The position numbers and the translations under genes are program-made. A stretch of 64,000 bases of DNA from Ectocarpus siliculosus (taxonomy: Eukaryota > Sar > Phaeophyceae > Ectocarpales > Ectocarpaceae). The notes under the pieces were generated by a model. The model was given only the letters and a program-made list of their open reading frames with translations, ran no database searches and was not told the DNA's origin. The stretch covers positions 5,301,772 through 5,365,771 of the forward strand of contig FN649742.1 in NCBI GenBank assembly GCA_000310025.1, in the 5' to 3' direction. Below, piece after piece: positions 1 to 64,000 of the stretch; within the stretch, counting starts at the first letter, position 1, and each line of letters starts with the position of its first letter.

Positions 1-3000
1 GCATGGGGTCTTCCCTACCAGTCCCAACCAAGGACATGGCGAAACTCTGGGCGCGGGTTCGGCAGCTACGAGCATTTCTGCGGACTCAAAAGCAGGAGTA
101 CAAGGTGAGCACTGCTAACCCACTGCCTGTTAACTGTTAACATGGAATCTCGCAACACGCATCTGGCTTGTGTGGCGGGCACGTGACCGTCAACCACTCT
201 GCCGCGTATGACTCTTGAAGAAAGTACCGAGTGTTGCCGTTATACTCTCGACGTCCTGGCCTGTCTCAGGTGACAGCAGTGGAAGGCACTTCGAGCGAAG
301 CCGATATTGCCAAAGGCGGAGGAGCTCTAAACCGTGAAACTGAAGACATGCCTGAAGCTGGTGAAGTCGTGCAGGACGAAAAGAATGACGTCGAGGCGGA
401 AGCGGAAGAGAAGGAGGCGTTATCGAGCGATGCACAAGCGGTCGATCGGGAGGCAGTCCCTTCGACTTTCGATGACCTGTGTCACCAGATGGCGGAGAGA
501 GCGAAGTTTTTGCTGGAGGTGATTTTTGATAAGCCTAACTTCGAGGCGATTAGGTCTTCACTGCAAAGCTGTTACTCTGGGCACGCCCCGCTGCTCAATA
601 TCCGTGTAGCTCGACACACGTGTGGCATCTTTCCACCCTCTGCTTCACCCACAACCGCTCGTGGATTGCGTGTGCTCTACTTCTTTGTGCTCTGTTGCCG
701 ACAGTTGTCACCTTCGACGGTTCAATCTCCTAGTGCCGCTGCCGAAGGCACGTCGGCTCTCATGCAGCATTTGGCAGAGGAGATATCGGATCTTGCAACG
801 CCATCTCCCAGGAAGTTACAGTCTCGCCTGCTGCGATGGCGTTCCGAGGACCGGGGGAACGAGCGATGGAAAGGGGTAGTTGACGTGCTGCGCGTCCGAA
901 GCCAGGTGACAGACGGGGCGCCCCGCGTGGGTTCCTCGGTTGGACTGCTGTTTCGCGTCAAATTGTTTGTTCACGCGCACCGAACAGCATCCTGACAAAC
1001 TAAGCGACACGACGTTAAGCAGCGGCTGCCCTCCCCCTGTTTCTGACCTTCCCCTGTTTCTCGCACGCGATCGCGACGTTGAACGGTGTTTACAGCTTCG
1101 ACGAAGCTTGTCCAGCGCCCATCGTCCGCGTGCCAAGAGCTTGGGGAACAGACCCGCGGAGATAGCGGTGCTCCACGGTCACAGTCACGGTCACGGGTCC
1201 GAGTGAGTTTTCCGAAATGATTACTTGTACATACAGCAAGCAGTGTGCTGGAGCCTTGGCCGTTCCTAAGATCCGCACCCTCGTTGCGGTGTACTGACTT
1301 TGTCCATGTCCATGTCCATGGATGCTTGTTGCCGAGGAAGAGTTTGTAGCCTGATGGGCTGCTGGCAGATATTGTCGTGATTGTGTGTTGGCCACAGTCT
1401 TATCCAGCCAGGATCTACTCGTGCGGTGGTCCCAGGCGGAACGTGAACAACCTGTGCATCGAAGAGGGCCAAGCATTTGCCGAAGAAGAGTCTTCTTCTT
1501 CACTTGCTCATGACTCGTCGCGAGCCCGTACCTGCAGCTTGGGGCTAGTGGGTGAAGACAGCAGCGTCTGCAGTTCAGGCGACGATTCTGACGATTCAGG
1601 GAACGGGCCCCTCCTTGATAACGAGACCGCTGCGAGTGCAGCTATCCAGGTGAGAAGGGCTGTATGGTCGACGCTTCCCCTGCGACATCGCCCTGTCTTG
1701 TTGCTGGAGGTTTCTACCCACATGGGGGTAATTACCAATTGTCAATGTTCTATGTTGCACTTTCGGGGTGGGAACGATGCTCTGCGCATAGGCTTAAGCT
1801 TGCCATCGCCAGCGCCAAGGGAAGGGAGGGGCGTTTCGAAAATTGACCACACTACAGTATACTCCGGCACCACACAGGCAGCGGGGAGGGACTTCTTTTG
1901 AGTTTGAATATACCCTGCTCATCGGACCATTTGCCGGTGTTTTTTCTACGATTTCGATTTGCTTTTTGTGGGGGGTGCTACGAACGCAATGACGGGTCTC
2001 GAGTATATCAGTGGAGAATACCATGGTGGCGCTGTTTGGTACCAGTACGTATTATAAAATAGCTGACTCTGTTAACAGTAGCATACGCGACGCTACGTGG
2101 AATACTTGGCTACTGCCTACGAGGCCTAGATGAGTCAAGAGCGACCTATGTCGATTAGGCAACTTGTGAGCTTCATTGAGAAGTGACGGACCGCAATGTC
2201 ACGTCCATTCTCGACCGACTCAACCGTCGTGCCAGGCATGTACAGTCTACGTGGTTACGGGCGGTGCGGCCGCAACACCGCAAGCCCTCAAGGCATCTCT
2301 TCGCAGTCGTACTGCTCGGGCTGCCATGCGGACATTCGGCTTGCAGGCACTGGCGTCGTTGCTTGGAACTCTATCCCCGGCTGAACGGGGGGCCATGTCG
2401 GTGGGGACATCGTCTGCTGTGCAGGTAAGCCGTTGATGGTAATCGCCGCTTTGCGTTGCTTGACGGGCTCAGGTGTGCAGTGCGCAAGGTGCTGCTACCC
2501 ACATGGTGCGACCATGGCCCATTACCCGTTGTACTTTTTCCTATTGATCGATGTTGAGGGAAAAGAGGTTGTCCCGCCCTCGTCCAGAGGAGAGCTGGAA
2601 GCGTACTCAATAGCAGATGGGCCAATACTGCACCATTTACCGGTTCGTGTACCGACATGGCGCCCTTATTAAGTACACTCTCGAAGGCCACTGATTTGTT
2701 TTTCGTGGACGGTTTGCCCTGCTCTTGTGAACAGGAAGCGCTTGTATTCCTGAGACCAGCTTTCCAAGGGCTGCGAATCAAGCGGGACAAGGAAGGAAGG
2801 GAGGTAAGGCCGAGTACCGCGCACAGAGTGGCGGGTGTCAGAGCTGCGAGCCACCTAGTGGTGTGCTGGTGAATCGCCGAAAGTCTCGTCTGTAGGCGAC
2901 TGAACTCGCCACTTGTTTCGTGCTGCGTGTAACTCACGGTAGCATTTACCATCTATTCCTCTTGTCCATCCATGCCGCGCCAGGTGGAAATAACCAGCGA

Positions 3001-4102
3001 CGCGCGTGACACTCGGCATCACTACCTCAAGGGGCTCGAAGGGTGCTCCGCGGGTTTGCTGGCACGAGTGCAGGGTGCTTTTGAAGACCTCTATGGACTG
3101 CTGAGAACGTTGCTCGATGATAGCCTGCGCACGGGACAGGTGACCGCTCTCAAGTGCCATCGTTGTCTGAAACGAACTCAGGCCTCGCGATAAATAGACT
3201 CGCCTCCGTGTTGCTCAATGTAACCCCTATCACGATGTGCTGACTCGTGCATTTTCGCCCGTTCTGTCTCTGGGCTTTGGTGTCGTGGTCTCTCGTCGGT
3301 GTCGTTGTCGCGTCGTCGCCGGTGAAGCCCGGGTTGGCCCATGTGCTAATGACAAGCTGGGCTTTGGACTTCGAATCGCGCGACTACCAATTCCTGGCGC
3401 ACAAGTCCGGGATTCTTCCCACTCTCCAGGCGATGGTGACTCTCACGAACACGGCGTCATTGGCCAGCTCTAGCCTTGACAGCCTCAGCGATACATCTCG
3501 CGATACATCTCGCGATACATCTCGCGGGCCTCAGAAGGACACAATGGATTCGAAAACCTCGGCGACGGCGCTCCAGAGCTGGACCCCTTGGTCGCTGGAG
3601 ACCGTAAGGAGTGGCTTCTTGCAGGTGTGACGCGATGAGGGCATGAAACCGAATGGTGCTGTTATAGAATCGACCGTGTTGTTTGTAAGGGAATACAGAT
3701 TATGGTGATCAAGTATTGTGAGGGCGCATGGTTGTGAAGGGTGTTTTGGTGGCGTCCGTTGGTTTGATTGATGCTCGGAGTACTATTAATATTTATGTAT
3801 GACGGGCTTTTTCTCCCTCCCTCCCTCCCTCCCCCCCTCCCTACGGACACGGACTGGTGCAGGGCACACTCATGGCACGTGATGTGGCACGCCATATCAG
3901 CCGTATCCCACCGTCAGCCCTACCCTCGGGGTTCCTCGAAGCGGCTGGCTTGCACGGGTCTGCGTCCGACATATTGGGGCGACACTCTATGGCGGCTCTC
4001 CTGCGGAGGTACAGTGCACTGTTGCGCGTTCATCTCAAGCATACTGAAGCGAGGGTGACGAAGATGGACCAGGAAGCGGCGTCGAGGCGAAAGCGCTTAG
4101 AG
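1..4102 (+). other. HECT ligase, N-terminal exons, no named domain
   Basis: Exons by splice sites and phase: 1-104, 270-905, 1398-1649, 2236-2424, 2735-2803, 2984-3139, 3328-3603 (or to 3624, both keep frame) and 3863-4102. All junctions are phase 0. The exon at 270 opens with an acidic Glu/Ala-rich stretch, followed by helix-rich sequence. The exon at 270-905 may hide an intron between about 599 and 710. The exon at 3328 encodes a Ser/Thr-rich tail in which a 12-base unit occurs three times (Asp-Thr-Ser-Arg) near 3488-3523. No catalytic or binding motif was recognised. Such regions in giant ligases often form helical-repeat scaffolds, which is only inference here. Confidence 0.75.
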
Positions 4103-7100
4103 GTGCGTGATCGAGGCCCAGGAAAATGTGGGTTTATAGCATGGTATGCATCGGGCACATGTTTCTCTGTGGACGTCAGCTCGAGCGCCGATGCTGTGAA
4201 CGCTTTGTCATATGTCGTACAAGTATCGATCTTGACAGATGAAGTGCGTTCTTGCTCTTTTCGCAGCCTTGCACCCTTTGCTGGTCTGTTGTCTGAAGTG
4301 CACCCCCGCTACCGCTGTGGCATGTCGCTCTTCCTCGGTACGCTTCTCCCCTCTCGAGCGCAGGAAGTCGGGCGTGAACGCGTGACTCAGATGGTGGCCC
4401 GCGGGGTCCCGGTCCTCGATGAGCGTGAAGGCAAGAAGTCCCCTGAAGTGCAGCTGACGGCGCTGTGTTCGTGGGCGACGGTGCCGGCAGTGGCATCCGT
4501 AGCTTGTACCTTCGCCCGGGGCGTTACCTATGCCTGTACGCCGGCTGGGGCAGCACTTTCCGGTGTTGCGCCATCTTCAAACAGCGGCAACTACTTTGAG
4601 GTGACGGTGATGAACCCAGGCGAAAAGACTACCATCGGCATTGGCCTGGCCGACCCCGATGTGTTTCCGGCCACCAAACAGATGCCCGGGTGGGTCGACC
4701 ACTCGTACGGTTACCATGGAGACGACGGGCGGTTGTTCGGGCGGGCGAAAACAGATAGCATCTGGCCAACCTGGGTGGACGGTGACGTCATCGGCTGCGG
4801 GTTTGATTCAGTTCGCGGCAGCATATGGTGAGAGCGCGGCCTCGTTGTTCGTGGTTTGACAAAGACCGAAAGTGTGCGTCGAACGCGTTCGTGAGCCATG
4901 CTGCTTACACTGCTGTCGTTAATATTAAATTCAACACAGCACGCCGTCAAGTATATTTTTGGCGTATCCATGGTTCAATGAACTGTTTGGGCGCCATATT
5001 GCTGTCCAGGTATACTCGAAATGGCGAGCTGCTAGGGGATGGATTCGTTCCAGTTTACGAATCTAACTTGGTCCCGGTGGTAGGGTTTCACAGCAACGGT
5101 GAAAGCGTCCGCATCAACTTCGGGGTTGTGCCGTTCGCGTACGAGGTAAGAGTGAGCACTGCAACGTTGCGAAGTCGAAACCTATCATTGTGCACGCCGC
5201 ATAGAAACCATGCGTGTCGCCTATTGCAGAAAGACATCGTTGTTGAACGCTCTCTATTGTGGTTGCTAGGATGCCGAAGACCCCCATTTTTTCTTGACAT
5301 GGCGCATATCGCACGAGAAAATAAGTTCAACACCCTTTTGCATAGATACCAAGAGACGAAACGACTCGACCCGCTTGTGTTCTGTGCAACAGGGTCCTGA
5401 GGTAGTCATATCTCCGGCAGTGCTTGCCGAACGCAAACTGTTGCAGCGGGAAGCACAGGATCTCAGTCCCGCAGAGGACAAGGCAAACAATGTTGTCGAC
5501 GACGGCGACCAGACCGCGGACGAAGAAAAGACTGAAGGCGGACTAGCAGAAGAGAAGGAACGAAGCCCAACGGATGATGACACGGCCCGGAGTGAGAAGC
5601 ACCTCGGGGAGCAAGCCGAAGCTGGTCCAATAGATCATGCGCAAAAGGAGATCACGCCGCAGATGATGGTGCCGTCGATGAGAGTGCTGCAAAGAGGTGC
5701 TTCTAGCTTGCTGCGCTTCCTGGTGGCGGTGAGCATGCGACAGGCCCCCCTGGCGTCTTCGGTGAGGTCGGAAGAGGTGGGACTACAAGCCTCCAGCAAC
5801 GAGGAGCCTAGGCAACCGGAGAACACACGTCAGATAGAGAGAGGAGGGCAGGAGCGGTCGAGCCCCAACGTAGATGGTGGAACGGCGGCGGCGGCGGCTT
5901 TGCCGCCCACGAGAGAGCGGTCAATGTACGGCACTCCTTTGAAGCAAATGCAGACGCATGTGGACAATCTTCACCAGGTACGTTCTTGCGCCACGTGTAT
6001 TTGTGTGTACTGTCCAATGTGTGTACTGTCCAAAGTATCTCTTGGTTGTGGTGATATGAGATCAGATATGATGAGCGTCTACAGCGTGTACTTGAACGAT
6101 CATGAATGCTTTCAAATAGACAATCCTATCAAGCGTGATTGCGATGAATGCACGGCGCATAGTCCAATGTTTCCAAGGCCGGATAACAGTAGAAACTGGG
6201 CACGACCTCTCGAAATGATTCCCGTGCGTTGCGTGGTTAAACGCTACCGGCACGCAGGACGTTTTCGACCTCATCCTTCGTGAGCTTCGTCTGGGAGCTC
6301 TGAGCCTTGAGCACATCGTCAGCACGTCGAGCCGCATGGAAGCTAGAGAGTTGGCGAATCAGAACGTCATGGCGTTCGATGGTGACTCGAAGGCACCCTC
6401 TGTTGGCAAGCCGCTTGTGGTAGGACGAGCAGTCAAGCCGGAGATGCAGCGCAGCTATAGCCATGGGCACACCCAGGCCGCCGCTGGCAGGTGGAACGGC
6501 AGCATCGCATGGAAGGGTTTAGGTGGGACAGCTGGTTTCGGACGCGAAAGAGAGGACGCTTCAGCCCAAACCCTTGGCTTGTTGGCGCTGGAGGTCGGAG
6601 AAGTGGAGCCCCACATGTTCAGGCAACTGGCTCTGTTGTGCTCCGTTCGCCAGTACGCCATTGCTCGAACACAGCTGGCGCACCCGTCAGCGCTTCGATC
6701 TATTTTTTCGTTGCTCAAGGTTGGATCGCCTCGAATTCAGAGGTGATGTCACTGCTGTCTGATTGGGTGTGTATCCGTTTGGCCCTCCAAGTGACATTTA
6801 CGGACAAAGCAGGCACATCTCGGTCGTCTGGCCTTTGATTGGTGCATTCTACAAAATGTGTTGCGCGACATACGGGCAATGATTCAAGTCGCGAACCGCA
6901 ATCCCGTTTTCATATCCCCAGATACAGCCTATCTGATTCTCGATTCCGTGTGTTTCCACGTGCGACAGATGCGTGCTGCTGCTTCTTGGAGCTGTTCTTC
7001 CAGGCATGGAGCCCACTGTCGTAGACGACTACCTTCCACAAGGCTGGAGGGGGCGGAACCAAACAGGGGTCGCCACCAGCAGGTAAGCGCGGCCATGATC

Positions 7101-10100
7101 TAGCCGGGTTTTGCTTCTTTGCGATGTTGTAGGGATACGGCCCAGCGCTCGTTGTTTTTGTGTCTTCCACACTGAGAAGAGTATTTCGAACGGCTTCCTG
7201 ATTCATGCTGTTTTCTGTTTTTAACGCCCATTGCCGGATCAACTTTGCACACATCGCATGCACTCCTGTACGCACACAAGCATATCGTTTTTCATTCTCA
7301 CGTGATTGATATTTGTTGTTTTTGCGTTGATGTCGGAAGTTGTAGTACATGTATGACTCATGTTTTGCCTTGCATCCGGCGTCGTTCGTGTTTTCACTTG
7401 AATGCCTTTGCCATTGTTTATCACAGCACTTCATCGGGGCCTGGGTCGAGGAAGGACCGAGAGGTTGTTGGTGTCGGCCAATCATCCTACCCTGCGGACG
7501 GTCTTGTAGGAGTGCTCTTCTCCACTGTAAGACATGCCTACTCCACTCCGCCATCTCTACCTGGGAACGCGCCGTCGGATAGTGCCGGAACGGTTGACAC
7601 AGGAGCAGGAATGCACGTGGGGAATGACTCGGCAAAGGACCAGAGCAGCAGGGGGCAAGGTTGGCTCGCTCCCGGCTGCAACCACGGTTTTGGCGGTGGC
7701 ACTCTGGATGTGTGTCTAGCGGAGCAGTGCAGCTCGCTCCTTCGAGAGTTGTACAAGGTACGGGTGCTATCATGTCGATGAACCTGCCGTCAAACGTGTT
7801 CGTGATGTCTTGGGCTGATGTCATGTTTCGGCGTCAGACTGATAACGCAATAGTGAACGGTGTAGCAGCTGCTGCAGACGATTCTGTCTTAGGCGTCTCA
7901 CCGTTATAGTTGGCGAATGGCGAACCAGAGCTTGTATCATGGCGGTGGTTGCTCTCCCAACCTCGCGAGTTACACGAGTGAGCGTGTAGTGATCTATTTC
8001 CTACTCCCTATGTGGTTGTATCGGCAACAAAAGGCATGTCGTTCGTTTCTGGACTTGCTTGGAATCCGCTTTATTGAGCCATGCCAAGAAGACCAGTACA
8101 ACACTGAGACCGAGAAGTACGACACGATTTTTTCATTGCCAACTCTGCGTGCCCCATGGTTGCGCGCCTTTCGGTAGGAGCCTGCCTGGAAGGAGCGTAT
8201 CGCGCGGAAGCTATTGCTAAGCATTCGAACGGCAGCATCTAGCATCCGCACATCTTCTACAAGCCCGGACGTGGATGGGCCACGCACGGGCTCCCCGTGT
8301 TCTTCTCCCACGGGGCAAGCATTACCGGACGTCATATCGGACGCGGTGGCCGCGCTGGCGATCATCGCTGGCGGCTCCGGTGTCTTGTACCCGGGAGCCA
8401 AAGTTCAGTCCAAGTGAGCACAATCGTTCCAGCGCAATTAATTGTTAGCAAGATATTCGATTTGGTGGGGTGTGGGCTTCAGGTTTTTGTTGTGTTTGTG
8501 GTTATTCGGTTTGCGATGATAAACCATGGTAATAATACAATGAAAGAACCAGGCAAAGTCCGACACTAGCAATAAACCGAAAGTTCCTAAACACGGGATT
8601 GCAGCACAATGCACTCTTAGTAGTGCAGATGACTCGCAAGGAAAGTGGAGCCTGCCTCTCCGACTCCGAGACAGAGCACAGAGACAAACGCTACGATATC
8701 TGCTAGAACCGAGCCTGAAGAAGCTTATCCCCGCACCCTAACCAAGCCAAGGAGTGATCATCGTCGGGTTTCCCGCATGCTAGACCCATTCCTCCCACGC
8801 CCCAGAGGCGTGAGAGAGCTTTCATGGCATGAAAAGAGAAAGCAAGCACGCATCCCGTACACCCCTTGCTCTACTGGGGGGCTCTGGCTGGTCGGACTTT
8901 CGCTAACCAGGCACCAACCACCCGCGTCGACCTAGGTTACAATCAGATGTGGAAATGGCAGGGCAACCAAGACGGTCCCTACGGAACTTGGGGGTACTAT
9001 AGATCATGTCGGGCCTGGCGGTCGGACCGAGTTCGTCCAGATGCAAATCGCCCCAGGCAAAGGCCAATCTTGGCGGTCATCGGCGCGAAAAATTACGAAG
9101 GGCCTCAGACTTTTCGACTTGTCACTCTTTACATAAGCTGCTCCATTAGAGGGTCCGAATATTTTTCCCGCTACATACGTGAACCAAACTGAAGGTGCAA
9201 ATTATTTTGTGGTTCAGTGGCTTTCAATGGATGGAAGCTTGGTGACGGTCACAGCCTCGACTGGCTCCGCGCCCCTTGGGTTAGGAATCTTGACGGCTCC
9301 CTTCTCCCCCCCCTTTGCCTCCTGTGCGTGTAAACTGTGGTTCGAGACAGGTCTGGCGTGCGTGGGACTGTGGTGCTGTTTTCGGCTGGTGATGCAGCAG
9401 CTGGAGTTGTGTTCGATGGCGAGAATGTTGAGAATTGCGAGAGGGTCCTGGTTCGAGATCTCGAAACTGCAGGAGTAGGCTTTTGTGCCGACCCAGACAC
9501 CCCGGCGCAACCTGTTGTGGCGCAGCTTCTTTCCCTGCTCGCTGCCCTGCTTCACTCGAACGAGGTGTCTCAAGCGTTGAAAATTGTCGACGCACGTGCC
9601 ATGGTGTGGTTGAGGGTGCTGTCACAATGCCTGATGGCCGTTCTGCAGCTATCTGTGCAATGCAGTGACGCCGTGGTTGCGGCATGTCGAGAGGGCGATG
9701 TGGTCGCCAACGTTCTACCCCATTTGTTCGAGGTGGCGGTGTGCCCTGTTCAACTTCCCGCCCTCATCACGGCACAGGTGCAAATTCTTCGCGTTGGCCT
9801 ACAGCATTACTCACCAATCTCACCAATTCCAACCCGAAGTTTACAGTGTTTGTCCACATGACTGACGCCGTACTTTGTGTGGAGTGTTGTAGCGCGAACT
9901 GCTTGTTCCTCGAGGCGTGATCCCCCCCCCCCAGCCTCCAACACACGCACGCTGACCTCCTCCCATGAGCTGACGAAGTCGACGCTGACCGGCGATGATA
10001 TTTGGTACATTATGGCATGGGTATCCAGGATTTCGAAGGGCGATGGCGTTCGGCGCAAGCCAGGATGCTTTCGGCCCTGCGCCTGGGACATGGCGGTCTT

Positions 10101-13100
10101 CGCACTTTGCGGCCCATCCAGCGACATCCACTGCCGCCGCCTCCTGAAGCACCCACCACGAGGATGGAGAGCCGCGACAAAGCGATTGCACCGACGGGAC
10201 GCCCTGCCCATTCCCCCACGGATGGTAGGGATGCGTTGTCCGCCGAGGAGTCGAGAGAAGAGGCCCTGTTGCATCCGCGCCGACAGATCGAGTACAGCGA
10301 CCCTATCCTGGAAGTGGCGCGATCGGCTCGAAGTGGTGGACGAGGTCGGCTCATGACTCTGGGGGACCCAAGCCCGCATAGAGGATGGGGGCGGGGCTGG
10401 GGGTCCGGTATGTCCGGCAGGCGTGTGGTAGGGGTGCGCGGGGCTCTAGACTGGGCAGGGCGCGTGACGAGAGATGAGGATGATTCACGGCGCGAGGGAA
10501 GCCGTCGACGGCTAATGAGGAGCGACTTGAGCCATCGAATGGCTGCCCGAGGTAGACGTGCAGCATCCGCAGAGTCCCGGTTAGACCCTCGAAGGGCCGC
10601 CGCGAGGGGTTTGCTAGACTACGACGGCTTGGAAGGCTTGGAAGGGTTTGCGGAGTATGGGGAGGACGAGTCGGGCGCGTTGTTGGTAGAGTTCAACGAC
10701 GGCGCCGATGGCGAAGGGACGGAAGGAAGAGAGGCCCCCGGCCTCGAAGGGGGCAGCGCTGCAAGCGCAGACAGTGGCGATACTAGCCAGGATGGAGACG
10801 AAACGGTGAGACCCTGCCTTAACCACATTTTTATGTGCCCACGGTAATTATGCCTGTTAAACATTTGCTTCTCGGTCGGTCGTATTTGGTGGCACTGGCG
10901 GAGAACACCAGCTACGAAGCTCGGTGGTACCGACTCGAATGTAATTTTTCGAAGGTACGCGTTGGAATTATTTTGAAACAGTGCCCAGTTGTGAGAGAGT
11001 CCTGCATGTCGAGTTGTCGGCAATGAACGCAGCTTGAGAACTGTACTGCATAGCAGCTGCAGGACGTGGCTGGCCCTACAGTATGCATAACACCTACCTT
11101 CTCCCATGACCCGTCCCCTGGCCACTACACGGCTCGGAAAGGCCTCCAGCGTGCCTGCATTGTTGCTTAGAGCCCATGTTTTAATTTTTTGTTCGTTGTC
11201 GAGACGAAACCGGCAAGCAACCTTCTGGCCATGTAATTTAACTTTGGAGGTTTCACCTTGGAAAACACTGTTAGCAGGAGAACAACACAAGCAACGTGGA
11301 CAATCGTGGCTGCGTCTTGAGCACGGATGAAGCCACTGATTCTGAACGGATACCCCGCCCGGGGCCGGAACCTCCACGTGGCGCTCCTAGCGAGGGAAGG
11401 AGCACACCTGCTCTAGCGCAATGTGGAGAACAGCACGCGGTGGGGGCGAGACCAACACAAGCATCTGCGGGTTTCTCTATCACACACCTGCTCGAGTTCG
11501 GCTCTGAAGCTCGCGCAGAGAGACATGAGCTCAGTGCCCGTTTGTCTTCGGAAGTCGGAGTACCTGGCGAAACGGCCCTGTCCGCTCTAGAAGCGTTTGG
11601 TGCGGATACCCACAAAGCCCGCATGTGGCTGCAGAATTCGCAGCACCCCGCACAGGTGCGTTTGGGCCAGGCGCTCTTTGTGGTTGCTCTTGGTATCACG
11701 ATATCCTCATGTTCCGATGAGGCTCAAATATTCACTCATGCGGGCTTACCTACTGCGTGGCTTGTCGACGTTCTCATAGTGCTGCCGGTTTTATCTCTTG
11801 GCGATTTGGCAGCTGACCGGCGGTGAGGGCAAGGTGTCGGCGAAGTCATCCTCTCTTCCTTCAGGGGCTAGTGAGAACGGTACTAACGGGGCATCAGACA
11901 CGACGACCGAGGACAACATTGTCAGCGGCCTTATTGGGGCGGATGAATCAGGGCCTCCAAGGGGTGGTGGTGAAGCGGCAAGCGTCCCGTCAGCTGACGA
12001 AGGGCTCAACCTGTGGGAGTCGGAAGGGGGAGTCCAAGAGGCAACAACGCCTTGTGATATGATATCAATGCAGGTGATGGCAACCTCCGCACGGTGGGCT
12101 TTGATGTGCTTTTTTGGTGCAACTCCACTGCTTTTTGGCGTGTCTTCTTGTCAGCCAAGAGGTTTCGGCCTTTCAAATCCGTTGTTATGCACCAATCATC
12201 AGCGAGTGCCATGATACGTATACTAGTATAGCGCTTTGTTCCGCTCCTGTTTCGATGCGCGTGCGGTCCATGGGTTGATTTTTCATTCATCAATGCACCT
12301 CGTAGTTCGATCCCCGTATGTTTGTTCTTGATGCTGAGCGGTCGTGCGATTAGGATCCCTAGACGTTTATCGCTGCCACGTGTCATGTACTTGCTTTGTG
12401 TACACTGGTGCAGTCTATTTTTGAGATCCGTCGACGTACACCTTCCAGTGTTTGGAGCATCAAACTGACGGCTTGATGGCTGTCGTCGCTCTCTCATCGT
12501 TTCCCCGTTTTCAGTGCGCTGGCCTCGTTTGCGAGCATGATCTTGTACCTGTCTTGGGCCTGCCCCGCCCACCGACCGAGATTGGGGGCACGACAGGTAC
12601 TGCTGTGACGACCAGTAGCCTGGTGCGAGAGGTGGATCTCCTTGAGCCTGGCAGTATGCTAGTGGTCACGGCGGGTGAGGGCTATGCTCCTGACAAGTCG
12701 TGCCCTTGCGTGACCGTCGCAAGTGAAATGGACTTCTCGGCGGGGTCGGGACGAACGGGTGGGGTTGCTCGGGACAAGCCCAGCGCAGGCGACATGGACG
12801 CGCGCCGTGAGGGCGAATGCCGTGCGGAACGAGCAAGTGTCACTAGGCCCTCTAAGACTGTTGAAGCCAATCGGTGGTCGCCTCCACAAGCGGCGAATGC
12901 TTCCGTGGTGGACAACGATGAAGTGCTGGTGGAGATGATGGACGGTGAAACGGGGCTGTGCCTCGGGAAACGGGTACCCGTAGGGGACCTGAGACACTCC
13001 ACTTCTTTTTTCGGACGGGAGCTGGACAGCGGAGGGAATACCGTGAAACAGGTATGTATCTGGGACAGCAGTCGTGTTCACGGCATATTTTCACCGTTCC

Positions 13101-16100
13101 TCCTGGTGTTGCGAATTGCACGGGGCAAACACCCCTGGTGACAATTCCCCTTGGTGCAAAGCACGAACAGCGAACCCGAAACATGGCGTGAAACGTCCCT
13201 GGGCGGTTGGCCTCGCTTCAGAGCACGGAGCAGGACGTGTTGAGATTCAGAATAGGTGTTACGTGTTGCCGGCCAATGGGAAGTCTTTTTCGTGCCCGTT
13301 TCTGCCCTGTCCCTGGGGGGGATTTCCCCCGTTTTTTTTTAGGTATTTGGCCGCCGCTTGCGAGTGTTTGAAGTTTGAAGTGCCCGCTGTGTTCCGCCCG
13401 GTATCTTGTTCTCAGGCTTACGCTTGAATCTCGGAACAATTGACGATAGCAAGCGTGTTCAGGTGTGCGTGCGGGTGTTATTTGTGGAGATATCTCGTGC
13501 CACCTGATGTCAGATTCGTTTTGTGCAGCACGGCGCATCCCCATTATGCACCCCAACCTCTCCACGTCCATGCTGACATGCTGACTGTCTTGCGCACCTT
13601 GCTGCAGTTATTGGGCGATACAGACAAGGCCCTTGCTACGCTTCGAGCAAGAAGCCTTTTGGTGCGTCTCATCCAGAGCATCCCTACACCAGCAGTTTCA
13701 GCAGCGGGTGGGCCGCATGGGCTCCTCAACATCACGCGCCTGCTTGCTGCTCAAGACTTGGCGAAAGGCAAGGCTCCAGCGTCATTCGGGAGCGTGTCTG
13801 ATGACGGTGGGAATGACGCTGACCAAGCGTCGGTGGGGTCAGTCGCTGGTGACCAACACGGCGGGCCCATGCTACCGCGACGCGGCAGCAAGCTTGTATA
13901 CAAGCCGCCATCAGATCAGGATTCCTTGCTAAAGGTGATGCTCACAGACCTAGCCGGTCGAGTGCCGACGTGTGTTCACTAGAAGTAATACTGGTAATAT
14001 GGTAGATTCATGCTGTTTGTCACACCTACCTGCACGAACGCTCCACCCGGGTACAGCAGTGGTACTGGTGTAGTGCCGACGGCTTTGACCTCAATGGATG
14101 TGTACTGTAAGTATGTAACCTCTCCGAGGCCGGCTTTTGACGTCCTCTGTCTGTCCTCTCTCTTTTTTACGTCTTCTCGTTGAAGATGCTGTGGCGCAAG
14201 GTGATGGACTCACCCGAGCAATGGATCTCCGGTGAGGAGCAAGGAACTGGAAGTGCGGTCCTGGGCGAAATGCTGGCGCAGGAGGTGTTGGACTCATTCA
14301 ACACTTTGACTACCACATCGCAGGTCATGTTCAGTGGGGGCTGGCCTCCCCGTGAACACTCCGAAACCCACGGCTTGGCACCGACAGGGAAAACGACGAA
14401 CAACGAGAGTGGTGGTGCAGCAGCAATTGAGGAGGGAGCACTTGCAACGGAGAGCATCACCCACGAGTCTCTCCACCCGATATGTACACCCTTGTCGTAC
14501 GGAGGGCACATCAAAGTGGACCCACACTGTCTGGGCATGGTCATCAAGCTAGACTCCCGCAGCCGTACTCCATCTGACCTCGTCCGTCTTCGATTCTTCT
14601 CGTCGAAGGAAGACATGCTCAACGAGCGCGACCCAGTCCGTGTCATGCACGGACACGCGGTGGAGCGTGCAGCTCGCGCGAAGGCGAAGGGAATGGAGTT
14701 CTTCAAGATCGAGGAGGCCGACAGCACCTGTTACGAATCGGCCTCTCCTAGCGCAAAGGAGTTGCTGTCTTTGGGCGCTTTGGCTCGTCTCACGCCTCCG
14801 CTGCCGCCGCCGCTGCCGTTGCAACTGCCGCCACAGCAGCTGCCGCCGCCGCCGCCGCCGCCACCGCCGCCGGTGCCGCCTGCCTCGGTACCACAGCAGG
14901 AGCGAGCATCTAGCATCGGTCCTGGCAGCTCGCCTGGACCGTCTGGTTCTTCTCGGCGGCATGTGCTCACATCCCGAGCCATGACGAGAGCGATGTGCGA
15001 GGCACACAGCCAGATGATGGCTAGGCGGAAGACGCGGTCGAAGGAAACCCCCGCGCCAACTAACCTAGGGAGTTCGTTCCGGTCGTTCGCGCTGCCGGGG
15101 GTTCATGAGCTATGGTTCCGCTTCGACGCTCCTCCCGGGGCCGAGAAGCCACTCATCCAGGTCGCATCTGTGTTTGGGTCACTCGCCCCTGCCACACCAG
15201 GCGTGGTGAGAGCTAGCGGGAGTGCCGACACCCCCAGCACAGCCACAGCCACAGCCGCATGCTGTGACCGCGACGAAGACTTGATCCAGGAAGAACTGGG
15301 ACTGCAGGCGCTTTTCACTTGTGTAGGCGAGGAACGGGAACGTGGTGATGACTCGTCTTCTCCAGCCCACGTTCAGGATCAGGATGGCTCAAGGTCGAGC
15401 GAGTCTCGAAGGCAAGGCATTGCGGAACTACCCGGGTGTCTCGCGACGGCTGCCGACGTGTGCCTTACCAGTGGCAGGTGGTTTTACGAAGCCACCGTCG
15501 GGTCTTTGGTCGGATCTACGCCCGACGGGGAGGACGCGGACGACGGCCTTGTTCGCGTCGGTTGGGCTCACGTGGATCTACCCGTGTCGCTCCGAGCCGG
15601 GGATGTCTGGAAGGTGGGTGATTCGAGTTCGGTGGGCGAACCTAGTGGCGTGGGAACGGAAGGTGTCATGGAAGCCCGCGCTTCTTCCGAAGCTCTGGAG
15701 GGAGCGGGGCAGTTGCAAAGTCCAGCTCAAGTACAGGGTGGAGGGCATGTGCCGGGTCCACTGATGCGCACGGTTTCGTGGCTGAGTGAATCAGTGGAAA
15801 GCTCACTTTCGGCACCGGAGGACGAATCCAAGCGCTCAGACACGGGCGAGGAAGTGCCACGGTCGACCACCGGTAGCCCAGAGGGAGCCTCGGCGTCGTC
15901 AGCCACAGCCGACAACGACGAGCGCTTGAGGAAGAAGGCAAAGTGGAAGGGCGTGACGTTCCCGATTCTTGGTTCGGACGCGAGCAACCTTGGGGTAGGG
16001 CTCGGACAAGAGGGAGGTGTTTGGCTCGGTGGCCATCCAAGGGAGCAGAAGGCCGCCGGCTTCTCTTCGTCGGACGTGCTTGGGTGTGCGATTGATGTCG

Positions 16101-19100
16101 ATTCTGGCGCGGTGTGGTTCTCGGTAAATGGGCGATGGGCAGGGGGAAACCTCGGTGAACAAGAGAGTGCGGTCATGCTGAAAAAGCTCGGGTGGGGGCA
16201 TGGCGGCGGCCTCAGCAATGGCATCACTCCGTGTTTTTCGGTGCGCGGCGAGTCGTGTGTGTCTGTCAACTTCGGAACAAAGCCGTTCAAGTTCCCCCCT
16301 CCAGGGCAGGGGTTTCTGCCAGTGATCCTTCGCGACGAGCAAGGGGGCGAGCAGGAGATTGCCGGTGAGATCATGGGTGTTGAGTCCTCTAGGCTCTGTC
16401 AGTTAGTTGGTCTGGGAGCACTCTACGATAGTTGTTTCTGTTGTATCCTTCGGCCCATCTACAGGAAACGCCATGCCCACACAAGCGTTGTGCTATTGCC
16501 ACTTTCGATGCGTTTTGTTGTTGCCGTACTTTTGCGCCCGCCCGATGGACCCTCACTTGTTGCACCCCTCACAATTGTTCGGAGGTCATTTTGCCATTCT
16601 CTGACTGCTCCCGCGCTGTACTTGTCCGCGTGTGTACTGGATGCCTTCTACCTCAGCCCTGACAGGAGCGGCATCAGCACAAACGGGTGACAAGAGAGTG
16701 ACCTTCGCTCCTGAGGCGAAAGTGAGCTCTGCAGCGAGCGGGGCCGTGCCAGATGATTGGGGCTTTCGTTTTGTGGTGGACCCTCTGCGCGGGGTGCACT
16801 ACAGGGTAGTGAGGGACCTGGAACTGATTTGCCGCTTCGGTGGACGTACGAGGAGCGGTAATCCTCCTTCAGCAAACTCGACGTTTGGGCCCCAGGTAGG
16901 TTTTGTTTTGCCTGTGTTTGTGTTTCATGATACAAGACGTGCCGCACCGGTGAACCACTTTGCTCGCTTACCATGGCACATACCTTTTGCAGCCTGCAAT
17001 GTACCTACTATCCCTCCTGAGTATTTTGTTTCTTGGTTTCTTTGACTCTGGATCGCTGCACAGACGATATCTATCTGGAGGCCCAAGGCACCGCCGGGAT
17101 GGTTCAGCGTCGGCGACGTGGCGAGTCGAGGGCTATCTCCCCCACCAGGAGCCGTCGTTGTCCGGGCGGACGCGACCGGTTGTATGGTGTCCAAGCCTGC
17201 GAAGTTCCGCGTGGTCCATCAAGACAAAGCGACCGGCTTCGTTGTGTGGAGACCTGTAGCGCGACAGGGGCAGGTGTGTTGATGTTTGTTTTATATCTTC
17301 AAAACTAAAATCCCTGCGGTTATCCATTGTTGTGTTTTGCCGATGCGGGTGTCTTTGGACACATCGGCCAAATTTCGGTGTATTGATTCGTGCGGGGGCG
17401 TCTAGGGCGAGAAGAGTAGAGTTGATGCCCCCCTACATATACAAGTCGACCTACATTGGTGTGCTGTCGGCAACCCTCTCATCCTCTTATTCTCGGTTTG
17501 TCACGCCACATGTATGTATGAATGGCTTATCTGCCTGCGGTGCTTACTCTATGTTTCTACCGTCAGGTATCTCTCGGAGACTTTGCGTGCGCCAAGAAGG
17601 CGAGCAAGGGGATTATGGCCGGCGCGGTACGCTGCGTGGCGGCCTGGGCGGTAGAAGCTTGCCCTGTGGTGGAGTGCCTTTGGCGAGAGGAGAAACAGTC
17701 CGGTACCCACGTGAGAGCACTCATGCACATCAAGTCATACCCGCACAAGGTTCACGTTGCCGTCTGCGTGAAGATGACTCATTGTTCACCCTATGCTATG
17801 CGACGGAGTAACGCACACTGTACGATCAAAGCTGAATTGACTGCCTGACATACCCTGCCACGTCGGTGGCAACGGCGAGGTTCGGGCGACCCTCTGCCCG
17901 CAATGCAGAAGGATTACTCGAGCTATGTGTGAGTTTGCTTCAGACCGAGATCTCTACACCAGCAATGAAAATGAAGAGCCATTTTATGCCCGATTCGCAC
18001 ACTCGGCATATTTGACTTGGAAATCCATCCCTCTTTTATCAACACGGGGTTGCTCGCAGGCAATCTGGTCCGCACAGAATGGTCTCGGGACATTCTTCGG
18101 GTCTCAGACTGGCGGCCGTATGGGGAAGAAGGAGGTCACACAAGGGCCACACTCGCGGGTAGAACGGCAGAAGCGCAAGAAGAAGAAGAAAAAGAAGAAG
18201 AAAGGGGGGTAAGTCAACGCGGTTCCACGGCCATGGTTGGCGCGTGACCCCCCCCCTTGTCGCCCCTCTATCGAGATCATTTCCACACACACCTTGTACC
18301 AAGGGTTGACAGCGAAACGACACGACGCAGTGCCTGCGCATCAGCGGGGGTATGTAGCAGTGCATGTTGTCCATTCATCTATAACTGCGCGTCATCTCGT
18401 CGTACCTGGTGGATAGAGCAACGATACTAACGTATGTTGGATGGAAGAGCAGGTAGTGTTGACCTGTGTCTGTCAAGCAAGACTGACTACCGTTCAAGCC
18501 ATGAACCCCAGCGAAGTGCACATACACTACACATGTGTTGATGTTTTGTCCGGGTAGCAGCGGCGGGGAGGAAAGCTCGGAGGAAGACGAAGGTGAGCGC
18601 ATCAAGCTTCAGCCTGGCGTTGGCGAGGGCTGGGCGCTCAAGGGCGTGTCCGCCTCGTGCATCACAAACGAGTGGTGTCAGGAGTCGGACGTCATATCTG
18701 GCCCAGCACCTCAGGGCTCGTCTGTCGTGCCGCCCATACCGGCTACAGCACCACCTCCACCACCGTCTTCGGGGGTGACGAGTCCGGTACAGCTTGAGGA
18801 GCGAACAGCTCACGACGAAGAAGAAGAGGTAGCCGTGGCAGACATTGTGGCAGACATGGGTCGCAAGCCGCAACCGTCGGTATCGTGGGCTTCCTGGCTC
18901 CTATCGTTTCTTCTCGGTCACCCGCCCCTCCGGCGACTGGCGATGCGAGGGGCTCTGTTCCGGACCTTGGTGGCCTACCTGCGCTCCCCCGGTGCTCCCC
19001 ACCGGCTGCGCATGGTGCCTCTCTTGACCCTTCTAGTGCGATCTCACGCAGAGTTCGCAGACAGCCCGCCCCCACTGGAGGAGCTTTCTGGGCTCTTGGC

Positions 19101-22100
19101 TGCGGTATTGCGGGAGTGCGATAGGTTGACATGCGGTCGAGGCCCTCGTAGCGCCGCGTGGAGATCGGGTGACTGCCCCGGGGGGGTGCAGCTAGAGACG
19201 AGCTGGGCGAACGAGAGTCTGCTGCTTCTGACGGACCTCGCGATAGCAACGCGGCAGGCGCAGGATGCCATCACGCAGCGCTCTTTGCCGCAACTCTCTT
19301 ATTTGGAGACGGAAGGAAAGGAGTGCTTGGAGACAACAACGCCGACGCCAGAGCACGTAGATGCTGTTGCAGTCGCGGGCGAAGACGACGCGAAGAAGAA
19401 CGAGGAGGAGGGGGAGGAGGAGGAGGAGGAGGAGGCAAACGGTGTGAGAATATCTCTCCCACCCTTCGGGACTCGCCCCGAGGAGGGTCCCGTGGAAGAA
19501 GCAGGTCAGGACGAGGCGGAGGAGGTGGGGAGTGCAGAACGGGATCTCGGTGATCGGATACTGGTCAGCGTAAGATCTCTAGGTGCGGAAGACCGGGCGC
19601 GACTGGAGGTGGATCTGCGAAACTCTGTCTTACCCGACCTGACAACTTTCGCGCCACCTGTCGAGGCGGGTCCTTCGGCACCTGTCGACCCTCTGCTGCA
19701 GGGCGCAGAAGCGACGGCAGAAACACCGTCTCGTTGCTTGCAGCACCTGCTCGAGATCATGGACACCTTACGCGCTCTTCGCGACGGCTGGCCTTCCTCT
19801 CCGGAGGTGACGGGCACGTCTGTTGGAGTTGGAGCAGGAGACGAGCCCCTTCATCTGGATGCTATCTTGTGCGAGGCCTGGATGGATGCCGTGGGCCCCG
19901 CGGTTGTCGTGGAATCGGACCATCCGTTTCGAAAGGGGACGTACTCTGAGACGCTGCACCTGCCCGGGGCCGAGGAGATGGTCGTTTTTCTAGACCCGCG
20001 CAGCTCCATGCAAGAGGTAAGAGACTAAGACACAAGCAAATCGCAAGTAATCACTCACGCACGCACGCACGGGCACAGCACTTTCTTTGCCCAGGCGTTG
20101 CATTCGGTTCCAAAGGCAGACAGCTCGTACACAATGCCAGGCATGTGTGCAACGTGCTTGGTTGGTACGAAAGACCACACGAGTCACTTGTGTTGCCACG
20201 ACAGCCAGCAAATTACACGTCATGTCCCCGTCGCTGCTCTTGTTGCAGGGCACGGCAAGTCTTGTTCTGGAGGGCAAGGACAAGATGATCTCCCTTACCG
20301 GACAGCAAGAAGCCCCTTGGGGTGAAGTCATCACATTTCGTGGCGATTCGATCACTTACCGCTTTGTGGCTCAAGCTGATGGAGAGGCTGCAGTTGCCAA
20401 CTCTGTGGTGACGGGCGATCCGGAGGTGGACGACTGGGGATTCCGTTTCACGGTGAGGGAGGGCTGCCTGCAACCTCTCAAGCTGGCTTAATAAACAGCA
20501 ACTATGCGGCACTGTCGCCTTGTACTTGTACTATCGTAGCCTATACACTGCTGTTGCTGCTGTGATCGTCTTGTTATTGCGCTGAGAGTGTCATTTTCGG
20601 GGGCAGGAATACGGTTGTCCCACACTACACGTGTGCCGAAGTATTTTGTGGCAGTCAGTGGCTTTGAGTGCCATCGATATCACTTCCAGTGGCGTTGAAA
20701 GAATGAGGCATGGAACCTGCCTACAACATCTCACTCACTCAACCTCAACACCTCAACAGGTCGTTGGCGACGGGCCCGTGTGGGAGTGCGCACGTCTACA
20801 GAGTCATGGTAGTCAGGTCGGTGCCGACGCGGTGGGCGAGGCACCTGGTCACGAAACGAGGCTGAGGGGAGCTCTGAGCCTTTTGGTGGAAGTAGACCAG
20901 GTGAGATCAATTACCAGTAATATGGCTCTAGGACTAGTTGAAATTCGTGCGAAATACCTATTCATTGATGTATTGATCATTTTAAAACGAGCCTCTGTAC
21001 ACCGTCCGTGCATACGTCCGATTCCCGCAGGAAAGCAGCTTAATGCGAGTGATGGACGCCAATCAGCGTGCTCAATTTTCTTGTATCAATGGCTCTGACT
21101 CATGACAGCCTGTCGCAGGAAGGCGGAATGTTGAACGTTGCCAGCCAGGTCCAGGGGCATCTCGAAATAATTAATTTCATGTTTTTGCACGCCGTCCCCC
21201 AATCATACGCTGGTCGCCAGATGCATCCTCTGCCGCCAGACTGCAGCTTGCACGTGTTCGGCTTTAACCCTGAGGGCACACCAGTTCATGCTGGTCTGCT
21301 AACCGAGAACGGTGCGCAGGTTCCGATTTATGTCCAAGGAGACAAAGTTAGGATTGTGCCTTCGCAAGAGGGTGCTACAAGGGTCGACCTGGCGGCGGAT
21401 TCGAAGGATCCAAAGGATTCGAAGGAAGGTGACGCCTTGGGAGGACCGAAAGCCGCACACGCGGCGTGCGAGAGCAAAGATGCCTCGACAGCAGGCGTGA
21501 TGGCAGCGTATGGAGAGCTTGGTGCCCTGCCCCCGGCACCGGGAACCCCCGAGTTGTTGGACCTTGACCTTGATACCCTGCCGGACGCCGACGCCAAATT
21601 GGATCGATTGCCGTCCAACACGCCAGTGTTGGGAGCCTGGGGAGGGGCGACGGGGGTAGAGCACCGGTGGCGGTCGGCAAGTGGAATCGACGATGGTACT
21701 GGGCCAATGCCGGCTTTTCACGGGGTCTCGTACGTGAGCAATGCAGCCACCGTGGAGGTGGCCGACAGCGACGCGGAGAGCAAGGACGGAAGCTCCAACA
21801 ACAACAGCCCAAGCACCAGTCTGCGGGAGCGCGGAGCATGGCCACGCTGTTCGACCCTTGATAGCGTGATTGCCACTGCTCTTCCCATGCTCGAGGCCGC
21901 CAGCAGCGACATGTCAGACATGCCAGATTTGGCAAGGCCGGGAGTCGAAATCGTTGCCGTCGCCATCGAAAGAAGCGTGGCAACCAACGCTCCCATGCCC
22001 GGGGTTTCAACCCGAGATGAGGTTAACCCGAGTGGGGTCGCAGTAGGCGACGACGGGACAGAAGAAAGCAGCCGTGGTGCCGCGATCCATCAAGATCTGG

Positions 22101-25100
22101 CTGGGGAGCGTGCGTCTGGGGACTCCTCCCAACCACGCGAATGTGCCGGTGCAAAGGATGTGGCCGAGGGAGGCGTCGAAAGCGCTTCTGCTGCTGTCTC
22201 TACCGCCGAGTGCAGGTCGTCACGGGCGTGGGAATGGGCAGTCCGGGTTCAGGCAGCAGCGATGCCGCGCCAGGCGCGCTTGCGGCTATTCTTGAACAAG
22301 CGTTTGTCCCTGCAGTCTCGGGGTGGCGCACCCTCCTTGCAACAGGCGCGTGACTGGATGAAAGCATGGACGCCAGCGATGGACAACGGTTTGCTCAATC
22401 TTCTTGATGCTGCCAGCGGAGAGAAATCTGTGAGTGTCCTTTTCTCCGACTATGCGCGCAGGTGGACGCCACGCCCCATCACGATCGTGCTGTGCAAGAA
22501 TCAATTCATTCAGCTCGTGTCCTTCGATGTTGGTCATCTTTCACGTGCACGTGCAGCTCTTGCGCTTGTCACATGGAGGATCTAAACCAAAAAATGATTG
22601 CATTCCCCCCCCCCCCCCCCCCGCCCTTGACGCCACCGGCTGCTTATCATACTCCAGCAGAAGGAGGAAGCGACGTCAGGGCGTGTCGCCGAAGCGCTAA
22701 ATCCGTGGTGTTGTATGCTAACTAGGGCGGAGGCAAAGTTCCAGCAGCAGCGGCTGGCCACAGTCCCCGCTGCCTCGCTGCACATCAGGGCAGCTCTGCT
22801 TCTTCGCCTTAACGACCGAATAGAGGTACGACACAGCAGTGACTGCCTACCGACCGTATAAGACTAACACATACAGTACAGCAAGCAGAGGCTCTCTAAG
22901 CTCTCCATATTTCGCTCAAAGTTAGTAAAACTGCGCCGAGTATGCTTTGTCTATCAACAGGATGGGAATGGTGTCTCTGTTGTTTGTTGTTTGGTGTGGG
23001 GGGTACCTAACTCTAAATGTTCCTCCGTTTCCCGGTTTCCCGCGGTACTGTTCTGTTGGGCAGCGCGTGTTGCCGGTGATCGACTTGGCGTCGAGACAAC
23101 CGGACAGCTTAGGCTGGCAACTTCGCGAGATGAACCACTTGGTTTTGCCGCACATCAAGGTGCCGGTGTTGGAGGCTGCTCTCATCGCCACACAGGTACA
23201 GTATGGCTCGTTCGTGGGCAATGTCAACCATTCGTCTCCATGGTGCAGATTTTATGTGTGATTGGTCCGTTTGTGTTCCCGGTTTTCAGCACGGTGTGGG
23301 GGAGACCTGTTGGCGTCGACGTTGTCGTCCGGTTCTGTCCTGTCCGACTTGGGAATCGATCGGTCTTGCACGCCTCATCTGGTCTGGTCTGGTATTTCTG
23401 ACCTCATGACTTATTGACGCTCTTCGACATGTAATGATACAGGAATATCATTCCCATCATGTATAGGTATCATTTTGTCTCTGTGAGTTGGCAGCGTAGG
23501 CAGCACGACTCGTGACGTTACACCTGAGATTTCGCCCGTCTCGTCTCCTTCGTGCACGAATAGGGCCCTGGGGATGGTGTCGCCGTGACTCTGGACAACA
23601 TCAAGGCGATGGTTTCTCGAGATCGCGGGGAAAGGGACCTAACTTCGAGCCAGTGCGTGTTCGCGCAAGCGTATCGTCAGCTGTGTGACACAGACCCCAA
23701 GGTTTTGCGGACGGTGTGGGACGGGGAGCGTGTGTTTCAGGTGAGGTCACCAACCAGTTTCGCTGAGCACTAGGTGTTCGTGATGTTGTACCCCGCAGCC
23801 TTTGTATTGTAAGTAGCTTTTAACTATTGTTGCACGCAAGCTCGAGTACATACCTGTGTCGAATAGCCGTAGCTTTGTCTTGTTTTGTTTTCTGTTGTGT
23901 TTACGCCATTCCCGTACTCTTGTCTGGCTGCATCAGATCAACTTTGTGGGAGAGGACGGAGTTGATGCTGGAGGTGTGTTTCGAGAGGGGATGTCGCGCA
24001 TGGTGGAAGACCTTTTCTCGCAGGATTTCGACCTCCTGGTGCCATGTCCCAACGGACGGCATGCCGTGGGCCAGGTGGGTGGTTCCGCACCTCCGCGAGA
24101 AAAAGAGCAAATCCCACCGTTCGAACCTGACGCGTTGATTTTGATACAGAGCGCCACGCCGCTGGCGGAGGTATTTACGCCTTGAGGTGGTGGTGTTGTT
24201 TTTCTCCTGTGAGACAGCCTTTAGCATTCACGTGGTCTTGGTGTCTTGCTGTTATGATGTGATACTGTTATGATACAGCAGTGCAGGCCGTGGACGCTAC
24301 TATAGCACCGCTAGGCTTGACTTGACTGCAAGCTGCACGCTGGTGTTTCATTCCCCGTGGCGCATCCGACCTCATCAGCCGTTGTGCTGAACATGACGAG
24401 AGGGGAAGGGAGGGGTGAAATGAAGAGGGATACGCAATTCATGCAGTTCGAAACATTTGTACAAAGTTTTAGATGGAGGTAGAAACGCCGGCTGGTGTAT
24501 TATTTCCTGTGTGTGGACGCTTTCGATGCGGCGTGATTTTGTACACTGTCTCCCCTCGATGTTTTCGTCTGTCTGTCCTGTCCCGTTGACTCACAGAACA
24601 ACGAGAAGTTCGTGCCCAATTCGCAGCATTCGTCTCCTTTGGCTCTGAGCATGCTACGTTTCGTTGGCCGCCTGATGGGATTGAGCCTCCGGACCCGTCT
24701 CTGCCTGCCGTTCCAACTGCCCGGGCTAATTTGGAAGCGCATGTTGGTGAGTCCAACTTCGTTAACCATTAACCGCCGTTGGTTTGGCAGTCGAGTTTTT
24801 TAGCGACTCACGTTGCAGACTGTGTCTACCAAAATATACGCTTTTACCTGTTGGCGGCTATCCTGTGTCGCATCTTGATCGCGATGGTGCTTTCTTTTGA
24901 CGTGTGGTTATTCCGCGGTACTTGCCTGGCTCGCAGGGATTGCACGTGGATTTCGAGGACTTGTCAATGGTGGACACGATCATCACGCAGTTCATCACAG
25001 CGATCAGGACCTGTGAAAACGATGGACTGACTACGGACGAGGAGTTCAGAGGTGAGCTTGAAGACGTGTTTCTTTACGTGTTGTGTATGTGACCTTTGTT

Positions 25101-27630
25101 GTTAGCGCCACCATTTTAGCCGGTACGTGGCGAAGAAGACAAAGCTAAAGCTCCGCCAAGGGAAGCGTCGGGTTTGGTAGAGATTTTTCGCGCTGGGTGT
25201 GCAGCAGCAGTGCAGCTCGTCCTCCTTTCTGGTCGTTCTTTTGGCACAGCACCCTAATGGCGAGAAAGCCTGTGGTCAAAACGGCTATCCAAGACATGCT
25301 GCAAGGAATGAAAATGAAATTGGCGCGCACGGGCACCAATGCTGAGAACCAAAGCAAACCACTTCGCGACCACTTGGGCGGTTCTTTGCCCACCAGCAGG
25401 GTAGCTAATTCAAGCTCACGGCTGTATCTTCTTGTCGGTGGACTCCAGTAGCGCCGTACACCACCAGGAGCAAAGCTTACCGAATCTCTCTCTCTATTCC
25501 ATCTTCCCCTCCTCTCCCCTCACCTCGCGAACGACTGATAAGGCGAATGCAGACGTGCATGCATACTGCCCCAAGGCCCGACGTATCACCGTACTATCAT
25601 AGTGTGCACGGTGTGTAGTCTCTGCCTTGACCTAGTATGTCGTTCGACCCGCGCGTTTGGCAGGGATGTACGGAGATCGGCTGTTTTTCACCTACACGGG
25701 CAGTGATGGTGTCGAACGAGAGCTCACTCCTGGGGGAGCGGCTCGACGAGTGACCTTCGAGAACCGCTTGACGTTCTGCCGCATGGTGGAGCAAGCCAGG
25801 ATGCATGAATTTGACGCCCAGGTGACAAAGAACGGAGTGATTACCGAACTGAAAGACCAAAGCTCGCTCCTCGTTCCATTTTTGCTTTAGTACGAATGAG
25901 GATTGGTAAGATGTTTTGCAGAGATATTGTATTGATATTGATATTGATGGCATGGCCCCTGGAGGAGTCACAGCTTGGCGTGGGTGTTGTGATGCGACAA
26001 ATGTTTCAGGCATCATGTGGATTTACGCCAGCCAGATGTTAGGAATATTGTCGATGTGGCATTCCGCCGTGTTTCAATAGCGCCTCTCGTCGCTCCACAG
26101 ATGGCTCGTGTTGGCGGTGCAAGCTATTTATAGCATTCTTGTCCTTTCGTTGGTTGCTGACCCACTGCCCTATTTTCCCCGTGCACTCGCTGGCTGGTGT
26201 TGGTGGCCCTTTCTTGTTGCGGACAGGCGATGGCTATGGCCGCGGGACTTTCGGAGATCGTACCCATCAAGGTACACACAACCAACCAATCTGCCTGTTT
26301 TTCTGTTTGTCGGTGTAGTGAATGCCAACCCAGAGTGACAGCGATGAGCGGGTACGTACCTTTTGGCGTGCGCAAAGAGGAGGAGCGGGGAGGGGGAGAG
26401 GGAGGAGGTGTGACGTCTGTCTCACTTTGAGCTACTCTTGGAACATGATCTTGACCTGATTGGCCGCTGCTTATTCTACAGGTGCTCCGGCTGTTCACAG
26501 CTGCGCAGCTAGAGATCGCGGTTGCGGGAGAGCCAGAGTTCGACATACCGTGCTGGAAGGAGCATACCGAGTACAAGGGATACCGACCGGACGACGACAC
26601 GGTGCAGTTCTTCTGGAAGGTATTTCGCCGTCAATCAGGGGGTTGGTTTGTGTATCTTGAATGGTTTATCAAGTTTGACCACACACCACTCCCATCTCTT
26701 TTCGCCAGAATCTCAAGCACCTTACGTGCACCTCAAGCGGCTTTCCACGAGATTGTAAGCCTCCGACTTTCTCTCTCCGAGACACCAGTTTATACAAGCA
26801 CTTTTAATCATCTGGGTGCCCACTGCTGTATGGTACATGCCCTAGGGTGTTCCGTGTTCCGTGTGCTGACGTGACGTGCGATGTTTCGTGCTGAGGTCGA
26901 TCGAAGACCAACAAATTTGGCCGACCATGGGATCAATTCGTTTGGCCACGACAGGATATTGCAAAATTTGGCTTGGATGAATGCCTTGTTCGCCCTATGC
27001 ACAAAGTACATTGAAGTCCATGCTGAGTAAGAAACGTATTTGTTTTTTTCGGTGGGTGCACCTCTCAAGGTTGCGATTGTTGGTCGGCATCTTCCAAAGT
27101 GCATCCAGAGGACAGGTGTTAACATAACATTCTTGTTTTTCGTGTTGGACATGAAGGTGATCGAGTCTATGAGCCCCGAAGACCAGAGTGGCTTCGTGCG
27201 GTTCGCCTGGGGGCGCTCTCGCCTTCCTCCGAAGCCGTTTTGGAGGGTCAACATGAAGCTCCTGAGAAGCAACATGAGCGAGGAGAGCCTCCCGGTGAGA
27301 AAGGATCGAAAGAGCGTTTTAGTCTAGCAGCAGTCCAACTTGCTTCTCTTTCGGCTATGATACAATAGCTCGAGTTAACCCATCATCATGGCAGCCTTCG
27401 TGAGCAGTGTTTGGTGTTGTAGAGGAGGTCAGTCGTGCTGGCCGGGATTTTGACACCGGGATCTGAGGTATCGTTTTTTCATCCTTTGCCTGACCACGAC
27501 CCCCGGTGTTCAGGTGAGCCACACATGTTTCTTCTCCATCGAGCTGCCGCCGTATTCCACCGAGGAGCGCATGAGGAAGGGTCTTCTCACTGCCGTCCAC
27601 TTCGGCATGGGAGGAATCCTGAACGCGTAG
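1..27630 (+). CDS. Giant multidomain HECT-type E3 ubiquitin ligase, left end cut by the window
   Basis: A HECT ligase takes ubiquitin from an E2 onto its own cysteine and passes it to a substrate. The C-terminal exons give a full HECT domain ending in a tag stop at 27628-27630, with an AATAAA-like site at 27634-27639. About 44 exons can be chained with matching phase, giving roughly 5,000 residues. Order: helical N-terminal region, SPRY-1, long linker, UBA, SPRY-2, Vps62-like WRP/LGD module, acidic stretch, CUB-like module, linker, HECT. The first exon already reads open at base 1 and has a Met codon at base 3, so the true start may lie upstream. Giant HECT ligases with SPRY domains (HERC1, HECTD4) are known in animals, and this protein resembles them in plan, but I cannot name an ortholog. 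The HECT assignment is firm. A few internal exons (around 8947-9275 and 10904-10954) are uncertain. Confidence 0.95.
3811..3841. repeat. CTCC simple repeat, serving as intron pyrimidine tract
   Basis: A CTCC-type run ending in C7, about 20 bases upstream of the acceptor at 3862 in the HECT ligase gene. It probably supplies the polypyrimidine tract. Confidence 0.8.
4364..5145 (+). other. HECT ligase, SPRY domain 1 (exons 4364-4827 and 5010-5145)
   Basis: The two exons join in phase 2, the split codon giving Trp. Together they read as a SPRY fold: a NYFEVTV strand, the GIGLADPD strand, a WVDGDVIGCGFD strand, then YTRNGELLG, PVVGFHSNGESVRINFG and an FAYE end. These are the landmarks of RanBPM/HERC1-type SPRY domains, which bind protein partners and usually select substrates. 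The agreement across the splice junction supports both the exon boundaries and the domain call. The partner is unknown. Confidence 0.85.
5393..10954 (+). other. HECT ligase, linker exons between SPRY-1 and UBA
   Basis: Exons supported by phase: 5393-5977, 6258-6742, 6969-7082, 7427-7757, 8178-8413, 9351-9777 and 10029-10805. The first is acidic and Ser-rich, so probably disordered. 6258-6742 has helices and a Gly/Arg-rich middle. 9351-9777 is Leu-rich and helical, like an armadillo-type scaffold, ending before 9778. 10029-10805 is Arg-rich then acidic. Exons near 8947-9075 (motif GTIDHVGPGGRTEFVQMQ) and near 9211-9275 are likely, but I could not fix their ends. A 51-base exon at 10904-10954 is weak. 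No enzymatic motif seen. Confidence 0.65.
11278..13934 (+). other. HECT ligase, UBA-like domain and following exons
   Basis: Exons: 11278-11655, 11813-12073, 12515-13051 and 13608-13934, all phase 0. Near the end of the first exon (about 11530-11640) the sequence GVPGETALSALEAFGADTHK, followed by ARMWL, fits a ubiquitin-associated (UBA) three-helix domain: a Gly-x-Pro loop, Ala-Leu in helix 2 and Ala-x-x-Trp-Leu in helix 3. UBA domains bind ubiquitin or ubiquitin-like proteins, which suits a HECT ligase. The next exons are Ser/Gly/Glu-rich and mostly unstructured. The last (13608-13934) starts with a Leu-rich helix pair. The UBA call is by pattern only. Confidence 0.7.
14186..16364 (+). other. 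HECT ligase, large exon with proline tract and SPRY domain 2
   Basis: A single 2,179-base exon with no stop in frame, from the acceptor before 14186 to a GTGAGA donor after 16364. Its middle (about 14790-14890) encodes a proline-rich tract with a run of ten prolines. From about 15420 to 16320 it encodes a second SPRY domain: CLTSGRWFYEATVGS, then VRVGWAHVDL, a long acidic insert of about 150 residues, DVLGCAIDVDSGAVWFSVNG, and VSVNFGTKPFKFPP. The large insert inside the fold is unusual but lies where SPRY loops tolerate insertions. The exon is far longer than its neighbours. Confidence 0.85.
16666..18208 (+). other. HECT ligase, Vps62-like (DUF946-type) module
   Basis: Exons: 16666-16895, 17064-17273, 17567-17710 and 18060-18208 (phases 1, 0, 0, 0). 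The first ends a CUB-like strand (DDWGFRFVV). The next three give SIWRPKAPPGWFSVGDVASR, then VVWRPVARQG joined to QVSLGDFACA, and IWSAQNGLGTFFGS. The repeated Trp-Arg-Pro...Leu/Val-Gly-Asp pattern and the Trp-Ser-x-x-Asn-x-x-Gly-Thr-Phe end match Vps62/DUF946-type modules known from plant and VPS13-like proteins. Each pattern continues across an intron, which validates the splicing. The last exon ends in eight lysines coded by an AAG/AAA run and Gly, just before a GTAAGT donor. I do not know this module from HECT ligases. Confidence 0.75.
18561..20452 (+). other. HECT ligase, acidic exon and CUB-like module
   Basis: Exons 18561-20016 (phase 2 in) and 20249-20452. The long exon has an acidic N-terminal part, a Leu-rich helical middle and a pure Glu run near 19404-19437. 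Its end plus the next exon form a beta-sandwich like that in ZZEF1 and related large proteins: VVVESDHPFRKGTYSETLHL, a VVFLDPRSSM strand, ITYRFV and finally DDWGFRFT. The Glu-Ser-x-His-Pro-(Phe/Tyr) start and the Asp-Trp-Gly-(Phe/Tyr)-x-Phe end are the clearest marks. Function in this family is not well defined. The earlier exon at 16666 ends with a similar DDWGFRF strand, so the protein may carry two copies. Confidence 0.65.
20760..22429 (+). other. HECT ligase, linker exons before the HECT domain
   Basis: Exons 20760-20900 and 21119-22429, both phase 0. The second starts with a helical and beta stretch (HPLPPDCSLHVFGFNPEGTP), then becomes Asp/Ser/Gly-rich and probably disordered, and ends in basic, Ala-rich helices before the donor at 22430. 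A short open frame just upstream (21068-21118) is joined to it without a stop, but the acceptor at 21118 keeps frame and is preferred. No family assigned. Confidence 0.65.
22605..22622. repeat. C18 homopolymer
   Basis: Eighteen C in a row in the HECT ligase intron, about 35 bases upstream of the acceptor at 22657. Length may be unreliable in sequencing. Confidence 0.9.
22658..27630 (+). other. HECT catalytic domain (11 exons)
   Basis: Exons: 22658-22825, 23064-23195, 23564-23740, 23937-24170, 24597-24746, 24937-25051, 25664-25821, 26227-26271, 26482-26619, 27157-27294 and 27514-27630. The order of HECT landmarks is complete: INFVGEDGVDAGGVFREGMS in the N-lobe, LRFVGRLMGLSLRT, the short exon GLSEIVPIK, then LFTAAQLEIAVAGEPEFDIP, WKEHTEYKGY, FFWK, FVRFAWGRSRLP, and the C-lobe HTCFFSIELPPYST. 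The Cys at codon 27526-27528 is the expected ubiquitin-accepting residue. Nothing essential appears to be missing, so the ligase should be active. The protein ends 33 residues after that Cys, a normal C-lobe length. Confidence 0.95.
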
Positions 27631-29408
27631 CTAAATAAATAGACTGTTGAGAGGCCGGTGGGTTGTGGATGATGGATCGTGAATCGTGGACGGGGCGGAA
27701 CATTGCGTGATCGTGCTGTGTACCATATATCGTTAGGTGTGTGTATCGTTGTCTGGTAGCTCTTTGTGTACCATACGGGTTTCATAGTAATAGTTAACAA
27801 CACATAATACTTGGTACAGCATCTAGTTGTTGCAGGGTTCGCGTTATTTGTCTTATTTGAAGTGCTGCTGTAGATGATGTGCAGATGAGGGTGGGTCCGG
27901 GTGTCGTGCTTCGAGCTGGGTATTTAGAGCTTAGCCGTGTGCGCCGGTCGCCCGTTGTTCGTTCAATCAAGTGACCTCGTAACCTCGATTTTCGCGTGGG
28001 AAAGCGCTACTGTAGTCGTGAGCTAGATAAAATCATGCACCGAGGGAGAGAAGGAACGTCTTAACCCTTACCAACCCTTTCCACGCATTCTGTAGGAAAA
28101 TGCACGTGTCATTGACCTAGCCGAGTTTCCGAGTCTCATTGGAAAGGGCGACGTACTCTTTACTCACATGTGCATAGTAGGTGATCCTTTTTACTTTTTA
28201 CTTGTCGTGTACAGGTGTATGCATACTTGTATCTGTCTTGATTTTCCTGTCTGTCTTCCTCCCCACCGGGTGGTTGGAGACAGACAGACAGCCACCGCCG
28301 TACAAGTACGTATAGATACAGAGAGCTGATCGAGATGATGAGATGAGATGAAGAGGGTGGCCTCGTGAGCCACCACACCACGCAACTCAGACAAGCTACG
28401 TCAGAGTGCGTCATGGAACATTCGGAACTTCCAACAGACGACACGCAACAGCGCAAGTCACCGCCGTGGAAGAGACCATTAGTCTCGACTACAGCAGTAG
28501 TGAGTGGAGGGCCGTCAATAACGCCGGTATGTGGCGGCCGCATCGACCGGCGCTACCTATGTCCAGAGGGACCGGCGCTGGTGTTCAGTCTGCCTGTGCC
28601 CAGCAATTTCATTGGCCCTATTGACGGCCACGGGCGCAATGCAACCGGCGTTAGGCAGGTGACGCCCCCCCACCCCCCACCCCCCACCCCCCATCCTCAC
28701 TGCTGTAGTCTATTGCGAAACCGACGGAACGAATTTTTTTTTCTACTGCAAGTAGAACTTCCAGCAACAACATATAGTCTAGAGGAGTCATAGGCTGGAA
28801 GTCATAGTCTAAGCAAGATACAGCTGTAGCATGTTTGGCCGCCACCACGGGGATTCTCAAGTTTCGACCACAGAGTTGTACGCCATACGGCCAACCAAAC
28901 CCGCGCGTTTTTTTGCCGTCATCCCACCTAATACTGTATTGACTTTTTTCGCCGGCAGGTTCTTTGTCCACCCTACATGCGACCTTGCGACCTTGCCTCT
29001 CACACACTGAGTGAGAGTCCTGACATAATAAAAACATGAACATTTTTATTTATGGTTTTCTTTGCACGTCGTGTCCTTTATTTCAACACAAAAAATCATC
29101 AAACACTCCACTAGCAACGAAGTGCGGATACCACACCTCCCTGGGATTTCCCCAACGAACGTCGTTGTGATGCTAATGCTACTCTGGCCGGTTGGCCCAC
29201 AAGAGCCAAAACAAAAAATGAACCCCGAACCAGGGGATGGATGACCCGCGTCCCCGCTTCCAACGTTTTAGGGTCCCGCACACGGAACTGCTGACTGTCT
29301 CTTTCTGCCGCCCCCCCACCTAACTTCAGCCTCAGCCTCCTCTATTTACACGGACAGGCGCACACCAAGATTGCTGGCTGCTTACTCACGCAACCACTCT
29401 CCCGTGCC
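27631..29408 (+). other. Spacer between the HECT ligase and DUF760 genes
   Basis: Holds the probable 3' untranslated end of the HECT gene (AATAAA-like site at 27634) and the promoter side of the DUF760 gene. A possible SET-like fragment near 28096-28640 is listed separately. A C/A-rich simple run lies at 28663-28693. No tRNA or other RNA gene was seen. Confidence 0.6.
28096..28640 (+). pseudogene. Possible SET-domain-like gene fragment
   Basis: Two short coding-looking stretches. The first (about 28096-28179, after a TAG acceptor) reads VIDLAEFPSLIGKGDVLFTH with no stop. The second (about 28406-28560) reads TAVEETISLDYSSSEW, which resembles the C-terminal part of SET methyltransferase-like proteins, where a Gly-Glu-Glu-x-Thr-x-Asp-Tyr pattern sits near the active site. 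I could not find a start codon, the NHSCxPN core motif or a consistent exon chain. It may be a small real gene with exons I missed, a remnant, or chance. Confidence 0.25.
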
Positions 29409-32400
29409 ATGGTTTCGAATGTAGATTCGAGGTGCTTGGCGCTCTTTGTGGCTTCGGTGCTGCTCACAGGGAGTGCGTTTATTCTACCGGTGAGTGTTGA
29501 ACAGCAGTGTTGTGTATCCGTCCACGTAACACACCATAGCATTTCCACTGCTGTGTGCGTGGTATTTCCTCTTTAGTGTTGTTGCGCACAACCAGCACCG
29601 ACTACCACTACCACTACCACGAGTGTGACTCGTGCGGAGACTGCTCTTCGCCTAACGTCAAACTGCATTTGTCGATTGATTGTGCTCCTATCTCCAGGGG
29701 ACACGCCTCAGATCACCACCGGCGGCGCGCCGCCGCGTGTCGGAGCAAGCCGTAGCCTTGACAAGGTCAACAACAACAACAACAACCACCACATCAACTT
29801 GTTGGGGAATACGGCGACGCTCAGTAGGGCCATGCACGATGTCCACATCACCTGGCGATCAGGATAGTGATGCTGCGGCAGAGGGCGAAGGCGCTGATGC
29901 TGAGTCTAATGCCGAAGGCGAGCAGGGCGGGGCGGATGCCGGGGCGGGCGGCGAGAGGAAGGAACAGCAGGATGACGAAGTGATTGGATTTGGAATGGGG
30001 GATACCGCAGATGACGATGATATAGCCCCGTTGTCGTTGCTCGCACAGGGAGACTCGCTGCCGCTGTCATACCGGAGCGATAATGGGACAAGAGAGTCTG
30101 AGTTCTTCGTTGGTGATGAGAACGAGAACGTGAATCCCTACTACGATGTTGTCCGACGCCTTTCCCCGACGGAGTTGATCGGCAGGTTCATGAAGACCTC
30201 CTCTCCCAAGGTGAGAACTCAACAACTTGTAAATAGAGTAAATGCTACATGTATGCAATCTGCCAGTAAAATACCGCAGTCGACTGCTGATCTGCTGATG
30301 ACACCCGACGTGGTTTGGAGCAAGCGTTCGCGGTGCGTGGTGTATCTATCTCCCGCAAGAAATTCGCCACATGGTGTACACAACTGGCTGCAGTTGTAGG
30401 GTTACTGGCTTGGTGACTTACTTCGATGCTGTTTATTACAGCGGTCTTGGGTTTTTGGCAGTCGTTCCTCCTCACATGTTGGCGTCCCGCTGAGAACGAG
30501 CACCGAGGAGCACAGCAGTCGGTGAACACAACACCTGACTGCTGTGTTGATAATGCATGCGTCCTCGTGCTCACTCGCGTCATTTGTTCACCTCCTGTTT
30601 GGTGTGGATTCGTCCATGCACGCGTCCACGAGTGTACAACGTAATTTTGAGCTCAATTAACATGCGGTTCAACGCAAAACGCCAACAGGTGCAGGAGGCA
30701 GTGCGAACGACGGTGCTTGGGCTGTTGGGATCTCTCCCTAGGCATGCCTTCGAGACTACGGCCATCGCTACTGGGGATGCGCTTGCTAACCTCATGTTCC
30801 AGCTGCAGATGACTGGGTACATGTTCAAAAATGCCGAGTACCGCCTTTCTCTGCAATCTTCGATGCGAGCTTCGGCCGCCCTGCCCGCAGGTGAAATGCG
30901 TAAATACGGGAGCACATTCGACGAAGAAAGGATAACACAACGGTTATTCATAGGACATAAACAGGCGGTTGCAAGTCGTCGATGTGTGTGGATTGGCGAG
31001 GGCTGCCCGTGCTGTCTTGACGTGACCTTCCTTCCGCTACGTTTATTTGTTGCGTACAAAAGCACCACCACGACACCCACACGACGCCATGGCGACTGGC
31101 GACGTTGACATTTATACTGTAGAATGAGCTGTCCTTTCCCTGGCGTATGATTCTCTTAGCTGTTAACTCCATCATTCTCACTGCTTTTAGGTAAGAGCAT
31201 TGTCGGTGAGGAAGAGGAAGACGAATCTCTCAGCACTTCGCGCGTGGAAATGGACGATGATGGCAACCTCATCATCGCCAGACCAAAGATTTCGGGCAAG
31301 ATCAAGCTCACCTACGACGAGAATAAGGAGACAGAACGCGCAATGGAGGTCGATGCCGATGCCTACATGGCCGAGCTAAGGGGGCAGGTGGGTCGAGCGA
31401 TACCTTTGCGTCATCGTTGGTTACTTACAGTAGTTCTTGGGCCATGCTCAACAATTTTCTTGCGTCCTGCAACGCGCTACGTTCGTCATTGGCAGGAATC
31501 TGGATCCTGCAACCACTCTCAATCCTGTTTGGCCGGGGAGGTTATTGGCTTCCTCCGATCGCTAGGTACCCCCACCTGCGACCTACCTACCTGCCTACAG
31601 GCCTACAAACCACAAACCTCCCAGAGAAATTGTACCCTTTTCTTTCTGCCGTTTCTGCCTTTAAGGCAAGAGATGCGCGCATTTCTGTTGGGTGATGGGT
31701 GTTGGGTGTTGCAAACACGCATTGCTACCACATGTCGCCTTCGTTGGTCACGGGTCACGGCCGAAGTACTGCGGTAGGAGTACTCAAGTCAGATGATGAT
31801 GGTGTGGGCGTGGCCTTCGCCGGGCTCGGCGTGTTGTCTTGTTTGTAACTGATGGGGCTTTTCGTCCTCGTGTTTCTCTCGACACTCCACAGAGTGCTCA
31901 CACGGCCTCGCGCAAAGTTATGTAAATAGCAGGGTCGACCTTCACAAGCTTCTTTTCACTCCGGATGCTGTAGGTGCTGATTGCCCTTGGCTCTATTAAC
32001 TCTACGCAGTCGCCTTGTTTCCTTTGGTTCTCCTATCCGCAGCCACTCACATGTCAACGCGGGACGCAAAATCCGACACGTTTTTCAATGTCAAGCTAAT
32101 GCACGAAGTGCGAACCTGCATGGTTTGATGATTTATCGTGTTCGTGACAGGTGGAGCAGCTGGAGTCTCAGCTGTTGATGGTGCAAACCCAGAAGGAGGA
32201 GGCGGTGCAGCAAGACCTTTTGGTTTACATCAAGTCAATGCCGGAACATCAGCTGCAGGTATGTATGCATGGGTGGTTATTACAGCGACACCATGAGTCA
32301 AAACCGCAGAAACATTCATCCAGACCAGCACGAAATTAATGGCGCATGTACGTAGTATGTACCATATACGTGAAGTCGACTATCAGGAGCATGAAATGAC

Positions 32401-33362
32401 ACGACAAGATGTGCGGCCTCACTCGAAACGTACGAAATAAGATTGGGAGAAGAGCTGAAAAGCGAAAACATGGTTGAAGTGCGGTCATAGCAGGTCTTAA
32501 GAAGCGGTGGCAGCATCTCATCTTATGAATATTTTCCCTGGCCGGTGATCGCACAACGTGCTTGAGAATTTTCTTGTTGTTTTGGGGCCTTCTCTGTAGA
32601 AAGGCACGTGATGATAGGAGAGACCTACCTACCTACATTCGTGCCCGTTCGGTATGTGACGGCGAGCGAATTGATCTGATCTGATTGACGCTGGTACTTG
32701 ATGTTCGCCTGCCTGGCTTGTCTGTCTTGTCTGTGTCTGTTGTTGTCGGTGTTGTGCGATGGTCCCCGTTCCAGGGGCTTACGGCCGGCGTGAGCCCTGA
32801 CGTGCTGGAGTCTATGCGGCTTCTTGTGGAAACGGTGATGGGTGGCATGGGTGACCGGTAAGCACATGTGACGAATCGAATCGAAACTATCTCTCGTCAT
32901 TTTCACATCCCGAAGTGTCTGTGGTATAGGATGGTAGTTGTGGTTGATCTGTAGACGTGCGTCACACAAGGCTACGAGGTTGTTTGGCACCCATTGCTAT
33001 GCGTATCATACGCATGTGAACCACTTCGTATCACATGGCAGGCTGTAGCAGTTTGTTCATGATAGGGTAACACGTGGTGTTGTGGTCACGATATCCGATT
33101 TGAACAAGCGGGTCCCACCCGAGCCAACTCAACATCCCACCCTTTGTGCTGTCCCCGTGTGCCGTTCGCCGTTCATCCGTGCTGTTGCTGTCCTTCTCCT
33201 TTGTCCTTGTCCTCTCGTTCGGCCAGCGAGATTCTGTCAAAAACATTGACTCAACAAACAGGCTCCGGTATGGCTCAGTTATGCATGTGGCAGCTCGTGG
33301 TTGGGTTCAACCTTCGAGAAATGGAGGCTAGAGAAGACATGCGAAAGAACTTCAACAAGTGA
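29409..33362 (+). CDS. Plastid-targeted DUF760 family protein, complete, 7 exons, 439 residues
   Basis: Exons 29409-29489, 29698-30210, 30689-30890, 31191-31387, 32151-32258, 32775-32857 and 33227-33362 splice in perfect phase to 439 residues. Residues 1-27 are a signal peptide ending GSAFILP. Phe after a small residue at the cleavage site, followed by an Arg/Ser/Thr-rich stretch (28-60), is the bipartite signal used for red secondary plastids. After an acidic region, residues 173-255 match DUF760 (NPYYDVVRRLSPTELIGRFM, then GLLGSLPRHAFETTAIATGD and MTGYMFKNAEYR). Residues 332-439 match the second half, ending MWQLVVGFNLREMEAREDMR. DUF760 proteins occur in plants, algae and cyanobacteria, mostly in chloroplasts, and their molecular role is not settled. 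Exon 1 is almost exactly the signal peptide, as often seen for targeting exons gained separately. No defects seen. Confidence 0.9.
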
Positions 33363-35998
33363 CCCATCCGCGAACAGTTGTAGCATACATGGCTGACGGA
33401 TGTTGATAAGGATTGAGCGAAATATTGGAGGGAGATAAGGGGCGAGGAACGAATCCTCTTAACCTGTTGTAGTTGTACATGTATATCTGGCGTCCTTTTG
33501 GTACAGTGTTCTATTCTAGTCCTTTTTAACCGGGAGGGGGGGGGGTTGACCTATAGTAATAGATGAAGGAAGTTGATACATGCAAAAGCACATCTTTGCG
33601 GCACACGTTCGTTGACCAGTAGAGGGTAGAGACTATGTGTAGCTTTTCGTGGATGAAGAGAGAGGAAGGTGGCCCGCAATTAAATGATTGGCCAATCTCG
33701 CGAAAGGAACGTTCCAAAGAAAGGGAAAAAATCCCTGGTCGTCCGATGACGTCATCCACGGTCATGAGGGTAATTTTAATTGCCGGCCACCTTTCTCTGC
33801 GCATGGCGTGCAGGCCAAAGCAAGGAGACCGTTACGACTGACTTGACACGAAAACGATATTTTGCGTTTGCATCTGACAAGCCGGGCCTTAGCTTTGATC
33901 GTTTCGTGAACACATGTGCGACTTTGCTACATGCTCCCCACGATTTGAACGCCGGATGGATGCCTTTCCGGCCGCAACAGATTTGATTAGTAATAGCACA
34001 TCGTGGCTTCGGTGGAAAGATACTTCACTTTTAATGGAGAAGAAATACGTTTTTGTGTTGGTGGGTGAGAGGTGAGAGCGACTCGAGGCACGCCCGTGGC
34101 AACCCAGCACGTATGCATACGTTCCTGTTTCAACCATGACGCACACGTCGTTGTCGTTGACTCAGGTCAGCAATGAAGAGAAGAGGTTGGTATCCATACC
34201 ATCGTAGGCATAGTGTTAACACGCCAGGGGGTTAGCCTCCGTAGCTTGCGGAGATCATGCTTAACATCTGAATGTGTGTCAGTGTGTCAGGAAAGAGGGG
34301 ACATAAACATAAACTGAGCCCACCTTTAAAAAACTGGGGGCTTGGCAACGTATATGGCAAGGCGGAACGCCGAAATTCTTCGCACTGACCCCAGGTTGTG
34401 CGTGTTGCATGGCCGCGTACAAGCGGTGTGTGTACCTACTATCTTGTTTTCATCGAGCCTACAGGTATATCTGGTGTTGGCGGCGTGGATATCGGCTGTT
34501 TGATTTCGTTCCTGGAGATAACTACTCCAAAGTAGCACACTTGCTTGCTGTATGCACAGCCAGCTGTAGTCACGACAGACTAAAAAAGAAACACGAGTTT
34601 TCATTCATCCTTATCCCTAGGCGCACGTCTATTTAGCTAGCCAGCCCAAGTGGTTGTTCAACCCCAAAACGCACTCTGTTCGTAAAAGCACACAAACAAA
34701 ATGAAAGCAAACGTAGACAGACTACATATCTCGTTTGAGACTTACGTTCGACAAGACATCAAATCAACGTCTACGCCACTACCTCCTCTACACACACCCT
34801 GCTGAATGTTGTGAGTAATAAATGCGAGCCGCGCAGGAGGTGCTACGGAACAGGGTACTTGGGGGCAAAAAAGCCGAAACACAAAGAGGGTGGCAGGGCA
34901 AGTGTGCCATCATGGTCCAACTATCACATAAAAAAAAATCGAACACGAAGCTAGACTACGTCATCGTCCCATCCAATATTATCACGTGTCTCCGTTGAAC
35001 AGGCTGATGCACCTACCAACGAGCGATTGCGACAGCAGTTAGACTAGCTGAAGAACCCCCGCCGCCCCATGTGTAGCTGTGTAGGTACGCGGTACTCCAT
35101 CCCCGGCGAGGATTCCGGCTTGCAACTCGATTCAATTGCATGCAACTTTGGTTGCAACCCCGCATGGCTACCTCTGCATTAGACTACTGCGAGAGGCCAA
35201 GGGTTACGCCAACTTACACACCGCCACACTTTTAACGTCCTTCATGTTCATCGTTCAACACGTTGCTGTCGCTACACCTTCCTTAAGTTGATGATACGAT
35301 ACCACCCGAGTTTTCTCTTCTTCTCTGTTCACACCAGACTCTATGGCTGAATGACTGATTCATGACAAGAGGGACACTACCGAAAAAACACTCCACAAAA
35401 TAATACCACTGGTGCTTTTGCCTGCCACTAAAACTTGGGACTAATAAAAACATTACTTGCGCCTTTGGCAGCACCGGGTACCGCTCTACCTATTGATTGA
35501 GTCCAAATAAGAGGTACACACCAGATGCGACTACCGTACCTTGTCTTCATTACTTTCTTTTAAAAAATAGAAGTACAAAAAAGTACACCGTCCTAGCCCT
35601 TCCTTACACGTGTGAGAACATTATGGAGTGTTGAGAGTGTTGCTATTTTTCATCTCGAGCCGTCAAGGTACGAGCAGTGACACCGGTAATATAACAATTT
35701 ATCCCCCCACGCCCCCCCTTCAACATCGAACGACACAAACTTTCGCGGAGGCACCCCTAGCTCCCAACGACACTCTCTGCCACCGCCAGCTAGACAAATC
35801 ACAACAGAAATATCGTATATGATCGCATGTATGCATACCACACAACACACCAGTGCTGTGTTACCACGCAGCGGGGAATAAAAAATAGACAGCAAAGCTG
35901 GCGCACCACTTGATTGAGTGGGTGGATCCCCTCTATGGCGACAGTCGGAAATACTTGTACTGCTAGAACAATTTAGAAGTGAGTGAGTATTAGTTCAT
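33363..35998. other. Spacer between convergent DUF760 and phosphatase genes
   Basis: This 2.6 kb holds the 3' ends of the two convergent genes. Only short, low-quality open frames are present, with no protein-family match. It has a poly-G run at 33532-33545 and several A/T-rich stretches that may carry poly(A) signals on either strand. I see no RNA gene, mobile element or CRISPR here. Confidence 0.6.
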
Positions 35999-36250
35999 TC
36001 ACTCCGTTGGGGCCCTGTGGTGGTGGTGGGCGAAGGGTGGTCTGCTGCTGTATTCCTCCACATCTGTTGTCGTGGAGACGGCCTTGACCGCCGCGGACAA
36101 AGCCGCAGACACAGACGACACCGAGATCACGTCCAGTGCAGCTTCTGAAGGCGTTCTCGAAAATCGCGGCTTGGGGGAACGAGAATCGATAGGCGCTCCT
36201 GGCGATGACGCCGCTGATGAAGCTGCCGGCCATGCCGCTGCTGCTGCTGG

Positions 36251-36302
<52 letters not shown>

Positions 36303-36751
36303 CCTTGCGAGTTGGTGCCATAAGCAGGCGCTGGCGTCGTCACTGCCTTCGGCGGGCGTGTGTGAGTGAGACTGTGACTGTGAAGGTGAAGGCCTCGGGT
36401 ATTAACAACATCGGCATCACCACCCGTGCCACTGGCCGGCGCTTTCTCAAGGACCGCGGTTGTGGAGCCGGAGGCAACCACAAACACCGCATCTCCATCT
36501 CCGTCGCCGGACTTCGATCCGCTGTCGCCCAGGCCTCCACCTTCGCTGCCATCCCCGCCTTTCTTGCCCTTCTGGCATTCTCTTCCCTCCGCCGGGTGCT
36601 CTTCGGTGCCCTCACTGCCATCGCGATCGCCACTGCCATCGGCATCATCTTCGTCTTCGTGAACGTCGTCAACGTCATCAGTGAACGAGCTACCCTTGTC
36701 GTCATCGTCATCGTCCTCGTCACCATCATCATCATCACCGTCTTCTTCCTC
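35999..36751 (-). other. Phosphatase fusion gene, optional 3' exon: acidic and poly-Ala tail
   Basis: Open for 250 codons after a good acceptor (pyrimidine-rich, CAG) at 36752. It continues the Asp-rich tail of the previous exon in the same phase: ...DDDDDSE joins EEEDGDDDD. The previous exon must then end at 37353, using the GTGTGA that otherwise provides Val and the stop codon. The exon encodes an Asp/Glu block, a Gly/Ser block, a 15-residue Ala run made by a CTG/CAG repeat (36253-36299 on the plus strand), and ends PTE-stop at 35999. If not spliced on, it could be part of a separate short gene. Confidence 0.6.
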
Positions 36752-39700
36752 CTGGGACGTTGAAAGACCCGAGTGGACCGAGTGGAAACAAGACTTAAGA
36801 ACAACAAACACGTGGTGTATGTAGAGGTAGACACTGCTCAAGCAGCGCTCGTGCAGCACAGCAACGACGCGTGTACAACTCAAAACACAACCACCGAGAC
36901 TGGTCGTCCCGGTGGTTCGTTCGTCTTTGTTAACAACCTCGTCATCACCCTCTGACCTCTAGGTTGCGGGCATGGATGTCGCTTGGAGTGAAAAAAGCAC
37001 TCGCCATTTTGGAATCGAAAGTGGAAAGCACATTGTAGTGAGCAAAAGACAAATGAGGCAAGGCAAGGATGTGCTGATCAGCTCAACCTCTTTCGCGTTA
37101 AAGACCGAACGCAAGCAGGAAGGGTGGGGAATGGTGATACAATTCCACTCATGTACAACACATTATTAAACCCGTCAAGTGTAGACTGGCGCCCAGAAAA
37201 AACATGGGAGGAAAGACACACAACAACAAGGACATCCAAGCGAAAAAAAACGCAACTCCGCACATATATATGTTCGATTGGATTGCGACTGTAAGTGATC
37301 AACATACACACAAACCCCGCATCCTTATTCTAGAATGGTAACGTTTTCACACCTCCGAGTCATCGTCGTCATCGCTGTCGGAGTCCCCTGGCATGGACAT
37401 CCCCGACGGCCGCTTTTTCGTGCCAGCGTGGTTGAGTGTTTTTTGGAGACCCACTCCTCCTTCGTAGTAGCACTTGAGTCGCGCCGCAAAGCAGATGAAG
37501 TCCATCAACCCTGCAGATGTGAGCAACGCACAATGGGACGTGCAAACAGATGAAAAATCATACCGTACGTATGATACAACAGATAGGACCTCTACTTGTC
37601 TTGGCATGTATTTCTACAGCAGTTGCCCCCCCCCCCCTCCCTTGGCCAGCATCAAGAGGTATCGTACGGTATGCTACACTACGTCCAAGCTATTTATTCG
37701 ATTCACGTCATCTCCATTAAATATGTGTATCAAGGCTGGGTCCAGCGCTGCTACCCTTTAGACGTCGCTGCTGGTTGGCACGAAGAAGTCCTCTGCCGCC
37801 ATGTATGCCTAGACAGAGCTGAGCCAACAAAAACGACATGGTCGCAATGATACATATCCATCTATCAAACCATCAAACATGACACATGACACATGACACA
37901 TGACACACACACACCTATCTTGCCGTCGCAGTCCACGTCGACCGCCTTTATGCAGGCCTCAATCTCTCTCTCTTGCGCGTAGTCGTCCTGTTCATCGGCG
38001 TACTCCTCCAACGCAACTCCGTCGATGAACTCACTCCCGCGCTGATGGGATGTAATCGATGTGATCGATGGGTTTCAGATGCGAGACCGACCAAGCACGC
38101 CGAAGAATGCAATGCAGACAGACGGGTCAAAATCGGTGATATGTATCATATAGAACAAGACAGGCAGGTGCATGCCATGTTGACAGGCAAGGATGGGTTG
38201 GTGTGGTGGAACGTACACATCTTTCTCGGGTGCAGGCTAAGGATTAGAGGATTAAAGGATTTTCACGCTCCACGCTCCACGCTCCAGAGGCAAGCCAACA
38301 AGACAAGCACAGTAAAAACCCACTCTCAACTGCCCAACGTGATGATGAAACAAAACAAAACAAAACACAAGCACACCACACTGCTGCTTACTGGCAACAC
38401 AGCCAACATCTCGATTGACGTTGGGCACTGCAGCGCGAACATGCACCCCACGCATGAGGCATCCAAGAGGGTGAGCATGGATGATACAAGCCGCTACGCT
38501 TGACGCCACCAACCAAAATAGCTCGAAACGTGCGACTTGCAGTACTTCTCCTTCGCTATGCACCACGGCGTACGACTATTACAATACTTCATTCTCTCTT
38601 ACTCCTGTGCTGCTGTACTGTAGTGCTGTACCTGGTCCATGAGGGCGAAGAGAAGCTTGAGCCCCAGGATTTCGGCGTGCGTGAAGGCGCAGTCCTCCTG
38701 TCGTATCGCATTAAATCGCATCAAATCGCATCAAATCGTATCATGTCATCGCATGTCATGGCACAAAGGCACGCAGGATTAGAAAGATACACAGAAAAAA
38801 GAGGATGGCCACAGAAGAAGCAAACATATGTAGGCATTGATGATTGATTATGCTACAATGACGTCACATCCTGTCATCATGATCATGATCACGGAGGGAC
38901 GGTGTCCACGCCAGTTGGACCACCAACACGGTGCACATGTTAAAATAAAGGGTATCCTTCTGAGCAGAGACTAGCACTGTTTAAATGCGAAGAAAGCAAA
39001 AACGTTGTGGCATAAATCACGATACACGCAGGGAAACACGTATGTTAATAAAAACAACAAACTATGGGCAAACGACACAACAGGGCCTACACCCTGTTCG
39101 AAAAGCGACTTAGCTGGGCATACACAGATTCACAGCGTCAAATGAGCTCAGTTGATTGGTCAATGTCCACATTCACCCTGCCGTGTCCCAAAATACCCCG
39201 GTGTGTACCCTGCCACGGCTACTTTTCTCGAGCACCGTAGAAACCTTGATCGCAGCAAATGTACCCTGATCTGACGGTTCCTAATCCATATGCATAGCAC
39301 GAATCAATTGATCAATTTCTAATCCAACCATAGGATAGCAACCAAGCAGTAACCAAACCAACCATGGCTGGCACAGCACATTTCCGCTGGTAAAGAAACC
39401 GACAAGTTATGCAGAATGCGAGATACGAGTCACGCTCAGAACGCGACCGATCCAGCATGGTGGAAAGGTGGTAGGACTCTGCATGTTGCGGATGGATGTG
39501 TGGCGGCAAGGAGCTCGTGGCGGCGGAGCAGTGGAAGGACACACACACCACACACGACGAACGAATCATCATGGAAAAAATGAGCGTACTACCCTACCTA
39601 CAACACAGGAGGTTGGACGTGCCACAACATACCACAGACCCGCGCTGGAGCAGCGGAGGCTTTATGGACTGCACTCAGAACCCAATTCTGATGCTAGGCT

Positions 39701-42700
39701 GTGTGGGGTCTGAAGAGCATAGTACGTACAAGGCGTAGATGAATGTCGGCGTGGGATGGGTAAATAGACGTGTAATTCTTGCTCCGCCACTCGCTCCTTC
39801 CATCATGATTCGCTCGGAATGTATATGTCCTACCACCTTTCCGCCACCACGAGCTCGTGGTCACACATCCACCTCACACGACATATGCCTTCTTTCAACC
39901 ATGCTGGATCAATCGCGTTCTGAGCATGATGGCTCGTATCTCGCACACTTCGCAACTTGTCGGTTGCTTTCCCAACGGAAATGTGCTGTGTGCCAGCCAT
40001 GGTTGGTTTCGATCGGAATGAGTCAAGGGTTGGTTGCTGTCCTGCGGTTGAATATGAAATTGAAAAATTGATTCGTGCGATGCATATGGACACTGGTTCG
40101 GGAACGTCAGATCAGGGTACATTTGCTGAAATCAAGGTATCTACAATTCTGGAGACAAGTGGCCGTGGCAGGGTATACACACCCCCGGGGTATTTGGCAC
40201 ATGGCAGGGTGACACTGGATGTTGACCAATCAGCTGGGCTCGTTTGACGCTGTCAAAATGTTTATGCCCGGCTGAGTCGCTTTTCGACCAGGGTACACCT
40301 TGCCGTGTCGTTCGCCCCATGAAAGCTTTCAAGTTCGGCATAGTATAATGGTACGAAGTATAATGGTACATGGTATGGCAAAATGGTACAGGTAAACCAC
40401 CAACGCGATCCCTACGATAGAGGTACAGTACAACAGAGGTGTGTCGAACAACAGCCAAGACCAAACCAGTAATATAGTAATATAGTATAGTAACATTTCC
40501 AATCTGACATGTTTCGGAAAACTCTCATGAGACAGGGAGAGAACAGATACAGACGCAGGCAGAGCCAGCTCGATCAAATACTACTACAATAAACCTGCAT
40601 GAGGCAAACCTGCCCTAATATAGCAACTGCACGCGGTCTGATCTATCCCTATCCCTATCTATCTATCCATCTATCTCCTCGAGGAAGAAAATGTGACCCA
40701 ACTCATGTGACTCATCTCACCGCAAGAGTGCCCCTTCGAGTGAGAGTGGGCGGCGAGGGAATATTCTTCTCCTTCTCCTTGTCGTGGCCATCATAATCAT
40801 AGCCCACGCCTTGCACGCCTTTCTCGTTGTCCGAGGTCTGTTCCAAGGATGCCGATGGCGCCGTGGCGCTCGAGCCGGCTTCTTGGGGCAAAGTCGTCGT
40901 CGTTGATCTAGACGGTCACAACGTCGCAACCGGCAGAGACAAACACGCCACACCCACATAATCGGAGTCAGAACGCATCGAACCCGCCGCAGATTCGATC
41001 ATTTAATAATTCGGAACGAAATGTACGATGCTGTTCAGGCAGGAAAACCCCCAGAGCACCCACCGTCGTGAGGTGGCGAAAACAAACAACATGACACAGC
41101 AACCCCCTCTCTTCTCTTCTCTTCTCTTCTCTTCTCTTCTCTTCTCTTCTCTTTTATTCTCTTCTCTTCCTCGCACGACCTTACAAGGAACATCACATGA
41201 GTCAGTCGCTACAGTACGTCTCTCTTTTTTTATTCCCTCCGATCCAACCCTCCGGTTTCGTAAGCGACGTTTGGTGAAACAAACACTTGCAGCTGGCTTC
41301 TGCTGTCACGGAAAGTCCACAACCACGCGTGACGTATCTCCAGTCCAGTAACGCAGTCACGCGGAGCCACCATATGCATGTGTATACTTGTAGGCGTCTG
41401 CGAGGGGGCTAGGCTACACCGCGTGCTACATCACAAATCACGTCTCTTCCTGCCTCAAACACACAACATTTTCTGTGAACTACGATATTGAGAAACTAGC
41501 AGCCGGTAGTGCCAGTGGCATGGCGCCGGGTAAAGCCACACCACGCTGCATTGTACCAACTTGCATCCTCTAATAGTGAGCCAATAGCCCATTCGCTCGG
41601 ATAAAAAATGTACTACATACATATAGACGACCACACGGTTAGCTGTGCTGGGCAAGTTGAGAGATACGCATACAATACTGTACCTGGAATCAATCATCGC
41701 AGAGCCTCCAGACGCCGCTTGCTGAGGAGCATCATGAATCATTAATACGAGCATCGCCAGTGGAGTGTGAGTGAAAATAAAACGGGTACAGCGTGAGCGT
41801 AGAGCAAGTGTCAGCGTACAGATGGATGCAACGTCAACGCGGCGTGGGCGATAGCTGCCTAGCCTAGCCTAAGGGCTCACTTCGTGACCACGTCCCGCCA
41901 TCTCGAAACAAAGGTATCATAGGTATCACAGGTATTGTATCGCCTCGAGACAAAAGAAGTATATACTTACGAAGTAGTCTAGCACCGGATTTCGGGGGGA
42001 GGGGATCCCCACTTCTTCATGCTTCCTTGTCCTAGAACATTAACATGACGTGCTTCCTTGTACTACAACACAGCGTACGGAAAAACGAGCCGCACGATGA
42101 CTGGCGTCTAGGGACAAGAGCAAATCTGATAATAATGTAATAATTCATGACACACGACTAGGCCAGTCGGTCAATATTTCTAGTCTTCATACCTCTCCGT
42201 CAGCCTCGCCACCCAGGGTTGATCGTCGCCGGCCCTGCTGAGGCGATGATGCATCGTCGTCATCGTCGCTCTTGCCCTGGAGAGAGGTCGAGTGCCATGG
42301 CGCAGACGACTTCCCGAGCTTGCCAACGCCGCGACGAACACCAACATCGCCTGCGACGTTCGTTCAACGTTCGTTCAACGCAAACCCCACAGGGGACGGG
42401 CGCAAAACACCAGCAACCAAAGGTGAGTTTTGTGTACTGCTGTGTACCGTGTTGATGGCATCATGCACCACTTGGTGGATGGAGATACGCAGAGTGGCCA
42501 TAATGGACCAAGACCACGTTTGTCAGCTATCTACCTATCTACCAGTATTTAGCATATATGCATATACGTCGCAGCCCATCTGCGGAGGGCGCACGAAGCA
42601 CGCAACAGATTCGTCACGAAAAGTGATGTTGCACCAAGTCTTTCTTTCGAGCATACAGCACAACACAACGAGAGCAGCAAGGAAAACACCTGTTATACCG

Positions 42701-45700
42701 TGCACTTATACTTCGTATGCATAGCTTGCAGCCTCAATACCATCGCGGGCAACATAAACATGGACCTGCTGCACACCCCCTTAGACAGCACCGGCAACAC
42801 CTTGCACGGTACCTTCATTGCCTTGCAAAAATGGCATGTCACCAAGATCGCGTCGTGTGCACAGAGCAATACACATCACCAAGCGACCAGGACATGTCGG
42901 ATGTTGGACTCATTCGCCGTAAAACGCCAAACCAGAATCAAGACAAAAACAAACAAAAAATACAACAAACCAACCGACGGACGGACCTGATTGCGCCAAG
43001 CCCGGGGGGGGAGGCGGCGGGAACTTTCCGTTGTTTGAGGCGGAGGTGTTGGAAGAATGCCTTCTCGGCGACACGATGGACGTCTTCTTGCCGCCGCTGT
43101 TGGACCTGCTCTGTCCCACCCAAGGCGCCCCACGGGCCGCGATGTGAATGTGACCGGTGCCATCGCCTCCCTTGCCTATCCCTCCACCCTTTTTGTCGTC
43201 CCTTCCGAACACTCGGCCCGGGGGGGCCTTCCCGCCCCACATGGGAGGGGGCGATCCGGCCACCTACGGCAGGTAAGGAAAGAAGGAAAGAAGGAAAGAA
43301 GGATAGTATGTAGTCACTATCCGTGCGTTGTCGTGTGCCGTGAATCGCGTGCATAGGAGGCACATTTTGCGCCGGAGTGTTCTCGTGGAATTGTATGTAT
43401 AGCTGCGGCGGTGGTTGTCAGCGATACCGGTATGACACGGCATTGTGTTCTCCGCTGAACTGCTTGCTGCTGTACCAAAACCCTAGCCCTAAGGTCAAGC
43501 ATCAAGACATCAAGCAAGACGACCGACCGAGCACCTTGTCCACCCAGATGCGGCGGGCGAGAGCGGAGTCCTTTACCCTCGTCAGCTTGGAGGCCACCGT
43601 ATCGCTGCGAGTCCGCTTCGTGAGTGCTTCGAACACCTGCATGAACGGTATTTGCAATACATGAAGTACAACAAAGCCACGCCCGTAACATTCCACACCC
43701 GGCGTTAGCGTTAAGATGATGACAGGCAACCATAGCCATGATCATTACTGTGACCTTGACCATGCGTCGGTGGGTGAGACATCCAACTCCACAACCCATG
43801 CTGTTGTCCTAGCTATGGAGGGTAGGTTCAGCTCGTGCTTGTGCCACGCGGTCACGGCATTTTCATGCGTGGGGCATGTGCATTCAACAACAAAAAAATC
43901 GACGCACACCTACGCATCAACGCCAACGTGACTATTCGCCATGCCTGCCTGCAGCAGGTCTAAGAGCTCGGTGATCAAAGTGATCCAATCCAATCCAGGC
44001 AATAGACCTGATCGACTTCCAGGTCGATACCTTGTGTCACGTACTTGCCCAATTAATTTCATCATCTAGCTAAATTCAACACACTCACGTTGATCTTTTG
44101 CTTGGTACTGTTTGGCGCGCCGGCCGTGCTAGGGCTGCCCGTGGCCGCCTTCGCCTTTGCTTTGGACTCGATCGATGCCTTCATCTGAGACACGATGCCC
44201 CCTGAACCACTGCCGTTTCGAACGTGCAACTGGCGGTGCGACAGCAACGGCAACGAAAACAGAACCAAGAAGGGCCAAGTGAAACAAACAGCAGGGCCAG
44301 CAAACTCGCACGTGGTGCATCACGAACTAATTTGGACCACCCGACTTGCTGGCTGTATGCATGATGCATACATGAGCGCTCTGGCACGACCCCCAACCGC
44401 CAGTGTCGATCCGATGACTTAGGCTGCTTCAAACACTAATTGGCTAACTAGTCCATGCACACGCTCGGGGGTGAATCTGGCGGTAGTGGTAGTGTTTGTT
44501 CTATGTCAAATAAGGAAAATCGAGTGATGATGCCCGGAAAAATTCCACGGCGAGTGTGTTCCACGAGCCTGGAACAATGTAGTATCGCAAGTGTCTTCAA
44601 ACAAAAAAGGGGACCGATACACATCAAGACAACCAACACCAACACCAACAAGATCACGGGTCACTCAGTCACCCTACCAAACCGCCCACCGGGAAGGCAG
44701 CGAAATAAGCCGATGGATCATCATCCTACGTAAATGTTTGCTTGAGATGGCGAGATCGGGTTGCAGTTGCAATCGTCTAACCAACGCCACATCACCATGA
44801 GACGACGTGCTACCGTTGCTCTCCCTCCTGTCCATGAGTCCATTCACCAATCCATCCATCTGTCTGTGTCAGGTCTCACCTTTCGCCTCTCTGCCCGAGC
44901 CTTGTGTTCGAAGATGTTGGTGATCTGCATCACGGTGCTGCTGGGCTTTCCCATGTCAACCGGGAGAGGCGCCGCGTGTCCCGCTCCAGGCCCACCCCTC
45001 GCCGCGGGATCGAACCTGTTTCGAAGCTCACTCACCTGTCCACAAGTAAGACAAGTAAGGCATAGGTATCAATCACATGACGCGACACGTGTCACACACA
45101 TCAAAATACAGAATACGCCGATGACACTCGATAGCGAGTGCACCACACGCAAAACACACAACAAGGAAGTCATAGAAAGGTTGGTCTCGCATGACGCCAT
45201 CAAGTCAACTCAACACCAGGATAGACCAGGGCGTGGGAGCAACACCGAAACCGCATGAGAGCTATCTGTAATAGCACTCCTGCTCTGAGAAAGGGGATAG
45301 GGGATAGGCAACGTTCGTTCTGGTCGTATCGCATCGAGCGGATACAAGAAAAGCGCAAGGATAAAAGTCTACAGTTAGCCTTTCCACCACAGGCCCGGGG
45401 ATGCAGAGTCACTCCCCCTTCCCCCAGTCCAGCCCAGCCCAGCCAGCCCAGTCCTCACCGTGATCTTAGTGGTGGAGTGAACGAGCGAGCTCACGCTGGA
45501 GGGCGTGTTGGCCTTGGTGCTGAGCCTACTGACACCCTCGTCCTCGCACGACTCGATACGAGCGTTTAGGTAGTCGGGGTGCAACTCGTTGATCCTGGGA
45601 GTCAAGTCAAGTCAAGTCAAGTCAAGTCAAGTCAAGTCAAGGAAGTCAAAGAGAGTCAAGGGGTTTGGTTGGCTGGTTTCGTTTGCGTCGAATGTCTAAT

Positions 45701-48700
45701 ATGTTCGAGTCGAGCCAAGCTAAAGTTTTATTCCTCGGCATCGCAAGTCAAACCAAACGTTGGCTGTCACAGGGTTAGATGGCAGTCTCTTGTCTTTTGT
45801 GCCTCATGAACTTGTACTGACTACGACCCGGTCCCTTTGCGTTCTGGTCTCCACCGGACCGTACTGTACTGTACCCATGTGGAGTGATGTGGAGTGGCAA
45901 GAGAACGAACGCACTCAACCAAACTACGTCTAGCCGATGCCTCCTCTACGAGGTCGTTGCTTCCAACTTGCCCCAAGATTTACGCTATTTTGTGCTAAAT
46001 GTGCTGAGAGCACGGTTCGAAACAGACCCCAAGGGCTCGAAATCAATCAAAGGCATGAACAGGTGTACCGTGCACGTTCTTACACAGCAGTACCAAGACT
46101 GCGACTCGATCAGGAAGAAACGCTGAAAAATAAACCTTTACATATGTCTTACGGTCTCTAACTCTGCTTGCTCTCACCTGTCGTGCGCCGCCTCAAGCTC
46201 GTACAGGTCATGCGCTGTCAAGCTCCGGTCCTTTCTCGCCTGACAACAAGAACAGAACAAGAACAGAACAAGACCAGGAACAAGAACAAAACCACGAGAT
46301 GGAAACCATCAAACTCGATGGACGAACGAACGGACGAACGGACGAACGAACGAACGAACGAACCAAAAGAAGACCGCAAAGCCGTGCATTGCACATGGCT
46401 ACACACCGAAAAATGCACAGAAGGTCTCTGTTCCTCTTCGAACAAAACAAGGCCTCCGCAATCAAACTCCCCAGGTTTGTCTACAGAGCGTCGACCTCTA
46501 TTGACCTTGTCCTGTCAACCAACTGAACTCTTTGCATCCATACTTAGCATGCATAGGACCCCGGTACAAGCGATCGTTGGGACATTGTCGGCCAGCCATG
46601 CGTAATCGTGTCAGACATGACTAAGACATGCCAGTCATTGCCCCTCCACTCCACTCCACTCCACTCCACTCCACTACATTATCTCGCCCGTACTCCTGTA
46701 GTTCACCTGGGGTGGGCTGGAGGGATCAGATCCCTTGGTAGATGCCTCGTGCTCCGAAGCCATGTCACCTCCGACGGAGCATCCCGTACCCACAACACTG
46801 CTCGATTCGCTAGCCTCACCGCCGTCCTATGCATATGAGACCAAGACGCCCACAAAAAAAGGCGACACATCGTTCGGTACCAGACTTTTCAAACCAGAGG
46901 GTGTTCAAAAATACGGGGAGCTCAGAAAGTGCATATACCGCAAGCTGAAAAACAACCATGTGCCATCAAGAAGAACAGCTGTAACAATGCGAGTCAGTGT
47001 CATATCGCCACCACGGAAGTAGGTTTGCATATGCAATATGGATGGATAGGTCGGTTCGATGATAGCTGGACCATGCGTCCACCCCCGTCTCGTCTTGATG
47101 ACATTGATGACATGACTGGTATCTGACAGTCGTTGTTCACCTCAAGGGGTTGTGCCGGCCCCATCCTTCCCGCAAGCTTCACAAAGTCCCGGAAGGTGGT
47201 GGGCATGTAGGGGCAAGACTCGATCAGCGCCGTCAGGTGCACCTCAGACCTGCCATCATGTCATCATGTCATCATATCAACATGTCAATGTGGAAAATAA
47301 TCAACCATCAAGTCAAAGCCAGAGCAACACCAGCGCTTACAACACGTCCAAGAACCCCTCCAGCATGCAGCGAGCGGCACAGAAGGATTGAGCCATCCAA
47401 CTACCTGAGGTACATCATCAAGCAGAATGCTAGTACTCCTCGACCATCAGAGCAAACGGCACGCAGCAGTACTGTACCTACTCGTATGACATTCGTACCG
47501 TACAAGAAAACCGCAGTCTTGGCAACAATAACAAATCAACAGCACACACAGACGGTGCCGCTCTTTAGCGATACTGCAACATCAATACTGTAGATCGATA
47601 GGGGATGTGGGCGTCTTCTACTTTCAAAAAGATAACCCGCAAGGTCGTGGTCTCAATTCGGTGCCACACCACAGCAAGACGCAGCAAGGACTGCTGTTGT
47701 CAACCAAATCCTATGCATATGCATGGGCATGTGCATAGCCTAGGGTTACAACGACACGGACCGAGGCATGGCTGTTGTACCGCCGCCCCAAGTATCGACA
47801 CATCGACACACCCTCCCATCTCTGGCTGCTCTACTAAAACCACACTAAAACAAGTCATGACATTTGATGGCATGGGGTTCCACACATGGCATGAACGGCA
47901 CCTATGTACCTATGTATACTAACCTGTCTGGGCGGTTGAGCCTGTCCGGGTGATCGACACACTCGAAGTGCTCCACCTGCGGCTCTAGTTCCTCACACAG
48001 AAGCTCAAGCACCGCCGCCCTGCACCCCACAAAACAAAACGGCGTCATGTCAACATCGAGTACAATGGCAAGTACACCGTGTTTGTAAGGAGCACCGGAA
48101 AGGTATGGCTGGGCGGGCAACGAAGCGGCGGTACAGTATTAAGGGCATAGCACACTGCACCGGACCATTGGATCGGTGCGACGTTGGACCGCGCCAGCAT
48201 GCGCAGAGCGATTGCATACACCTATTTGCCATCGCCCGATTCAAGACTTGAAGGCTATACTAGAGCGTCAACATATCATCGGGGGTGCGGCGTTGTCAAA
48301 CTTAATACGTAGGAAAATAGAAAAGACGAGAAATGAATTCCTTCGGGCCGGGTAGGAAGGAAATCGAAACGAGCACGAGGCGTAACGCTACTTTATCCCA
48401 CAGGCGCGGCTGTCGTGCACACATCCAGTGCTGTAGTGCTAGTGCAATAGTACTGGTGTAAGTGATTGGTAGGAAGAAACGTGACTGGAGATCCATCCCA
48501 TCCCTTTCCTTTCATCTCATTTTCTCTCACCTGTTGCCGTATCTATCGCAGTAGTTGGGGGCCGAGAAGACGGTGATGACAGGAGGAAGCTCCTTGTCGC
48601 CATCTGGAAAAAAAAAAGAACAGCCCAGATCGCACACGCAGCGCGTATCCGCGATTGCAGAGAACGACATGCAAAGTCCAGCGAGAGTCAGGGGGTGCGG

Positions 48701-51700
48701 GGGATACGCAAACTGGAAACGGAGAACGTGATTCGAAAGGGCTCGTCAACCGTTCGAAAGGGCTCGCGAGAAGTGAATGACCCGCTTGTGTTGGGAGTTC
48801 TCAACATTTTGCGGGCAATTTCATCTTGGACGGCATGATGCCTGGGATGGAAATCCAGCAGCAGCAGCAGCAGCAGCAGCAGGGCAAGAGGGAGCGCTTG
48901 TACAGCCAATACGACCGCTTACTGCCCATCGCTGACTTGAACTTCAACGTCACTCATTCCGACAGAGCAAACCAAGCGTCCCATCCATCCACCTTCTCCT
49001 GTCTGTTCGGCATACCCAAAAGAAAAAAAGATCCACTACAAGTTGAGTTGAGCTGGTCTTCTCCAGCGCTTGAAAATTTCGCCCGCAAAATGTCCCCACG
49101 TGCTTGGCATCTCTCTCCCTGCCATATGCATGGGCGCTGCTACGTTGTTATATATATATCTCTCTCTCTCTCTCCCTCCCTCCCTCCCCCCCATCTCTCT
49201 CACCGACTTCGCGCTTCTTGAGGGCCTTCTCGAAATGTCGGTAGTAGCCATCCTCTTGTACGGCGTGCGCCCGGATAACACACATGAGGTGGTTATTGTC
49301 GAGAAACCTCCTGACCGCCAGGTATCCGAACGCCACGCTGCACCCTCGCAGCCGGTTGAACTGAAAGGTGCTGTTCAACAGACTGTCCAGCTCCTGAGAA
49401 CCGCAACGCCGTATAGTAACACGGATCGTCTCCTTTGTTTCAGCAAAGGTCCCAAGGAAGGTCCATATATAGAAGCCGAAATCAAACCACGCTGACTAGT
49501 CTAATGATTCGATTTCGGCTTGTATAGGTCTCAAGTAACCTAACCTACTACCTTCGAGACAACCAACGGCGATGCAATCTGTGTTGAAAAGTGACGAAGT
49601 GAGTGAGTGCTGTTGGTGACTGACTCTTTTCTTTTCGTGCCGAAACAAAACCCACGACAAAATACATAGCTCCAAGCATCTAACTACCACATTACCGTAG
49701 TAGCTATGTACGGTATTGCCGGATATATACCGCAAACCATAGAAGAGGAGAGCAATAGCGGCAGCATCTCCAAATTGACGAGAGGTAAAGAACAAAACGA
49801 ACGAAAAATGAACCAGGGCGTCAACAACCTCAAGAGAATTACCTCCAATTGACAGGCCTCCTCCGGTTGGAGGCATAAATGTATGCAGTATCTACCAGAC
49901 CGGAACGACACGAGTGCGACAAAAACTGCAACTAATCGTCGCGAGTTTGAGCCTCTACGCATGACAAGAACCCTTTGCAAGAACTTTCTTTTTCTTTTCT
50001 TTCTCCTCATTCTCCACTTTTGACTTTCGACTCTTGATTCTTCACCTGGTCGGAGAGCGACTCGATGTTGGTGACTCCAGGATCGTCCGAAGGGTCCGCC
50101 CAGAGCAAATCGCACAACAACCCCTCCATCTCCGGCTCCGCTCTGATGCATTTGCATCATGCATCGTGCACCACAACACCACCGGTAACGAAGTTCAGAC
50201 AGAGCCCCCCCCCCCCCCCACGAACCACAGAGGGCGACAGGGGAAACAACAAGGAATTGGTGAACGTGGTGGGTGAGATTTCGGCGGTGCTAGCCCAAAA
50301 CTAGGAAGACAATAAATGCACCACGGCAGCGGGAGAATACATGATCCACACGGGGTCAATCCAAGCCATTTGACAAACGGTGCTACAACGCGCGGGCAGA
50401 GATCTCCAGAAACACCAAGCAATGCCGGAGCTAGCGCTTAAGTGTTGGGCAGCTTTAGAAGGTCGATTCGCGGGTTCATATGTTTCAAACAACGTCTCCG
50501 TGTGCTGCGGTACAGCTAGCTGTAGATACCTGCGGTTAAGAGCGGCGATCTGGTCCAAGCTCGTGAGGTCTGGCGAGATGCCACCGTGGGTACAGAAATA
50601 TCTCCCATGGTCGTTGGCGATCACCGCGCAGAGAGGCATGAGCTCGAAACATCGCAAGAAGCGGTAGTAGACCGGCAGCCCGTACTTGGACTTGCACTCA
50701 TCCTGTAGAGCGTGCGGCCGCACGATCGTCCAGTAGACAACACACGACCAAATCGTCAGCGTCGATCTCTTGCTTGCAGTCTCAACACGCGATGATAAGT
50801 ACACGAGTACAGCAGTACAATTACAAGCGGGGCAGTGCGGACAGGCTGTTTCGTCTCAACTTCAAAGGCAATTTGGACCAAATTGATACAAGTACTTCTT
50901 TGTCACGCCGTACCGCACGGAGAGACGGGCTACGGGCTTGCGATAGAAAACAATGGTCTCATTCAAAAGAGAGATATGCACATGCACCGGTATAGGTAAC
51001 TAACTTTACCTTGAATCCGAAGTGCGTGGTAAGGCTTCGGCACTCGTGATTGCCGCGGATAAGGTGCACCTTCATCGGGTGTGCCACCTTTAGCGCCAGA
51101 AGGTACAGCAGCACCTCGCAAGAAAACTCCCCGCGATCTACGTAGTCTCCCAAGAACAGATAGCTGTTGCCACGTCCGGTGGAATGAGAACGAGTGTGAG
51201 GGTGAGTGTTGGCAAGCGGCGAGGGGTGAGAATAGTATAATAAAGAGTGCTGCACCCAGAGGGGGATTTGGCGACACGGTCGCATGCTCCCTCCCAAACA
51301 GAATACTGTACCCCGGTGCTGTCTGCCTATCGTAGTAGGTGTTGTCAAGGCCTAGTGACCGTACATCTAGCTTCACTACTAGGCTTTCGTTCTTGCCCTC
51401 GATCTACAGTACCAGACCAAACCCCAGAAAGAAAAATTAATTCACCCCACTACCGTCTCACCCACAGCAAGACAACGCATGCACTAAGGTAACATGTGAG
51501 GTGTTGCACAATTAGTATACTAGTATTAGTATAGTATTGGACTACGTACGCAAGAACACAACACGCCACCAGCACGGTAAAGTAAAGCGCACCTTGCTCC
51601 GTCACGAGGTGTTCCACAATTTTCAAGCATGGAGATGAGATCAAAGAACTGCCCGTGCAAGTCTCCCACGATCTTGATGGGCGCCTTCAGCTCAAGGGCG

Positions 51701-54700
51701 TTGGGCTCCGTCTTGAGGATCTCCAAAGCCTGCCCAGCACATCCACCCGTTCGTCAACAGCGTTATTTGAAAGTTGCAGAGAAACGGAAACGCCAGTAAA
51801 ATGCAATCCGTGTGATATATCGAAAATGAAACCACGCGCAAACTGTGCTCTTCGTGGACGGACGCCGCTGGTGACTGTTGACTGTTGACATCGTTGGCGG
51901 CCTCGCGATCACAAAAAAAAAAAAAACAGTACTGCAACGCTCGCTGCTTTACAGTACTGTACTGTACCGGACAAAGCTTGCAAAGCCAAAGATAGTGCTG
52001 CCACCAAACACAACGCCAATCCNNNNNNNNNNNNNNNNNNNNNNNNNNNNNNNNNNNNNNNNNNNNNNNNTATACAGTCGTAGGCCCTCTATAGGGCGGG
52101 TATGCGCCAGCCCGATTCACCCGCCCTATACAGGGCACCCGCCCTATATAGAATCTGGCCTGTATAGGGCGCAGTGCGCCCTATACAGGGTTTGAAATAT
52201 CCTATATAGGGCGGGTACCCGCCCTACTGATGGTTATGAGGGACCTTTGACGTGATAGAGGAGGAAAGGAACGTCTGTCTCTGCATCAGTGGTGTAAAAG
52301 ATAGCCCAACTAGCAACAATGTGTCTCGGTAAGATGCGCCGTGCATTCAGAAGCACGCCCCTCTCAGCGAGCCGTAAAAAAGGTACACATGGCTGAAATA
52401 AATGTAGCCACACCGTACTCTACAGCGGCTGCCGAAGTTTGTGGTATTTCGTCCGTTTGGTGTGCCGTGGTCAACCGATTACTGTAGCGTACTGTATGTT
52501 CCGAAAAACGAAGCCTTACTTTTTTTGTTGTCATCACATGAAACCAGCGCTTGCAGCATTTCTACCTGAAAGAGGCCCGATCCGGGGCTATATGGAAGCT
52601 TGCAGCTTGCGACACACACCAAATGACACCATTCAAATGAAACGCGAAGGGGGGAGTATTGTCGGCGGTGGCGAAAATGCCGACTCAAACGAAAACAAGA
52701 AATGAAAGGGGGCAGAAAAAGGAGAGAAAGAGGACAATAATAAGCATCCCATACGACGCTGCCCTATTTTTGCGGTACCGAAGCGCTTCTCGCTGACAGA
52801 CACGCACACCGCTGGACTGCATTCAGGATGGCACATTTACGACATGCTCGCACGGTGTGATCTCTCCTCCTTACTTTAGGCCCCTCACGCAAAGCGGTAT
52901 AGCACCGCTGCACGAGGTCCAAGAACCAAACCCATATCCTCGCTCAAAATAACTCCCTAACTTAGGGTATGCTGTGCGGTAGGGGTGTGCCGTGCTGCTG
53001 CTGCTGCTGCGAGGTGTGTGTGTTTGCCCAGCAGGGCAGGGCGGGACTGTGTGACCGGCCCTATCGAGGTCTCCAGGGGTTCACACCCGCCCTATATAGG
53101 GTCGGTACCCCTATAGGGCGGGTGGTCCTGTCTGTGCCAAGGGGTTTCACCCGCCCTATAGCGGGCACCCGCCTTATATAACCCGCCTTATAGAGGGCCT
53201 ACGACTGTAGTATAAAACGAGGGCCTACGACTGTAGTATAAAACGTCTTGTTTGCTGGCAACTGACTGGCCCACCTGGTCGATGAGGAAAAGGGCTTCCC
53301 CCAAGGTAATAGTCTCCTGCCGTTGGAAGCGCTCCGACAGAATCTCGGGCTTGAATGATGTAATCGATTATCCATCGATCACACGGACACAAAAGCAACA
53401 ACAGCACATTGCCGTGCAGCAAGCACCGACGAAAGAGTGGACGGTGTAAGGGTGGTTTCAGCACAAAAAAGCGGACTTGTCGGGTGGGGGCATCTCCCTG
53501 GGCTTTTGTATCGATACAGCCACAAAACTAAAAAATGGACAAGACGTGCCACTCAAGCTAAAACAACGACATAAAGTACACTAGACTAGGGTACGTGGCG
53601 CCCTCAACCCTGCCAACAGCAGTGCAATACCATAGAGGCAGGCAGGCACTGCACAGTTCCACAAATACCTTTGGATTACGCATCGTCCTTTCTACTTCAC
53701 CCGACAATAATAGGCGGGGATGCCAGTTTCCCCTCCATGACACAGCTCTAGTACTAGAATCGCGTTCGCACTACTGTACATGTACACTGATAGATCCCTC
53801 ACCCACTGTGCTACACCCTCCCCCCCCCCCCTCACAGCATGAAACTTGTACTAGAAACAATGATATTTATGGGCATTGGTACGCCCGCTCGCGCTCGATA
53901 AAAGATAGTGATGAATGCAGTCCATGACTCTCTCAACCAGCAAGCCACCAATGACTGCCGCCTACTCCATAGGGCCGACAGAAAAACGGACAGCAAGGCA
54001 ACTCAACGCGATGCCAGTCGTGATCCCTATTAAAAGTGTGGTGTGGAGATGTATCCTACCTTGAGGTCATCCATAGACGGCATCTCCGTGTCGAGGAACT
54101 GTCCTAGCTTCTCCCCCTGCACGACCGTGCTCATGCTGTAGAGCCCTTTGCCCATGGTCTGGACCATTCTCTTCGCCGCCTGCAACATGCCATGCCACAC
54201 GCCATACCAGACGGCTTCGTGTCAACTTCACGCCGATCGTCACACCATCAGTAAAACTCACAGCAGCAGCAGAAGCAGCAGTGGGCTACAAAAGTCTTTT
54301 TCTTTCATGTCCCTCTCCAAAATCGATCACTGCACAAAGATATACCACAGATGCACCTGGCATGACGAGGAGCGTGATTGTCGGCGACGGACGTAAACCT
54401 ACATGGTAGAAAGAATCAACACCAGACTAACTGTCGACGCCAGGAGTGCGCACTGTAATACCAGCGCTGCTGTTATAACCTTGCAAGAAATCTCTCTCAC
54501 CTTCCACGACACTCGTTTGGCTTTGTCCATATGCTGACTGCAGAAGTAGTCGGAGGATATGCGTGCTCGCCCGCAATCCGTGACTAAGCAGCTGTGACCG
54601 CCAAACAAAAACAAACAATCAACAACATCCACCAGGGTTCAAGGTTTACACGTTCGGCAAGATAGCATAGGTAGCCGCGTCGAGGGACACAGACTACAAG

Positions 54701-57700
54701 GGCGACATCCTAACTTGGAAGCAGTGCACTATAATACCTGCGGTATGCTTCTGCTTTGGAATGTGGTACGCATGTAACTGCTGTGAGACATGCTAGCCGA
54801 CAGCTAGCTTTGTTCTGTTCTACATGTCTTGCGGTCAAACTGTACGACTCCCTAGCGGCAGGTTGTGAGTTTGATTCGCTCTGCGGATGGTTTTGTTTCT
54901 CGCAGGACGTATATCCAGCAATCTGTAGTAGGATGCCATCTACGTCGCGAGTAATACATTTCGGTTTCATAGTCGACGAAGGAAAGGAATGGATGGCTGA
55001 ACCATAACCCTTCTCGCGATAAAAACTAAGGCAAGCACCGCAGGGGGAAAGGTGGGGCACTGAACCAAGCAACAAAAAATGAAAAAAGTTCCTCTTGTGT
55101 GACCCCGGCTGATATGTCAGATATATACTGTACTGTACACCGAAAGGCGTGTAGACTGGCGCCAGAACACATACATGGGACGAACACACGCATATCAAAC
55201 TGCATTGGCCCGCACGAACGTATTTGGTTGAGAGCAATCCAGAAAACCCCAAACGTCGGCAAAGCTATGCACATGTACCTAGACACTACCACGATACGTC
55301 AAAGAATTGTTAAACTAACTCACCAGAGTCCACCCTGCCCTTCCTCGTCGCTTTCCATCATTACGCTGTCTGCTCCCGCTCCATCCTCCCCAGCGGGCAC
55401 GCTAACCCTAAGAAAGTTGGCCAACCGGTTTTCTGACGCCCCCCCCCCTCCTCCTCCAGCCCCACCAGCACCAGTACCACTACCACTACCCCCGCCGTCC
55501 TCGAACAAGGTCTGTTGTGTAAAGTAAAGCACAGCAGTGGCACAGCGAGGTGAGGAACAAATGCAAGTACACCCTAGGTTACAGGAGGCCCCGAGGAGGA
55601 AGGTGCTAATGGGGGTGGTGGTGGTGGATATTGCGCCGACAGCAGTCCAGGCGATGGGGTCATGGTGATACTGCTGTGCAACCCGTGTGCGATAATCAGC
55701 GGCTGTGGCGAGGAAGGCTGTGGATAGCACTGCACTGCTCATTTACATACTCCTCAAGTCTTTGCCGCTGCGTCGCTGCAGCAGTACAGCATTACTGCTA
55801 CAAGTATCGCCCTGAGGGCGAAGCAGCTGGGCATGGCACAGCTCACCACGCGCAAACAAGTTGTGCGTGTACGTACCCTGCCCGAAGCATGTATGCAACT
55901 TGTTGAAACCCTCCCCTAAATTGCTCCAACCTAGTCTAGCCTTCAAACCCTTCGAAACTACCGCCTGTTATCGATGCGGTACATCTCGGCCCAACCCCAC
56001 GAAACGACATGCAAACAGTAACAGTTGACTTGACAAGTTGCATTATACCGACACTTTTTTCTCGCCAAGCGAACGCACCAACAGAGCGGCTTGCATGCTG
56101 CTAAGCTGCTAAGCTGCTGGTGTGTCAATTACTCCGTACAGCAATACCTGTGGGTTGCCCGTGCTTGCAGGGCTGGGACTGGCCGTGAGCGTGGGTGATG
56201 TCGCTGGCCTCGGCGAAACGGAGACCGGTGGTGGCATCAGGCCCGCGTCGCCGTCGCTGGACGAATGCACGTACTCATGGGGGCTTGGGATGGGAGACGC
56301 AGGGACCGCCGGGAATGCTGTCGGGGACTCTGAATATCGCGCAGTCGAGTAGCGGGGAGGAGAGGAGGATGTGCGAGGGCACCGAAACAACCAAAGCAAC
56401 GGAAGACATTCAGATGACATGAGACGTGACCAAGCTTCAAGCCAGTAATATCTACCGATGCTATTCATATCCTGCATATCCTACCGACAGACAGACACGA
56501 TGGTTGGGTAGTAAATCGCGCCATGCACTGGTAGTAGCTGCGAGCAGAAGCGAGACATTCTTGAGCGGGACACAGAAAGGTCACTTGCCGGTACAGTACA
56601 GAGGTACACCGAAATTTGAAACAATTAAGCAGCTATGGTTCCTTGAGTGCAGACTTGCCGCTGGATCGTACCTCGCGTAGCGTACAAAACGACAATACAT
56701 TAGTCTGCCAACTATCACAACTTATTTTCAAGTCGACAAGTCATTCTTGCATTCTTACAACATACGGTACTCTATATAGCGGTTACAGATACATGTCCTT
56801 GCAGGAAAACGTAAGGCCAACGTGGACTCAATAGGACACACAAACGGGGATCAACAGAGCCTCGTTCGTCTGTGCTACGGCATCGGATGAAAGCATCGGA
56901 TTGAAGCCGAGTAACTGTGCAGCGTGGAAACCTGGGGGAGCACATGACTTCATCACCTCAAACCAGTGAGGGGCTGTTCCTCCCGACTCCGGACCAAGCA
57001 ATAGCATTAGCTTTAGTATTTTTCATTAACTAGAGGAGCTCTGCGAAAACGAGGGTCTCAACGCCGAAATGAGCCCTTTTCTTGGTCCGATATTTTTAGC
57101 ATCACCTCTTTCGGGATCAATAAAAAGCGAGCGCTCAAACCGCGAGTACCCAAGGTTAGGTACGTGTCAGATACCCCAAATTGCTACTTGTACTTCATTA
57201 TTGTACACTCGGTCAAATCTGTTTGTGCGGGGTGCCTATGTGCCTATACCCACCGAGAGAGGGCTCGAGCGGCCAACCTACAACAATAAACCACATACAA
57301 TAGTTCCTTTCTTGACCGGTAAAAAACTTCGAGTTTCAATTCGCACAATCATCGCGATCGGTGGTTGAGCCTGCCTGCTGCAGGTTTCTGCGCACACGGC
57401 GCCTCTGCTATGACACACCACATCAAGGGCTCAAGCGACTCGAGAAGGGATGCGGTTGAGTGTAGGCGGCAATCTGGAGCGCAAACAGAAAAGGTCACCA
57501 CAAAATGATCGCGGTCGCGATCTTAAGTTGAGAGAGTCCAAAAATTGGGCCTCGCGACGACTTGAACTCGGTCTGTTGAGCAACTAAAAACCAGCGGTTA
57601 CTAGGTAGATTTGGAGAGAAAAGCAAGTTGCTTCCTTTAGAGTAAAACCCTAACCTTCCTTCCACACGCCCTCTGTGCCAGGGGTCGAACTGAAGAAGGG

Positions 57701-60680
57701 TCATGTCATGTCCTCTCATCGGTGGAAAAGGCCCGTGGTCGCCTTTTTCCTCTACGCACGTATGTATCATATGATTATCCGGGCTGACTTGTTTGTCGCT
57801 CCGGAGTACCAGGTATGCCGTAAAATAAGGTATGCATATGCTAAGTTTTTGGAACTTCGAATTTAGCAGCTGGAATTTGCAACTGGCTTATGTGGCTCCG
57901 TACTTTATGGTTGATGTTGACGGACGGAGTTCTGAGCAACTCCACCGCTCCCTGAGGGCGTGTCTTAACGTCCCTTTTCTGGACAGGGAACAGGGAACAG
58001 GGAACTCGGAATTATTGTCTAATTGGCTGGCCACACAAAAATAACTTTCCTGGAAACAAGAAATGCCACACACGTTTTCCCTGTTTGAGGTAGTTACGCC
58101 GCACAAAAAATTTAAGGAACAAGTTCATTAAAATCAGCCAACAGACTATAGGGAACGTGGAACACATGCTCTTCGGTGGCAATTCAGGACGTGGTGGGAT
58201 GTGTGTGATCACTCTCGGGCATGTGGCTGCCACAGGCTGCATGCTACCAGTTCAAGCAGTATACAAGCATTGCCGCCATCATTACGAGTCTCGCTTGGAC
58301 TCGCATGCAAAAAAAACGGCGGCGGATGGTCGCGAAGCCATTGTATGGGGGAACATAAAGTGTCAAAGAAACGGCAAGCTGCCATGGGCCACAACTCAAA
58401 AAGCAAGCCTTCCAGAGCACTGCTGTCGAGGGTGCGGATTGCATGACGAGCACCGCCTGTTCCTGCCGATACCTAGCACATGTATTTCATGTGCGCTCGT
58501 CAACAGGTTCCTTCGAAACCTACACCACCTCCTCCTTCCTCTATCCCCATTCGTCTTTCTGCATCCGATGGTTGTATTTGTTACCTTTGAGGACATGCGG
58601 GCCGCACGGGCGCGCTCAAGTGTTCCATGTTCCCTGGAAATGAGGTGTATGTCAAGACACAACGACACGGAACAGGGAACAGGGAATTCCGAGTTCCCTG
58701 TTCCCTGTTTGGTCTAGAGCGTTAAGACACGCCCCGTGAGACTGCTCTCCACGCGGGAGGGTATTGTTCCTACTTTAGCCACTTGCCAAGGTTTGTTTGG
58801 CAAAACCTGCAACAAGTGCACGAGAAGAACACGTTGTATGCATAGCGACCAGCGCATTATGAGAAGCACGCTGTCGTCATCTATCTCTTGTCAGAGGATA
58901 CAATCGTACCCTATTTCTACGGTAGTACTGCTGTATCGTGGAGTGACTGACTGACTGACTGACTTGTTCACTCACCGCATGTGTGAATCTCGCAGCAGCT
59001 GGGGCAGCAAAGAGATCCGTCGCAGAAGAGATCCCCAACACACCTGATGCATCACCACCACCACCACCACCAGTATCATCGCCGTCAACACAAAATAGGA
59101 TTACACAGCAGAGACGGAACATAGGCAGACAAGAAATTAATTGCCAGGGTTCTCACAAGTCTAGTACGAACGCGAACGGATGAGATATCGTATCGACAGC
59201 ACTACAGCAGTAGTAGTCAGAAAAGGCCGAAAACAACGGGCTGTGTGCCTCGAATCGTCGTGTTACACAATACCACGTACATTTCATGATACATGTGGTG
59301 CTCGTTTCATGTCCTCGTGAGCAAGAAACTCGGAGCGGTGCTCGGATGACAAACGTGAAGGACATACACAGCGAAAGTGCTAAATGCCACGTGCATTGGT
59401 GGCACTTTACTTTCGTTTTGGTCACTATTACGTGTATGCATGTAACATTTATATTTTAGATGCTGGGCGTTGTTTTGAAGCAGACGACAAGAAAAAAATC
59501 TTCATCGCCTCCCCACGCTGGTTCATGTTGTATGCAAATGCACACGCTCTACTAAAAAGTAAAAGTGGTCTTCATATTAAGTGAAGAGTGGGTGGGTGAG
59601 TGAGTGAGGCTAGCATAGGCGATAGATATTATAGTCTTCGCTCTTTCTCCCGGACAGCAGTGCGTCCGGCTTGACAGCTTGACAACAGTGGCACCAGGGG
59701 AAATGGGCTTCCTTCCGACTTCGTTCGGCTTGAGGATGGGAGGGAGGGAGGGAGGAACATGGTTACGGAATCTACCTCGGGACTAAGTTACAACGGAATT
59801 TATACGACTAAAAGACTAGATTAGAATGCGCACCATAAGCTCGTCAGAAAAAAGGCGGCATGGAGTCAGACTAGACCTATAGTCTACAGTGACAGCATTG
59901 GACTGCGAAGAGACAAGCCGCCACTGCTTTGCTCTCTGCCAGGCTTAGCCTTCCCTACCGATACTGCGACGGTTAGTGCCGTAACCACAACCACGAAAAA
60001 GAGCCACAATTACTTGGCGCCCCAGTCCGGCAACGAACTGCTGCTTTCGTTCATGTTGTTTACGTTTTCGGATCAAGACAATCAAGAGCTAAGTTTGACA
60101 GACAGCCTTGGAGACACACCTGTTGGCGCTCCTTAAGGGGCATGCCGCCAAAATAGTGTTGACAAAATAGTGTTGAGCAGCACTGTTATTTCAACGACAC
60201 GAGGCGCGGCAGCCGTAATGCGTACACTCTCCGGCTCAACCTACAGCAGTAGCTCTTAGCTGTGCCCCTTTCTCTCTCAACCAGTTCAGAGTTCGGAAGC
60301 AAAGAGTGCGAATAATGACCCGCACAACAGCTGCAGCAGCAGAGAACCTGAGCGGGTGTGTGGATATGACCTGATGTACCGAAGGTGTAGAAGATCAATC
60401 TTTAGGCAAGAGAATCCACGAGTAACGTCACTCTCTGGTGGCAAGGGAAGCGGCTGCTGTGAAGGCTGCTAACGACAACAACACAACAAGCCATGACTCA
60501 CGTTGAGCACACCAGGTGTCCGCAGGGCAGCAGCCTAGGAACAAGGTTGTTATTTCCTTTGACCTGGTAGTTGAAATACAGATAGCAGTTTGGGCAGCTC
60601 GTGAGATCCGCGTCCCCCGCCACCGGCGTCAGGCCTTGGGCCGCGGTGCCCATGGCCCTTGATCCCTGACGCTGCGCCAT
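35999..60680 (-). CDS. RING finger - calcineurin-type Ser/Thr phosphatase - EF-hand fusion protein
   Basis: One reading frame can be followed through 29 exons on the minus strand, every junction in phase, giving about 1,221 residues (stop at 37347-37349) or about 1,470 if the acidic 3' exon is spliced on. Order: RING-HC finger (29-76), Ser/Pro- and Gly-rich spacers, Cys/His knuckle (207-226), helices (237-301), PP2B catalytic domain (about 302-608), Ser-rich region (609-1103), EF-hand pair (1104-1190), acidic tail. The predicted activities are ubiquitin-ligase partner binding plus calcium-controlled dephosphorylation of Ser/Thr. The start is the ATG at 60680-60678, with GAA before it and GCG after. 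Plain calcineurin A is about 500 residues and has neither RING nor EF-hands, and PPEF/RdgC enzymes have EF-hands but a different catalytic type. The phosphatase is certain. The link to the RING exons rests on phase and absence of stops, so two adjacent genes remain possible. Confidence 0.85.
36253..36299. repeat. CTG/CAG trinucleotide repeat in the acidic 3' exon
   Basis: About 15 CTG units on the plus strand. Read on the minus strand in the exon frame they encode Ala. Such tracts are length-variable between individuals. Confidence 0.85.
37347..38697 (-). other. Phosphatase fusion gene, EF-hand pair
   Basis: Exons 38632-38697, 37915-38041 and 37347-37510. The second EF-hand loop is rebuilt across an intron as [12 protein letters not shown] (residues 1160-1171): Asp at 1, 3 and 5, Gly at 6, Ile at 8, Asp at 12, a canonical calcium loop. 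The first ([20 protein letters not shown]) keeps the helix pattern but lacks the ligands and is probably a structural partner. EF-hands on the same chain would let calcium act directly, where ordinary calcineurin needs a separate B subunit. The domain is followed by a basic stretch and an Asp/Ser run before the stop or splice. Confidence 0.85.
39064..40321. mobile_element. Foldback-type element with arms of about 520 bases, in a phosphatase gene intron
   Basis: The left arm (about 39064-39585) and right arm (about 39790-40321) are imperfect reverse complements through most of their length. Shared blocks include AACGACAC near the ends, TCGAAAAGCGACT, TGATTGGTCAA, ACCATGGCTGGCACA and GATCCAGCATGGT. 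The spacer between is about 200 bases. Many mismatches and small gaps suggest an old copy. No transposase frame was found, so it is probably a non-autonomous foldback DNA element. It lies wholly in the intron 38698-40720. I could not identify a convincing target duplication. Confidence 0.75.
41107..41172. repeat. TTCTC pentanucleotide repeat
   Basis: About a dozen TTCTC units in the intron between phosphatase exons 40907 and 41684. No coding effect. Confidence 0.9.
45598..45641. repeat. GTCAA pentanucleotide repeat beside a phosphatase exon
   Basis: About eight GTCAA units next to the exon at 45459-45594. On the minus strand the repeat (TTGAC) lies immediately before the acceptor. Confidence 0.9.
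46321..46675. repeat. ACGA and CACTC simple repeats
   Basis: An ACGA/ACGG tetranucleotide run at 46321-46361 and a CACTC run at 46644-46675, both in phosphatase introns. Confidence 0.85.
48856..49200. repeat. CAG run and TA/TC/CTCC compound repeat in phosphatase introns
   Basis: Nine CAG units at 48856-48882, and TA, TC then CTCC runs at 49147-49200. The second touches the donor of the exon at 49204-49393. Both are noncoding on the gene strand. Confidence 0.85.
52023..52070. other. Assembly gap, 48 N
   Basis: A run of 48 N directly at the left terminal repeat of the element at 52071-53244. The palindromic, repeated ends of that element are a likely cause of the failed join. It lies in an intron, so no exon is affected. 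The true length is unknown. Confidence 0.99.
52071..53244. mobile_element. Short inverted-repeat element rich in CCCGCCCTATA palindromes
   Basis: The left end begins right after the run of N with a block containing CAGTCGTAGGCCCTCTATAG. The right end carries the reverse complement (TAGAGGGCCTACGACTGTA), so these are terminal inverted repeats of about 30 bases. Inside both ends the motif CCCGCCCTATA or its complement occurs about ten times, often as the palindrome CCTATATAGG. At the right end a 26-base unit is duplicated exactly in tandem (53193-53218 and 53219-53244). The middle has only short frames with no match. Likely a non-autonomous DNA element in the intron between 51729 and 53275. Its outermost left base may lie in the gap. 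Confidence 0.7.
54501..56329 (-). other. Phosphatase fusion gene, linker and Cys/His knuckle exons
   Basis: Exons 56148-56329, 55324-55511 and 54501-54591. The first is Ser/Pro-rich, entered in phase 1 from the RING exon with an intact Glu codon. The second opens with a Gly-rich run (about 20 residues), then [16 protein letters not shown] and an acidic end, leaving in phase 2. The third completes a Cys codon and reads [20 protein letters not shown], giving C207-x4-C212-x10-C223-x2-H226, a plausible single-zinc CCCH knuckle similar in spacing to half of a B-box. RING plus B-box-like order would recall TRIM proteins, but I would not call a true B-box. Confidence 0.6.
57956..58734. mobile_element. 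779-base inverted-repeat element (MITE-like)
   Basis: A perfect 15-base terminal inverted repeat, GGGCGTGTCTTAACG at 57956-57970 and its complement at 58720-58734. Just inside, both ends carry GGGAACA-type repeats in opposite orientation, extending the inverted similarity to about 55 bases. At the right end a 16-base perfect hairpin arm pair (58671-58686 and 58694-58709) surrounds a 7-base loop. An open frame inside (58157-58717) matches no family. Probably a non-autonomous DNA transposon in the phosphatase intron between 56329 and 58976. No clear target duplication was found. Confidence 0.75.
58976..60680 (-). other. Phosphatase fusion gene, RING-HC finger (exons 60502-60680 and 58976-59043)
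   Basis: Exon 1 runs from the ATG and ends in ...CGHLVCS plus two bases. Exon 2 begins with the base completing Thr, then Cys. The junction falls inside the zinc-binding motif and restores it. Joined residues give C29-x2-C32-x20-C53-x-H55-x2-C58-x2-C61-x11-C73-x2-C76, a canonical RING-HC pattern, with flanking [13 protein letters not shown] typical of these domains. RING fingers bind E2 ubiquitin-conjugating enzymes. More cysteines follow (C77, C82). The two exons are separated by a 1.46 kb intron (59044-60501) in which I see no other coding signal. Confidence 0.85.
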
Positions 60681-62448
60681 TTCGCCTCTCCTATCGCTGC
60701 TCTGCTTCCCCTTCCCGATTCCAGCAGCAGCAGCGGCAGTGTTCCAAGCAGCTCTTCCCTCTTAGACTAATATTTTTAGCAGGCGCCCAGTGCAAGCGCA
60801 AACTGGTAATGCGTACTCCAAGGGCAGCAGGCCTTGAACCCTACCACGGCGAAAGGGAGAGCTAGAGAAGGGAAAGGGGATGGTGTACCCAGTCCCTAGA
60901 CCAGCCCCAGAACCGCTTGTTCTGCCGTATGTATGTAAAGGACTACAAACATACATATGTACCACGATGCGCGCGCTATGCTGGTGCACAAAAAACGCCT
61001 CCGAAAAAAAAAAAAAGCGGTGAAAATGTGATGTAAATGCACTTATTGGTGATGAGATACACCCAGCGCGTTTTGACGGCCTTCGTGTAGGGGTTGGTTG
61101 GAGAGGGGTCACGAGGCAGGTGGAATCGCAACAGCAATCGTCGTGCTTTACAAGACTTGTCCGCTGAAAACCAGAGCCGGTGACAGCAGTGACAATAAGG
61201 CACAACGGAAAGTTTTTTTTTTTTATCAGCTGCGGTGCCCGACACGACAGACACAAGCAAGCACGCTGTCTGTATTGGTGCCCGGAGGAACAGCAGAGTC
61301 GAAGGAAACCTCGAGAGAAGGCTCAACGAGGTGAGTTCGCTTCAAGCTTGCACACGTATTGATACTATGTAGTAGACCAGCAGGGTGATCAATGAAGTTA
61401 TCACTACACCCGTCCGGGTAAATGAAGTGTCCGTTCTTGCGGGGCAATCAATCACACCTCGTCGTCACGCTGGCAACGAGCCGAGCCTGCATTGATCTGC
61501 TTCATTCTGCCGTATCATCTCTGCTCATGTTCCCTGTCGTCCGTGCTCAATGATTACGCATAGGTTGAAAGCCGGAACGAAGCAGGTTTGCTTAGTTGGT
61601 GTCTGCGTTAGATATGGTATGATACAACCCAGGTGATTCTTGCGTTTGACTCCCCGAGCCTCACGCTCTGAGCGGGGGGTCAATACACTGCTGCTGTATG
61701 TGATGCGTGATTTTCACACCCAGCGCACACACACATGATTGGAGCTGACTTTAAGCGCTAGCTCCTACACCCCCACTTGATCCCGACCCTGAAAAAATCT
61801 AAGCTTGCCACTCGATCCCAACCCTGAAATTCTAGTCTGGAGCTTATTTTAGGACGGTGTCGCGTTTCGCTCGAGCAAGGTCACGCTGCGGAATAACTCT
61901 TACCGTGCTGCAGGTTGCTGAGATGCCACACACCCCGTACCGATTTTCGAAGCTCGATTACTCTTCAGCAAAGTGACCGACGGCGGCGCCAAAACCGAAA
62001 GGGATACCACACACCCCGTACCGATTTTCGAACCTCGGTTACTCTTCAGCATAGTGACCGACGGCGGCGCCAAAACCGAAAGGGTTACTTGTACGTACAT
62101 CCTTCTCGTCGGGGCTTTCCGAAAACGTAACATTTCCAGCTTTGAAGATGGGTCAAGGGGTGTGGTATCTTACGCAACCTGCGGTACGAGGACGGACGTG
62201 GTGTCCGGGCTGACGGACCCTGTATGCGACAAGATATCAGCTGTTGTGATGTGTTTTTTATGTTGCGAGTATGTCAGGAAATTATAAGGGTTGTGTTGTG
62301 TGCTACGGCTGGTTGCACGCCCCCCCTAACGGCGCACACCGCCTCAGGTTCATACAGCAGAACTCGTCAGTCGTTGCACGACTGCTGTCGGTTCTGACGC
62401 TGACGCAACTCTTTGCCTCCCATCAATCCGTGCTTGCGTCTCGTCTCG
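60681..62448. other. Spacer between divergent phosphatase-fusion and TOM1-like genes
   Basis: Must hold the promoters and 5' leaders of both genes, which point away from each other. Contents seen: the 81-base tandem duplication, a pair of related 20-base units at 61773 and 61808 (CCACTTGATCCCGACCCTGA type), and short A/T runs. No TATA-like box could be assigned with confidence. Confidence 0.5.
61926..62087. repeat. 81-base unit in two tandem copies
   Basis: Two adjacent copies (about 61926-62006 and 62007-62087) differ at only a few positions. The unit contains CCGTACCGATTTTCGA, TTACTCTTCAGCA and GTGACCGACGGCGGCGCC. The length is a multiple of three and the unit stays open on both strands, but no family is recognised. 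It lies in the spacer between two divergent genes. Confidence 0.85.
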
Positions 62449-62475
62449 ATGTGCCCCTTGGCCAGGGTTGAGAAG

Positions 62476-64000
62476 ATGAGTTCGGTACAGTTCCGCCTTT
62501 TTGTTGTGTGCGGTTTGGTCGGCCTGATCAACATCGTCCTCTTCTGCGCTTGCGGCATCGCGTTGGCGAGGGTGCTTCGAGCCGCGGCTAGAGATGCCTA
62601 CAGCAGTCCAAGGCGGCGACTGCTGGCGCTTGATGACGGAGCGGCGAGGCGGATGCCTGGCACGGTGATGGCAATGCTGGCGGCTTTTCGACCCTTCACC
62701 ACTCAGAAGGCGCTCCTGTCCATGTTGACGTTGTCGGCAGCACGTGAGTGCTGTGCAGTGGTTTGGAGGGGTGTTTTTGGTTCACCCGGCAGTGCTTGAA
62801 CGCGCGGCAGTGCTTTGTAGCTGTTGCTTCGTGGTGCGTGGATAATCCTTGACTGCTGGTGCTCGCCTGCAAGTAGTAGTGTTTCATTTGTCGTGTGTCG
62901 ATTTCTGGAAGGCGATTTAATCGGACCGGCCAAACGTTAGTGTTTTTCTTCCCTCCCCACAACACACAAGACACACATGATACAACAGCCGTGCGCGGGG
63001 ATACCGGCGGCGTTATCTTGTAGGGTGAACATGTTGCACCTATACACACGCATAGCATTGATGCAACAGATTTAGTAGCTGTTTCGAGTTCTAGGGAGCG
63101 GTACTGCTGGATTGCCGTGCCGATTCGACCTCCTGACACGTAAGCATACAGGAGTGCAAGCAAAGGCCTGCACGCCGAACAAGTTGGAAAGCCCATCGCC
63201 CTGCCCCGTATCCCATCCGTCGCCCCCTGAACGCAGTGAGCATCGCCTGGTCGGTGTTGGCGTACGAAGCGTGGGACCTTCTCCATGGGACACTGGATGT
63301 TTCTGTCAGCGTGGCCCTCCGTGTGGCCTTCTACGGCACAGATTTTTTTCTCGCCGCAACGACGTTCACGCTCTACACCATCCTCGCCAAATTTTGGGCA
63401 GACCTGGCCTTCTCCGCAAGGCAGGGGGCAGGCGCGTCGCGGCCATTGGGGGGGGGCGATGAGTACAGGTGAATATATAGCTTTGGCTACTAGGATGCGA
63501 ACGGAACCTGCAATTATCGTAGATAGTTAGAACTAGACGGAGAGCAGGAGACAGAAGTTTGTGCCTCCGCGTCCGGCTCACTTTTTTTTCATGATACTTC
63601 CAACGCCACAGTGATCCAGTAGTCTACGCAAGTTTCCATTGTAAGCAAACGTATTGGATACGGTATAGAATCGTCTAAGTTGGAGTTGGTGTTGGGGTCG
63701 GGTCTGCATCCCCCCTGCCTGATCTTTTTTCGTAGCACAGTGAGCGTACTTTATTTTTCTTTGCGAAGGCAGTCCCACTGATCCCCGTGGAAAGAAAGCA
63801 GTGTTCCGGTGGCGCGAACGCATGCTCAACATGCATATTTATTTCCTTGAGATTGACTTCAAAACCAGCGACGGCAACTTCTATTGATTGTCCTGATTGG
63901 CTTCGTACCGCAGGCCACGAGGGACGCCGACGCTAATCTGGAAGATCACGCGAGGCGTGCAGCGTGTCTCCAGCACCGTCGTGTTCGCAGCTGCTGCTCT
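62476..64000 (+). CDS. Multi-pass membrane protein, TOM1/TOM3/GPR137-like, cut by right edge
   Basis: Exons 62476-62743, 63237-63468 and 63914 to the end join in phase (1, then 2). Exon 1 has a hydrophobic segment (LFVVCGLVGLINIVLFCACG). Exon 2 has SIAWSVLAYEAWDLLHGTLD, a second membrane segment and FTLYTILAKFWADLAFSARQ. The Thr-(Phe/Tyr)-x3-(Leu/Ile)-x2-Phe-Trp-Ala-(Asp/Glu) pattern with a basic end is typical of the TOM1/TOM3/THH1 family and the animal GPR137 family, seven-pass proteins of vacuole or lysosome membranes. Exon 3 starts RPRGTPTLIWKITRGVQRVS, also membrane-like. An in-frame ATG at 62449 is an alternative start. The rest of the gene lies beyond 64000. The family call is by pattern. 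Confidence 0.65.

Follow-up and report, generated by a model that had tools for sequence, protein, structure and literature searches.

Calcineurin, the textbook calcium-activated phosphatase, needs a separate EF-hand subunit. In plant KEG-type proteins a RING is joined to a kinase, and we know of no RING in phosphatases of the PPEF/RdgC type. These last combine a PPP domain with EF-hands, are widespread (with oomycetes among the reported hosts) and belong to the PP5/PPEF/PP7 branch, PP5 being the group next to PPEF (PMC8249667). The same source describes Bsu1-type phosphatases bearing EF-hands in place of Kelch repeats, with Nannochloropsis gaditana as one stramenopile example, and its main text does not contain the word "ring" (0 occurrences). 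Apicomplexan EFPP, a large PPP with an EF-hand motif, is given a subfamily of its own (PMC8785970). In the literature searched, no combination of a RING with a PP2B-like phosphatase and EF-hands was found.

The window analyzed here, a 64,000-nucleotide stretch of the Ectocarpus siliculosus genome (contig FN649742.1), carries a minus-strand gene of 29 exons (60680–35999, start ATG at 60680, stop codon in exon 29) whose refined product would comprise 1,470 residues. A sequence-only reading had traced an exon chain from this ATG to the EF-hand exons, free of stops and with matching phases, and had placed a RING finger, a calcineurin-type phosphatase and EF-hands in one protein. We could reproduce that chain for all 29 exons: the 28 introns (271–2,646 b) are GT–AG throughout (28/28), phases agree at every junction and internal stops number zero. 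Also borne out was the proposal that the RING and an EF loop are completed only by splicing, at the exon 1/2 junction (..LVCST in exon 1, CVGDLF..CPSC in exon 2) and the exon 27/28 junction (a 12-residue sequence of EF loop 2), respectively. Using the paralog described below as a guide, we moved the start of exon 5 from 54537 to 54591, adding 18 residues and completing a short zinc knuckle (residues 207–226) absent from the earlier reading. The mature mRNA predicted from the sequence is assembled as follows (window positions, all minus strand).

60502..60680, minus: exon 1, start ATG and first half of RING (14-residue motif); homologous to paralog P1
58976..59043, minus: exon 2, second half of RING (16-residue motif); paralog P2; codon score not best in frame
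56148..56329, minus: exon 3, Ser/Pro-rich linker; weak acceptor, uncertain boundary
55324..55511, minus: exon 4, Gly-rich and acidic linker; weak acceptor; weakly similar to paralog P3
54501..54591, minus: exon 5 (refined), zinc knuckle C-x4-C-x10-C-x2-H (CLVTDC..FCSQH); spacing identical in paralog P3; codon score not best in frame
54060..54179, minus: exon 6, linker upstream of phosphatase; position matches paralog P4
53275..53349, minus: exon 7, helix opening the PPP fold (21-residue sequence)
51593..51729, minus: exon 8, GDLHG motif
51010..51163, minus: exon 9, GDYVDRG and GNHE motifs
50530..50702, minus: exon 10, HGG motif
50046..50142, minus: exon 11, CDLLWADP motif
49204..49393, minus: exon 12, RGCS and RAH motifs, calcineurin A-like
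48531..48603, minus: exon 13, SAPNYCD motif
47924..48019, minus: exon 14, end of catalytic domain
47141..47249, minus: exon 15, 11-residue motif common to paralog
46707..46826, minus: exon 16, low-complexity linker
46178..46239, minus: exon 17, linker
45459..45594, minus: exon 18, 13-residue sequence with counterpart in paralog
44880..45035, minus: exon 19, linker
44089..44229, minus: exon 20, linker
43535..43636, minus: exon 21, linker
42987..43263, minus: exon 22, Gly/Ser/Pro-rich linker
42193..42350, minus: exon 23, linker
41684..41721, minus: exon 24, 38 bases, uncertain
40721..40907, minus: exon 25, linker
38632..38697, minus: exon 26, first helix of EF-hand pair (18-residue sequence); paralog counterpart
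37915..38041, minus: exon 27, EF loop 1 (degenerate) and first part of EF loop 2; paralog counterpart
37353..37510, minus: exon 28, end of EF loop 2 (12-residue motif) and last EF helix; paralog counterpart
35999..36751, minus: exon 29, acidic, poly-Ala-bearing tail with the stop codon

The sequence-only reading had relied on phase agreement as support for a single chain, an argument that did not survive a chain null: with 80 random 4.4-kb genome stretches planned and 8 skipped for N, 54 of the 72 scored could accommodate two exons linked in phase, at splice scores no lower than those of the weakest link sites. Since such links are so common, phase match by itself is not evidence, and we dropped it as proof. 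The acceptors of exons 3 and 4 are weak, being equaled by 27% and 19% of random AGs. By codon use, the model frame scores best for 27 of 29 window exons, all but exons 2 and 5, which are short and Cys-rich.

A diverged copy on contig C483 of the same genome repeats the arrangement, with RING, zinc knuckle, phosphatase and EF-hand pair in unchanged order on one strand.

C483 636771–634723: paralog RING
C483, down to about 625.8 kb: paralog zinc knuckle, phosphatase and 11-residue motif
C483, ~623.5 kb: paralog INEMHP
C483, 620.5–618.4 kb: paralog EF pair

This contig was found in the 189-Mb genome by three separate domain queries (phosphatase, RING and EF pair). Outside its own locus, the window RING matched nothing but this contig below E 1 (E 0.009), and the same holds for the EF pair at E up to 1 (E 0.004). 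The paralog RING in turn retrieved its own locus and, beyond it, the window RING alone (E 0.085); by our arithmetic, the chance of a random match within 10 kb on that C483 strand is ~3e-5. The alignment score of the two RINGs was reached by 0 of 2,000 shuffles, and that of the linker pair (mainly the zinc knuckle) by 4 of 2,000 without the Gly run and 7 of 2,000 with it; a zinc-knuckle/linker query matched only within the window locus (4/4). Joined together, paralog exons P1 through P12 read through 490 residues with no stop (P4 having been chosen partly for its fitting phase), and the model frame has the best codon score in 12 of the 13 modeled exons, the exception being RING exon P1. Because the phases of P12 and P13 do not meet, an exon is missing from the paralog model. 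Weak sites here are the P3 acceptor and the P1 donor (3.8, below the lowest training donor at 4.4). Downstream of its EF pair the paralog frame soon reaches a stop, barring a further intron. Because the C483 copy repeats the domain order, with mutual RING searches and an EF search that also reaches this contig, we consider it highly likely that RING, calcineurin-like phosphatase and EF-hand pair lie on one polypeptide. The earlier proposal of that architecture is thus strengthened by the paralog order and the calcineurin A match, and the retention of the RING–phosphatase–EF order in relatives holds within the scope of this one paralog of the same genome.

The phosphatase occupies residues 323–569 and has all catalytic motifs (GDxHG, GDxVDRG, GNHE, HGG, RGCS, RAH, SAPNY), which are conserved in the paralog; the two catalytic domains are 53% identical. 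Given a single polypeptide, the enzyme is very probably active. We class it as PP2B-like on structure-match scores: among the 60 of 96 solved-structure matches listed, calcineurin A is best (about 252–275 bits per stretch), with PP1 at most 208. Similarity to calcineurin A was not detected in the calcineurin B helix region; the local alignment ends at query residue 378, beyond which the calcineurin B-binding helix would presumably fall, and at its place both copies carry the 11-residue motif of exon 15. Because the C-terminal part of human calcineurin A (residue 205 onward) matches only the window locus, the C483 locus and two PP4-/PP6-like loci in this genome, this genome may have no PP2B-like enzymes besides these two copies; it also has several further PPP loci of no assigned class. 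One scan each of viral and prokaryotic collections brought up distant PPPs alone, with no more than 43% identity in the best segment (the best 80 of 102 viral loci, and 30 prokaryotic loci), and queries with a 15-residue sequence and the EF region against these 110 loci gave a single chance-level tail-motif match (E 0.96). The best viral match is a PPP in an A+T-rich contig.

Residues 29–76 form a C3HC4 RING (C29, C32, C53, H55, C58, C61, C73, C76), and both copies retain the full set of eight ligands. The sequence-only reading had put forward ubiquitin transfer; the window RING scores under the Pfam cut-offs (20.7 bits at best v 25.2), and its paralog, which has RNF4 and TRIM32 as its nearest solved structures, exceeds two of them (31.3 v 25.2 and 24.2 v 21 bits). 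We lean slightly toward E3 activity. Many RINGs have no ligase activity, and the strongest competing account of the locus is a fusion in which the RING serves as a structural or dimerization module of a plain phosphatase with calcium control in cis; the weak Pfam score, an Asn between the first two cysteines and a Cys after the last speak for it, the retained ligands and the RNF4/TRIM32 kinship against it, and we hold it to be a tenable, somewhat less favored possibility. Pfam hits to the zinc knuckle were weak (Zf_WRKY19 at 13.7 v 27 bits in the paralog; CxC6 at 14.5 v 27.5 in a 30-residue window fragment), with none for the whole linker, and an EsV-1-7 identity, which we had considered, was not supported.

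The EF-hand pair lies at residues about 1108–1180. A domain search along the predicted protein recovered EF-hand_7 in the window fragment (31.9 bits, cut-off 30) and more clearly in the paralog fragment (36.2), whereas the full-length window protein (26.0), like the window RING, fell short. Loop 1 of the window copy is degenerate, with ligands missing, and loop 2, the only canonical one, has Asp rather than Glu at position 12. Calcium sensing by this protein, as first envisaged, is weakened by both features; calcium control of the phosphatase seems plausible though weak, and we would still give it modest preference.

Could the locus instead hold more than one gene? Two adjoining same-strand genes, one for a small RING protein and one for a PP2B–EF-hand phosphatase, might have been duplicated as a pair. 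If the intron is left unspliced, a stop codon follows within a few codons of the RING exons in both copies, an in-frame ATG lies upstream of paralog P3 and another opens a frame at 55742 in the window, and phase matching is cheap, as seen above. However, in the paralog the next ATG would lie only about 550 b beyond the RING stop, the RING coding part ends in good donors in both copies (equaled by 0.8% and 2.1% of random GTs), the linkers of the two copies show weak similarity, and the flanks examined (1.2 kb on the upstream and 5.9 kb on the downstream side of the paralog) show no collinearity, giving four out-of-order hits (E 0.002–0.009). We regard a gene pair as improbable. Still less probable is a separate downstream gene made of the EF-hand exons: a 2.0-kb intron does precede exon 26, and ~480 residues of mostly low-complexity linker lie between phosphatase and EF-hands, but in the paralog a 17-residue sequence and the EF pair keep their order and strand within about 7.5 kb, and the model frame has the best codon score throughout linker exons 16–25. 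A phosphatase of the PPEF/RdgC type carrying an additional RING, suggested by the C-terminal position of the EF-hands, is the least credible of all, since the catalytic domain is nearest calcineurin A, then PP1, with no PP5-named match among the 60 of 96 solved-structure matches listed.

We return to the single gene product of ~1,470 residues, a modular phosphatase with EF-hand regulation in cis and a RING/zinc-knuckle module, which as a whole we judge the reasonably probable reading. In such a protein, the C-terminal EF-hand pair would probably regulate the PP2B-like Ser/Thr phosphatase of its own chain, and a separate calcineurin B may be unneeded with EF-hands in cis; the N-terminal RING and zinc knuckle could recruit an E2 enzyme, a dimer partner or a substrate. 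The likely effect of a calcium signal would be dephosphorylation of a client together with altered ubiquitination of that client (or altered turnover of the enzyme itself). If true, a PP2B-like enzyme with cis EF-hands and a RING would represent another coupling of calcium, phosphorylation and ubiquitin, in a lineage, the brown algae, that evolved complex multicellularity independently. A more speculative extension, which we think unlikely, is that brown algae lost stand-alone calcineurin and that a two-copy, self-contained family with its own calcium sensor and ubiquitin ligase removes phosphate from a client and tags that client either for removal or for stabilization.

Set beside the known systems, plant KEG-type RING–kinases differ in that their phosphorylation enzyme is a kinase and not a phosphatase, and are of unrelated origin. 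In the description of apicomplexan EFPP consulted, no RING was noted (PMC8785970). Bsu1-type enzymes with EF-hands resemble the window protein in that a PPP from the PP1/PP2A/PP2B branch has acquired EF-hands, but have a Bsu1-type catalytic domain (PMC8249667). PPEF/RdgC proteins share the joining of a PPP domain to EF-hands, which in the window protein are likewise C-terminal. Calcineurin A has the same PPP motifs, including RGCS, RAH and SAPNY; past the catalytic core, where we take its calcineurin B helix to lie, detectable similarity ceases, and the window protein differs in its 11-residue motif, its EF-hands in cis and its N-terminal RING and zinc knuckle.

We rebuilt the window gene exon by exon, and the in-phase chain without internal stop that the sequence-only reading had drawn from 60,680 was reproduced across all 29 exons. 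The gene spans 60,680–35,999 on the minus strand, with 28 GT–AG introns (271–2,646 b), agreeing phases at all junctions and a single, terminal stop. The first model encodes 1,452 aa; in the refined model (1,470 aa) the start of exon 5 is shifted from 54,537 to 54,591, guided by a diverged second copy on contig C483 of the same genome (the paralog, exons P1, P2, and so on). Exons 3 and 4 have weak acceptors, which leaves the boundaries of both uncertain. Within the 2.6-kb second intron lies an element (~57950-58750) whose perfect inverted repeats, 25 nt each, occupy 57989-58013 and 58685-58709; it looks like a MITE and may account for the intron's length; in intron 7, the stretch 52023-53200 has a 48-N run and TATAGGGCGGGT-like motif copies repeated near both its ends. 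Other genes are represented by several long plus-strand open frames at 1-33000 (up to 849 codons).

Features of the window protein and its paralog
Window RING (C3HC4), all eight ligands present: C29, C32, C53, H55, C58, C61, C73, C76
54501-54591, minus strand: short zinc knuckle lying after the RING and before the phosphatase, spacing C-x4-C-x10-C-x2-H (CLVTDC..FCSQH)
Window PPP motifs (refined numbering): GDLHG 323, GDYVDRG 352, GNHE 384, HGG 437, RGCS 504, RAH 529, SAPNY 565
C483 636771–634723: paralog RING, split over two exons
C483 632640–626247: paralog PPP exons
C483 620.5–618.4 kb: paralog EF-hand pair

Domain content, domain order and catalytic residues are observed directly in the sequence, and a Pfam search bore out the domain assignments in part: the phosphatase was recovered (Metallophos, E 4.2e-34, residues 300–514 of the first model), the EF-hand pair (1098–1157, same model) passed its cut-off of 30 as a fragment only (31.9 bits, against 26.0 in the full protein), and the window RING (residues 29–76) stayed below cut-off (best 20.7 bits as a fragment, against 25.2). 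No Pfam family reached cut-off at the zinc knuckle. Among the best 60 of 96 matches to solved structures, calcineurin A catalytic subunits are closest (~252–275 bits per stretch; 376 bits summed for one chain with two stretches), followed by PP1 with at most 208 bits.

In searches of the 189-Mb genome, phosphatase, RING and EF-pair queries each led to C483, where one strand carries, in order, a RING, a zinc-knuckle exon (CKVEGC..VCPMH), the short P4, PPP exons, a 17-residue conserved segment and an EF-hand pair; a zinc-knuckle plus linker query of the same genome matched the window alone (4/4 rows) and did not find C483. The paralog RING scores above cut-off for both zf-RING_UBOX (31.3 v 25.2) and zf-C3HC4 (24.2 v 21) in Pfam, as does its EF pair for EF-hand_7 (36.2 v 30), and the catalytic domains share 53% identity. 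The paralog catalytic query matched past its residue 176 only at C483 and contig C17 (among 27 rows listed), and the sole match of the paralog RING besides itself was the window RING (E 0.085), a similarity reached in 0/2,000 shuffles. Flanking sequence (1.2 kb upstream, 5.9 kb downstream) gave four matches, E 0.002–0.009, none in order; ordered homology starts at the RING exon. P1–P12 join into 490 residues without a stop, and the P12 and P13 phases are incompatible, so that one exon is absent from the paralog model between them.

Matching phase, previously offered as support for one chain, is uninformative, since, with thresholds set by the weakest link junctions, 72 random stretches of 4.4 kb contained an in-phase two-exon link in 54 cases (80 were planned, of which 8 with N were left out); P4 was picked partly for such a fit, which this null makes cheap. 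A codon model, for which 23 ORFs in a separate 200 kb of the genome served as training set, gives the model frame the highest score in 27 of the 29 window exons (all but exons 2 and 5, which are short and rich in Cys) and in 12/13 paralog exons (all but P1). That the RING and phosphatase are two genes keeps some room: unless spliced, both copies meet a stop within a few codons after the RING, and an ATG opens the frame ahead of P3. Against this, good donors sit exactly where the RING ends (their scores are matched by only 0.8% and 2.1% of random GTs), the gap in the paralog is merely ~550 b, and the two linkers are weakly similar, chiefly in the zinc knuckle (4/2,000 shuffles; 7/2,000 with the Gly run). 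With the same order in the paralog carrying the argument in place of phase, we consider it highly probable that RING, phosphatase and EF-hands form one predicted polypeptide, a likely fusion protein.

From family knowledge, the phosphatase would be active, the EF pair would regulate it in cis and the RING would recruit an E2 or dimerize; a dual phosphatase–ligase function may be envisaged. The canonical 12-residue EF loop has Asp at position 12 in both copies (paralog, DADTDGKVGLSD), a residue generally associated with lower calcium affinity there, and position 12 of loop 1 is not acidic in the window copy (paralog loop 1, DRGGKNFITRDD). Comparison with solved structures detected no similarity to calcineurin A past the catalytic core, where we take the calcineurin B helix to lie, and both copies share an 11-residue motif there; a calcineurin B partner therefore appears less likely. 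An Ectocarpus calcium-sensor survey names, in the part available, calmodulin, centrin, LC4 and DC3, calcineurin B not being among them (PMC4415241).

A human calcineurin A query recognized no canonical calcineurin A-like locus in the genome (36 rows), rows reaching query residue 205 or beyond being those of the window locus, the paralog and contigs C15 and C13. Going by exon signatures, C24:0.55 Mb resembles PP2A, C15 PP4, two C8 loci PP1 and C13 PP6, assignments that leave out matches on C2, C10, C12, C34 and C24 2.3–2.7 Mb. A scan of a viral collection returned L044, a PPP phosphatase (35% identity over 21-304) in an A+T-rich viral contig, possibly that of a giant virus. EsV-1-7 Cys-rich repeats are very numerous in the genome (150 scored of 880 candidates; control genomes 0/14), a family described as expanded in brown algae (PMC7457493), which makes a brown-algal host likely.

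A literature search by title and abstract opening found no description of a protein with the order RING–PPP–EF-hand; its reach took in few subscription papers and no general protein database, so there may be annotated orthologs that nobody has remarked on. In the portions of the sources available, PPEF/RdgC and EF-hand Bsu1s (PMC8249667, whose main text has 0 occurrences of the word "ring") and EFPP (PMC8785970) join EF-hands to a PPP domain as here, with no RING mentioned for them. Undescribed in the literature searched is thus the RING on the same PPP–EF-hand chain, whereas EF-hands on a PPP are already known.
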